Shown here piece by piece: positions 1 to 64,000 of a DNA stretch of 64,000 nucleotides. Origin of the DNA: Branchiostoma floridae (lineage: Eukaryota; Chordata; Leptocardii; Amphioxiformes; Branchiostomatidae); NCBI RefSeq assembly GCF_000003815.2, contig NC_049980.1, positions 12,973,430 to 13,037,429 of the forward strand. Reading direction: 5' to 3'. The notes beneath the pieces were generated by a model. The model made no database searches. It saw only the letters and a list, made by a program, of their open reading frames with translations, and was not told the DNA's origin. The position numbers were made by a program, and so were the translations under genes. Each line of letters starts with the position of its first letter. Position 1 is the first letter of the stretch.

Positions 1-1793
1 AGGTTCCAGCAGGTCTCCTGCGTGCTTCAGTGTTGGATAGAGGGCTTCCGTCCCTGTCATGTCAGAGGCACTGTAGTGGGTAGGACAGCCCCACTGCCCA
101 GCACACACAAAGGTTGTGTTGGTGTTCCCAGTCACAGGCATGTGGTGGGGCCACCCAATAGCAGGGGGATGATGTCATCTTTTGGAGGATGCCTCCAGCC
201 AAATTTGGCTGTTCAAAAGTCATGTGACTGAAAGGGAGAACCCACTTCATTTGAAAAGAGGGGTGTACATAAAAGTGAAAGTACAAGCACATGTACCTGC
301 ATGTACTGGCACCTTGCATAAATGTTGTGAGGTTGGCTACAAAATGCTATATGTCAGGGGTTGACTGGCTAAAATTTTGTTTGTATTACTTTCAAAGGGT
401 AACATTTCAAGATATATTTAGAAATAATGGACTTGGGTTTTTAAGTTCTTTCCTGAAGTGTTCACCTAATGGGCAGAATGATTTTACTGTATCTATGCAA
501 GATATTTGTCCTTGATGTAAACAAACTGCACAAGGTCCAATATAATCTGAATAATTTCCAGTATGATGGCAATATCCCAAGCAGCTGATAATGCTCTATC
601 TTGAGATTGATTTTACTGATCCTAAGGCCACACCAATTTTATTTGTTGTTTCTCGAATTTTTTCAGAAAAAAAATTGGTTTGGTCGGTGGAAAAAAAACT
701 TTTGCAAAAAGCCGGGGATAGGAGAGATTGAGGGGCTTGTTCAAGTTACACAACAGAAATGACAACATTTCAACATCTATATATAATAGGGGATCCCCGG
801 TAGAAAAGTTCAAAGTTTGAAGAAAAATGATAAATGTACCGTCCAAAATAGGCACGTACAGCTACTGAAATTTGAGGCCCATAGTTAATTTGAGAAAGGA
901 GAGTCAGTGAAATTTTGTCAACAAGAGGTGTGGCCATCAATTTGAAAAGTCATTTGTTTGTTTTTTCAAATCGGAAAAAATAGGGTTGGGACATAGGAGA
1001 AGCAACAAATAGAATTGGCGTGGCCTAAAGTAAAGGAACATTTAAAAACATCAATTGACTGGTTTATTTTAAAAGGTGTACAGTAGCAGCATGCATCAAC
1101 ATCCTCTTGACAGCCAACAAATTAAACCTTTTAGATAAAGTGCATTAATCATTTCAAAAGATAAATAGGTCTATTCAAGTTGATAAATGGTGTATTGTAC
1201 ATGTAGTTGTGAACCTCGATATGCCTGCTGCTGATAAGGTTACAGATGTGCTTACAAAGGGACTTTGTGACCTTGAGTTATTTGTCTAGTAAGGAACAGG
1301 AGAGTCACATGTACACCTTCAGCATACTTTGAGCAGCCACATTGAATTAAACTGAACTATATTGTGATGAGTCAGACAGCAAAAAGTTGATCGGCCATTA
1401 AGTCTGCATGCTTTAGGTTACATGATTAATGATAAGCCTGGTGCTCTCTATAGCAATTTTTGAAAATGGTTGATGTTCATAGATCCCATGCCCCGGCCAT
1501 CCTTTGTGATGGATAGATTTTCAGATGAAAATTGTGCTTGGTCTCTAAGTATCAATTTCTGCATTTGGCTACCCTCTGGCAATAGACAAATGCAACCAAA
1601 GCTCTGTTAGGATTGTGCACATTTTACAGTGGAAATATTAGTACATGTACCTGGTACCACATGTACATGTATATCACAGGTGTTGTTCCTTTAGGAACAC
1701 TATCAGCCATGCCATTCAGATTGAATGGATTTGGTAGTTGTCCATGTTGCAACATGTGAAGAATTAACGTCAGTTTGTTTGTTCTCCCCACAG
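1..1793. other. Intron or upstream sequence of GNL2, no exon found
   Basis: No open frame here resembles the expected preceding GNL2 exons, and no other gene is visible. The stretch is AT-rich, ends in a normal acceptor (cag at 1791-1793), and is best read as the 3' part of a GNL2 intron longer than 1.79 kb. Confidence 0.5.
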
Positions 1794-4700
1794 CAAAGAT
1801 GGGTGTCCATTCTGTCAGCAGAGTTCCCAACCCTGGCCATGCATGCAAGTGTTACCAACCCATTTGGTAAGGGGGCACTTATCCAGCTACTCAGGCAGTT
1901 CGGAAAGGTGTGTAGCCCTGATCTTTCAACTTATTGGATTATTATTTTTAGATATCTTTAACGTAATAGATGCTTACTGTTAATGCATTTATGGGATTTG
2001 ATTTCATGGTAGCGGAAAAAAGGACTTTTCGCTGTGGTTTTAAGTTTGCGGTAGCTCCATGCACTGTAGCCTAGGCCTGTTAATGCTATATAAAAATGTT
2101 CGGGGTGGTTTTAACCGCGAACATTAAACCACCGTGAAAGTTTCTGCATTTACAGTTTTTTAAATGGTGTAGTATCATATATGAATATTAAACATGATTA
2201 TAAATGCATGTTGATACCGTATGATCATATTGCTAACAATGCCAAAACTTGAAGTACATGTAGACCTGATCAGTAGATTAGACTAGCACATGTGAGAATT
2301 GGACTACCTTTAAATTTTTAATGTATATATTCATTTAACTCCATCTTTAGTAGAAATACTAGTAGAGGCAATCTGGACTCCAGATGTTAGTAACACTCAT
2401 CAGCATGTATTATTAGTCTAGGATTTGTTTTCCTAGACTTAGAATATCATTTCCTACAGATTGATGAATTGTCTGTATGTAATAATAAAATGGTTGCCAA
2501 AATGTTTTTTTCTGTTCTCATTTTTTTTCTTTCTGTTCTCATTTTCCAGCTGCATCAAGACAAGAAACAGATAAGTGTTGGTCTGATTGGCTACCCAAAT
2601 GTGGGGAAGAGTTCCATCATCAACACACTGCGTGGGAAGAAGGTGTGCAATGTGGCACCCATAGCTGGGGAGACCAAGGTAAGCAGATCTGAACAGTTCA
2701 GTTCCACTCCTTACTAGGCTGTCATGTGTTGGACTAATGCTTCTGACAGTCATAGTACAGGTAATAAATATAGAATACAACACGGTGTATCAGTATCATC
2801 CACAGTACCATCATGACCATAGGGGGGATGGAACTGTGGATTATGCAGAATATTCTTGTATTCCTTTATTGTCATACCCACCAACACAGTGCACCAGAAG
2901 TTGAGAAAATTCCTCAAACACAAACACAAGAAGATCAATACTTTAATAATTCTAGTGTCTAAATCTAATAGTTTTTCAAATTTTTCAACAATGTTGCAAA
3001 TGGCATTCACAAAAGATGTTCAAAGTATATTACAGGCTTGATATTAAATTCATGGTATGTAATTATAACAATGAAACATTAGCACATTTCTGCTTTGTAC
3101 AGTGTTACATATTTTTATCAGAGCTTGTGTTGATACTTTTTATGACATTTAATTTGATTTCCCATGTTCCCAGGTGTGGCAGTACATCACCCTGATGAAG
3201 CGTATCTATCTGATTGACTGCCCAGGAGTGGTGTACCCATCTGAGACTGAGACAGAGACAGAGTTGGTGCTCAAGGGAGTGGTAACTAGATTAGCTTGCT
3301 TCTTACTTAGGAATATGCAAAGTTGTCTACCAATACGTCCTTGTAAACAAACTCAATTACTACTGAATTAGCGACAAGAACACCCTTTCATAGTTACCCT
3401 TGGTTTCTTTTTGGTAATTCTTTTTACCAGTAGTTTCTANNNNNNNNNNNNNNNNNNNNNNNNNNNNNNNNNNNNNNNNNNNNNNNNNNNNNNNNNNNNN
3501 NNNNNNNNNNNNNNNNNNNNNNNNNNNNNNNNNNNNNNNCTATAGATTCAGACTATGTAGTAGACCTTTGTTGTCTTTGAAATAAAGAGATGAAAGAAAG
3601 TAACTGCCAACATACTGTGAATTCATTCATTTTTGTGTGGACTTAATTCTGTAGAAGAAGGGATAGGAAGGATTTTGAAGTCACTCACTCACTCACTCAG
3701 CTCCGCTTGCTCCGAAGAGGAGCGTAGCGCCTCTGCATACCGATCTCCAGGTTGATCTGTCTCTGGTTGCCTCCCAGGCTGCGGCGATGGAAAGGCCGGC
3801 AGTCTGCTGTAGGTCGTTGGCCAGTTGGTCGAGCCAGGTGCGTCTAGGTCGTCCTCTGAGGCGGGACCAGGTAGTGGGGTTTGGTTCTCTCAGCAGGACG
3901 ACAGGTTCGGGAGGTGGTTCTGCCCGGGCAAGGTGGCCAAAGAGGCGGAGCCGGGCAGAGCGGATCTTATGGGAAAGTGGTGGCTGATTGGTGATGCTAC
4001 GTAGGGTTGTATTTGAGACATGGTCATACCATCTGATCCCTAGGATCCTGCGTTGGCATTTTGAGTCAAAGGCATCCAGGCGTTGTTCCTGGGTGCCTGT
4101 TAGTGTCCAAGTCTCAGCGCTGTACGTAAGAATAGAAAGCACAAGGCTGTTGTTGGTTTTGAAGTGCTTGTGCTTTATATTTGCAGTTTACTGGAAACAT
4201 TTCAAGACTTCCCATTAAAGTTTTCCATTCAGTCAGCATATATCTTTGTCCTCTTAACTTGTTTTGTCTTCTTTTCTCAGGTCAGGGTGGAAAACGTGAA
4301 ATTACCAGAATACCACATCCCTGCAGTGTTAGAGAGAGTCAAGGAGGAGTACTTGACCAAGACTTACAAGCTGCCTGCCTGGGATGGAGCTACAGACTTC
4401 TTGGAGAACATGGCGAAAAGAACAGGGAAACTCCTAAAGGTTTGAGTGCCTATTATAAGAACTCTTTCCACCAATAGGTTTACATAATAATGCCCCTGTC
4501 ACACAGCAGGAAAAAGGCTCAAGTTTGCAAGTTCTAAAGAACACATTTGGTAGGAATAGTAATATAATTGGTATTCACTACAGCTCGATATTTAGGGATC
4601 GTCCAACCTTTGCAGGTCCTGATCCCAATTTGTATGTCTGCCAATAAATGGTTAGTAGTTTGGTCTTGCAACATCTTGAAAATTCAGATACAAAGTAATT

Positions 4701-7700
4701 GAAGGTTTCACTCTTAATGAGCCTTAGTACAGGATTCTACATAACTTACATGTATAACATACTTCTCTACCTTCCACTGCAGGGTGGTGAGCCTGATGTA
4801 AGTACTGTCGCCAAGATGGTGCTGAATGACTTCCAGCGGGGCCGCCTGCCATACTTTGTAAAACCACCAGGGGCTGATTTGGACATACAGGTATGGTTCA
4901 TCAACAGTTGCCGGGAGCCCCCTTGTGACAGGGATGGGAAATGCAATCCTCCACAAGTTTTTCCACTGCATTCGAATTACAGATATTGGTTAAGCATGTT
5001 TTGTCATTTTGATAAATTTGTAACATGGCATGTGCCAAAACTGCTAAAGAGAATTTGTTAACTGAAAGGACATTAGGCATCTGGCAGTTTGCTATCAAGC
5101 CACAGTGTTAATGTATGTGCAAGCATGTCTCCCCCTTAGCAAGACATAGAAAAACAGATGATAAACTGGATAGTGAGTGAGTGTAGTCTAATATTGGTTT
5201 TATATCACACCATTAGAAACCATCCAAGGCGACGGAAAGCTCGAGCCAACCACTCATCAAGTTTGTTCCTGCTGCTGGGGAGACTGAGGACAGCACCTGT
5301 GTGACCACATCAGAACCTGAAACCTCCACAGAAACAGAGCAGGAAGCTGTGCCCACCTCTCCACAGGGAGAAACAGGGAGCCTGACCAACAAGGAGAAAC
5401 GGTTACAGATGAAGATAGCCAGGCAAGAGAAGCTGGAGAGGAGGCAGCCTAGGGTAGCCCAGGACTTGAGTAAGATCATAGTGGGGCTGGACTTCTCAGG
5501 TGATGATGTACAACCGCTGGGGCCGCAGTCTCCTGGCGTGGTCAGCACCATGTCCGGCTACAGCGCAGATCAGAGTTACGTGTCGGAAGATGATCTCGGG
5601 AGAGATGATGGGGATGAAGAAGAAGAAGAAGAAGATCTGCAGCCAGGGGAGGAAGATATCCAATCAGATGCTAGCAGTGAAAGTGATGATACAGGAGTCA
5701 GTAATGAAGAGGAAAATACAAACAGGGAAGAGGTACAGAAGAATGAAAGGTCCTCACAGCTAGCAGATAGTGAAAAAGTAAAAGCAGCAGAAAAAGAGAT
5801 GGGAGAAAAAGCAGTAGAGCGAGATGAGTTTGAGGCAACAGCTGAGGGTAGTGAGCCAATAGATCCTTGCAAGAGGCAAAAGAACAAACCATTGAGTACC
5901 ACTAGCTCTCAGGCAAAGAAAGGAAAGGTTAAAGACAGGGAGAGCCTGGACAGTCAGTATGTATTGAAAAATCCCGTAAGTAAAAAGGTTAGAAAGGCCA
6001 TGAAGAGAAAGCTCACACAGATGTCAACATCAGGAAAATGGGTAGCCTCTACAGTCTCTGAGGCCAGTGCCTCCACCCCTGTAGCATCTACCAGCAGCTG
6101 GAATGTACAGTCTACACCTGGTCCTGTGGAAAGTGGCAGCATGAAAAGTGATAAAGTTGTTTCTTCTCCAACTGGGAAAATGCCTTCATCTGAGACAGAG
6201 CTTCTGCAGGCGTCAGGTGAGATGATATAAGCTAATGAGCCTGTCATAGTTCCAACTGCACAATTAAGGTCGCATAACACAGTATTTATGGGCAACCCCC
6301 GTGGACAAAAGTAGATCGGGCACAAAATAGGGCGTCGCAGTTTTTGAAAAGCCATAGAATTTTTTCTGTGCACGTCAGCGAGTCGGAAACTGTGGTGAAT
6401 AGTAGAGGGATACGTAAGTTTTGAGGCTGTATGAGTTAGGTTACGATGTATGTTTGGCTGGGTAGAATTTCGCGCACGAATCCGGTTCCCGCTACTTCCG
6501 TGTGTCGGCTGCAGTATGGTGACCTCCGCTGGGGGTCATTTCAAAGTGTTCTTTCAGGGAAAACGAGCAGACAAACTTAACCTCATTTTCACATATTTTG
6601 TGGATTGTACCCTGATATATTTTTTTAGTCGTCGAACCACCTTACTTTGGGGTCCTTAACCATGTAAATCCCCATAGGCGAAAAACTGTGTTCTGCTACC
6701 TTAAAGAATCAACTTTATCTAAAAGTTCAGGGTGATGCATTGTGGGTAATATGTCAAAGGTCAGAGGCTTTGAGATGTAATAGACCCACAGCACATGTCC
6801 ATTGAACCATAAATATGTTCATTTGTTTTACATTTTACTGACAGTGTACATCTTGGTTTGAATGAAGTGTAATAAAGAAAAAATTACAAGATACAGGATA
6901 TTTGTGACAAGCCATCATGTTGTCGATGTTAGACTTTACATTGTACCTCTACCCTGAATATTGTTGTGCTCTAGGTATATTGGCATTGTTTCCTTGAAAA
7001 GTATTTCTTCCTCCTTCTTTTTATCCCCAGATGATTATGCTGTGAAGGTGAACCCTCATGTTTTGTGTGTGGAGGCCACCCCTTCCCCGAGCAAGAAGTC
7101 CAAGATGACAGAGAACTTGGGAGATCTGGAGCATGAGCAAAGTGAGAAGAAGAAAAAGTTAACAGCAAAGCAGGTAAGAGGACATACATGTACTGCCTGT
7201 TCTAAATTTAAGATTCTAACAGATGTACAATGTAGAATTGTTAAGACCCCCTTCCCCGGCATGAACTAAGTGACTGTAGAGCAACTGAAATTGGATTTGT
7301 ATGACCCTTGATTCTATGATAGGATTATGATGGGAAAATATGATTTGGAAGACAGCAAAACATACTTAACTTAAAAAAGATTTGTTGTTATCTATGAAAG
7401 TTGTCGAGCAAAGTGTCATATGTTAATTTGGTCACAGTTTGGATGCAACTTCTAGTTGAAAGGGGCTGGAACAAACAATAATGCATACAGCATGTATCAT
7501 GAGCAAAATTGTTCTGAAAGTTCTAGGATGAGATGAAATGTAGTTTATATCGTTTAGTAATGGTTACCAAAAAAGTCATGCACATGCATGTGATAATGGT
7601 GCTGTGTTGGCAGCTTTTGGTGTGTGCTAGCTACATTGTAGTTAATATGTAGGTGTGCGCATTGAAATACAGAATCTGATGTACTTGTCAGTGACAGTTA

Positions 7701-7872
7701 TGATCTCACCTTACCTTTACCACCATATTCTTTGTCCCACTTCTAGAGACGGAGTCTGGAGCGAGCTCAGAAGACAAAGAAAGTTGGAGCCCACTACTAC
7801 CAAGAGGTTAATGTAAAGAACAAAAATAGAAACAAAAAGAGGGACATCAATGTCAAGAAGGGCAGAAAGTGA
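1794..7872 (+). CDS. GNL2: GNL2, nucleolar GTP-binding protein 2 (5' exons missing)
   Basis: Circularly permuted GTPase (NOG2/Ngp-1 family) that acts in the nucleolus and nucleoplasm on pre-60S ribosomal particles. Exons, all GT-AG: 1794-1907, 2550-2678, 3174-3281, 4281-4439, 4783-4890, 5217-6216, 7031-7173, 7747-7872 (TGA at 7870-7872). The first visible exon carries the conserved [18 protein letters not shown] stretch. The second has the P-loop GYPNVGKSS and the IAGETK switch; the third has the DCPGV motif and VLKGV. The fourth and fifth carry the NGP-1 C-terminal part ([24 protein letters not shown]). The long 5217-6216 exon is low complexity: an acidic run near 5620-5720, Ser/Thr-rich, with basic patches ([10 protein letters not shown]). 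The last two exons are Lys/Arg-rich, as expected for nucleolar targeting. Phases join without conflict (0 throughout except phase 1 at 6216/7031). The N-terminal exons, including the G4 motif, were not found in 1-1793 and must lie upstream of the window. Confidence 0.95.
1975..2155. mobile_element. Short inverted-repeat element, TACTGTAAATGCA family (copy 1)
   Basis: Begins TACTGTTAATGCA and ends in TGCATTTACAGT, near-perfect inverted termini, with an internal palindrome built from words such as GCGGT, GGTGGTTTTAACCGCG and CCACCGTGAAAG. The same termini and internal words occur at 12092-12700. About 180 bp, no coding capacity: a MITE-like non-autonomous DNA element inside a GNL2 intron. Confidence 0.6.
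3440..3539. other. Assembly gap (100 N)
   Basis: A run of exactly 100 N inside the GNL2 intron between exons 3174-3281 and 4281-4439; a conventional placeholder, so the true length is unknown. Confidence 0.99.
3678..4142 (-). mobile_element. LINE (non-LTR retrotransposon) 3' fragment
   Basis: A minus-strand open frame of about 149 codons (4142 down to 3693) reads as the C-terminal tail of a LINE reverse transcriptase ORF: the [18 protein letters not shown] region, then [10 protein letters not shown], a LFGHLAR segment and [11 protein letters not shown], a layout common to RTE/CR1-like ORF2 tails. Just past its stop, the element ends in a TGAG tandem tail (CTCA repeats at about 3680-3700 on the plus strand), as expected for a 5'-truncated LINE. 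The frame is intact but lacks the RT core and endonuclease, so it is a dead fragment. It lies antisense in a GNL2 intron. Confidence 0.75.
7240..7470. repeat. Interspersed repeat, family R1 (copy 1)
   Basis: A degenerate copy of a roughly 200-bp repeat also seen near 14013-14240 and 30475-30655. Shared core: an AAATTGGAT..TGTG-like word followed by a variant of GATTTAAAAGACAGCAAAACA (here gatttggaagacagcaaaaca). The outer ends are inverted (CCCCCTTCC at the left, GAAAGGGG at the right), which suggests a small DNA transposon. It lies in the last GNL2 intron. Confidence 0.45.
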
Positions 7873-7919
7873 GATTGAGACATTTACTTTGTCAGAAAAG
7901 GCTAAATGTGTTTTACTTC

Positions 7920-8847
7920 TACGAGGGTGAGTCAGAAAGTAATGCAAGTGGTTTCATAACAGACTCGTTTTTTGATCGAATGAGTTGAAATTTGGCACAA
8001 AGGTAGAGGCATATGTCCTCTTGATATTAAAATATCTAAATTTGTTGTTCATTATTTTATGAGTGACTGTGCTGATTTGAAGATGACCACACCCTTGGAA
8101 TCCCGTCATAAGAAAAATGAGGTCCAATTAACGTACAATTAACAATTTCTCTAAACCAATTTTTGCTACAGTAGGAGACTGAGCTTGCACATGTAATGAG
8201 CTGCATTTCTCTATAAGCCACATGTTTGTTTTCAACTTTAAAATGCGATCAGTTTTTCTTTTTTCGTTGCTGGTGTAGAGTGAGGTATAAGCGGTTGTCA
8301 AGGTCATGCGATTTGCGGTGTGTTTATTAAAAGTTTCTGTAGCCTACTTTTCCATTAACTAGGAAGAATAAAACTTAGCACACTTCTTGAAGTTTAAACA
8401 GTTAATGACTGTGTAAAGTTTCGTTTCTTTTGGTTAATGGAAAAGTAGCCTTTTAACCAACAACTCACGAATTGTGTATAAATCAAACTTGCTCTATATT
8501 ACAACTTACTCCATCCTAGCAGCTGTAAATGAGGAACCATTAGGAGATCAGAAATGAAAATTGGCATACAACCTATAGAGACATTTGTTATCATACATGT
8601 ATTATTTCAACCTCTTACAGTAATTTTCAATGGGTCAGATTTAGAGGAACTGATCGTCTGACAAGCATATAATGGTAAGGTGAACTTGAAATCAACTCAT
8701 TTGCTCATAAAATGATAAAGACCAAATTTACAATTTTCAATGTCGAGAAGACATATGCTTCTACATTTGTGCCAAATTTCAACCCAATCGATTGAAAAAT
8801 GAATCTGTTATTAAACCACTTGCATTACTTTCTGACTCACCCTCGTA
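7920..8847. mobile_element. Palindromic (foldback) DNA transposon with mariner-like ends
   Basis: The outer 35 bp at 7920-7954 (TACGAGGGTGAGTCAGAAAG...) are the exact reverse complement of 8813-8847. Complementarity continues inward through the element: CACAAAGGTAGAGGCATATG opposes CATATGCTTCTACATTTGTG, and near the centre TACTTTTCCATTAAC opposes GTTAATGGAAAAGTA. TA dinucleotides bound both ends (7920-7921, 8846-8847), consistent with a TA target-site duplication as in the Tc1/mariner superfamily. The family assignment is inference from the CGAGGGTG..TCA.AAAGTAATG terminus. No transposase frame is present. It begins 48 bp after the GNL2 stop codon, inside the presumed 3' UTR. Confidence 0.8.
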
Positions 8848-9030
8848 TATTCTGTCCTACATGATTGTATGATAACTCATGACATTACTTTAGGAGAAAT
8901 ATAGGAGAAATGCAACTTGCAGTGATACATTTTGTTTTAATCATGCAGAGTATCAAGATTGATGATACAAAAGCTGAACATGAAATTAGTTCTAACGGCT
9001 TCCATATTTTGTACTCAATCAATGCTATAA

Positions 9031-9116
9031 TACAGTCAAACCTGTCTTAAATCTAATGGACTGACAAAACGGGAATCGCAATGGCCAGGTTGTCGTTATG
9101 CAAAGGTTTGACTGTA
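9031..9116. repeat. Small inverted-repeat element, 86 bp
   Basis: Arms TACAGTCAAACCT (9031-9043) and AGGTTTGACTGTA (9104-9116) are perfect reverse complements around about 60 bp. Size and TA-bounded ends fit a miniature DNA element. Confidence 0.55.
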
Positions 9117-9390
9117 TTAGATGTATTAATTTCCATCTTTGACTATTGAGCAGTAATGGATGCATGCACATGTACAGATCAATTATTGAACTATTATGAT
9201 TTATTTCCATTTTGTTAATTGATATAATTCTTTTGGTTACATTATTGTCTAATGTATAATTTTTACACGTCTATTCAATCTTGTGACTTTGGAGGAAGAC
9301 TTTGTATAAGCCACGAGGCTTTTTTCTTCCCCCCTGCACGTACTTTCTTCCTTTAACTTGTTTTATGTTAACTTTTTAAAGATTGTGCAA

Positions 9391-9400
9391 AATAAATAAA
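9391..9400 (+). terminator. Candidate polyadenylation signals (overlapping AATAAA)
   Basis: Two overlapping AATAAA hexamers follow a TTTTATG-rich stretch about 1.5 kb after the GNL2 stop. They may instead be the A-rich tail of a retroposon, because a similar poly-pyrimidine plus AATAAACAAACA arrangement occurs near 34350. Confidence 0.3.
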
Positions 9401-10099
9401 GTCAAAAGTAGTCATATTTTGTTGTTAACTCCTTGATAAAATGTGAAATATCCACATTGTACTAAGCAGAAATAGATGTATTTAGAGAAATTAATACATT
9501 GTACATGTACTTAAGAAAAAAAAAGATCATTGAGGTATATCAATTGCATTTGGTAATCTGAATACATTAGCAAGATATGTAATATTGCTATCAGAATAAA
9601 CTCATATTTCTTTGTATTTTAGTACAGCTATATGAAAATGCAGCTTTATGTAAAATCTGGCCTATGTTTAAGTTTCTTAGCTGTTTCTGTTAATTTGTCC
9701 TCCTCAATCCTACATTGTATATGGAAATTGTTTTGACTACCTTTTAATTTATGTCCTTTCTGCCCTATTGTAAGAACTGAAACTAATTTTTGAATGAGTG
9801 CACTTAGTTTTTGTGCAAAGTTATGTATGTAAAGGTACTATTATACAGTGTCACTGATATACAGTATATACATATAGTTTTACTTGACATTTAATTGTCA
9901 GAAAAAGTAGCACCGGTATTAAAATTTCCTTTGTTGAATTACATTCTTACAATTTTGAAGTTAAAAAATTTTGTTTTCAAGCCTGATAGGCAGTAATATT
10001 TGTAATTAGTCTTTGCTGACTTGATGTTTCAAAGTAAGATAAAATTTCTCCTAAAACTCTATCAACTAGTAAGATTTGACAGCTCCAGACAGCTTACTC

Positions 10100-11774
10100 T
10101 CAGCGACAAATAAATTCATTCGGTGGCACCTGCTCAAGTTTCATTCCTGCTAGCCGTTTTGGCTGGGAGCACCTCATCTTTTCTTTACCGGTCACGCGCA
10201 CTTTCTCGTCTCCTGCCAAAAACTCTGTCAGCCACTTCAGATCACAATCACACGACCATGGGTTGTCCTCCATAGAGACCAACCGGAGATACCCCCCGCT
10301 TAAAGTGGACTTGTCCAAACTTGTTAGGTTGCACCTGTCCATGCTGAGCATTTTTAACTTTGGCACGTACAGCAGGGCGTCCTTCTGAATTTTCCTCAGC
10401 CGTTGATTCCCAGACAGCGACAAAAATTGCAAATTTGGCACGTTCAAGAAGAATGTCCTGCTGATCGTGACTAACCCAGGAATAGCACCAATGTGGAGAA
10501 GTTTCAGTTCCTCCAAACCTTCGAATGACTGTGGCGTTAGCATTCTGACAGGGTTTCCACTGAAGTACAGGTTTTCCAGCCATGTAACTCGCTTAACTGC
10601 CATCGGTACGTCACGGAAGCGATTAAAACTTAAACTTATGCTCTTCAAGTTCTTGTTATACCGAAAGATGTCCTCAGGCAAGTCCCGTAACTTGTTCATG
10701 TCCATCGAGATGCCCCACAACTTCTGCGAACCGTATATCAGATCTCTATCCACCCTTCTGATGCCCATGTCAAACATTTCAATGTACTCCACATTATACA
10801 GATACGCGAACAGGCCACGTGGAACTGTTTTGTGTGGCATCCTCCCATACAGACGTAGCATACGCAGTGTATTAATATGTAAAGCTGATGAATGAAGAGG
10901 AGTCCTAGGATTATCGTACTTCATAACAAGGCTCTGTAGGTTCCGCAGGTAGTAGAATGCGTCTAGTTCCACTTCATAGATCCGATTTCCTGCCAGGTCC
11001 AGGTACTTGAGCCGGCTGAGATGCTGAAACATGGAGCGTGAGATGACACCGAAGTGGTTGTTAGCCAGGTAGAGTTTGACCAGGTTGTACAGACCGAGGA
11101 AGGAGAACTGGGTGATCCCACCCTCCGTCAGCATGTTCTTGTTCAGGTTGAGTTCCTCCAACCTGTCCATCTTACTGAAGACAAAGTCTGGAACACTCTG
11201 TCGAGAAAATGACAGCGTTTGAAATGTAGATCAACTGTGCACTAAAATACACTGTTCACTATCAAAAACCGAATATCACCTGAATACCAGTTTGACAATA
11301 GCAGGGCATGTTAACTGTCACAAATGGAGTGGTCAACCCAAAACCTAAAAAAATCAATTTGCTTCAATGTCATATTGCCACTGTACTTTTATTCAAGTGT
11401 TGGAACAACTTTGGAACTGGGCCATACATTTCCAATTCTGCAAGTCTCCAGTTACACCATTTTTCTCTGGTGGTCTGGTAACAAACTTTGACACATCGAA
11501 GACAATGATACTACAAGCAAACCGAAAACAATACCTCCATGAAGATAAAAGCACAATAAGTTACCTTGATCATATTGTTGCTGTAGTCAAGTTGTTTTAT
11601 GCTTTGAGGTAGGTGCGGTGAAATTTCCCTGATGTTTTTCCGTCGACAGCTAACGTGAGGGAGAAACTTGTAACACAGGCAGCGAGGTGGACACCTAAGG
11701 GGTCTTGCCTTGTCCTGACATAGCACGGCGGAGACGAACAGGAGCACCATCCATAGCCTCGTTCCCATTTTCAT
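10100..11774 (-). CDS. Secreted leucine-rich-repeat protein
   Basis: Two exons on the minus strand: 11774-11565 (70 codons) and 11197-10100 (365 codons plus stop), joined in phase 0 across a 367-bp GT-AG intron, giving 435 residues. Exon 1 encodes a signal peptide (hydrophobic WMVLLFVSAVLC) and an N-terminal cysteine cap (CPPRCLC..C, residues 28-43). Exon 2 holds about twelve LRRs (for example LEELNLNKNML, LVKLYLANNHF, LKYLDLAGNRI) and a C-terminal cysteine cap (NPWSCDCDLKWLTEFL...MRCSQP), ending FICR-stop. No transmembrane helix or GPI-like tail follows the cap, so the product should be secreted. The second LRR starts exactly at the exon junction (SVPDFVF). It resembles small secreted LRR proteins such as the chondroadherin type, but I cannot name an orthologue. 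It is convergent with GNL2. Confidence 0.9.
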
Positions 11775-12091
11775 ATCTAGGCTTCAGTAAAGGTAAATAA
11801 CCGTTAAAAGTGGTTTAAAAGGTATCTGTATGCATATCGATGGCTTCTTTTATTCCATACATCTATAAAACTAGAACTCGAAGACCTCATACATCCATGA
11901 AATTTTGACTTTCTTTTTCATCCATTATTGTAAATTTATGGCTACTTCTGTTTATAGATTTTCCTGTATTCCCGGACGGGACTTTTCAGGCTAAGGCTAG
12001 CGCACCAACTTTGGACCCAGGCCAAACCAGCTCTCTCATCATACAAGTCTCGAGTTGACCATATTTAGCCTAACGCCATGCCACTCTGCAA

Positions 12092-12700
12092 TACTGTAAA
12101 TGCATTTTATTTCGCGGGGATTTAATTTCGCGGTAGCGGCAAAATGGACATTTCGCGGTGGATTTAATTTCGCGGTAGCGCCATCCCGCGAAATTCAATA
12201 CATTTTCAGCACTGCACTATAGTCGCGAACTGCCGTGTAAAACCCGGGCCCGGCGCCTCTACAAACCGCCAGTCGGAAAACACTTGCTGGTTACCCGGTA
12301 AGGGTCCTATACAGACGGATAGAACAGTTTCCATGCTTTTGACTTGTTCTTGCGTGAGCAACTGTTACTGATCTAATCGTATCTACCCTGTCAATACGTA
12401 ATAGTATACAGTAGTACGACCTTTGTATCATGGTGAACATACTGTACAGTACTGTAATACAGTTGGTCGTATGAAAAAACTACATGTGTGTCGTCAGTCA
12501 AGACTTCACCGTAGTAAGTATGTCAAACATTTCATTATACAGTGACAAAGACAGTAGTAGTATGTACATGGAGCGGAAAAGGGGCACCTTAGGCGGCGCC
12601 AGCAGACGAAATATTCGCGGTGGATTTAATTTCGCGGTGAAGCGGCCGCCGCGAAAACCGCGAATATTAATCCACCGCGAATATTTCTGCATTTACAGTA
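12092..12700. mobile_element. Inverted-repeat element, TACTGTAAATGCA family (copy 2)
   Basis: Starts TACTGTAAATGCA (12092-12104) and ends TGCATTTACAGTA (12688-12700), perfect terminal inverted repeats. Both end regions carry TTTAATTTCGCGGT-type motifs in opposing orientation, with a palindrome near 12610-12675. It is longer than the 181-bp copy at 1975-2155 because of about 400 bp of unrelated middle sequence, so it may be a nested insertion or two abutting copies. It has no coding capacity. Confidence 0.6.
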
Positions 12701-14012
12701 TTTGAACACTGCGAACACACACTAGTACTTGGACAAACAAATACACGGAAGTTTAAACGCAGGAAAGTTAGGTGCCGATGTTCCTTCAGACTCCGACACT
12801 TATACTGTGCAAGAAAGTGAATCAAACGAGATGGGCAAAAACACAACAAGATGCCTAAATTTCCAACTGACGTACGTTGTAACAAGAATTGAAGCGAAAA
12901 TGGTATACCAGCAAACAAGACTTTTACTTCTGTATTCAAAAAGCACAGATAACTAAAAAGTGACACTAGTTAGTATTATCGAGGCTACCACACTGCTGTC
13001 ACTTCTAAGCTACAATCAATGCTACATGTACTAACCACACTTTTACTGTTACTCTTGTACACTCAAGAAAAATGGGAACGGATTTTTTTTGTGTGGCTGC
13101 GTGTTTTCGGCGAAATCAGGCAAAATTAATGCGCATTTGGATGTCATCCGTAAGATTTTCTTTTATCATTGCTGTGTTCTAACTCTTGTTTTGTCGGGCA
13201 CACAGCCTTCAGCAGTAGCTGTAGCTGTATGAAGACAGACAGACTTTCATCTGGCATGACTTTCCTTACTTACACACAGTCACCAGCGGCCGAAGGAGCA
13301 AGGGCGCGCGGCGGGGGTGACGAACCGTATCAAATCTAGCCGTACTCAATCATCAGCCATTATATTACCTGGCATGTCAACAACAGTGATGTTACACGGC
13401 ATCAAGTACAGTCATTCGTCACAATCGGGATTTAGAGGGAGCTGTAAGAAATCCCGGCCACTACTACCCCCAACCCAACCTCTGCTTGGAGAACACTAAT
13501 ACCACATTCTCGGTTATGGGTCTCTAGATATCTGTGACACGGACACTCTGAGTCGGCTGATACTCTAAATAATATCCGAATAGTATCCGAATAGGTAAGG
13601 CAAGGTTTTGAAATGAGCTTTATTCTTACATCCGCTTGGACATTAAAAAGTCAACCCGAATTTAGTTTTGATCGCATTCGATTCTTTGACACGCCCCTTG
13701 CACTGTAAGTTTCTCAAATACGTTACCGTATTTTTGCCATAGTATGGCTTTTCAAGGATACACTCAAAACGTATTTCATTCAGATGAAATATAATTCTGT
13801 ATTTAGAAAAAAAGTCAATTTATAAATTTTCTAACACCTGATACAGTCTTAAAGCCTGCAGGGGTGAACATGTGCCCTCACCTAGCCGGACCAGGGTAGT
13901 AAGAAATCGTCTTCAGTCAAGTCCTCTTGACCTCGACATTTTTGTCTTTGACCGAGTGACCTTAACTGTCCTTCCTGCGGTCGATGGTCATCCTCTGCTT
14001 GTAAATTTTGAA

Positions 14013-14240
14013 AAGGCCCCCTTTCCACTAGACGGCGATGGCTGAGCGATCGTACAGCGACCGAAATTGGATGTGTGCCGGTAACTCATAATTGAAATAC
14101 ATAATGGAAGATATAAAAGTATGATTTAAAAGACAGCAAAACACGCAAAACTTACATGTACACCCTTTTCTATGAAATATGATATGTCAAATATTTAGTC
14201 TCTAAGCGGCCGTAGCCTCTAGTGTACGTTTTGTGGGTGT
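14013..14240. repeat. Interspersed repeat, family R1 (copy 2)
   Basis: Left end AGGCCCCCTTTCCACTAGAC, core AAATTGGATGTGTG and GATTTAAAAGACAGCAAAAC, right end GGCCGTAGCCTCTAGTG. This is the best preserved left end among the three copies in the window. Confidence 0.5.
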
Positions 14241-17200
14241 AATAGTCTGTCAGACATGTTTATAGAATTGTAGATGCAGACAAGAGTCAAAGCGGAACAA
14301 AGTTAGCTAATCACGTACCTTTTTTGACAACAGGTTGACTTGAAAGTTGATACAGCAATTCTACTTTAATGGGTTTGTCACCAAGACAAATCTGACTGAG
14401 CCGTCTGAAAACTGTTAATACGCTACTCCTTTGCTAGCAGTGCCACCCGCAAGCCAGTCTAGCTCTGACTCTGTGTTGATCCGTCTTTCGTCGCCGTACT
14501 AAAACAGCGGATACAGCGGATGTTTAAAGTCTCAAGCCACTATAGAGCCGTCGTCGGCTCACGCGCCCGACTGACCCTACTACAAATGTAACTACAAGAA
14601 CAGATCTAAGGTGAAGAAACTGAAAACACAGGGGACACGGACCGTTTGAAGCTTGGGCTTAGTTTATTTTCCATACAGGAGAGTTTGAATAGCATAAATT
14701 GTACTGGACATTCCGACTGGGGTGTATAGCTGCGGGCGGATTGAGTTTCTTACATGGCGGTCTCACGGCGAGAAGGTAAGGAGAGACTAAGCCTTGTGCC
14801 AAGTCCAATGTCTACTGCAGGACTCGAGCTAATGGAGAGGGGATGTTCAAAGAAATCAGTAAAACCAAACTTGAAGAGTAACAAATCCTCACTTATGTAT
14901 AGTAGATAGCCGCTAGGAGGCCCCTAATTCAATCGTTTGTTTCTTTTTGCCAACACATACCAAAGTACCAAAGTACCAAATATCATAAATATTCATTCGC
15001 GACTTCTTTAGTTATGCTCGACGTCCATAGACATATATACATTAAGTATGAGGTAGGTTTTGCCATTTTAAGCTTGTGCAACTAGATTTTCCGGTTCAAC
15101 GTCCGTTGTGGACTATTATCATACGTAAAACATCAGGTACATCTTGACATGCATAGTTACCATATGTTACGTCAGTGTATCTGCAGGTACCCTGGCAATT
15201 TTCCTTCAACATCAAGGATTCCAAACATTTCATTTCTACATCTACAATTCACCAAGCAAACTCACAAAACAGCTCCGTTTTGGACGTCAGCCACGCTAAT
15301 GGCCTTGACTTACTGCTTTAAACAGACACACCTGTGGGATTGCGCCAGACATTGCGAGTGTAGCAACCCTAGCTCGAGAAATGACCCAAAGCCGCACTCA
15401 CGTGCACTTGTGAACCATTCATTGTTACCGCGGTCTGTACGTGATGTGTGGTGTTACATCTTGAACCATTGAGAGAGCGTCACTTTTTCAGCAAACCCAA
15501 ATCATGATTTAGTTAATTTGACATGTTCAGTTCATATATGGTACATTAGTCGCCTTTCCTTCGACTGGCAATAGTTTTCGTTCTGCATGCGTCTCTAGCA
15601 CGACCGGGTGTAGGAAATATAACGTTAACATATAGTGATGATCTGTAAGATTGTTATTCAGAAAAATTTGATTGACAACTGTCAAAAGCATTGCGAATTG
15701 TATACAGCTCAAACTAGAACACCGTACCTGCTTAGTCCGCGACATTGACATTGTCTGGTAGCCACTACTGCCACGTGGCACTTTTGACGACTATTTTTAG
15801 GTTTAAGAAATAGTTGCAAAAGCATGAAGGTCGAAATCTTACCTTTGGTGTAATCGACTATAGGATGTACGTCTTCTTCGGAACTGGAAAAGGCAATGTT
15901 CTCGCACTGGGTTCCGAGACTCTATTTGAATAGCGATAGTGAGTGATTAATTATGTGTTGAGCGGGCGGCTATGAGACGACAGACGGAAGTCGCTACAAG
16001 AACGCCTCTGCACCTTTAATACCGACGGTTTCTTAGCAACCATATGAAAAATAGTCACGGCACGATTCTCAGGCATGTCGATGTCTCCCAGACCTTTTTA
16101 TGGTGACCTCAAAAATCTTTTGCCCTTAGGAAGCCCACTCGTAGTAAGTTTCCCCCGGAATGCCAAATGCCTTGTCCCAGATACAGAAGGACACCCAGGT
16201 CCAGGTTTCTGTTGGCACAGTTTCCAATGGGATCCAGATTGAAGACTCGGTCAGTCGGCGGTTGGTTCATGAGTGTTGCCAATAGGGGAGGAGTAAGTGT
16301 AAAGGGTGAGATCATATTTACACAGTGTGTAAATGGCACGCGCCTCCTACTGCGGTCTAACGTGCTTAATCTTGAAGTTTAAAGCACGTAAGAGGAGACG
16401 TGATGGAAAGCCCCATGAACTTGTACAGTTCAGAACAAATCATTTACCATTCACGGTGTCAGCTGGGTATAGAGTACAGACTGTCTTCACAGCAGCAACT
16501 GTATTCATTGCAATTTACGGTGTTTTCTACATCAACCTTTGGTGTATATTACTTAACTAATTTTGAATATCAGACATATTTGATTATGTCAATTTTTCAG
16601 AATTTACTTGAACGCGCGTGCTATTTTGCGAATATTGTCTGCCATGTACATAGGCCTTTACATGTATATGTGTCAAAAACTCATCACAGAGACTAATCCA
16701 GCTCAAATTGGCTAGTCTGTAGCTAGCTTGTGTTTATACAATCTCTCGCTGGTTGGGGTTAATGACCCATTCCCCGAGAGGGTTTACCTTTTATTTGCAG
16801 ACATCTGTTTGCTGTCCGCCCTGACCTTACCGCTCATGCTGAGAGAGAGAGAACTTCGATTATTCAAATCGATACGGCAGACACAAGTTCGAAATGTTGA
16901 AACGACGACACTCACTGAAGCTACCCACTAAACTACGACAAATGACAAAATAGTAATTCGTTGACCAGAATTAAATCATACGGTTACGCATATACGTCAA
17001 TGTCCGACGTGACTAGCCCCATCATGGCAGTAGAAATAAGTTTCTAATTTTCATATGCCCGGCACGGTACACATAGAAAACAAACATTTAAAGGGTGCCA
17101 ACGTTTCAAAGCCTTTAGGCAGAAAATGTGAAGCCTGAAATATTTGTACTTGTTTAAATGAATATGCTTGTTTGTCGTACATTGAGACGAACAGTCACAC

Positions 17201-18084
17201 CAGCACTACGAAGGTACGTAGGTACCAGGAGGCAAATACATGTATTCTGAATACCGGTCTAGCTAAACTTCTTATGCGTTTTAGTCAAACGTCAGAATGT
17301 TGAGTTTAACATGGATATGGGAAATAAATAACATAAAAGGAGTAACTTAGAACGCGAATAGGACATCCTACAGTCAAATTGGGTCATCAGGTCACGAATC
17401 GGCCACGCGACCAGGTGTTATCATGTACACGTAGCTATATATAGTATATCGGGTCCATCGTGAGCTCCCAGTACATGTATCTCGATGGTATGTTGCCCGC
17501 CCTCCCCTTTTATTTGCGCACCGTCGGGCAACTTTTTTACGGGGTTAGAGGACTCTATGTTCTCAATATTAATGGCTCACGATCCTGACTGTCCATCGCT
17601 TTAACTTTCACCAATGATATTATTAGTGGTTTGACCAATGAAAGATTGGCAGCATGTCCGTCAAACTTTTTCACTTTATTTGCGCTTTGTTGTCGTTTGA
17701 CTAGACCGGTACCCACGGTAGATAACTGGCGGTGCAGCATGGATACCCGGCTATACACATGATGTATATATATAGTCTCCGGCCAGCAGAAAACCACAGC
17801 ACAGCATGGCACGGGTTCTTTCTTGGCAAGGATGTTCGCTGTCTGAGTCACCGTGTTTGGAAGACTGACCTTTAAACAAAGCGAACCATCCACGTCGGTG
17901 GTACCATTGGACCAAGGCGATGACCTTCGGACACGTCAGTCACCTGTGTACCCGCAGCCCACTGTTTTCAAAATAGACTCGGCCAAGTGGTCACCAGATG
18001 CCCTTAACGTATGGGTGACGACACGTGTTACAGTGGAGTTCAAGCACCACTAAACCGACCATGCTAAACGGCTCTGAGCCTTTT

Positions 18085-18150
18085 GACGGAGTGGTTTGCG
18101 TTGCTGGGTTTGTGATCTGGCGGCCCGGGTTCAAATCACTTATAGCTGTG
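18085..18150 (+). repeat. tRNA-like sequence, possible SINE head
   Basis: GACGGAGTGGTTTGCG resembles a degraded A box, and GGGTTCAAATC about 40 bp later is a canonical B box, the spacing of a tRNA gene. I could not fold a complete cloverleaf with an acceptor stem, so this is more likely a tRNA-derived SINE head or tRNA pseudogene than a functional tRNA. Confidence 0.3.
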
Positions 18151-20287
18151 CCATCCGTCATTTGCAGGGAACCTCGCTCACGACTATTTCCAACTATATA
18201 AGAAGCCTATGGATGGTCTAGAGAAGGTTGAGACTGGAGCGTTTGACAACCTACATTTTCTGATTGTTAAAGCTCCTGTTTATCATTATTTGTATGTTAT
18301 TGTTTGTCACTTGCAATTAGCTCTCGGGCAAGAATTTGTAATAAAACTTATTATTAAAAGGTGCGTGTTGAATGAAAAGTACACTCTTCCACCATGTTTT
18401 CTTCTTGTCACATAATTCTTCTCGTTTCCTCAAAATATATCCACACGACTCCTTTCTGAGCTCAACAACCCATCTAGTTTTTGTCATCGCCAACGCCAGC
18501 TTATCAATGTTTAGAAACATCATATGATACACTTGGGCAGGGATTCGTCCCTCTATCTTTCGTGTAAGTTTTCTTTACCACTTCCGCATAGGTACTACGT
18601 TTGTAAATGCCTGTAATGTTGATAAATGTATCCGGGAAAGTTTTAAACAATCATTCGTAGCGCCAAAAGAAATACATTGAAACCCGGTAAGCAAAGAGGA
18701 ATTGGAAAGAAAACAAAAGTTCGGAAACCCTAAATCTTGGAGAAGAAATAGCCTTTCCCCTGTCAAGTTGTCTCGGTTTGGAAGTGAATCAACTATTTGA
18801 ACACCACCGCTCCCTGTGAGCACAGACTCGCCCTGCAGGTCACTGACCTTGACCCAGTTGGTGAAGATGAGCTGCGGTTTCGTCTAGAAGACTTCCGAAC
18901 TAATGGAATAAGACACGGGCTTGTCCTTTAGAAGTCTCTCTGACACGACGTTTGAGAATTAAGTGTAATAAATCACTGCCTTTCTGTCAGCATCAATGAC
19001 ACAATGTATGCATTCAGAAGCCCTGCAACATAGGGGGGGTTTACGGCTGGCTAAACTAGTTTTCTTTATTTATAATAGGTTGTCAACTTCAAATATCATT
19101 CATCATAATTTGATTTAAGAATCAAGAAGCAACAAGAGACCGAAGATCTCGTTGCTTTCTGAAACATTTTTTGCTTGAATTTTGTTTTATTCATTATAGT
19201 GATCTCGTTTATTTTTGTGCATTTCCCAAGATGGCTCTCAGAAGACATGCAGATAGTGTGAAATTGAGGACAGGAAATACGATAACCTATTCTGGGACCT
19301 TAGACCCAACATCCTGTGTCTCCTGTGTGTGTAGCATGCGAAGACAAGACGCCCTATGGTATTCAAATAACTACAAACACACAAAGAAACAAAGACACGC
19401 AGCAAAAAGAAAACAAGGATCCATACAAGGATGCAACAAACAGGTTGCTACAAAACATTTCTTTCAACACCAAGGCAACAAATTTACTGAAAAACTATTG
19501 CACTTTCCTCAAATCTATCACAAGACAAAGTAATGTGTTTCTGCAAACTCATGTAGTCAAAATTATCTTAAGTATCCATATGGGCCCTGAAAATACTTGG
19601 AATCACCCCTGAATCTTTTGAAGTAATATCTTCAACACGTTCCCTGAATATACGTCGTTACTGTGACAGACCATAGAGAGGGTGCCAGTAGAATTTCTTG
19701 TGCCAAGATATAGCATTTTTTAAAGGTGACTGGAGTGGTTTCTAAGGGATATCACCATGTGTTGACTGTGGGGAGTTACTAGACGTGACAAAACTGGTGG
19801 AATGGATCCAGAACAGTAACATAGAGAGAAGGATCACTCCTTCTTGACATGCCCCTGTGTGCCCAGACACCCACAAAAATGTGACCCTATTAATATTTCT
19901 TGTTGTTAGTTTTGGCATTGTCATACAGCCAAGGCTATATTTATCTGCACAATTTATTGAAAGTGATCAGAGTATGAAACCAAACTTTACAAGAAACCAG
20001 TGGCATGCATCCAACTTTATTCTAATTTCTTATTCTATTTAAATCGATTAATCAATCAATAGATATTAACATTACTATCATTTCGTTACTATCATTGTTC
20101 CGCTTGAATAAAATATTCTCTTGAAGAAAGCATCAACCAACATCCTCTAGACATCCAGATCTCCAAAAAGGTACTGACATTTGAAACAACTTACAAAAGG
20201 TATGCTGATTGGGAAATGGTCAGACGTTTCAGCTGGTATCTAACCTTCATCAACGTAACTTACAAAAGGTAAAATAAGATTATACAG

Positions 20288-22782
20288 CTATTGTGTAACA
20301 CTTGAAGATTGTTTTGTTCCCTTTCTTCTTCTTTTCCTCTTCTTTTGCCCTACAGCTGGTTCATTCTTCTGACTGCCAGTGTCTGATGTTTTCTGTTTCT
20401 TGGGTTTGCAAGACAGAGGGTTGGGGGCTTTTGGTCTTTTTCTCTTCTTCTTCTGTTGCACTGTTGGCTCATCTTTCATGGCTTTCAACACTGATGCTTC
20501 ATGCTCTGATAAACCAATCTGTAAGGAAAAAAGAGTTAGTAAATCACTAATCACAGTACCTTACAAGTGTCCATATTACTCTTTGATAAACCAATTTCTG
20601 ATGGCAAAGTTCTCAATCAGGGCTGTCTCCAGCCTTTATTTTTTCAGACTGCCATTTAATTGTTCCAGTAAAGTACTTATTGTTTGAGGAAATATAATAT
20701 TTTGCTCTTAAATCTGATATTCTAAGGTGATGACAATAAATATTCATCACTTTTATGTCATGTAGTTCAGATATCTTTTTAATGGGTGGGGTGAAATTTC
20801 TGTCTGGCCAAACAAGCAAATTTCCATCTCGGGATGGAGGGATGGGTCCTGGACATGGCCATGGTTTCAATGCTCTGTATTTGTCTACATTACAAGTAAC
20901 AAAGTAAAAGAGAATGTCAGTGGCTTAAAATGAAATAAATGTTCGTACTTTGCATTAATTGCCACTAGTTTGCTAAAAATTAACTTATATCTAGGATGAA
21001 TCTAAAGACATTAATTTTTTAAAACAAATTTGAAAGGCTATAAACATACAATTGTAATAAAAAAAAGATGTCATTGCTTTGCTATATGTCAATGAACACA
21101 CCTTGGTATCCTGTAACCCTTCAGCTTTAGCCACTGATCTAGCCGATGGTCTGTCCAGTACTGGTGTTGCTTTGTTAAGGTATAGCAATGGTACAGCAGG
21201 GATGTTCTTAAGTTTCTGTGTCAGCAATGGGTCCTGGTGATAGGAATAGGAAACATATATGAATGGAATGTATGTAGAATATGTCTATTGTTGAAGCAGA
21301 AAAAGTACATTGAAAAGCAGAGGCTGACACTGCTATGTGGATATGAATCAATCAGGAGGTAATACAATGTATGAAATAGAAATAGAGAGCTAGGAAACCA
21401 CAACAATTTTCCCTCCAAATATCTGATTGGAGATTAAAGGAAAGCTACACTTACATTTGAAAACAATACTAAATGTACCACAAAGTCAAGGTCTCACTCG
21501 TTTTACATAAGTCCATCATATTTCAGGGCTCTCTTATCGTTTGAAACTAGCCCTGTGCTAATGGCTATTCAACTGACTGATTGAAATTTGTGATGTCAGG
21601 AAACATTGTCCCAATCAGGTCTGATATATTTCCTTGAAATGAATTTCAAGCCCAGTTTAATGTGAGTCAGTTTCTTGTGGAATTCATTCGGAGTATGACA
21701 TTAAAAAAAAAGACATGAAAAGACTACCAAGATTATCAAATTGCATGTACATGCAATTGGGAACAGAACTCCACTGTTCAATACATGTAGAATACAGTAA
21801 CCATCTGTAACAATAGTGGTAACATCACACAAGTTTTACTGAGTAGATCTCTAGGTGTATAACATCTACAAACCTGGGTTGCAACAAAGTAGTGATGTTC
21901 ATTGTGTGGCTTTATAAGACCCAGCAGACAGTCAGCTGCAGGCAGTGGTGCTCCCTTGTGGCCACACTTTCTGGGTTTGAACCGCTTTGCAACAAGGAAA
22001 GCTCCGTACATCAGCGGTCCGAAGGCCTCCAGCTCAGCCTGGACACAGGAGGTGGTCAGCAGCTGGACATTACCCTCTAGGTACTTGGGAAGCTGTTCTT
22101 TTATGTCAACCTATGCGAGAAGTAATATATGAACCATCAACATCAAGTGGTCAAGAGGAGGGAGAGAGAGAGGATATTCTGTGTGTGTGAGGTGATATTA
22201 TGAAGCCAACCATTCTGAATTTGTTGTAGTGGGGACCCCATTATGAAGGTCTGCATGTGTGTGTGTGTGTGTGTGTGTGGGGGGGGGGTTCTTCCTGGAT
22301 TTTAAAGGGCTGGCAATGCTAAACAGTAACTTGATGTGCAATTATGCTTCAATTACACAATGATTTACAGCCAGTATTTAACAGTTAGAGAGGGCTATCG
22401 ATGACTAACAGTGATTCAAAACAGCTTTCTAGATCTATGCTTCACAGATAAAGACATGCAGTCCCTCTTTTGTCAAATATTTCAGTTTCAGACAAATTTA
22501 AAGTAAAACATTCATTTTTTTTTTATCTATGTAGTCATTCTCCGATCTTCAGCATTAGCAGCTGTCCTTAAGGGCGCTGACGTGGATCGCTGAAGTGGTT
22601 GTTGATACTTGTCTTAAACTTATGTCTGTTAAACTTATCTAAGGAACTCATTGTACCTTGAACTGCAGAGCTGCCTTGCAGAAGGTTCCATCTATCAGGA
22701 CCTGGTATGGCTCGTAGTAACTGAAGTTGTTCTTGTAAAAACTGAGGACGTGACGAACATTCTTCTGTCTCTTTACCTTCAT
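20288..22782 (-). CDS. UTP23: UTP23, small-subunit processome component
   Basis: Four coding exons on the minus strand, all GT-AG and phase 0: 22782-22657, 22110-21874, 21233-21102, 20518-20288; 241 residues (human about 249). UTP23 is an inactive PIN-domain protein needed for early 18S rRNA processing in the nucleolus. Recognisable blocks in order: MKVKRQKNVRHVL start, EPYQVLIDGTFCKAAL, IKEQLPKYL, VQLLTTSCVQAELEAFG, HHYFVATQDPLL spanning an intron, VPLLYLNKATPVLDRPS, then a Lys-rich tail with the family word APNPLSCKPKK. The ATG sits 12 bp after a CAG preceded by a pyrimidine tract, so an untranslated first exon further upstream is likely. In the expected zinc-binding segment, KRFKPRKCGH has Phe where I recall a Cys in human. 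Divergent from EIF3H. Confidence 0.95.
22249..22290. repeat. GT/G microsatellite
   Basis: A run of about 15 TG dinucleotides followed by about 10 G, in UTP23 intron 1 (plus-strand view). A second poly-G run lies at about 22971-22985. Confidence 0.8.
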
Positions 22783-24064
22783 GACCTATAAATACTGAAA
22801 ATCAAAGGAAGAAGTAAACATTTGACAGTTAGTCAGTATCTAATGTTATATGGATAATGGATGTTAGCAGACTATGTAGTGAATAGGCACTATGTAGTAT
22901 CAGGCTGGCAGTATGTGTCTAAAATTATCAATATTTTGATCAGCATTGTTACTTTAATTTACCTTTATTCGGGGGGGGGGGGGGTGACCTATATCTGCTT
23001 TACCTAAATTAGTAAATACAGGATATTTAGGGATATCACATACTCTAGAAGGACGGTGGATTCAAATTGCTTTTTTTTTTCAATATAATACAGTTTGAGA
23101 CCACTGTCAGTCGTCTTGTATCCGAAATACCCTGGTGTTAAATGCAATGGATAAAGGTTACCCCACGAATAAAGGTGAACTAGCGTTAACGCTATTCCCC
23201 AAGCTGAGGTTATAAGCCCAGCCCAGGGAGTCACACACAGTCATAGAGGTCAGAACGCATGTGCGGCGACAGGAATTCTAGGTAATATGGAGTGTCTTGA
23301 AATTGAAAAACAGTATTTGTCTCAACCATTGTTCCGATCTGCATAACAAGGTCCAGAGGGTTTTGTTTTCAATTTCAGGGCCTTTCCCTTTGAATTCAAG
23401 TCGTCGCACATGCGTTCTGATCTCTGTGAAAGGACTTATACAAAATGTAGTTAGGCTCCAGCTTGCATCAAATGTTTTTTTTTTACTTGTTTTGTCGACC
23501 TATCTGTCCCTGGAGACTGACTGATAATTTAGGGAACTGCCATATGTTGACATGCTGCAACTGGCAAGTTTGCTTTATGTTTATCAACATTTTTGTGGGA
23601 GGGGGGCAGTAGAAAACACCTTCCGACAGTTGAAAACTTTGCCAACCAAAAGTACTATAACTACTAAATAACGATACCTACATATGCGCCCTTCAATGGG
23701 GAGTCAGGCAAGTGTTTCTGAACACTATACGCCAAAGGAAAAATTCCAAGGAGAACAAAAACACACATGCAAGAAATTATTTCACAAGCATACCTAGTGT
23801 GTTGCACGTGTGTTGGATCCTCGTCAGAAATACAGTCAGTAAATCCGCGCGATAAAGATTCGCATCAATTACTTACCACAATATGTTTCATAAAAAATTA
23901 AAGTCAATTAATGTGACTAATAATATTATAAAACAAATAAATCTATATTTTTTGGCTTAGAAATCATTTTTTTCTTAGTGAAAATCTTGTTGCATGTTGA
24001 GATTCGATGTGATCCGAATAAGAAACTCGCTATAGGAAACCCAGGAGGCAAGTGTGTGTCTAAG
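22783..24064. promoter_or_regulatory. Bidirectional promoter region between UTP23 and EIF3H
   Basis: 1.28 kb separates the two divergent start codons. It should hold both transcription start sites and probably an untranslated first exon of UTP23. No TATA box is clear. It also contains an inverted-repeat element (23246-23428). The region just upstream of 24065 is the most likely core promoter for EIF3H, but no motif proves it. Confidence 0.5.
23246..23428. repeat. Inverted-repeat element in the UTP23/EIF3H intergenic region
   Basis: GAGGTCAGAACGCATGTGCG near 23247 is opposed by CGCACATGCGTTCTGATCTC near 23405; an inner pair TTGAAATTGAAAA / TTTTCAATTTCA extends the fold. Total about 183 bp, MITE-like, non-coding. 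Confidence 0.55.
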
Positions 24065-27000
24065 ATGGCGGTGGCGGGAGAGCAAGTGAAACTCGTGCAA
24101 ATTGACGGCTTGGTAAGGGCTGGATTCCCCTTATATACTGTTTGTTTTACTTTGATGATAATACTTTATACATTGGGAAACTTTTAGGATCTAATTTTGA
24201 TCTATAATTCATGGAATTAAGTGTGGTTTCCGATGCTTGAGGAAGCCCCCCTCCCACATCACTCCATATGCCACATGTGGTCCATATCGTTTTAGTCAGA
24301 AACATATATTTTAGGTGATCATGAACGTATTATCCGTATTCCCGCCAGCGGTTGTTAACCCTCGCCATAGAGGTTATGTTTCCCTGTGGTTGTGTGCTTG
24401 GTTGTGCGTTTGTGAACAGCAGAACTTGTGAAGCTGTAGATGGATCATAATGATATTATAGGATTATAGGTGCTAGCAAAATGAGGAGAAATACATGATT
24501 ATGATCGCCCTTGTGACTTTCCATATGGTGCGACAGCAAGTCTACGAAAACCTCGCCTTCCGCACTGGTGTTCCAGTGCTGATTCAATTGTCTAAACGGT
24601 CTCAGCACTGGTTTTCCAATTGCTGAAATTCTTTCAGCACTTGTTTTCCAGTGCTGATAGGCCTTGTTCCAGTGCTGAAACTCGCTCAGCACTGGTTTTC
24701 CAGTGCTGAATTTCTTTCAGCACTCGTTTTCTAGTGCTGAACTGCCGTCAGCACTTGGTTACCAGTGCTGAAATCCAGGGACAGCGGGGCCGGGCCAGGT
24801 CAAATGTCATTCAGCACTGGTTAGTGCTGAAATCGCGGTCAGCACTGTAACCGAGTGCTGATATACAAAAACCTCACCTTCAGCACTGGATTTACCAGTG
24901 CTCGGGGACACTTCAGCACTGGAAAACGAGTGCTGACGTCTTTTCAGCACTGGAACGATGTTCAAACCAGTGCTGACGTCTTTCCAGCACTGGAATCTCC
25001 CAGTGTTGAGAGCGGCACTAGACGTAAATTCGAAGGTTCAATTGAAGGTAGACGGATATGTACATGTATTAACCTATTGTCCATGTATTGTCCATGTAAA
25101 GAAAGCGTCACGCCCATCGATCGCAAGTATTTTCCATTATCCCCCGGAGGTAATCGACAAATGTACACTGTGCCCACTGTTATAGAGCAGAATATAATCT
25201 TACAATAGGTGATATTTATAATCCCGGTAATCTTTTAGTAGAGCAAAAGACATATCGTAATTCCAATTACTGTAACGGTATATCTCAGAGTCTCCTCACT
25301 CTCAGCACTCGGTTTTCAGTGTCGAAAACTTGTCAGCACTTGGTTTCCAGTGCTGAAAGATCAGCATCACGCTTTCTCAAGTGCTCAAGGCTACATATCC
25401 ACATCTGAAATTGATACTCCACACATGAATACTCGCAGATTAACAATCAGTATTGAAGATCCATAGCTCATTGACTCGGGAGAAAGTATCATAGGTCTGT
25501 CCCCTANNNNNNNNNNNNNNNNNNNNNNNNNNNNNNNNNNNNNNNNNNNNNNNNNNNNNNNNNNNNNNNNNNNNNNNNNNNNNNNNNNNNNNNNNNNNNN
25601 NNNNNNGTGAATGTTCAGTCAGCAGCGTGATCACCAGTGCTGAAGCAGACTCTTACAGTGTTGAGAGGCTGTCAGCACTGGAGAAACAGTGTTGACGAAC
25701 ATTCAGCACTGGAAATCCAGTGCTGAAAAAGGAGGGTGAGGTTTTCGTAGTTTTGCGGTGCTACAGAAGGACATCTGAATTTGATATTCTAGACATGATT
25801 ACTCTGATATTGGCAATGACTTTCAAAGGTAGATAGCACTTTGGCTCGTGAAGAAGTAGCATAGGGCTGTCCCCTACCATATTTTTTGGAACTGCAGGGG
25901 CTAATTTGTAAGCCTGTGTACCATCAGATTTCTACCAGGGCTCCTTACGCTAACAGCGAGTGTAAGGAGCCCAGGTAGAAATTGGATGGTACACAGGCTA
26001 TAATTTTGTTGAGACTTTGAAAATTGAAGTGAATGCCTGAGACTCCTCTGTTGCCACAGGTTGTGCTGAAGATCATTAAACACTGTGAGGAGGAGGGAGC
26101 GGTAGGAGACCTGGTACAGGGGGTGCTGCTGGGACTGGTGGTGGATGACAAGCTAGAGATCACCAACTGTTTCCCCTTCCCTCGACGCTCGGATGAGGAC
26201 TTTGATGAAGGTACAGTATGTACATATATATGTGTTCTGTGTATACGTATAAGCTAGCTCAGGGTTTGAAGTTTGTGATTCATCGTGGGTAATATGTCCT
26301 GTGGCATATATCATATCGTAGTTCATTGGTTAGTGACCCTACCACTGCCCCAAGAGGTTGGCAGTTTCTTTGGCTTTGCTTCCTGCAATGGTGAAATTTT
26401 CACAATGTATATTGACATTTTCACTGAAAATGTAGGATTGCGGGTGTATCGTGTATGGGTTTAGCTATAGTTGGTGAATCATCGCATGAAGAATTACATG
26501 TAGATTTTTCAGTGCCACTCATGTATTGTAAATATCATATAAGGTAATTTACTTTTTTTATATAACTACACACTGACTGTCATGCGCAAAGAGTACAATT
26601 GAATGAAAATGAAGCGAACTTCTAATACATCTGAGGCACAAAATTAATGTAAGTTATATTACGTATAACGTGATGTAATCCACAGTTCAGTACCAGATGG
26701 AGATGATGAGGAGCCTGAGGCATGTGAACATCGACCATCTACACGTCGGCTGGTACCAGTCCACAGTACATGGAGCCTTCCTGAACAGGGCTCTACTGGA
26801 CTCTCAGTTCAACTACCAACATGCTATAGAGGAGTCCGTGGTTCTGGTCTATGGTAGGCAGTATTGAAATCTTCAAAGTTATACTGTGTACTCAGTACTA
26901 GTTTCATTGACAGTAAACTTAAATGCTGACTGAGTGTGTGTTGTCCATAATCACTGTAAAGATAGCTATTCCTTCTTTCACATTGATCATGATGTAATAG

Positions 27001-30000
27001 TTTAAACGTTATAAGGTACCAATTATTGCAACTGTTGTCTTCAAGTTGGACCTCCCTGCTCCCTAACCTTGTAACCCATTACAAATTTGGTGGCCAAAAG
27101 CTTTTTTTATCAGAGACAAGGCTATGATTATAGGTTTTGAGTTAAATCAAAGAATTTCAAAATTGTATGACAAGTACATTTGGAATTCATATTTCTGCAT
27201 ATCCTGTTGATTGTTTTTGAACATTTTGCTAAAATATACTTAGGATGTATGTATAGAAGCTCTATGCCCATGAGATAGGTATTGCTTTCTTGTACACCAT
27301 GTAGTGATTTTCTGTTGCAGACCCACAGAGGACTGCAGGAGGCTCCCTATGTTTACGAGCATTTCGTCTGTCACCCATGGCCATGGAGGCATACAAGGAA
27401 GGGGAGTTCACATCAGAGAGGTAAAGGATATATTCTTGTTTTTCCTTGCTAGTATAGCAATCTATTTGGGTGAAATATCAACAGTTCTTATAGATATGAC
27501 ATATATGACTTATGATAGTGCCAATCTACTCTTGCCACCCATACCACCATGGCCACCCAGAAGTCGCTTTTATATCCTTGCATACACATCCAGAACCATT
27601 TTATAGGTTGTTTTGTTTGTACAACAAGGATGTGTACATTGGAGATGCACAGTTCTATATTCTGGTGTTGACGAACACTAATAGCATGAAAGTGGTTTTT
27701 GCTGGGAGTGGCTAAGTGCACTTGAGTAATTGTTGTAAGATAGGATTGTGTGTGTAGTTTTTAATGGCAACAAAATGTGCTCGACATAGAATGATATCAA
27801 TAAATTTTCATTAAGAATGCTTCAACCAAAGACAGGTACTTTCACATTAGCCACAATAGAAACAAACTCCCAAATGAGACCTTAGCTCACTGTTATCCAG
27901 CTTCAAGCTCTAGTTCCTTTTTGATGTGTAATTATTTTCTGAATATCTCTGCTTGGTTTGTAAATGTAATACAGTGTCATAACTCTGTAATACCTACCTT
28001 ACATACAGCTTCAAAAAGCATGGCCTGGGCTATGAGAACTTGTTTGAGGAGATCTCAGTGGTCATCAAGAACTCTAACCTGATCAACGTGCTGTGCTGTG
28101 AGCTGATAGAGAAGGCACCCAGGACACAGGAGAGTGACTTCCTCAGTCTAGCTGCCAGGTCAGTCATTCTGTACCAGGGTTGTAGCCAGCACCTGTCCTT
28201 CAGTCCTTTGAAGGAATTTTGCAGCTGGGGACTGAAGAAAGTTTTACCCATTCCGTCCCCTGGGACAGACAAAAATTGATATGTAAAGATATAAAAAAAA
28301 AACTGAAACCCATGTGTTCTTCACCAAAACAGATGCCATTGAACAGCTTAGTCTACAAGCAAATCAAATGCAGGAAATAGTGTTTCAGAGGGTCTTGATT
28401 TAAAAATTTTATGGGACCCAGACCCTAGAAATGACGCACAACGTTACGCCATGCCTTCGGTGCTCGATAGGATTCCCACTCAAAATCAAGGGGACTGAAA
28501 ATGATTTCAGGCTGGATACAACCCTGTTCTGTACACACCTGTGCACTTGTACTGCAGGATAATGAAATACATATGAAAAACTATAGTATATCCCTAGGTT
28601 CCAGCCTGACTGAGAACTGTACCTACTAATGGCTATTTCTCTTTAAGTCTTACTCAACCGAGAAAAACAATTTCTTTGTAAAACGCATAAGTTTAGAAAT
28701 TTTGTGCCCTTAAGAAAAAGATAGAGCAAAAATTCCAATCAGGTATTCAAATATTGACATTGTTACATGCTGCACACATACAATTATTCTGTTGGATCCT
28801 ATGTGATATAAGTACAAATGTGGAAAGCCAAAATAGCACGATGAAGTGCACAGCCAAGCTATGACATATATGCAAAGCTATGACATATATTCAAAGCTAT
28901 GACATATATTCATTATTTGGCACCTGACATCTGCACCTTTATTTTAGCCTGAATCAAGGTGCAGTACTGAGCCAAAAGTTTCATTAAAGCCATGACTTGA
29001 GTATAAACTATGATGTTTTCTTTTGTACAGTGGTTCTCTGAGCAGACAACTGCACTGCCTGATGGACTGTGTAGATGATCTGAACCAGGAGACAACCAAG
29101 TTCAACAACTATCAGCGCAACCTGGCCAAACAGGCTCAAGCCAAGAACCAGTATTTGCAGAAAAGGGTTAGTATGCTCTCTTTGCTACTACAAGGATTTT
29201 ACCGGATTTTTGCACATTTGGTGTACATGTTGTCTTCAGTATGATACACCCAAAATCTTTGCATGTCTGAGCCATTTTAGAATTCTGTGAAGATGGGTAT
29301 TCTTTGCAACCACTACTAAAAGTGCAATCTTTTCCCATTCCTTTATGAATTCTAATACAATGCCCAGTGTAGTAGTATAGAATTGAATGCCCACAATGAA
29401 ATTCATTTTTACCAACGTTATCTGGAACAAGATGATATAACATGTCAAGAGTAGGTTTGTCTTGTCATAGCAAGAACAGTGGTATTACTGTACATGCTTA
29501 AGTTGTAATTTCTAGCTATAAAGTTGATAGATTCTACTGACATGGTAACTAACTATTACTGTCTTCTACACCCATCACAGCAACTTGAGAATGCTGCGCG
29601 ACAGGCGAAGGGAGAGCCTCCATTACCCGAGGAAGACGTCACTAAGATCTTCAAACCCATCGCCCCTCCACCCCGACTGGACGCACTCCTGCTGTCAGGA
29701 CAGTTGGCAAGTTACTGCAAGCAGGTATGCTCATGAATCTTAGTTTTATAAAGATTTTATTATCTATTTCCATACACAATGTCTTCCTTCTCGAGTTGAA
29801 ATGATCTTAAGCATTTATAAGGTGACCTGAATAGAAATGGGACATCAGACATTCATTTGATTGATTCTTGGTTTCTCTAAACTGTGGCAAGTTTATGAAG
29901 TTTTGACATGTGAATCAAGGAAACACATACAGTGTATTTGATCTTTATTATTTCCATGTCTTTTGGCAAATGTGTATTACATGAGATCAGTGTTGTTTCC

Positions 30001-30339
30001 CTACTTTTCTCAACCTTAAACTTTGTGTATGGCAACAAGTCAGCTTCATTAAGCACAAGAAATTCTAATCATATCAGGAATGAAAGCGCTATGCTTCCTT
30101 GATAAGTCCAACTTTGTCTAGACAGTATTTTATCACGATCAGTAACCGTTACCTCTGGTATTTAAGGGTCTCCATTATAATGCATATACCTTTTAGCTGC
30201 TTTCTCATGTTTGTGATTTTTGTATTCTTTTTTTGTTTAGATCACTGACTATGCGGCTCATAGTTTTGGCAAAGTCTTCATGGCCAAGGCTCTACAGGAG
30301 GATACCCAGGGCAGTGCAGCACAGCCTCCGTCACTGTGA
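24065..30339 (+). CDS. EIF3H: EIF3H, translation initiation factor 3 subunit H
   Basis: Eight exons, all GT-AG with compatible phases: 24065-24112, 26060-26210, 26686-26853, 27321-27420, 28009-28158, 29031-29166, 29581-29724, 30241-30339 (TGA 30337-30339); 331 residues. A non-catalytic MPN-domain subunit of eIF3 that helps recruit mRNA to the 40S ribosome. Family landmarks: VKLVQIDGL at the end of exon 1, [65 protein letters not shown], then a helical C-terminal part with [16 protein letters not shown] and a final [11 protein letters not shown]. The JAMM metal ligands are not expected in this subunit. Start chosen at MAVAGEQ because an in-frame ATG further 5' would add residues unlike the family. 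AATAAA occurs at 30686-30691 and 30892-30897. Intron 1 (1.95 kb) holds a hairpin array. Confidence 0.96.
24528..25758. mobile_element. Hairpin-array element in EIF3H intron 1
   Basis: About 17 copies of a short inverted unit of the form CAGCACTGG-spacer-CCAGTGCTGA, spaced irregularly (about 30 bp apart where dense), from 24563 to 25725. The array is bounded by inverted termini TACGAAAACCTCGCC (24543-24557) and GGTGAGGTTTTCGTA (25735-25749), with looser complementarity outside them. An internal ACAAAAACCTCACC is also present. No open frame spans it. This fits a foldback-type DNA element or a cluster of nested hairpin repeats; I do not recognise the family. An assembly gap interrupts it. Confidence 0.6.
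25388..25875. repeat. Direct-repeat pair associated with the hairpin array
   Basis: About 118 bp at 25388-25506 (GCTACATATCCACATCTGAA ... CTGTCCCCTA) recurs in diverged form at 25750-25875 (GCTACAGAAGGACATCTGAA ... CTGTCCCCTA). The second copy adjoins the right terminus of the array and the first lies inside it, just before the gap, so the array probably grew by duplication of an end segment. Confidence 0.5.
25507..25606. other. Assembly gap (100 N)
   Basis: 100 N inside the hairpin array of EIF3H intron 1; the repeat structure probably caused the assembly break, so the array may be longer than shown. Confidence 0.99.
25911..25999. repeat. Near-perfect 89-bp hairpin, 38-bp arms
   Basis: Arms 25911-25948 and 25962-25999 pair at 35 of 38 positions (ends AGCCTGTGTACCATC / GATGGTACACAGGCT, loop-proximal GGGCTCCTTAC / GTAAGGAGCCC) around a 13-nt loop. 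It lies 60 bp upstream of EIF3H exon 2. It could be a miniature element or a structured RNA within the intron; sequence alone does not decide. Confidence 0.75.
28855..28912. repeat. Short tandem repeat, about 21-bp unit, three copies
   Basis: AAGCTATGACATATAT repeats three times in the EIF3H intron before exon 29031-29166. No function suggested. Confidence 0.6.
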
Positions 30340-30474
30340 TATAATACCAGGCAGCAGTATATCCTCTCTTACAACACATCCTACACCTACACAGAATTCA
30401 AAATCTTTCCAACACAAGAAAAGTCTGTTCAGAAGGGATATATTTCAAAGCTTCTCTTTAGGATTCTTTTTCGC

Positions 30475-30655
30475 TAGTCTGAGCAACTGTTGAGCAACCA
30501 AAACTAGACTTGTGTGATCCTTGACGTTATAATTAGAATATAAAGCAGGATGCAAGAATCTGATTTAAAAGACAACAAAACACAAAACATTTAAGTTCTC
30601 CCTGTGTGAAGTTCATTGGTTGCCTGACAGTTGCAGCCTCTACTGGAAAGGGTGT
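30475..30655. repeat. Interspersed repeat, family R1 (copy 3)
   Basis: Shares TTGTGTGATCCTTGACGTTATAATTAG-like sequence and GATTTAAAAGACAACAAAAC with copies 1 and 2, and ends in a CTACTGGAAAGGG-like right end. It lies in the presumed EIF3H 3' UTR. Confidence 0.45.
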
Positions 30656-32261
30656 GTAGTAATCTGTTCTACCATCATAACAGGAAATAAAGTACTAACC
30701 TTTGTCACAGTCTACATTTTCATGATATCTCCAAGAGTACAAGAATACACACATCTGAGACTTCACCTTGAAACCAGAACAAGGTGTTATGGATCAGTAC
30801 TTTTAAGCCTACACCTTTGATTGAACTGGGCTATATTAATAACAGGAATCATAGAATAATGTACTGGTTGAATCTGAAGTACAACCCAAGTAATAAAATT
30901 GTGAACATACCAGTTGTGATGTTGTTTCCTAAGTGTATTTATTCCTGGGAATTTACTTTACTTTGAATTAAGATGTCCATAACTACTTTGGATGTCCTGC
31001 TAGAGGCTATATTTATTAATTTCCAAGCACATCTTCCGATGGCAAGATAGTAGCTGAATGGTCTCATGGCCCTAGGACCATCTTGGTTAGAAGTCATGAT
31101 TTTGCCACCAGAAGATCTGCTTGGAGTTGGAGATCTACAGTCAGTTCACTGTCTTTTCATACTACGTGCACATTTGTCCTAGTGTCGTTTCATAACACCA
31201 CTAATTAAATGTTACATCTTTGTCAGCTCCTTTTGGCCACATCTGTGGGCCATTTCCCTTTGCCATACATGACACACACAGGTAGTACACACACACACAC
31301 AAGTCAGATAGGACAATGGAGGTCCTGTGTTCGAGGGAGCCACATCTCGAGCACATTAACGAACCAGCCATACTTATCTGTTATCGAAAAGAGTAGGGTC
31401 CTTCCTGGATTAAATAAATCTGTTCAGATTCACATGTACAAACCAGGTGAGTAGCACCATGAGTCGGTTTAACATGAATGCAATACAAACAAGGTTTATT
31501 TATTCCCCTTTCCAATGATACTTTAATAGTTTATTATGAAAGGTTGAGCATGGGTTGTGATTAGGTAACGTACCAACATATGATTTACATTGTAGAAGGT
31601 ATATAGTACGCTCTACTAGTGTACAACTTATGAATGTAGAATCATTTTAAAGTGTTGTAAACAATTGATAAGGTAGTAATAGAAATATAGGTTAATTTTC
31701 TGATTCAGAACTTTATACATCACAGATATACAAGTCATGTAGACGGTATATAGTTCAATGGGACATTAGGGATGGGCAGATATTAGTCACTTTGCTACAG
31801 GCTTCCCGACCTACTTGCTTCATATGTTTGTAATGAATTTACATATCAAAGGAGGCTAATTGACATGATTTATCTGAGTGTCCTTTTATCGGCCTTTCAA
31901 CTCTCTAAAAAGGGATGAAAGAAAGTGAAAAGTTGTAGTGTCCTGTGTGAACAAAGTACGATACTCGTTAAGGAGGTAAGGACTCTCAGCACACTTTTCA
32001 AGGTAAATAAAAACAAACACATAGTGTTCAATTATAGTAGTTTATTTCATGCACTGTTGCCCAGCTTGACACATGCCTCACACAGAACAACGTCCATTGG
32101 TTACAATGCCCTCCTGCCTAGAGCACACCCCACGGCTGTAGGACAGGCACCACCTAGCCCTTACCTCCCCTAGTCATCCACTGGATGTACAGTCATTTTT
32201 GTGTCCTCCCAACCACTTACAACGTTTAAACTATGAGTAAGGCGATCATTTCATAGTTTGA

Positions 32262-32272
32262 GCGTTATAATA
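32262..32272 (+). promoter_or_regulatory. Candidate TATA-like element of the VWA/SEA gene
   Basis: TTATAATATAG lies about 30 bp before the ATG at 32302. If it is a true TATA element, the 5' UTR would be only a few bases to tens of bases long. An undetected upstream UTR exon is the alternative. Confidence 0.3.
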
Positions 32273-32301
32273 TAGTGGGAGAGTGCAGGGCACCATCAGC
32301 G

Positions 32302-35300
32302 ATGGCTGCAGCACGTTTGAAGTGCGTTTCGGTGTGGCTTTCATGGATTATTCTGCTGTCAGTTTTGGAGGCGGCAGTTGGACTGCGCGTTGCCGAGGTG
32401 CACTGGGACTTGGGCGATGATTTTGGTAAGTGTTACTAAGTCTATTCTATATCTGTACATACATTAACGCCGTTAAAGTGATCATCCTATAATGAATGTG
32501 CCACATTTTCGTAACCTACTGAAATCAACATTGACAATACAACACCGTGCTATACTTGAACCATTACAGTATATGGATCCAACAACTAAGCGATCCCAGC
32601 AGGAAATATATATCATTTGGATCACGAATTTTCTTTGACTTGCAAATTCACAAAGAAACGGTGCGTTTCTTTTTCAAACGTTTTGGTTGTATTTGTAGTT
32701 TATTTGTACAATGGTTTTCCCGAGTATTTTGATTATAAGCGTTCGTTGTAAAATACACGTACACGTGCATTTGGTACTATATAATAGTACATGTAACGTT
32801 TCTAGAATACTCCTAAGACCTTACTCACTCTGTACAAAGCTTAGACCACGGGTTATTTCGAGAAATACTGTGATATGTTTATACTTTTCAGCTCAACACA
32901 AAATTTTGTCTGGCTTCGCAGTTTTGTCGTGAATCTTGTCGGCATGCTTCAATCTCATGGTCTAATATTGATTCCATTTGATTGAAATTCATTCGGCGGG
33001 AATAATGAGCTTTTCTTTAACATCCTTGTGGTGTCTGCTTTTTGTCTCCATGCACTGGCATTTTCCCACCCCATGTATCTCGATTTAACATTTGCGCGCT
33101 CAACACACACGACGATTTGTCTATGTATAAAGTGAGGGCGCGGTCACAGGTCGTGCGATCGTCGTACGATTTGATAGGAATTTCAAGCAGGCCGTGACAG
33201 AACCAACCACTGACATGGATCCAAAACAGCATTTTGTGTACCAAGACAGTTGAACTTTGCAGGAGTCATTTTTGCCTTCCAAAATTGCCCGAAGTTAGCG
33301 TTGGTACGACGATCGCACGGCCAATGTGACCACGCCCTATGGCACCTGTGTCTTTTTCAGCTGTATGTATTATACAAGGGAAATACCTAATGCTTCATCT
33401 CTAAACAGATGTTGGTCGAAGCTATTACTTGTTACGTTTTCCTATCTGTTGTTTTCTCCTATAAGGTTGTCACAGAAACGTGCAGCTTGGAAACATAACG
33501 ATTTAGCCCCCCACGACATCTGCTTGGAGACTACTTAAAATGTTTTCAACATCATGCGCGTTTTGCCCCATTGGTTGTTAAGAACATACCATTTGCCCAG
33601 TTTGAACTGTTCAGTCAGGTGAAAATACCAGGCACTAATCGTTTCTGGCGTGACCCTTTCTCCACACACTTAATTACGCTGTGGAGCCGGTTCCACCGAC
33701 ACAGCAGCACCATAATTACGTTCTAACAGATGTAACCACACAGAAGATAAAACGCTATTTCCCAGTACATGTATTACCACCAAAATATAACCATATGGCC
33801 ATGCACACTAACAGTACGGTGGTAGTTGGAGCTTTGATGTACAGACCCAAACTGTACTACTATATTTTGATTTGGAATGTCAGGTGTTGCAAAGTCTTTA
33901 ACCTCTGGCCTTTGGTGTCTGTAAAAGGCGTTGCAGCCTTAGCTTGGAGCTAGGGAGTAACTAGGGTAAGGGATAACCCATTGTTTCCAGCAGGTGTCGG
34001 TTTGAAATTAAGGCTGACAGAGAGCTTACTCACGGATTGAGTAATTGCGTTAGAAATGACAGACGCCCATTCGTACTACCCCATTATTGCACATACATGT
34101 ATCTGTTCGCAGTATACTAGTAGATATTGATTTGATACTTTATTGATTTCACTGATCGTACATCTTTTGCATTATTATGACATGTGCCAGTTCTTTCTTT
34201 GTTAATTATGATTTCATTGATCATACATTTTGTATAAGCATAGAGGAGGAGGGCACAGCATAAACCGTTAAGTTTTTTTTCCCTCCTCCTGCACCTGTTT
34301 TATATTTTATTCTCTTCTGTATCTATTATCATTTTGTATGTGCAAACTGAATAAACAAACAAACAAACAAAAGATAGATGTGAAAGCCTGTATTATATAG
34401 CTCATGGAGAGCAGACGCTATGTACACCTTGACACAACGTAAATGTTCATTGAAGAGAATACGTCAAACGAATACTTTAAACCCCAAGACACAAATCTTG
34501 AATCCCCCCTTTCATGAAGTTTGTCCCATAAACGAGATTATACTAGATCTTTCTAAAGGGGCATTCCACTCCAGAAACGGGTATTTCAATTCCTCAGAGA
34601 ATAAATAGTTATACCTAAATCAAGTTTGTTTGGCTAAATTTACCATAAGTTGAAGTCTTAATACAGGGCAAACTTTGTAGAGAATGAGTTCTTGAATTCC
34701 CCCGAGGACCTTTCAATTGTGCACTGGTGGGAAATGAGTAGAACAGGTACCGGTTAATTGGTACTGGTATAATTTTCGTGATACTAGGATGTTTTAGGAT
34801 TAATTTTTAGTAGGCTTAATATGTGTGCACAAACATCATGAGAATTGTCAGCCAACGCTTTTCAAATATTATTTGTGGGTTATTCTGTAGTAGTTTTCCA
34901 TGTATAAGTTTTATGTAGTCATTTTAGATAGAAACGCGCCAAAATCTTTGTTGCTCAAGTCTCTCTGGTTTTCAAAGATTTTGTGTACCCTTCTAAATGC
35001 CTGATAATCACTCGGCGCTTGTCGTTAGCTTAGTAGCGAGAAATCGTGCCCGACGTCGGTCATACAAGCAGTTTGGGCGTTAACGTTGCCATTTTAATTT
35101 GACCTACTTTCACCGTCTTATTCTAAAGTACCCAAATCTCTGTGTCCCAAGATGGGATAGTCTTCAAACTTTTTTTGTATCTCCTTGAATACTGATAGTC
35201 ACAAAGCTTCGTAAAGCTTATCCTGACTATAGCTCCCGTTAGCGAGAAAGTGTGACGGAAGTCGGCTATGAAAGCAAAATCATATACGGCACAGTACATT

Positions 35301-35794
35301 ATAAGTGGGTCTGTATGGGGGTACCTGGATCTAGAAAGCAGTATTGCCAAAAGGATAGATGTAATTTAGCCAAAAGTCGGGTGAATTTGTATCCCGAAAA
35401 ATATCATCTATCAGAAAATAACGCTCGCGTCTGGAGTGGAATGCCCCTTAAGCTTACTACCCTCAGCGATACATTGTGCCCGACGTCGGTCATACAAGTA
35501 GTTGGCCTACTCTCAACTCTGTCCAAAGTAAAAGTGACCAAAGTGAAAGTTACTAAAGTGACTTTTTTTATATTCACTTTTGGAATAGTCTGGGGTGCGC
35601 GATGGTTGAAATATGCTGTATTTGCTCGCAAATGGTCATGTCTAGTCTTAATAATATTTTCCTTTAGCCGCTGATATCCCGGACTTCATCTTACCGAGCG
35701 GAGTGAGAGTTCGGTTTAAGAGGAACGTCGCTGCCCCGACAGTCGCACCAACTGAAGCTCCTACAACGATCCCGGGATGCTCCAACAGTTCCAG
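32302..35794 (+). CDS. VWA/SEA gene exons 1-2: signal peptide and linker
   Basis: Exon 1, 32302-32425, begins MAAARLKCVSVWLSWIILL, a clear signal peptide, and ends in phase 1. Exon 2, 35668-35794, is a short Pro/Thr/Ala-rich linker (APTVAPTEAPTTIPGC) ending in phase 2. The 3.2-kb intron between them carries repeat debris: an inverted-repeat element (33132-33341), a retroposon-like A-rich tail near 34350-34372, and duplicated GTGCCCGACGTCGGTCATAC words at 35047 and 35475. Confidence 0.8.
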
Positions 35795-38700
35795 GTATGT
35801 CAAGTAGAGTAGGTCCTTGATTACAAGTTGTGTTGTTGATCGTCTTATTACCTTAGGCTTAGAGGTGGATTTTAAGCTTTCGTCAGGCTGGAGTTTAGAA
35901 GGCGGGGGATTATTTTTGCCGTGTTTCATTCCTACATGATCCTTCTTATCATTTTTTATTTTGTAGCAATACTTTGCTTACACCTAAGATGAAAGAACCT
36001 TTACAACGCATAGTGTGGTACAATTTGATATAGTGAGAAACTTAAATTAAGCCCCTGTCACATATTCAGTATCTTTCCACCACTTTGCTCCCGACCACTC
36101 TACAACCAAGGTGGGTTTTTGGTTCGAAGTAACCTACTTCACCCTCCATTAGCTTCACTTCAATCCTAGATCCCCCGATCGCATTTGATCATGAAGAATA
36201 TACCTTTCCCGATTTTGATAGTCCAAAATTCACAGTCGGCAGCTAGTGCATTATTAAGCAACCTCATCATCGACTGAAGGTCGGGAGTGCCATGGTAGGA
36301 AAGATACGTGTGGCAGGGGCATAACATTCTAAGCGGCTGTCGTTCCCTTCTTTCAAAGGGTCCAGCAGCTAAAGATCGGAGTGAGGCTGAATCTCACTCG
36401 CTCCTCCATCGAGGAAGCACGAAGAGTGTTCCTCAACGCCACACGAGTCGGGCGGCTGGGCTCGCTGAGAGTTCAGAATGGATCCGGGTCCTGGGACCAG
36501 TGTCCGTACCGCTCTCCCAACAACTTCTCCGGCTCAGAGAATCAGCGGATTCGAGTCGGCGTCCGGCTAAGTCTGGCTACCTCTGCGGTCGGGGAGGCGC
36601 AGAGTGTATTCCAGAACGGCGTAGTGGCGGGAAGATTGGGATCACTCAACGTGGTGCCAGGGTCTGGGTACTGGGACCAGTGCGTGAGCCATTCTCTGAC
36701 GACGCCATCATCTGGGTCGAGCATTCAGCGGATCCGGGTCGGTGTTCATCTGAACATGACTCGCTCAGCTCACGAAGAAGCACGGGAGTTGTTCCTCAAC
36801 AAGACCAAGGAGGGACGCCTGCGCTCTCTGCGTGTGGTGCCACGATCCGGGTACTGGAACCAATGCGGGAATGTCTCCATCATTCCCGATAAACCAACAC
36901 AAAGACAGCGTATACAAATGGTGGTGAAGTTGACAATGAACGAAACGGCGATCGACGAGGCACAGAAGTTGTTCTTGAATATGACGGGTGCAGGAAGGCT
37001 TGGCTCGCTGACTGTAGTGCCGGGATCAGGGTACTGGGATCAGTGTCCGGCTCGTGTACTCACACCGACTCCCGAACCACTCGGAAGGGTATGTTCCAGA
37101 GTTTTAGTTAGATTTTAAGTGGTAGATGCTTTTATCTGTAACAACTACTAGTATATCAAAACAGAATATGCCACTGTGTCAACAGAACCTTTTGTCCTTA
37201 ACATGTTTCGATGTTGTTGTTTTTTGCTACAACCAGAAAGAAATGATTTCCACGATAGTACATACATAGCTACATACTGAATTCGAATGATATTCCTCTT
37301 ATTACATGTTGTACGATTCTGCATGGTTGTAGAATGTTGCAGCTTTTTCTTAGTCGTGTAGCATCCTCCGTAAACGATGAACCAACTTTTCCATTATAGG
37401 TAAACTTTCAACAAATCATGATTTATGTAAAAGTGAAAAATATTCATTGACAATAACTTATTAACAACCATAAGGGAGAACAGCATACATGTACTAACAA
37501 AGGAATTTCGTACATGTAGATGTGTACATTTGCGTTGATTTATAACTCTTACTACCAAGTGCACAAAGTGGTATTTGACAGATTTTTGGAATGTTCTCTG
37601 CTGTTTACAGGTTCTGTTCGGCGTCGAGCTCTCTGTGCCGGTGTTTGCCATGAACGCGACCCGCCAGGTGTTCCAAGATCACATGGAGAACAACGGGACG
37701 CTGGGAGGTCTGACGGTGGCGTCCGACACGGCGGTGTTTGGTACGCACAACGAACTGGGTGGTATTCATATGCCACCTTGATGGTCATTTGACGTTGCAT
37801 TTGCGCCACCTTACGTGGTATACTTGAACAGACATTTACAATTGTGAGGGATTCCGAGCCAACTGTTGGTTATACCCCCCTCACATTAGACGAAAATCGA
37901 TCGGACGACGGGTCTGCGAGCTCTAAATTACGAGGGGGCATGACCCTGACGGGAACGGGGGAACTCTGCCATTTCTTCATCGGCATCAGGGTCATGCCTC
38001 CTCGTAATGATGGTCATTTGACGTTGTATTTACGCCACCTTGCGTGATATATTTGAATAACCATTTACACGTGTGAGGGATTCCGAGCCAACTGTTGGTT
38101 ATGGAAAGTCCATGCAAACTAAGTAGTATGGCACTCATGCTAAGGGATGTCTACCATGGCGGGACTTTCAAATTGTGTATCTTATCTTTTACCACATTGT
38201 CCTATAAAAAGTCCGACACTAGGGAATGGAGTTTTATTTTCCAATGGACTCAAGATACCTTTCTCTCACGATGATGATCTAAACGTTGACAGATCGACGG
38301 ACAAAACTAAGCCACATTGGAAAATTTTCGTTCAAGCAATTTTTCGTGTATCAAAATGTATCCAAATATGATACATTGATGATATCCATTTACAGGTGCC
38401 TTCCGGATGTACACCTCATTTATCCTGGAGCAGAGGTATAACAACACGCTGGACGACCTTACGTCATCGGAGTCTAGAACTCTCATTGGTCGCGTGGAAT
38501 CTGCGGTAAGAACGCCAGTTTTTCTTCAATATACATCCGCCCTTCCCTTCCTTCAGGCACAGGTGATTTATCTACGAAGAGTTTAATCTAGTATCCTTAT
38601 AAAAAAAATGTAATGGGGTGATATCGGTATGGCATTGTCTTTAATCAGAGATGATTACATTCTACTTGTATCTATACAGGTCAGGCTGGCGCTTACCCGT

Positions 38701-41700
38701 GTTACCGGAGTTCAGTCAGTTGAGTTCTACGATTTCAGACGAAGGTAAGACGCCCTAATATCTGTCTGTATCTACATAGCCGTTATAACCGCCCTTCGGC
38801 GTAACGCACCACCTTGTAGAAGAACTTTTACAAATCAAGTTAACACCGCCAAACTTGGTAAAATGTGCCTGTAAAATGTGCATGTATATTGGTGACGTAT
38901 ACATGTTCAACATGTATTCCTTCTTCCCAAAGTTCCGGAGAGAAGAAACCAGTCAGTATCGTGAGGCTAACCCTCGGTGCCAACTCCGTCACCTCTGCTG
39001 AGCAGGCCATCTGTTCGTGTGTGCGCACGGGTGAGATCGGGAGTCTCACCGTGGACTCTGGGCACTGCACCTTCGAGGCCGTCCGTGAGTATTTGTTCAT
39101 ATTATTTTCATATCGTTTATATTTCGGAGTTCAAAGTTGTAGATTGAAGCTTTCCAGATTTGATCCTGTCATGAATATTATCTTATCACTAGGTATCTCA
39201 CCAAACACTAACCTTGTATCACATTTCTTTACCACATTTACAGTTCACTATTAATGTCGACATGTCTTTGTGTACATCTCCGCGTTTTATATGACTGATT
39301 GACGGCGGGGTGACATTCATGGAAGGCTGTCATACCATTTGATTTCAATAAAGTTTCGAGCAGGCTGTGACAGAACCAACCGTTCACAAGGATCTAACAC
39401 TGCCTTTTCTGTAATAAGCTGAACTCCGTACGACATAGTATCACTATCTTAATAATGCCCTTAGTTTCCTATCGTGCGATGATCATACGACGAATGTGAC
39501 CTTTGTTTGTTACTTCGTTCATCTAATAGTAACATATATTGTAATCAACATTTTCCATAGAGCCCTGTACTATGTACAAACTTAGATAAATGTACAATTA
39601 CAGATTTACACACAGTGAATAACTAGCGGTAACATTTCTTTACAATGCTCTCCTAGCACCAACGTGTCGAAACGCGGTGGACCTGGTGTTCCTGGTAGAG
39701 TCGTCCGACGCCGTTGGTCAGGACGGCTTCCCCTGGGTCCAGCGCTTCATCACGTCAGTGTTGGGCGCCCTGACGATCGGACCAGACTTCTTCCAGATAG
39801 GGGTGTATCAGTTCAGCAATGTCGTCCGTCAGATCGTACCTCTTGGTGCTTTCTCCAAAAGGTACGTGATTTTTTTTTATACATAACGCGATAAACACTA
39901 TGTAATCCTCCTATTTCTATACCAGTCTACCAATCATCATCCCCAAAAGAAGATGCTGTGAACTTACGTGGTTATAGAGTTAAAGGCAAAGTGCATTCTA
40001 TACGTCAGTCAAATTGTTGTTGTTTTTTCCGTGTAAGTGGCTGAAAGTAACGATGACTGCTCTGAACATAAACGTGGAAGCCAATGAGCTTTTATCAGAA
40101 GCAATGTAGAAGTGTGGAAGGATCCACAAAACTGTCATTTTAGTTTACGATTGATGTTTACAACGTGTTTGTGACCGCAAATTGTCTCCACATTACAGTG
40201 CTGACATACAGAGGCAAGTTAGGTCCATGGCTCTGCTCGGAGGCGAACCCCAACTGACATCCAGCATGGTTTACGTCCTACAGCACGGGTTCCGGGTAAA
40301 CTCAAGACAGGGTACTCCTAAGGTATTTTCCGTTATCAAGTGGTTGGTGTATAGTTCTGTCCTTTGTTTACTCAGATTAGATAGTGGCAAGGTGGTCGTG
40401 TGTGACTTGTGGTAAGGGTTATTGACCAAGAGTTCTGAATTCATAGCAAGCCTTTATACCCATTTTCTCACTCGACTCAGGTGAAAATGTGTACCTAACT
40501 TCCTTTAACTTTTGGGGTGTCCTTTTCGGAGGTCCCACCACAATTAAGAACCAAGCTTGCTTCTAGATTCGCCCTTCTAAACGTATGATCATATATATGC
40601 CGTCTGTGTCGACAGCATTCTTACTCATTCGCTACTCCATTACTGTAGGTTCTTGTGCTTGTGGTGAGCGACAATTCCACCACCAGCGGACTCGACATGG
40701 TGGCTCAACATGCTGCTCAGAACGGCGTTGTGGTGTTCGGGGTTGGGGCAGGAGCAGGCCCATTGCGGGGGCAGCTGGAGACATTGGTCGGCTCCACCAC
40801 CGCCGTCAGCGTCGCTACGAGCTTCACGAGCCTGAAGCAAACAGAAAAGGGCGTCGTCAATAGTCTCTGCAACGGTACAGTGATTTGCTTTGCTAGGTGT
40901 TACTACATTCCCCAAACAGAGAGTGCTTTCTACTACATAAAAAGATATATCGATATATTGATTTTATTGATGATTATTATATATGTATAATTATAAGTAA
41001 ATAAGGCTTTGATATGTTGATTTTCAATATTCGCAAAATAGATACATGTTGTCAACCATATAAAAAGATGTGAAACGCATAAATCCAAACCCGATATGTG
41101 GTTAATTCGTCGTTCGATAAGATGAGTGCACTGCGTAAAATTGTAATTCTCCGACAGACGTTTTAGACTGGAAAGTCGTTAGCATATTGACCACACTCAC
41201 ACTACAATCACTGGTTGGAATTCCTTACGTAAAACTGAACACACACTTATTACGTAGGCACTTGAGTCTGTGAAGATAGGTTGAAGAATTATAACTTTTT
41301 GTGTTTTACAATACATTTTCATGTTTTCAAAACAGTTGGTCAGTTCCTGTACGGCACGGTTGTCATCAGAAGACGATTCAACGAGACTCTGCGAGATCCA
41401 ACTTCCCAGGAGTTTCTTAACCTTACTGCACAGGTTAAAGAAGGGGTGAGTAGAGAAACAGAAAGCTCCTTGGTCTGGCGTGGTTGAAGGACATGTCTGG
41501 CGTCGACCGACGAAGCAAGCTTAAGGAAGCATGGTGTCAGGCTCAGATGATAATCATTTTTGATATTACGTCCAAATGCCCTACTTTGCATATACTAACA
41601 TTCGGCTTGTTTAATCTTTTTTACGGGGTAATATATATTGTATTCTCGTTTTCCAGCTGTCTGACATATTTGTCGGAGGAAACTGCTTGCAACGGATTGT

Positions 41701-44700
41701 CGTAGCAGAATTCCGCGGAGCTGGGTAAGAACGCATTTTCTTATTTTTTCCCCAATTCTAGATGTTAACGTAATCAGATTTCAAATCAAATATCTGTAGT
41801 AAAATTGACGGATAAACATTGTGTTATACGTATATTTTGCCATGTTGAAGTTGGAACGTTTCCTTTTCATACATAGCAATGCTATGGAGACCCAAGTGAC
41901 TTTCCAAGTCGTTTTCGAGAACACGCCGTCCTGCCAGGACAACATCATAATCACATTTAACTCAACTGTGTCCCGAGGAAGGATTGGCACACTTGTAGTA
42001 GATCCGGCATCAGCTGTATTGGGTACAGGAGGTAAGTGAAACAAAGATCTCTCCTGAAAATGTTATGTTTTAAAAGTAATTATTAGAATTGAGGTTCACC
42101 CAATAGAACAGCTTTGACGTTTAGGAACATTTGTACAGAAAAAAGTTGCGAAGACCTGAAGCAGGTTTTTTCTAGGTGCTTAAGAACTGTCACATGGGAA
42201 ACAGTTCTGGCCTTGGTACTGAACAACAGTCACACAGTGAAGCAGTTCTTAAATACTCACAAGGTAACATGGTTTTGTCCCAGGTGCCGAAGGACATTCA
42301 TACAATGAGATGGTTCTCTCCTTGGTTCTGATAAATATGAATACTGTATTGGTTCTGATAAATATGAATACTGTATTGGTTCTGATAAATATTTTCTTTC
42401 TGCTGAACAGTATTTACACTGTGAAAAAATTCTATGCTTTGTGCTGAACAACATCTACATAATACAAGAAACTTTTCCTGGCACTGAGCATAAATCACAC
42501 GGTAAAACTGTTCTGTTCCTGGTGCAACATTCACACAACAATTGCTTTCGATCTACTGAACATCATTTACACAAGGAAACAGTTCTGTCCCTGGTGCTTA
42601 ACATCATTTACACAATGAAACGGTTCTGTCCTTGGTGCTGAACATCATTTGCACAATGAAACAGTTCTGTCCTTGGTGCTGAACAACATTTACACAATGA
42701 AACAGTTCTGTCCTTGGTGCTGAACATCATTTACACAAGGAAGCAGTTCTGTCCTTGGTGCTGAACATCATTTACACAAGGAAGCAGTTCTGTCCTTGGT
42801 GCTGAACATCATTTACACAAGGAAGCAGTTCTGTCCTTGGTGCTGACCAACATTTTCACAATGACACAGTTCTGTCCTTGGTGCTGAACAACATTCACAC
42901 AATGAAACAGTTCTGTCCTTGGTGCTGAACATCATTTACACAAGGAAGCAGTTCTGTCCTTGGTGCTGAACATCATTTACACAATGAAACAGTTCTGTCC
43001 TTGGTGCTGAACATCATTTACACAATGAAACAGTTCTGTCCTTGGTACTGAACATCATTTACACAAGGAAGCAGTTCTGTCCTTGGTGCTGAACATCATT
43101 TACACAAGGAAGCAGTTCTGTCCTTGGTGCTGAACATCATTTACACAAGGAAGCAGTTCTGTCCTTGGTGCTGAACATCATTCACACAGTGAAGCAGTTC
43201 TGTCCTTGGTGCTGAACATCATTTACACAAGAAAGCAGTTCTGTCCTTGGTGCTGAACATCATTTACACAAGGAAGCAGTTCTGTCCTTGGTGCTGAACA
43301 TCATTCACACAGTGAAACAGTTCTGTCTTTGGTGCTGAACATCATTTACACAAGGAAGCAGTTCTGTCCTTGGTGCTGAACATCATTTACACAAGGAAGC
43401 AGTTCTGTCCTTGGTGCTGAACATCATTCACACAGTGAAGCAGTTCTGTCCTTGGTGCTGAACATCATTTACACAAGAAAGCAGTTCTGTCCTTGGTGCT
43501 GAACATCATTTACACAAGGAAGCAGTTCTGTCCTTGGTGCTGAACATCATTCACACAGTGAAACAGTTCTGTCCTTGGTGCTGAACATCATTTACACAAG
43601 GAAGCAGTTCTGTCCTTGGTGCTGAACATCATTTACACAATGAAACAGTTCTGTCCTTGGTGCTGAACATCATTTACACAAGGAAGCAGTTCTGTCCTTG
43701 GTGCTGAACATCATTTACACAAGGAAGCAGTTCTGTCCTTGGTGCTGAACATCATTCACACAGTGAAACAGTTCTGTCCTTGGTGCTGAACATCATTTTC
43801 ACAATGAAACAGTTCTGTCCTTGGTGCTGAACAACATTCACACAAGGAAACAGTTCTGTCCTTGGTGCTGAACATCATTTACACACACAACATTCACACA
43901 ATGAACCAGTTCTGCCCTTTGTGCCGAACAACACTTAATTGTCTGTTCCTTAGTCCTTATTCACACAATTAGTGCTGGCGCTAGATAGATACATGGTGGA
44001 AAAGAGTTTTAATGGATCCAGGATAGAACCAAGTCAGCCGCGAAATACGTCGTAAAATTGTTTTCAATTAGCACTGGGGGTAATGTATGTAGAAATGGAA
44101 CAGACAAGATTGAGAGAAAACCTTAAAGCCCGTTTTACTACAGTGATTGACATGAACATTTATTGTTTCAGGAGGTGTGACTGCTTATGTTACTTTCACC
44201 ATCACAAGTCAGTGCTTCATCCCATCTCTGTTAGACATCTTATCCACTGAGTACCGTCAGTTCAAAATCCAACTAGAGGTGCAGGTAAGGATATGTTCAG
44301 AAACGTCATCATTTCTTCTTTGAAGATTCTAAGATCCCCTGTTCCTACTTCTACACATTTCAAACTGTGGTTGATTGCGTGTATGAATACAATGCGAATA
44401 TGTATTAATTTTAATTCACTTTTTGTTTGTCACGGTACAGCTGCTCAATGTGTTTTCAAACGTGGAAGGTATTCGGTCGGTCCAGGTTCAGGAAATATCA
44501 TCTGGGTGAGTTGTTTGTACTTTGTACAACGTCCTTATATATGCGCTTTTAGCATAGACAGGCCATTCTTACATTTAGTAAATCGTTGTTGTTCATTCCC
44601 TGTACTTTAAATCATTTCTGTCTATTGACTGTGACCTGGTCTATTTTTACAGGCCTTCTGAGTGTTCGATCAGTGTGGTCATTCGGTTGATGTTGAAAGC

Positions 44701-47700
44701 AACGGATTTTCAGAGGTCACAGCAAGTCTTCTTGCAAACTGTGTCCGGTGGAAGCCTTGGCCTCTTCACAATTGACCAGAGTACAGTCTTCTTCGGCCGC
44801 ACAGGTAACGTTGGTGACTGCAATTATGGTTATCATTGATTTGATTTGTTTTACTTGAATTTACTAACAACATACTAAACAACTATGTTTGCTGTCCTAC
44901 CCAGTAGATATTTGGTAAACAATTTGTTAAAGGGAGATGATTTGCATTTACAGTATAATACAAATTGTTATAGTATGGATAACTAAAACTTGTAACACTC
45001 TTCTGTATTATTCACGACAACAGAGCCAGTGTGCAGAGCGAAGCTAGACATCGTCTTCGTCTTGGACGGCTCGGACCATGTAGGCCAGGCTAACTTTGAC
45101 CGTGTCAAGGCTTGGGTCAAGGCTGTCGTCAGCGGCTTCACCATCGGCGTCAACACAACAATGGTGGGTGTGCTGCAGTACAGCTCGCAACCGCGTGTTG
45201 AGTTCTCCCTTGGGGCTTTCCGCGATCTGCAGGACCTGCTCCAGGCCATAGACGGCGTCCCGTACATGGCTGGAGGAGCCAACGTCGGCCAGGCGCTGCA
45301 CACTGTCAGGACTAGCCCCCTCCTACTTGGCAATGGCACTCGTCCGGACGCTCGGAAGGTTGTTATCCTGGTCTCCGGCGGGCCATCGAGTGATGACGTC
45401 ATACAGCCTGCCCTGCAGCTGCAGCAGACAGGTGCTGTCGTGTATGCTGCAGGTGTCGACAGACATGACGTCAGTGAGCTGGGAAACATCGCCAGCTCGG
45501 CACAAACGGCGGCATCTGTCGGCAACTTTGCTGCCTTGGACGATCTAAGGACATCGCTGCTGTCGTCAGTCTGCACAGGTTAAACACGGCAACACTTTTT
45601 TTAATTTCACTACATGGTTCCATTATATAGTTCAATCAATACTCCTCTAGCGAGCCTAATTGCTGTATATGTGCTTTATTTGTGATTGTTATTGTATTTG
45701 TATTTATCAATTATTTTCAGTCTCTGATGCTGATGTTAGCAATTTTCTCTATGTCCTGTACATTCTTTTGTTGATCAATCTAGAAACAACACGTATTGCC
45801 AAAACTTATGAGGAATATGTTATGATGCTGGGATCTAACGTTATGTGATGGCAATATGAATGACCTAGCCAAGGTTTTCACAGAGAACCTTGGACCAAAC
45901 TTATTCTGACTGAAATTGCTAGTTTGACTAGATGTGCAATCGGTAGTAAAGCCATGCCACGGTGTAGTTAGTGTACACTACTTATCCGCACATGATTGGT
46001 TGATACCTTAGCCTGATAAATGAATTCTATGATATTACTTTCTCCCAACATGTACAGCAATGACTCAAATGTTCTATCATTTTCGCAGTGCCTGCTCCTC
46101 TGGTGGCCTATGTGTCAGTAGATGTACAGTTCACCGGAGAACTTGGGAACCCGAATTCAGCGGCATATTCCATCTTAGTGACGCAGATTAGAACAGAGGT
46201 AAGTATTTTTTATCACCAATTGTCAGACCAAAATATTGAAATAAACGTACGTTTTGTTCTTTACCTCACCTCAACTAACATTTATCTGTTTTTGTTTCTT
46301 CCCTAGCTTTTGTTCCTGTTCAGAGATATTGTGGGACTGCAGGGCATTGCTATCACAAGTTTGCAACAAGAGTAAGCACTCAGACATACATCATCATTAC
46401 ACTATAATAGCTGTCCTCAAACAGTTGTTCATGTACTATGTTTTTTTTTATCATGGGGAGTCAGGAAGTCAAATTGAAATTGAAAGCTTACATCAAATTC
46501 TTATATTACTCTGTTTTAGACATAGCTGAAATCCAAAGATCACAAATGGTAGCAGTAGCGGGCAAATGAGACCAACTTGCTTATCATTTCCAGTGTATTG
46601 TTCTTTGTTTTACGAACGTTCAGTATAGAATGTTGTCACACTGATCATGACAAGCTAACATGGAGAGAGATTTATACTCTCTTATTATTCTTAGGCAGCA
46701 TAACTTTCTGACTGAGGCGTAAACATGCATGCGCAATTGCTTCTTTGTTTCTCCAGTGTCAGAAACACCACGCGGGTGTACCTGAACTTGATCGTCGCCC
46801 CTTACATCTCCATGGCCGTCGAACAGCGCTTTCGGACTGTAGTGAACACTGGCAGGATAGGCACTTTGGTCGTCATTCCGGGTTCACTCTTCGTATTGAG
46901 AGAAGGTGAGAAACAACTAAACCGAATTTCATTTAACATCTTTCAGTAAGTAAATGTTGACAAATGTGGAAATGTTTTAGTGTGCAGCGACTAATATATA
47001 TGCTATTGCCAATACTGTTCATTCGTTGTTTTGAATTTTATTCAACTGCCCTACATTAGACAATACGAATAAATGTACAATTGACAGAGAAGACTTGTGT
47101 TGTGGTCATCAAAATTCTATCGACGTAAATCATAAGTGTTGTTAACTTTGATTTTGTTGGTAGAAGTCAGGATCATCTGTCACTCATATGAACTACTCTT
47201 TGTATTACAGGAACCACGGCAGCACCGCCAACGACGCCACAAATAAAACCCATAAGATGTCAGAATGCTGTGGACCTGGTGTTTCTGTTGGATTCATCAA
47301 ACGCTGTCGGTCAGGGCGGATTGCCCTGGATTAAGAACTTCATGACTTCAGTCCTGGAGGCACTGAAAATCGGACAGGACCACTTCCAGATAGGGGTATA
47401 CCAATTCAGCGACAGTGTCCGCCAATTGATAGCCCTTGGAGCGTACACGAATAGGTAAGAAATAGGTCAACTAAAATAGATCTAGAGACTGTGTAATTAC
47501 ACAAATATAGGAGAATTTGCACACACACACACACACACAAACAAGTTAAATCTGTGCAGATATATAGTTTTATTGCACAACAATTGTACGGGGTACAAAG
47601 TACAGATATAAAATACAGACGTAAGATCTATGAGGTATTGTCTGTTTTCTAGTGATGCTGTTTGTGCTGCTTTAGATTGTTCCCAAAATTACTACGCAAT

Positions 47701-50700
47701 ACGTAAGGTGAAGATATTGCTGGGTAATGCTCAATCCACTGTGTCTGCGTATGCAATTTATATGCTTTGTCATGACACGTACCCTTACCATTGTTTCTCA
47801 GCACGGATATGATACAACTGGTTAATGAGACATCACTAATCGGTGGACAAGCAAGTCTAGAACGTAGTCTGATTTACGTTCTTAGAAACGGATTCAGATT
47901 CAACTCAAGACCAGGAAATGTAAAGGTACGTATTTAGTGTTGATAGTTGCGGATAGTACATACAGTGGCTGGTTTCGATATTTTGTATACATGTGATAAA
48001 ATTTAAGAAAAAGATACAAAGTCTTCTGGTAATCAATGTAAATTGTTACCTGCCAAACAAGTTTTATAATCTTCTCTCAAACGATGTGTGTTTTCTTTTT
48101 TAAACGTGCCACATTGCCTCGCATGTAGGTTGTGGTTGTATTGACCAGTGGTCAGCACAACGCGGATTCTGCCGGACTTCTAGCCCAGCAAGCCAGCCAA
48201 TATGGCGTGGTGACCTTTGTGATCGGAGTTGGCCCAACAGCTCAGCAAGGCCAACTGGAGAGAATCACGGGTTCCAGCGGCGCAGTGACCGTTGTTAACA
48301 GTTTTTCAAACCTACCTCAGCTGGACAGAGCTATTGTCAGCAGCCTTTGCAATGGTAACTTGATGTTTCATTGAAGTCTTTTTTCATATGCTTACGTATG
48401 TTGTAATAAGTATTTCTGTAAATGCGAATTTTAGTGATGTTTAGGAATGATGCAAGGTTGAGACACAGAGGAAGTTACGTCTATTCCTTGTTTATATTTT
48501 CAGTCGGTAGACTTCTGAACGGCAGGTTTGTCATCAGAACACCGTTTAACGGAACATTGAGGAACACCAGTTCTCATTACTTCCAAACTCTCGCAGCACA
48601 GGTCCACGAAGGGGTGAGTATGAGCAGTAAATAAAATTAGAGACTTGTTTTAGAGTTAGGAACTTAAAGTAATTTGAATTTAAAGGGAAACTCTGAATTA
48701 CTATACATAACACTATCAACTTGAATATATATATTTTGTTGTCATACAGATTACTGGAATATTGAATCGTGACTGTGTTCAACGAATAGTTGTAACAGAG
48801 TTTCGCGGATCTGGGTGAGTTATAGATAGGTTTAGTCCTATTTATTCTGTACTCTATTGTGTTATAAAAAAACTTTGCAATTACAAAAGCGGCATTACGA
48901 TTGGAACCGTCTCATTCTATACCCGTTATTTGATTTACAGGATGGGACGTGACACTGAAGTGTCATTCCAAATCCTTGGTGACAACACAACACTCTGTCT
49001 CGAGACCCTTGTAGGAAATTTCACCTCCTCAGTGTCCACGGGACGCATTGGGACACTTGTAGTCAATGCGAGCTCAGGGGAACTCGGTTTTGAAGGTAAG
49101 GCAATATCTCGTTTGGATTTTTGATGATAACGCCAATCATAGATATCTAATCAGATGTAAAGATCTGTCTCAATTCTTCATGTTTGACGCCTGTTTGTGC
49201 AACTTTTGTACTCTTTTCTAACTGTTCGTGTACCAATGCTGCAATGGCGTAAAACACTAAAATGAGTCTATTCTTACATCTGCTTGAAATTGGCAATGAC
49301 TTTGCAGCTCTCATGTTGTTTTTTTCTACAACGTTTTTTCCACAGAGGGGGTCACGGCGTATGCGTCATTCACCATCACCAGTCAGTGTTTCACAGCTGC
49401 CCTCCTGGATCCCACATCACCCGAACATCAGGAGCTCAGAGTCCAGTTGGAGGTCGCAGTAAGTACACGTTTTAGAATGGCCTTAAATTCACATTACGAA
49501 AATTTCAGTCTTCTTTGATTTCATACGCTTTGATAGATATTCACATCGACAGTAATACTAGTATTGGCGGATTTATATACGTAGTCTGTTGCTATGGATA
49601 ATGAGTGAGTACGTTAATACCCTGAATCTGAGTCTGGAATTTGGAATGAAACCGTAAGGCATTTGTGTATTCCATGGAATCAGCCCTGAGTGGGAGGGTT
49701 TATACGCTGGACCTTATTAGTATGTTGTGTCGTCAAGAATTTTACAACGTTGACATGCTGTATTTTTCAACACATTGTCATTACCATGCCTTTCAGATAA
49801 GCACCATCTTTTCCAATGTACCTGGAATCCAGTCTATCCAGATTCAAGACATATCAAATGGGTATGTGAACTTATTTTCTTCAACCTTAACGATTCACCG
49901 TTCACAGGATTGTCTGTTACATTTAGGTTTAAGACAGGGCATGAATTTCATTCACAATTATAGCACTAACGTTACACATTTATATAACACTGCAGTTTTG
50001 TGGTCCACTGCTATTAGTTTTGTGTCCTAAAGAAAAAGCTTGATGTCGTGTTCTGTTTTCATTTTAAGGCTTACTACTTGTTCGATCGTTGTCCACCTTC
50101 GCTTGCTACTAAGTGCTGATGAGTTTGACAGATCCCAGCAAATCTTCCTGCAAGCTGTTCAAGGACAGAGCTTCGGGTCATTCACCGTAGACTCCAGTAC
50201 AGTCTTCTTCGGCACCACAGGTATAGAATTGATAAATCAATTATTCATGATATCAGAGGTTTTAGGGACTCTGAATTGTATTGATAACAGATGGCTCTTC
50301 TGGTGCACTTTGTTTGCACTGCATCTTTCTAACAGGAAGAGTTGTATTTTATTTTCATCGTGTGACCGAATTTTGTTCAGGCAAAATGGTTAATGAAGTT
50401 CAAGATACGTTTCTCATGTATGTTCTTATTTTTCGCATTTGTCCTTCCGTTGACGTCTACTCTTCGTCCGTAGCTTTGCCAATACAACAGCGACACTTGT
50501 TTAAAAGCTATGGTGTAATAATTAGAATATTAGATCAATAGATGTACCTTGTCTCGGAAAGTATGTGTTGCTATTATACATTTGCTCAAGTCACCCATCT
50601 TCATTAATTACAGAACCAGTATGCAGAGCACCTCTGGACATAGTCTTCGTCTTGGACGGGTCAAACAGCGTGGGTCCGACCAACTTTGAACGCATCAAGA

Positions 50701-53700
50701 CATGGGTCAAAGCAGTCGTCGGTGACTTCGCCATAGGCAACAACAACACACAAGTAGGTCTGCTACAGTACGGTACCCGTCCGCGGCTGGAATTTTCCCT
50801 GGATGTCTTTAGTAGTCAACAGGAAGTTCGTGATGGTATTGATGGAGTGACGTACCTAGGGGGCGTAACTAACATAGGGGAGGCACTGCGAGCACTCAAC
50901 TCAGTCGGATTTGCGGAAAATAATGGGGCTCGACCGGCGGCAACCAAAGTGGCCATCGTGGTAACAGCAGGAACATCTAGTGATGGCGTTGCGTCGGCTG
51001 CTCGAGATGTCAAAGGGGGTGGTGTACTAGTCTACGCCATCGGTGTGGGAGAGTACGACTCAAGCGAACTACAAGAGATTGCTACCTCAAGTCGCAGCAT
51101 TGCAACTCTGGACAGCTTCCTTGGATTAAACGACTTGAGGACCTCCCTGTTAGCGTCTTCGTGCGCAGGTACTATTCCCACATCTATAAATCAAATCATA
51201 ATTCATTCATGTTGAAATGGTACATACAGAGGAGAAATATCACTTTGAAGCATTCAATGTGTTACTGCCATACTGGCAATGAGCTACTCGTAAAGTGGAA
51301 GCAAATTTGTGTGTGTAAAATGATACATCTTGGTAATTCACGGATAGAAGCCACTTTCTAATATTTCTTTTGTAGAATCTGCTTGGTAAGACACTTTCTA
51401 TCATTTGTAGAATTTCATTCGTGAAACAAATCAATTAACAGCAGTAGTATTATTGATGTCTGTCAATGTGATTTGTTATGCTTTATGCAGGCTAAATCTA
51501 ACCCCTTACTTTACACTCTTTCAGTTCCCGACACCTTGGTTCTATATTTTACAACAGATGTGGAATTCAGCGAACAATTGCGAAACCCAAGATCTTCTGC
51601 CTTTGTGACTTTAGTCACACAAATAAACACCGAGGTAGTGTAATGTTCTATCAAGTACATCAGTATGTTCTTTCTCTAATCGTCTGTACTTCCAAGATGA
51701 TTTACCGCTGAATACGCAGCTTACAGATTTTCAATCCGCCACATGGTTAAGGATGATATTGACTAAGTGAAACGATTAAGGCTCGGTCTTGTATAATGTA
51801 TAAGAATATGACCAACGTCTCTGACATTCGCTCTACCCTTCTATACCCAGTAAGAATACGAAACCATTTTCGGCCGCTGTTGCTGTTTAGACTATTGTAT
51901 CGTCGTACTACAATGACGTGCCTACTATTTTTTTTCAGCTCCGCGTGCTGTTCACAGACATCGCTGGGTTTTATGGCGCTGTTGTTGCCGGTTTCAGTTC
52001 TGGGTAAGCCTCTCAAAAGATTTAAGAAATAATTGAAGATTAATAAGAAATGACAAAGAAGTTATAGTAACTATTGATATATGTATTGGTATATTTGCAA
52101 TTGCCTGCAAATGGTATCTATTGTAGTTGACATTACTTTATTGCTTTATGCAGAAAAATGAAAAAGACATGAAAATAACTGACGATTGACTTCTAACTTT
52201 TAGGTCGAACAACAAGGTACAAGTGTATCTCAAAGTGTCAGTGGCTTCGTACATCAGTGTGACACTTCAGCTACGACTGGAGACTACTGTAAATACGGGG
52301 AGTATCGGTAGCTTGTTCGTCATTACTGGATCATCGGGAGTCCTGCGGGAAGGTAATCGTGATATTCGTACTTCAAATGTCCCCCGAATAACTAATTATG
52401 CTAATTAGAAACTAATTTGACTTGAAACTTCTAAATATTTTTATGCATTGATTTTTTATGCATTGATTTTTTATTACAGACATACCGGCGACAGCGGTCA
52501 GTCTGGTAGTGCGGGAACGGTGCAGTGGAGACCTTTATGATCCTAAGTCTCCAGTGTACACGGGTTTTGTCATGCGCGTCGAGTCAGCGGTAAGTACCGA
52601 CTTCTTGTCGAGTGATTTTGAGTATCATATGACCATTATGTTCTATGATTATTGATGGTTAGTACGTTGATGTTTTAAGACGAAGTGCAGGGTAACGTTA
52701 CATATGTGTCGATTTTTCGATAATGTTTCGAGTCATAAACGGTTGGAATGTCTTTTTCCGTATGTTAGATACTATCCATTCTTGGACACATCCCTGGGCT
52801 ACTGTCGGTTCAAGTAACTCATGTTGGCTGTGTGTAAGTATAGTTTATGTCCTTTTTTTGTGAATTTCAGAAAAATTGATTATAACGTTTAATAATAATC
52901 TTTATTGCAAACTCATGCACGAAGGCTAGTTGCACAAATACATGTATGAAAGATTATAATCGTATTTTAGAGAGAAGAGGGCGACAGAATGCATTCCTTT
53001 GCTATTATCGTTATCTATGTTTTAGGGGATTGAACATCAGAATCACCGTCAACGTAGTTCTAGTTTCATCATCCTCAAATACCCTTGTGGCTAATTTATC
53101 CGCGGCTGTGGAATCAGGCAGAGTGGGTAACCTGACTGTTGACCCATCCTCACTTCTCTTCGGCAAAGCGGGTAGGTGGCAAAAATTATGATAACGGCGA
53201 GCTCGAGGTCACATCTTTACGATTTTGATATCGTCAAAGGTTCCTGCAGGCTGTGATAGAACCAATACCCGACAAGTGTTTTAGTCAGCCTTGTATGCAA
53301 TAAGGAATGAATTTTGTACGAGTCGACATATGCAAATACGAGTCGACATATGCAAATACGAGTCGACATATGCAAATACGAGTCGACATATGCAAAACTG
53401 ACACAAATTGCCATTATTTTGTTAGCGTACAATGATCGGATGATGAGTGTGACCGGGCCGTCCCGGGTGATGCGACATTCAAAGCGTTATTCACAATAGA
53501 AATTAGAAGAAAATATCGAAATAGAAATGCGTTAAAACATATTTCCGTTCTTGCACAGTATGTAACAGCATCTATGAACCTGACAACAATATCACCACTT
53601 GTCCTTGTTGATCAAGGGTTATATAGTATACTAGTTTTTTGCTGCCCCTACGGCCGGTGAGGCTATGGGACCAGTGAGGTGAGTGAGGTGAGAGTTTTTA

Positions 53701-56700
53701 GATGTCTAATACATGGGTCTTTTTTACAGCACTACTCTGCGGTAATTCGTTGGATATCATCTATCTTGTCGACGGTTCCGGAAGCGTTGGAGCGAACAAC
53801 TTTGAGAAAGTCAAACTATTCATCAAGAAGGCTGTTTCGGGATTTGTTATCGGTCCCGCTGCTACACAAGTTGGGGTCATACAATACAGCAGTAAAATCA
53901 GGCAAGAATTTTCAATGAATTCTTTCCAAACGGTTAGCGGTTTACTGGGAGCAATTGATGCCATGGAATACATGCAAGGTGGCACACTGACGGGACGAGC
54001 TATCCGTTACGCCAGCAAGTATGGCTTCTCAGTATTCGACGGAGCTCGTCGAGGAGTTCCCAAGGTGCTGGTTGTTGTGACGGATGGAGTCTCGTCAGAC
54101 GAAGTAGCTATTCCGGCTTTGGAAGCACAGCGACAAGGCATTTTTGTGTACGCCATTGGTGTTTCTAACTACGACGCAGAACAACTGCAGAAAATTGCCA
54201 GTACGAACGAGTCCTCGGCTATGGTGGACAACTTCAACCTCTTGGACAGCGTGAGGAACACATTGCTGACGAGCGTGTGTGATGGTGAGATTTATAATCC
54301 ATGCCTTAAGGGTCATTTCCACTTTTCTCATGTCTTTAATGTTTTTGAGATAAAGAATTAGATATACATGTATATATGCACAGGAAGTCTACTAAAATTG
54401 TTTTGTTTTTTCAGTGACACCTCCTGTCTATGCATCTGTGATATTGAACACCCAGTTCACGACAGCGCTCCGAAACCCAGGATCTGCTGAGTATACCAAT
54501 CTCTCTGTCAGAGTAAAGACGGAGGTAAGCAGATTGTTGTATTGATGGAATAAAATGTTCACCACTCAAGATATCGTTTGACTGATCAGAGGCTAAAAAT
54601 GGCCTACTAAAACCTGACTGTTTTGTCCACAGGTTTCACGGTTGTTCCTTTCCATCGTTGGATTTCGAAGTGTGTCTGTTGTTGACTACCAAGCAGCGTG
54701 AGTAGCAAATCATATGTTGACTCGTAAATATATCTTGAAGCAACGATACTAAGGTTTGCTTGACAAGAAGAGGCGCATCTATTTCTTAAACATCTGTTTT
54801 ATCTGTAACCGTGATCTGTATTTTTTTCTACAATGTTGTAGGGCTGGCAATCGAGTGAAAGTTGTGTTGGTAGTGTTTGTTTCCGAGTTCGCAGTAACCA
54901 GCACGAATCAAACGTTCATCAGCATAACTCACACAGGGAGTATAGGATCGATTTCTGTCGATGCATCATCAGCTTTCGTTGTTGGAGAGGGTAAGACGAT
55001 GTTGCCTTTTTTAGCATTAGCATTATTATTTAAAACAGAGCTATTCGTAAATATAATATGACTGTAATAACGTGGTTAATAAAATTTTTTTACAAAGTGT
55101 ACAAATAATCATGATTAACATGTTGCGGCGATGAATATATTGGACTTAACTATTATATAGAGTGTCAATAGTTTCAGGTCATTTTCTGCTCTCAATGGGT
55201 GGATTTGATTAGACTGGGCAAAATGAAAACCAAACATGTAAAGCTTAACTAAAGCCCATCATGCCTTATCTATTTATTTATTTGTTTGCATCAGGCCCAT
55301 GGCCCATAGAAGCAGACACAGTACAGAGATTAAAAAAACTACACTTACAAAGAGTTAACTATTATTTATTTACTTAAAGCATATGGCGCTACTGTTTCTG
55401 GTACAACGTTAACGTTGTTTATATTTGCCCAGAAACCGTACCAGTTGTGGTGAGTCTTGTTGTGAGGGACCTTTGCAACGCCGATCTACTCAACCCAGAT
55501 TCTGCAACGTACAGGGCATTCGTCACTCAAGTAGAGAGCGCGGTAGGGTTAAGTTTTATTAGTGTTTCTTTGCCTGCTTTCAGTGTACTTTTACCATCTT
55601 GAACCCTTCTTTTTAAACGATTACTGTAACGTGTCATTTCAGGTATTGTCAATTCTAGGAAACATTCCAGCAGTGCTTTCCGTAAGAGTAACCGGAATCC
55701 GTTGCTCGTAAGTATATGCCGTATCTATATGAATTTGACCAAGATGCAATGGCTTAGGTGTGCAGTCGGTATGTCGTGAGGTCAAACACGGCCGGTTCAG
55801 ACCAAATGGACTTTCAAAATGGTACTGCTTTCTCTGCTTAACACTCGGTACCTATGAGAAAGAGTTGGTCACGCTTATTCATAGGGAGCAGGACTCCTAC
55901 CGTGGCTCCCTGTGTGGCCAGAAGGCCAGAGAGATGGGCACCCCACTCACACCGAAGGCGTGGGGAAGACTAACAATGAATTTCGGTTTATACATTGCTT
56001 TAATTTGTAACCTTCCAACGTTGGCGTCATGATAGTTGCCAGTTGGCGGCAATAGTTTACACTAGCGTCATGGTTAAATCACTTATTCATTGCTTACTCT
56101 TACGTTCATGTTTTCCCAATGATAGGGGACTTAACGTCCAGGTGACTATCAGTGTGACCGTTACCTCAACGTCTTCCAATCTCCTGATCACTACTGTGTC
56201 TACGGCTGTACGACAAGGAAGCATCGGGAACTTGACTGTCAATGCGGACTCCTTTTTGTCGGGGATGGCAGGTAAGAGGACCATTTTGCTATCTTAAACC
56301 ACATAGAAAACAAACCAAGAAATACCATATTAACTGATGATACAGAACTTAAGCAACCGCACATTAAGTTGTCATTCAAACAGAGCTGACGTCAGTGGAC
56401 AAGTTATATATTCTTTTTATTATCTTTGACAAAAGTACCGTCTTTTCTTTAGCTCTGGTGTGCCAGAATCCGCTGGACATCATTTTTCTAATTGACGGAT
56501 CCGGAAGCGTCGGTGCATCCAACTTTGAAAAGGTCAAGCAGTTGATGCAAAAGACTATTACAGGGTTTGACATCGGTCCCAACACAACCCAAGTCGGGGT
56601 CATCCAATACAGCTCGACAGTCAGACAGGAATTTTCCATGAACACCTTCCACACAAATGAAGCTGTGTCGACAGTAATAGATGAGATAGGATACATCCGA

Positions 56701-59700
56701 GGCGGCACGCTGACAGGAAAAGCTATTCGATATGTGAGTAGATATGGCTTTGCAGAGAGAGATGGAGCTCGTCCTGGAGTACCCAAAGTTCTCATCGTCG
56801 TGACGGATGGTGTCTCATCTGACGCAGTAAAACAGTCGGCGTTAGAGGCGCAGCAGAAAGGAATTTTCGTGTTCGCGATAGGTGTTGCCGGCTACGATAT
56901 GGCCCAACTGGAACAGATTGCAAGCAGCAATAGGTCTCTGGCTGTGGTGGACAACTTCAATCTCTTGGACAGCTTGAGGAACTCGCTTCTAACGGGAGTT
57001 TGTGATGGTAAGATTTCATAGTAATTTGTTTAACTCTAGATCAGTGAACTTTTGCTCCAATATAAAACGTTGTCAATGTTTGATGACTCTTTGTCCAAAT
57101 CAATGTGAAGATGACAGTGTATCCCTTTACTATTTTCACTTAGTTCCATCGCCTGTGGTCATAAGTCTCACACTGACCATCCAGTATTCCACAACAATGA
57201 GGAACCAAACCTCTATTGAGTTTGGCAGTATTTCTACAAGCCTTGCAACCGAGGTGAGCCCCAGTTTCTGACTAGTTTGAGTAAAGTCTAACTAAGACCG
57301 TCAAGCTTCATCGTGCACATGTTGGCAATTTGACTACTCTCGATTAGCCCTCTTACAGTACCATGTCGTTTCATTTTACAGTTATCTCGGATCTTCGTCG
57401 ATATTCCGGGATTTCAAGGCTTGACCATTGTGGGTCTGCAACCAACGTAAGTATATGTATATAAATGTAAATGGCGGCGCAATTCAGCTACTGCTGCTAT
57501 GCCGTGTATCTGTAAATAAAACTTGTCAAAACTTGTCAAACTGAGTGCTTAGATGCCATCTTTTAGTTAAACTTCAAAGAAAATCTTTCAAAATTAATTT
57601 CAATCTTGTTTAGTCCTAAGAATACGTCAACAAGCGTCATCGGATGTATGTCATTTGAAGTCATGCCGTAACTATTACTGTGACAAACATAATCTTCCTT
57701 TTTCTCACCTTTAGACCCACGAATCAGGTGAAGGCGACCATTACTGTGTTTGTGGCGCAATTTTCAACAACCACGATGAAAGTAACATTCATCAGTGCCG
57801 TGCAAACTGGGAGCTTGGGGTCAATATCAGTGAATACGTCTTCTGCACTCGTCATCGAACAAGGTAGGCAGATATAATTTGCCATCAAGTATAAATTTGA
57901 ATTTATTTAAGATAAGAGGATTTTTCATCAATCAGTGACTGTATGAAAGGTAAGTACACGTACCTCCAAATTTTCGATGGCTATCAGTCCATCTTGATCA
58001 CGGAGTGACCTATTTCTCGCGAGAGTTAGGAGACATACAGTCACTGATGAAAAATCCTATTAACTGTGAACATACGTGACTAATGAATCTCTTCAACGAA
58101 TTTATTTAAACTGGAAAATGTTATCAAGAATGAAGAGACGTAAATCAAGTGACAGCCATGTATCTTTTTCTTTTTTGATATGTGCTTAAGCTAATTACAC
58201 TGAAGGCACCAGCACAGGGGGGTTGGGTATATCTATTTAACGGTAGGTCCGATCGCAATTACTAGTAGAAAACAGCTCAGGCTTCAGGCTCCTCAGTCGG
58301 CAGAGGGACCGCTCTCTGCTGTGATACCGTGGACACTGCTGGGGAACAGTGGTCCTATTTATGACGAGTTGTGTCGATCATCTTATTAATTTTTACACCA
58401 CAGATGCCACGCAGTTGTTAGTAAGCTTTGTCATCACGGATCCGTGCAACGCCGATTTTCTCAACTCAGACTCTGCAGCGTACATGCAATTCGTCATTCG
58501 AGTGGAGAATGCGGTAAGCTTATTTGGCGTGCATTTGAAAGGATAATACCTTTATCGACAAGAAAGTCATCAATTTAAGAAAAAAGACTAGTATAGGTAT
58601 GACTCTTAAACTAAGACTGCAATATTCTATATTTCACAGTTAATGTCTTATACCGTTTTGTAGACTTAGTGGCTCTTCGTTTTTGTGCCTAAAATGTGTT
58701 GCATTCGTTTAAAGTGAATGTCATATTGCTGAAACATTCTGCTTTACAATATTCAGCTGCTTTCGATTCTTGGAAATATACCGGGAATACTGTCTGTGAA
58801 AGTGACCAGCATCAGTTGCTCGTAAGTAGAATCCTTTGTCACTATGTATTAATCTCCAAGCAGATCCTACGGTGCCATTAGATCACGATGATAAGATAGT
58901 ATCAAAGCTACCCAAGGAGTATAGCTGGCCAAAGGGAGTAAATTATAAAACGGGCACCGCATACACACTCCTAGGTCGGCTTGACTCCTCTTCCAGCATT
59001 TGATGCTATCTTATGCTACCGTAGGATCTGCTTAGAGATTAAGTATGTGTAACATTTGTCGTTGTCTTTATGATACAAATTAAGCAACCAGATTTCTTAT
59101 TTCCCTGTCTTTGGAACCTAAAATAAGAGAAATGACGTTCTTTTTTATGGTGCAATCTGAATTTCTCTTTCAGTGGGCTTTACATCAGAGTGACTATTAG
59201 TTTAGGAGTCGTATCAGCGTCCTCTGGTGGACTTGTCACGGCAATCTCTACAGATGTATCATCAGGAAGTGTAGGTGACCTGACTGTCGATCCAACTTCG
59301 TTCATTTCAGGGGAAGAAGGTCAGTAGACGATGATCAACTGTATTTTTGTGTGCAGAAACATAGCGACAGTTTAGAAAGAGTCAAAGTTATTTCAAATTT
59401 AGCGTAAGTTTCATGTTGTCTATTGACATTGAAAGTAGGAACCAAAGATTTAACGTACATAGCTCAAGAACTTGTCACCATATCGCTGTAAGCTCGCCTG
59501 TTGTGTGTAATTAGAGAGCAATAATGGAATGGAATTTCATAACAATATCATATCATTCAATTTACAGCGCTGGTGTGTCGAACTCCTCTGGACATCATTT
59601 TATTGCTAGATGGGTCTGGAAGTGTAGGGGCCTACAACTTCGAGAAAGTGAAACAGTTTTCTCAAAAGCTCGTCGAGACCTTTGACATCGGTCCATCTGC

Positions 59701-62700
59701 AACGCAAATAGGGGTTATCCAATACAGCACGCGTGTGAGACAGGAATTCTCCATGAACAGCTTCCAAAGCAAAGAAACTTTGTCCAATGCAGTCGACGAT
59801 ATTGCATACATGCGAGGCGGTACACTGACTGGAAGGGCTATCAGGTATGTGAGCAGGTACGGCTTTGCAAGATCGGATGGAGCTCGTCCGGGAGTAGCAA
59901 AAGTGCTTATTGTCGTCACAGATGGCATTTCGTATGACGGAGTGGCAACACCAGCATATAAAGCAAGACAGAAGGGAATCCTTGTCTACGCTATTGGTGT
60001 GTCAGGCTACGACCTGACGCAGCTCGAGCAGATCGCCAGCAATAACAGGACCTTGGCTGTGGTGGACAACTTCAACCTGCTGGATAGTCTGAGGAACACA
60101 CTTTTGACTGGAGTTTGCGATGGTAAATATGTTTTTGCATTTTTGTCAGGTTTTGGGGTCGAGAAATTGATTTTTTGTAAAGACGCAGGCCTTACACACT
60201 TATTTATCTTATCATTTACAGCCGTGCCACCAGTCTTTGTGTGTGTAACATTGACTACCCAGTTCTCCATACAACTGAGAAACCCTGACTCGAGCGAATT
60301 CTCCAGCATCACCAGTGCTCTCATTGCAGAGGTAGGGAAATGTTTGTTGCCATTATTGGAATTAAAGCATGTATACATACCTCAATTTCATCATATCACC
60401 TTGACTTTTGTCTGAATAAAATCATGGCTTTACCGGTAAATCGTCACAGGAATAAATAAAGCGTTTGATCATGAATAACACATTGAACCTTTTGTGCAGG
60501 TATCCCAACTATTTACCTCCATCGTGGGATTCCAAGGAGCAACTGTGGTTGGTTACCAACCTGCGTAAGTAGACCTCTTCAAGATCTTCTTCATTAAAGC
60601 TTATACATGTATCATTGTATACCTGACCGTGTAGTTATTTATCTTCAGAAGCTCTGAATGAAATAAGCTGGTGTTTATCCGGCTCCTTTTTTTTTTTTGG
60701 AGTCGACATACACAGTTGCCGTAATATTTCTTCCAACTTACTGTATTTCGTCGTTTGTTGATATACCATTACCAAATCAAAATAGAATTGAATGCTTTGC
60801 TGATAGGATCTCTTTCATAGAAAACAAATGTGTAATGATTTGCTATCATTTCAGCCCTGACAATCAAGTAAAAGTATCAATTGCTGTCTTTGTTGCTGAG
60901 TTTGCTGCTACTACTATGAAGCAAACATTTGTTGTTGCTGTAAGCACTGGCAACTTGGGGTCTATATCGGTGAATGCAAGCTCCGCCGTCATTGTTCAAC
61001 AAGGTAAGGATTGATTTATTAAAGATGATTATCACTTCTTATCCTTGCGTTTGTTGTGCTGCTCTTTGCAACGTTAATTTCAATAACTTTTTTCCACTGG
61101 TCGTCATATTATAAAAGAGGCTACGTTGGTGAAAAGAGCCATGTTGTTGTGTAGTTGGTCAAGATCTTTCCTTCATGAAACCGACATTAGTCACAATTTT
61201 TACTCTGCTCTGTCTTCCTTTCACCAGAAACGAATTCAACCATAGTAAGTCTGGTAGTTCAAAGGAATTGCAGTGCAGATCTACTCAACCCGGAGTCAGC
61301 GATGTACATTGCCCTGGTCGCTCAAATTGAATCTGCGGTGAGATCATATGACGAATTTATTGATGACTAGGCATATAAAAAGTGTTGTTTAGAGCTGAAG
61401 ACACTTTTTCCATGTCGACGCTAAAATCTCTCAGGAGTTTCCTTTTGCTTTATGTAGTATTGCTAGCAATTCACACACAAGGAAACACTAGTTACATGCA
61501 TGATTGTGTTCCATATTAATTGATAACATTTTCTCGTGGGTTTTGTTTGGTGATTTTGAATTGTTGGCAAGATTTTAGACATCTATATCATTTTCAGGCA
61601 GCTTAACATACTTGATGCCTTGTGACTAATAAGCCCTTTAATTGATCATTTTTAGGTGCTGTCTATTCTTCAAAACNNNNNNNNNNNNNNNNNNNNNNNN
61701 NNNNNNNNNNNNNNNNNNNNNNNNNNNNNNNNNNNNNNNNNNNNNNNNNNNNNNNNNNNNNNNNNNNNNNNNNNNNATTTCTGTTGACTTCAGACCGAGG
61801 CCTAGTCCAACCTTTGCATTTAGCACCAGTGCACTGCGACACATTGCTGTATAATTATCGGACGTTGACAACCTTTTTTTTTTTTCTCTCCAGTGGGCTT
61901 TACATCAGAGTAACCATTACTGTAGTGGTGGTGTCCACGTCCTCTAGTTCACTAGTGACGACAGTCTCTACAGCGGTATCATCAGGGAATGTGGGAGGCC
62001 TGACTGTCGATCCAACTTCATTCATTTCAGGAGACGAAGGTCCGTAGATCATATTCAGGATTATTGTAATGTCTCTCTGTCTAAATAGATTAATGCAGAC
62101 GTATTTTCTAAAAGTGCAAGAGTTTCATAATCGTTGCAAGTTATTGTGGCCTAACATTATAGCATTTTGTTTTCTCCATATGTACTCAGGAACCGTTCAA
62201 TATCCTTGTGAAGTCGTCCGTTGGGTGTATATAGTGGAAATAAACACTGAAATAGCAGATGTGACCAGTTAACAATTATATATTTTTTTTACAGCTTTAG
62301 TGTGTCGAACACCTCTGGACATCATTTTGCTGTTGGATGGATCAGGAAGCGTAGGGGCCTACAACTTTGAGAAAGTGAAACAGTTTTCTCAAAAGCTCGT
62401 CGAGACCTTTGACATCGGTCCATCTGCAACGCAAATAGGGGTTATCCAATACAGCACGCGTGTGAGACAGGAATTCTCCATGAACAGCTTCCAAAGCAAA
62501 GAAGCTTTGTCCAATGCAATCGACGATATTGCATACATGCGAGGCGGTACACTGACTGGAAGGGCTATCAGGTATGTGAGCAGGTACGGCTTTGCAAGAT
62601 CGGATGGAGCTCGTCCGGGAGTAGCAAAAGTGCTTATTGTCGTCACAGATGGCATTTCGTATGACGGAGTGGCAACACCAGCATATAAAGCAAGACAGAA

Positions 62701-64000
62701 GGGAATCCTTGTCTACGCTATTGGTGTGTCAGGCTACGACCTGACGCAGCTCGAGCAGATCGCCAGCAATAACAGGACCTTGGCTGTGGTGGACAACTTC
62801 AACCTGCTAGATAGTCTGAGGAACACACTTTTGACTGGAGTTTGTGATGGTAAATATGTTTTTGCATTTTTGTCAGGTTTTGGGGTCGAGAAATTGATTT
62901 TTTGTAAAGACGCAGGCCTTACACACTTATTCATCTTGTCATTTTCAGCCGTGCCGCCAGTCTTTGTGTGTGTAACATTGACTACCCAGTTCTCCATACA
63001 ACTGAGAAACCCTGACTCGAGCGAATTCTCCAGCATCACCAGTGCTCTCATTGCAGAGGTTGGGAAATGTTTCTTGCCATTGGAATTAAAGCATGTATAC
63101 ATACCTCAATTTCATCATATCACCTTGACTTTTGTCTGAATAAAATCATCGCTTTACCGGTAAATCGTCACAGGAATAAATAAAGCGTTTGATCATGAAT
63201 AACACATTGAACCTTTTGTGCAGGTATCCCAACTATTTACCTCCATCGTGGGATTCCAAGGAGCAACTGTGGTTGGTTACCAACCTGCGTAAGTAGACCT
63301 CTTCAAGATCATCTTCATGAAAGCTTATACATGTATCATTGTACACCTGACCGTGTATTATAGTCTCTTATTATATTATTCAGACCTTCAGAAGCTTTGA
63401 ATGAAATAAGCTGGTGTTTATCCGGCTCCTTTTTTTAGGAGTCGACATACACAGTTGCCGTAATATTTCTTCCAAATTATTATATTTCGTCGTTTGTTAA
63501 TATACCATTACCAAATCAAAATAGAATTGAATGCTTTGCTGATATGATCTTTTTCATAGAAAACAAGCGTGTATGGTTTTCTATCATTTCAGCCCTGACA
63601 ATCAAGTAAAAGTATCAATTGCTGTCTTTGTTGCTGAGTTTGCTGCTACTACCATGAAGCAAACATTTGTTGTTGCTGTAAGCACTGGCAACTTGGGATC
63701 TATATCGGTGAATGCAAGCTCCGCCGTCATTGTTCAACAAGGTAAGGATTTATTTATTAAAGATGATTATCACTTCTTATCCTTGCGTTTGTTGTGCTGC
63801 TCTTTGCAACGTTAATTTCAATAACTTTTTTTCCACTGGTCGTCATATTATAAAAGAGGCTACGTTGGTGAAAAGAGCCATGTTGTTGTGTAGTGGGTCA
63901 AGATCTCTCCTTCATGAAACCGACATCAGTCACAATTTTTACTCTGCTCTGTCTTCCTTTCACCAGAAACGAATTCAACCATAGTAAGTCTGGTAGTTCA
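32302..64000 (+). CDS. Giant multi-domain VWA/SEA extracellular protein (3' end outside window)
   Basis: At least 62 exons, all with GT-AG borders and compatible phases, encode about 3,500 codons; the gene continues past the window. Order: signal peptide and Pro/Thr linker (exons 1-2), five half-SEA units (exons 3-4), SEA1, VWA1, SEA2-3, VWA2, SEA4, VWA3, SEA5-6, VWA4, SEA7-8, VWA5, SEA9-10, VWA6, SEA11-12, VWA7, SEA13-14, VWA8, SEA15, start of SEA16. All modules from SEA1 onward are phase 1-1. VWA domains carry flanking cysteines as in matrilin- and collagen-type VWA domains; MIDAS is intact in VWA5-8. SEA domains resemble the mucin-16 type, ending in a D.S..F/L.V.G-like strand. No transmembrane segment is seen yet. 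Role: probably matrix, adhesion or mucosal surface, by inference from domain types only. Whether it is one transcript or several tandem genes rests on phase continuity and the absence of internal signal peptides or stop-bearing terminal exons. Confidence 0.85.
33132..33341. repeat. Inverted-repeat element, family R2 (copy 1)
   Basis: Ends GGGCGCGGTCACA and TGTGACCACGCCC are inverted, with inner CGTGCGATCGTCGTACGA opposed by GGTACGACGATCGCACG. It contains the family word CAGGCCGTGACAGAACCAAC, shared with 39300-39512 and 53200-53453. MITE-like, no coding capacity, in intron 1 of the VWA/SEA gene. Confidence 0.65.
34230..34372 (+). mobile_element. Possible retroposon 3' tail
   Basis: Poly-pyrimidine TTTTTTTTCCCTCCTCCTGCAC followed about 70 bp later by AATAAACAAACAAACAAACA. 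A similar CTTCCCCCCTGCAC plus AATAAATAAA layout occurs at about 9320-9400, suggesting a shared retroposon family. The 5' part is not recognisable. Confidence 0.35.
36051..36319. repeat. Inverted-repeat element upstream of exon 3
   Basis: GCCCCTGTCACA at the left is opposed by TGTGGCAGGGGC at the right, and GTATCTTTCC by GGAAAGATAC, spanning about 270 bp and ending 40 bp before exon 3. A lone GCCCCTGTCACACAG word in the GNL2 intron near 4492 may be a related end. Confidence 0.5.
36359..37740 (+). CDS. VWA/SEA gene exons 3-4: five half-SEA units
   Basis: Exon 3 (36359-37088, 730 nt) encodes four tandem units of about 60 residues with the pattern RI.V.V.L....(8)EA...F.N....GRLGSL.VVPGSGYWDQC. 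Exon 4 (37611-37740) encodes a fifth, more divergent unit (FGVELSVPVF ... GTLGGLTVASD). Each unit matches only the C-terminal half of the SEA modules further downstream (strand, helix, G.IGSL.V strand); the N-terminal 110-nt and 65-nt exon equivalents are missing. One Cys per unit at its end. Exon 3 is fused, whereas the downstream halves are separate exons, so introns were lost or the repeats arose inside one exon. Confidence 0.8.
37781..38103. repeat. Direct repeats flanking an inverted repeat in intron 4
   Basis: About 85-95 bp at 37780-37869 (GATGGTCATTTGACGTTGCA ... CCAACTGTTGGTTAT) recur at 38008-38103. Between them, TTACGAGGGGGCATGACCC near 37928 is opposed by GGGTCATGCCTCCTCGTAA near 37989. 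This looks like an inverted-repeat insertion accompanied by a long flanking duplication. Confidence 0.6.
38396..39084 (+). CDS. VWA/SEA gene exons 5-7: SEA1
   Basis: Exons 38396-38505 (110 nt), 38680-38744 (65) and 38933-39084 (152). First exon: strand plus N-terminal helix (RYNNTLDDLTSSESRTLIGR); second: TRVTGVQSVEFYDF; third: KKPVSIVRLTLGANSV ... GEIGSLTVDSG. Phases 1-0, 0-2, 2-1. The donor at 39085 (gtgagt) keeps phase 1. Confidence 0.75.
39300..39512. repeat. Inverted-repeat element, family R2 (copy 2)
   Basis: Carries CAGGCTGTGACAGAACCAAC (39362-39381) and a right end ATCGTGCGATGATCATACGA, matching copy 1 at 33132-33341; diverged. It lies in the intron between SEA1 and VWA1. Confidence 0.6.
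39657..40874 (+). CDS. VWA/SEA gene exons 8-10: VWA1 (three exons, degenerate MIDAS)
   Basis: Exons 39657-39861 (205 nt), 40199-40322 (124), 40649-40874 (226); total 555 nt, equal to the single-exon VWA modules. Starts with TCRNAVDLVFLV and ends NSLCNG, the usual flanking cysteine pair. The MIDAS DxSxS motif reads ESSDA (first Asp to Glu, last Ser lost); the third-site Asp (VVSDN) is kept. Confidence 0.85.
41336..44804 (+). CDS. VWA/SEA gene exons 11-16: SEA2 and SEA3
   Basis: SEA2: 41336-41445, 41657-41724, 41877-42031 (110/68/155 nt). SEA3: 44172-44284, 44441-44505, 44653-44804 (113/65/152 nt). SEA2 has RRRFNETLRDPTSQEFLNL and RGRIGTLVVDPASAVLG; SEA3 has TSQCFIPSLLDILSTEYRQF and STVFFGRT. 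The middle exon of SEA2 is 68 nt, one codon longer than all the other middle exons. A 41-bp minisatellite fills the 2.1-kb intron between the two domains. Confidence 0.8.
42316..42395. repeat. 27-bp tandem repeat, about three copies
   Basis: GGTTCTGATAAATATGAATA recurs with a 27-bp period just inside the left margin of the 41-bp minisatellite. Confidence 0.8.
42480..43925. repeat. 41-bp minisatellite, about 34 copies
   Basis: Consensus parts: CATCATTTACACAAGGAAGC then AGTTCTGTCCTTGGTGCTGAA, 41 bp per unit, head to tail. Decayed units extend left to about 42170. Variant positions (ACAAGGAAG, ACAATGAAA, ACAGTGAAG/A) define subtypes that recur in blocks, a sign of higher-order expansion. There are no open frames through the array. 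It is intronic in the VWA/SEA gene. Confidence 0.95.
45024..45578 (+). CDS. VWA/SEA gene exon 17: VWA2 (single exon, degenerate MIDAS)
   Basis: One 555-nt exon, phase 1-1. Starts EPVCRAKLDIVFVLDGS. MIDAS reads DGSDH (last Ser to His); the conserved Asp of the TDG site is Gly (LVSGGPSSDD). The fold-defining hydrophobic strands and closing SVCTG are present, so the domain is probably folded but unlikely to bind metal in the usual way. Confidence 0.9.
46089..46905 (+). CDS. VWA/SEA gene exons 18-20: SEA4
   Basis: 46089-46198, 46307-46371, 46757-46905 (110/65/149 nt). Key words: LGNPNSAAYSILVTQIRTE, DIVGLQGIAITSLQQ, GRIGTLVVIPGS. The only inter-VWA interval with one SEA instead of two; the 305-bp intron that follows has no room for a hidden second domain. 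Confidence 0.8.
47211..48354 (+). CDS. VWA/SEA gene exons 21-23: VWA3 (three exons, degenerate MIDAS)
   Basis: 47211-47454 (244 nt), 47802-47925 (124), 48129-48354 (226). The first exon is 39 nt longer than in VWA1 because of a Thr/Pro-rich linker (TTAAPPTTPQIKP). Exon sizes 124 and 226 match VWA1 exactly. MIDAS reads DSSNA, and the TDG-site Asp is lost (LTSGQ). Confidence 0.85.
48504..50220 (+). CDS. VWA/SEA gene exons 24-29: SEA5 and SEA6
   Basis: SEA5: 48504-48613, 48750-48814, 48941-49095 (110/65/155). SEA6: 49346-49458, 49797-49861, 50069-50220 (113/65/152). The sizes, and words such as IVVTEFRGSG and TSQCFTAALLDPTSPEHQEL, pair these with SEA2 and SEA3, marking the second copy of the 13-exon block. 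Confidence 0.8.
50614..51168 (+). CDS. VWA/SEA gene exon 30: VWA4
   Basis: 555-nt single exon. MIDAS DGSNS is intact, but the TDG-site Asp is Ala (VVTAGTSSDG), so metal binding is doubtful. Opens EPVCRAPLDIVFVLDGS and closes ASSCAG. It is closer in wording to VWA2 than to VWA5-8. Confidence 0.9.
51525..53171 (+). CDS. VWA/SEA gene exons 31-36: SEA7 and SEA8
   Basis: SEA7: 51525-51634, 51939-52003, 52204-52352 (110/65/149). SEA8: 52480-52589, 52769-52833, 53026-53171 (110/65/146). SEA8 is the first of the cysteine-containing type with RERCSGDLYDP in its first exon and VTHVGCV at the end of its second, probably an intradomain disulfide. Confidence 0.8.
53200..53453. repeat. Inverted-repeat element, family R2 (copy 3), with 20-bp tandem insert
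   Basis: Contains GCAGGCTGTGATAGAACCAA and inverted GGTCACA / TGTGACC ends, as in copies 1 and 2. Inside it, ACGAGTCGACATATGCAAAT repeats head to tail four times (about 53317-53396), absent from the other two copies. Confidence 0.65.
53730..54284 (+). CDS. VWA/SEA gene exon 37: VWA5 (intact MIDAS)
   Basis: 555-nt exon. MIDAS complete: DGSGS, Thr in GGTLTG, Asp in VVTDG. Cysteines at LLCGNS and TSVCDG flank the fold. The first of four consecutive domains with a full metal site, so capable in principle of ligand binding through a divalent cation. Confidence 0.92.
54415..56271 (+). CDS. VWA/SEA gene exons 38-43: SEA9 and SEA10
   Basis: SEA9: 54415-54524, 54633-54697, 54842-54990 (110/65/149). 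SEA10: 55433-55542, 55643-55707, 56126-56271 (110/65/146). SEA9 reads LRNPGSAEYTNLSVRVKTE and GSIGSISVDASSAF; SEA10 has the Cys pair DLCNADLL and TGIRCS. Confidence 0.82.
55740..55930 (+). repeat. tRNA-like SINE candidate
   Basis: TGGCTTAGGTGTGCAGTCGG and CCGGTTCAGACC, about 35 bp apart, resemble pol III A and B boxes, followed by about 110 bp of non-tRNA sequence. It lies in the last intron of SEA10. Weak evidence. Confidence 0.3.
56453..57007 (+). CDS. VWA/SEA gene exon 44: VWA6 (intact MIDAS)
   Basis: 555-nt exon with DGSGS, GGTLTG and VVTDG all present; ALVCQNPLDIIFLIDGSGS start and TGVCDG end. Very close in wording to VWA5, VWA7 and VWA8. Confidence 0.92.
57144..59319 (+). CDS. VWA/SEA gene exons 45-50: SEA11 and SEA12
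   Basis: SEA11: 57144-57253, 57382-57446, 57715-57863 (110/65/149). SEA12: 58404-58513, 58757-58821, 59174-59319 (110/65/146). SEA12 repeats the Cys pair (DPCNADFL, SISCS). Its flanking introns carry two inverted-repeat elements. Confidence 0.82.
57917..58058. repeat. Inverted-repeat element, about 142 bp
   Basis: AGGATTTTTCATCA plus AGTGACTGTATG at the left are mirrored by CATACAGTCACT plus TGATGAAAAATCCT at the right. MITE-like. Confidence 0.7.
58849..59042. repeat. Inverted-repeat element, about 194 bp
   Basis: TTAATCTCCAAGCAGATCCT is opposed by AGGATCTGCTTAGAGATTAA with one or two mismatches; the TTAA ends may be part of the target site. Non-coding, inside the SEA12 intron. Confidence 0.7.
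59568..60122 (+). CDS. VWA/SEA gene exon 51: VWA7 (intact MIDAS)
   Basis: 555-nt exon, ALVCRTPLDIILLLDGSGS start, GGTLTG, VVTDGIS, TGVCDG end. It differs from VWA8 at only two residues of 185 (ETLSNAVDD versus EALSNAIDD). Confidence 0.93.
60222..62039 (+). CDS. VWA/SEA gene exons 52-57: SEA13 and SEA14 (gap in SEA14)
   Basis: SEA13: 60222-60331, 60500-60564, 60855-61003 (110/65/149). SEA14: 61228-61337, 61656 to the gap at 61677, 61894-62039. The middle exon of SEA14 reads VLSILQN before the N run, so about 44 nt are missing if it is 65 nt like its relatives. The donor at 62040 is gtccgt, weaker than the gtcagt in SEA12 at the same position. Confidence 0.8.
61677..61776. other. Assembly gap (100 N) interrupting exon 56
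   Basis: 100 N begin 21 nt into the middle exon of SEA14. It lies between the two near-identical duplicated segments, where assembly is least trustworthy. Confidence 0.99.
62295..62849 (+). CDS. VWA/SEA gene exon 58: VWA8 (intact MIDAS)
   Basis: 555-nt exon almost identical to VWA7, 2,727 bp upstream; DGSGS, GGTLTG and VVTDG all intact. Confidence 0.93.
62949..64000 (+). CDS. VWA/SEA gene exons 59-62: SEA15 and start of SEA16
   Basis: SEA15: 62949-63058, 63224-63288, 63593-63741 (110/65/149). Exon 62 starts at 63967 (ETNSTIVSLVV) and is cut by the window end. All are near-identical copies of exons 52-55, introns included. Confidence 0.85.

What the first reader, a model, noticed from the sequence alone, without database searches (positions are those of the whole stretch)
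32302..64000. A giant gene built of alternating VWA and SEA domains
The plus-strand exons join in phase for about 10.5 kb of coding sequence: a signal peptide, five half-SEA units, eight VWA and at least fifteen SEA domains, still open at the window edge. VWA and SEA domains each are common in extracellular proteins, but I do not know a described family that alternates them on this scale. Its role (matrix, cell-surface or mucosal layer) is inference.
Basis: partly seen in the sequence, partly recalled or inferred. Interest (0 to 1): 0.8.

Follow-up and report, generated by a model that had tools for sequence, protein, structure and literature searches.

The report
Giant amphioxus VWA–SEA mucin-like gene
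This stretch of a lancelet-like genome holds the front third of a very large gene whose protein alternates adhesion domains (VWA) with mucin-type spacer domains (SEA) and seems to end in a mucin stalk anchored in the cell membrane, a combination for which I found no description.

Summary
Window exons from ATG 32302 give signal peptide, linker, five half-SEA units, 15 SEA (exons of about 110/65/149 nt) and 8 VWA; 60 exons, 10,403 coding nt. Phase-blind splice matrices trained outside the window gave 52 of 57 phase-consistent junctions. Pfam assigns SEA to 7 of 9 spliced array units tested, 3 above its cut-off; VWA8 scores 173.9 bits. The window ends about a third of the way in. Reading on gives 23 VWA and 46 SEA, then exons for EGF, a SEA with an autocleavage-type motif, Thr/Pro/Asn-rich mucin repeats, EGF, EGF, SEA, EGF and a transmembrane segment: 187 exons, about 11,100 aa. 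Ten VWA-SEA-SEA units are 96.6-99.7% identical, introns included. C12 has a second VWA-SEA array. A SEA-only array on C17 runs into the same order of C-terminal domains, which supports one gene. Best reading: a giant membrane-tethered SEA mucin with VWA adhesion domains intercalated, a new variant of a known kind. No transcript was available; one-gene status and function are inferred.

The parts
32302..32425 (+). exon 1: ATG and signal peptide (MAAARLKCVSVWLSWIILLSVLEAAVG...), donor phase 1
   Evidence: donor score 2.3; hydropathy peak 2.07 at residue 8, the highest of the part from exon 1 to SEA14
35668..35794 (+). exon 2: Pro/Thr linker, phase 1 to 2
   Evidence: joins exon 1 (phase 1) to exon 3 (phase 2); high splice scores; used by the module-blind path, which put one further exon (35415-35594) before it
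36359..37088 (+). exon 3: four half-SEA (C-half) units, the third weak
   Evidence: C-half profile without half-SEA seeds: 10.3, 17.1, -2.4 and 20.3 bits; predicted secondary structure four times strand-helix-strand, at low confidence
37611..37740 (+). exon 4: fifth half-SEA unit (weak), phase 0 to 1
   Evidence: 8.2 bits; splice sites
38396..39084 (+). SEA1 (exons 38396-38505, 38680-38744, 38933-39084)
   Evidence: no Pfam SEA hit
39657..40874 (+). VWA1 (exons 39657-39861, 40199-40322, 40649-40874); MIDAS degenerate
41336..42031 (+). SEA2 (41336-41445, 41657-41724, 41877-42031)
   Evidence: Pfam SEA 24.9 bits, below cut-off
44172..44804 (+). SEA3 (44172-44284, 44441-44505, 44653-44804)
45024..45578 (+). 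VWA2, single exon; MIDAS degenerate
46089..46905 (+). SEA4 (46089-46198, 46307-46371, 46757-46905)
47211..48354 (+). VWA3 (47211-47454, 47802-47925, 48129-48354); MIDAS degenerate
48504..49095 (+). SEA5 (48504-48613, 48750-48814, 48941-49095)
49346..50220 (+). SEA6 (49346-49458, 49797-49861, 50069-50220)
   Evidence: Pfam SEA 30.4 bits, above cut-off
50614..51168 (+). VWA4; MIDAS degenerate
51525..52352 (+). SEA7 (51525-51634, 51939-52003, 52204-52352)
   Evidence: Pfam SEA 23.2 bits, below cut-off
52480..53171 (+). SEA8 (52480-52589, 52769-52833, 53026-53171)
   Evidence: no Pfam SEA hit
53730..54284 (+). VWA5; MIDAS intact
54415..54990 (+). SEA9 (54415-54524, 54633-54697, 54842-54990)
   Evidence: Pfam SEA 27.0 bits, above cut-off
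55433..56271 (+). SEA10 (55433-55542, 55643-55707, 56126-56271)
56453..57007 (+). VWA6; MIDAS intact
57144..57863 (+). SEA11 (57144-57253, 57382-57446, 57715-57863)
58404..59319 (+). SEA12 (58404-58513, 58757-58821, 59174-59319)
59568..60122 (+). VWA7; MIDAS intact; first unit of the near-identical array
60222..61003 (+). SEA13 (60222-60331, 60500-60564, 60855-61003)
   Evidence: Pfam SEA 19.0 bits, below cut-off
61228..62039 (+). SEA14 (61228-61337, middle exon not seen, 61894-62039)
   Evidence: N gap 61677-61776
62295..62849 (+). VWA8; MIDAS intact
   Evidence: Pfam VWA 173.9 bits
62949..63741 (+). SEA15 (62949-63058, 63224-63288, 63593-63741)
   Evidence: protein identical to SEA13
63967..64000 (+). 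start of SEA16 first exon (63967-64076), cut by the window edge

Best explanation
It is one giant gene of a lancelet (probably Branchiostoma floridae; species inferred). It encodes a membrane-tethered, mucin-like adhesion protein of about 11,000 residues. Order: signal peptide; five half-SEA units; SEA; a rod of 23 VWA, mostly in VWA-SEA-SEA units; a small unassigned domain; EGF-EGF-SEA-EGF; about 800 residues of Thr/Pro/Asn-rich mucin repeats; a distant relative of the unassigned domain with EGF-EGF-SEA-EGF; a transmembrane helix and a cytoplasmic tail. Proposed working, inferred: the SEA domains of the rod lack the Gly-Ser cleavage motif and act as stable spacers; VWA5-22 keep a complete metal site (MIDAS) and give repeated cation-dependent adhesion sites held away from the cell surface; SEA47 and perhaps SEA48, beside the mucin stalk and the membrane, keep Gly-Ser motifs (GSVVA, GSLYG) and act as a self-cleaved, force-releasable joint, as in MUC1-type mucins. 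The gene grows and is homogenised by tandem copying of a symmetrical phase-1 unit of about 2.7 kb. Shown here: domains, exon phases, motif presence and absence, unit identity. Inferred: single transcript, membrane topology, glycosylation, cleavage, ligand binding and tissue.
For: 168-exon model whose only five phase breaks lie at assembly gaps (phases guided the exon choice); 187 exons with the C-terminus. Path searches blind to modules, with scores trained elsewhere in the gene, found A/B/C/VWA exons of the usual lengths at 104-113 kb and reached the same stop, 134345, at three penalties. Pfam: VWA; all six EGFs; SEA47 43.7 bits. Mucin part 810 aa: 32.5% Thr, 9.4% Pro, 11.6% Asn, 90 N-x-S/T sites. 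Transmembrane peak 2.74, the highest from VWA18 to the first tail exon. MIDAS complete in 16 of the 21 VWA that can be read in full; degenerate in VWA1-4 and 23. GS[VIL] at the cleavage place in 0 of 42 readable array SEA, present in SEA47 and SEA48. The C17 paralogue goes from a SEA array to the unassigned domain (28% identity, E 1.7e-6), EGF, EGF, SEA, EGF (Pfam) and Pro/Thr repeats in the same order. Nine of the ten young units: 7 nonsynonymous against 16 synonymous-only variable codons of 292, which suggests constraint.
Against: No cDNA or proteome was available. SEA48 has no Pfam SEA hit and matches only the looser motif: GSLYG fails GS[VIL].?[VIL]. Two of nine array SEA tested have no Pfam hit. 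In MUC16 the predicted SEA cleavage sites were not the ones used (passages of PMC4456727), so a motif does not prove cleavage. The C-terminal model was partly set by hand: the path searches read the first two EGF exons in a wrong frame or skipped them, the donor of EGF1 is weak (1.8), and paths differed between penalties (33, 30, 25 exons). The tail after 129562 is uncertain: one predicted exon (131565-131729) is weakly PWWP-like, below Pfam's cut-off, and may belong to another gene. A 6.4-kb stretch without modules (97.9-104.3 kb), rich in repeats, could separate two genes. No transmembrane or mucin end was recognised by eye downstream of the C12 array. Several N gaps interrupt the array.
Confidence: 0.6

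Rival explanations
1. Two or more genes: a secreted giant VWA-SEA matrix protein (ending near 98 kb or 115 kb in extended coordinates) followed by a separate transmembrane mucin. The array would then work as a secreted bead-string like collagen VI or matrilin.
For: 6.4-kb stretch without modules at 97.9-104.3 kb; VWA relatives in PDB are led by collagen VI alpha 3 (score summed over 8 stretches) and mussel proximal thread matrix protein 1; no mucin or transmembrane end recognised by eye downstream of the C12 array.
Against: The same VWA-SEA-SEA exons resume at 104-113 kb and can be joined in phase; the C17 paralogue also goes from a SEA array into the same order of C-terminal domains; no collagen triplet run longer than 3 within any array exon.
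Confidence: 0.27
2. The near-identical part of the array (59.6-87.8 kb) is partly an assembly artefact: two haplotypes laid end to end, or copies collapsed or expanded around N gaps, so that true copy number differs. (This can hold together with the best explanation.)
For: Ten units 96.6-99.7% identical including introns; N gaps inside the array; VWA11 and VWA17 break frame about 55-85 nt from a gap edge.
Against: Diverged units on both sides (VWA1-6, 18-23) show the repeated architecture independently; the C12 locus has its own runs of identical or near-identical VWA.
Confidence: 0.35
3. The gene is a decaying relic, not expressed.
For: Frame breaks in two VWA next to gaps; two splice donors read GC instead of GT.
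Against: 3,126 codons from the signal peptide to SEA14 without a stop; 4,073 codons from VWA18 to the first tail exon without a stop; more synonymous-only than nonsynonymous variable codons among nine young copies.
Confidence: 0.05

Closest known systems
SEA-type transmembrane mucins (MUC1, MUC3, MUC12, MUC13, MUC17)
   Same: Signal peptide, Thr/Pro-rich mucin region, SEA beside EGF domains, transmembrane helix, tail; SEA with a Gly-Ser motif near the membrane. Passages seen: PMC9080433 (C-terminus of transmembrane mucins other than MUC4 has SEA, EGF-like domains, TM and tail; MUC1 and MUC16 lack EGF) and PMC4456727 (GSVVV site of MUC1; MUC1, 12, 13, 17 have a single SEA).
   Different: Those named in PMC4456727 have one SEA and, as far as I recall, no VWA; here there are 48 SEA and 23 VWA, and the mucin region is small beside a domain rod.
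MUC16 (CA125)
   Same: Very large membrane mucin with about 56 SEA (passage seen, PMC4456727).
   Different: MUC16 has no EGF (passage seen, PMC9080433); VWA absent as far as I recall. Here the array SEA are interleaved with VWA.
Collagen VI alpha 3, matrilins and VWF-type A-domain bead-strings
   Same: Many tandem VWA; best PDB sequence relative of VWA8 is collagen VI alpha 3.
   Different: No collagen triplets; SEA spacers and a membrane-mucin end.
C12 locus in the same genome (14.81-14.91 Mb)
   Same: About 29 VWA with 26 A-half and 4 C-half SEA hits, mostly weak, between them; two A-halves between successive VWA in places.
   Different: VWA sequences form a separate group; no C-terminal mucin or transmembrane part recognised by eye in the fetched DNA.
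C17 locus in the same genome (2.87-2.89 Mb read; weak SEA hits from 2.81 Mb)
   Same: SEA array followed by unassigned domain, EGF, EGF, SEA, EGF and Pro/Thr mucin repeats.
   Different: No VWA hit in the 20 kb read (L029, L030).

Membership tests
SEA-type transmembrane mucin | SEA domain | tested here: met
   Pfam SEA above cut-off for 3 of 9 array units (7 of 9 with E<0.01) and for SEA47 at 43.7 bits; SEA48 no hit
SEA-type transmembrane mucin | Thr/Ser/Pro-rich (PTS) region | tested here: met
   810 aa, 32.5% T, 9.4% P, 5.3% S; no published PTS predictor was run
SEA-type transmembrane mucin | EGF-like domains beside the SEA | tested here: met
   EGF or EGF_CA above cut-off for EGF1-EGF6
SEA-type transmembrane mucin | Single transmembrane helix and cytoplasmic tail in the same chain | tested here: inconclusive
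   hydropathy peak 2.74 and exons that can be joined in phase; no transcript proves one chain
SEA-type transmembrane mucin | SEA autocleavage | not testable with these tools
   GS[VIL] in SEA47 and SEA48, in 0 of 42 readable array SEA; cleavage itself not testable
SEA-type transmembrane mucin | Dense O-glycosylation, apical location | not testable with these tools
   needs protein
VWA (integrin I / A-domain) with metal site | VWA fold by profile | tested here: met
   PF00092 173.9 bits (VWA8) and 121.9 bits (VWA23); the other 21 were not scanned with Pfam
VWA (integrin I / A-domain) with metal site | MIDAS DxSxS...T...D (motif recalled) | tested here: met
   complete in 16 of 21 fully readable VWA; degenerate in VWA1-4 and VWA23
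VWA collagens (e.g. collagen VI) | Gly-X-Y triple helix | tested here: not met
   longest run 3 triplets within any of the 168 exons; no run of 8 or more in the three forward frames of 32302-134345

The most novel reading that the evidence does not exclude
A previously undescribed class of chordate membrane mucin in which adhesion modules (VWA-SEA-SEA) are inserted into the ectodomain and their number changes rapidly by unequal exchange of a symmetrical 2.7-kb unit, so that individuals carry tethered adhesins of different length. It would be an accordion-like adhesion or barrier molecule, with cleavable SEA joints kept only next to the membrane and the mucin stalk.
Probability: 0.35. Interest if true: 0.78.

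Novelty: new variant of a known kind. Interest (0 to 1): 0.62.

Why it matters
It joins two building blocks not known to me on one chain at this scale: repeated metal-site VWA adhesion domains and a SEA/EGF/mucin membrane anchor. At about 11,000 residues it would be a very large protein even among giants. With its C17 (SEA-only) and C12 (VWA-SEA) relatives it offers a natural series for asking how membrane mucins are built by exon shuffling. It gives an internal test of what SEA domains do: a Gly-Ser motif is kept in the two domains near the mucin stalk and membrane and missing from the 42 readable spacers. Ten near-identical units make array length a directly testable polymorphism.

Tried and rejected
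Half-SEA exon folded alone by AlphaFold2: mean pLDDT 37.7, so no fold search was run; only the strand-helix-strand rhythm was noted. One array SEA against PDB sequences: no convincing hit; SEA47 gave weak hits at E 0.078 (transmembrane protease serine 11D) and 0.72 (entry 1ivz). Ordinary A and B half exons before the first half-SEA unit: none found; the phase was solved by the linker exon. C16 VWA cluster: VWA plus Sushi-like modules as I read them, no convincing SEA hit in the 20 kb read. C17:2785-2795 kb: a VWA beside VWD-like and EGF-like modules as I read them, no SEA hit. A first path search with a low exon penalty gave spurious small exons and was replaced. Is the domain before EGF4 a copy of the one before EGF1? 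Only weakly: 24% identity over 119 aa, E 1e-4 for one comparison, and the whole-genome search did not list it.

Literature: seven searches on this question and two on side questions, all in the PMC open-licence library, gave no VWA-SEA alternating family. Passages only were seen of PMC8994340, PMC6109156, PMC10381214, PMC3374290, PMC3927612, PMC4456727, PMC12373286 and PMC9080433; other papers only as listings. PMC8994340 mentions a variable SEA domain of an amphioxus gene on Chr2; whether it is this gene I could not tell.

Rows left out: gap-cut SEA14, 16, 18 and 32 from the readable SEA (42 of 46); SEA46 and repeats of identical proteins from the SEA tree (29 rows); split or partial C12 VWA from the VWA tree (23 of about 29 used). 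Nine of 46 array SEA and two of 23 VWA were scanned with Pfam. The codon count used nine of ten young units and only the VWA and first SEA of each. Searches of the whole genome score only the best candidates, so counts elsewhere are lower bounds.
Full report
WHERE IT IS. The window is C2:12973430-13037429 of a 513-Mb genome in 431 contigs.

OBSERVATION. Profiles seeded with window peptides find VWA, SEA N-halves (A), middles (B) and C-halves (C) in the order SEA1 V1 SEA2 SEA3 V2 SEA4 V3 SEA5 SEA6 V4 SEA7 SEA8 V5 SEA9 SEA10 V6 SEA11 SEA12 V7 SEA13 SEA14 V8 SEA15 on the + strand; the best minus-strand hit is E 0.55. A exons are 110-113 nt (phase 1 to 0), B 65-68 (0 to 2), C 146-155 (2 to 1), and VWA is 555 nt (1 to 1), or three exons in V1 and V3. 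Each module is therefore a symmetrical phase-1 cassette. The 5' end is exon 32302-32425 (signal peptide), linker exon 35668-35794, four half-SEA units in 36359-37088 and a fifth in 37611-37740; against a profile without half-SEA seeds, three of the first four match, the third does not, and the fifth is weak. In all, 60 exons and 10,403 coding nt lie in the window.

CONTROLS. The expected phases guided exon choice, so I tested them apart. Splice matrices trained on 27 exons at 88-98 kb and applied without phase information picked the modelled acceptor in 58 of 59 cases and the modelled donor in 54 of 59; 52 of 57 junctions agreed in phase. A path search with codon and splice scores from beyond 88 kb, given the first exon and the last donor but no modules, recovered 50, 50 and 51 of 55 exons at three penalties, with 14, 10 and 5 extra exons. 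Pfam found SEA in 7 of 9 spliced units: S2 24.9, S6 30.4, S7 23.2, S9 27.0, S13 19.0, S20 17.2 and S41 27.8 bits against a cut-off of 26.4; none in S1 and S8.

BEYOND THE WINDOW. Reading 120 kb to the right, with coordinates continued from the window, gives VWA9 to VWA23 and SEA16 to SEA46. The 168-exon model has five phase breaks, all at N gaps. A module-blind path from VWA20 to 113805 found A, B, C and VWA exons of the usual lengths at 104-113 kb, a part not used for training. From 113696 such paths reached the same stop, 134345, at three penalties, but with 33, 30 and 25 exons, and they read the first two EGF exons in a wrong frame or skipped them; I set those two by hand in the EGF frame, which fits phase 1 to 1, the donor of the first being weak. 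The end then comprises: an exon joining SEA46's C-half to a domain with no Pfam match (115678-116294); EGF, EGF; SEA47; EGF; Thr/Pro/Asn repeats in five exons between 118312 and 122404 (810 aa); a weak relative of the unassigned domain (124654-125106; 24% identity); EGF, EGF, SEA48, EGF; and a transmembrane exon 129065-129177 with the segment IALGVLGGALFLFILLLCA. All six EGFs are Pfam hits above cut-off; SEA48 is not a Pfam SEA hit. The model to the first tail exon has 187 exons, 33,332 nt and about 11,100 aa, without the exons lost in gaps. The tail beyond 129562 is unsure.

FUNCTIONAL SIGNS. MIDAS is complete in VWA5-22 wherever it can be read in full (16 of 16; VWA11 and VWA17 are cut by gaps) and degenerate in VWA1-4 and VWA23. 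None of 42 readable array SEA has GS[VIL] at the B/C junction; SEA47 has FRPGSVVADYTV and SEA48 FRNGSLYGAHTL, the latter failing the stricter pattern GS[VIL].?[VIL]. The MUC1 site is GSVVV, but in MUC16 the predicted SEA sites were not the ones used (passages of PMC4456727). The nearest sequences of known structure to VWA8 are collagen VI alpha 3 (summed over 8 stretches), mussel proximal thread matrix protein 1, collagen VI alpha 1, VWF and integrin alpha 2. Functions are inferred from these likenesses.

HISTORY. Ten consecutive units (59568-87780) are 96.6-99.7% identical over ungapped columns, introns included; the other five units compared are 55.5-72.1% like them, and the pair at 90.4-95.2 kb is 86.8% alike. 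Nine of the young copies differ at 23 of 292 codons, 16 of them synonymous only; most differences are found in one copy. Trees pair V1 with V3, V2 with V4, S2 with S5, S3 with S6 and S4 with S7: an older duplication of the block V1-S2-S3-V2-S4. The SEA tree also separates a type found directly after VWA from a type found before the next VWA, with moderate support (86/86 and 93/90). The 23 VWA here fall on one side of a branch from 23 VWA of the C12 array (support 94/89), which suggests that the arrays grew, or were homogenised, separately.

RELATIVES. C12:14.81-14.91 Mb has about 29 VWA, with 26 A-half and 4 C-half SEA hits, mostly weak, between them, and two A-halves between successive VWA in places. 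On C17 there are weak SEA hits (E 0.003-0.005) at four places from 2.813 to 2.879 Mb; the 20 kb read (2.874-2.894 Mb) is a SEA array without VWA hits that goes into the unassigned domain (28% identity, E 1.7e-6), EGF, EGF, SEA with GFSPGSIKADV, EGF (Pfam: three EGFs above cut-off, the two SEA halves 18.7 and 25.6 bits) and Pro/Thr repeats. This is the strongest support for one gene. The C16 VWA cluster is VWA plus Sushi-like modules. No other species could be searched. A passage of PMC12373286 reports accordion-like copy-number change of immunity genes in lancelets; it does not mention VWA, SEA or mucin.

VERDICT. That VWA and SEA here are coding modules of one frame is, in my judgement, near certain. 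The architecture is a new variant of the SEA-type transmembrane mucins; seven searches of an open-licence library gave no description of it, which leaves subscription journals and database annotations unexamined.

Noticed in passing
42556-43885: A 41-bp minisatellite with 32.4 copies in the intron between SEA2 and SEA3; the Rfam mir-2060 hit (43803-43894, minus strand, 62.8 bits) overlaps its end, so that miRNA family may be a minisatellite product.
   Followed up: no
C17:2874001-2894000 (L030, L029), weak hits from C17:2813562: A SEA array without VWA hits in the part read, ending in EGF, SEA, EGF and Pro/Thr mucin repeats: possibly a MUC16-scale lancelet mucin.
   Followed up: partly
L026-L027 (C16:12186001-12206000, minus strand): Another array alternates VWA with Sushi-like modules, by eye.
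   Followed up: partly
extended 131565-131729 (L007:7565-7729): Predicted tail exon with weak PWWP likeness (17.9 bits, cut-off 25.6), which may belong to a neighbouring gene.
   Followed up: no
extended 65768 and 77692: Two splice donors of the young units read GC instead of GT.
   Followed up: no
extended 70545-70640 and 87791-87889: VWA11 and VWA17 change frame at about residue 30, close to an N gap: probably contig-edge errors.
   Followed up: no
extended 98024-104160: The long stretch between SEA40 and VWA21 carries repeated blocks with open frames, seen by eye.
   Followed up: no
2394-2714 (+) and 10103-11230 (-): Left half of the window: a GTPase-like frame (PNVGKSS) and a leucine-rich-repeat frame of neighbouring genes, by eye.
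   Followed up: no
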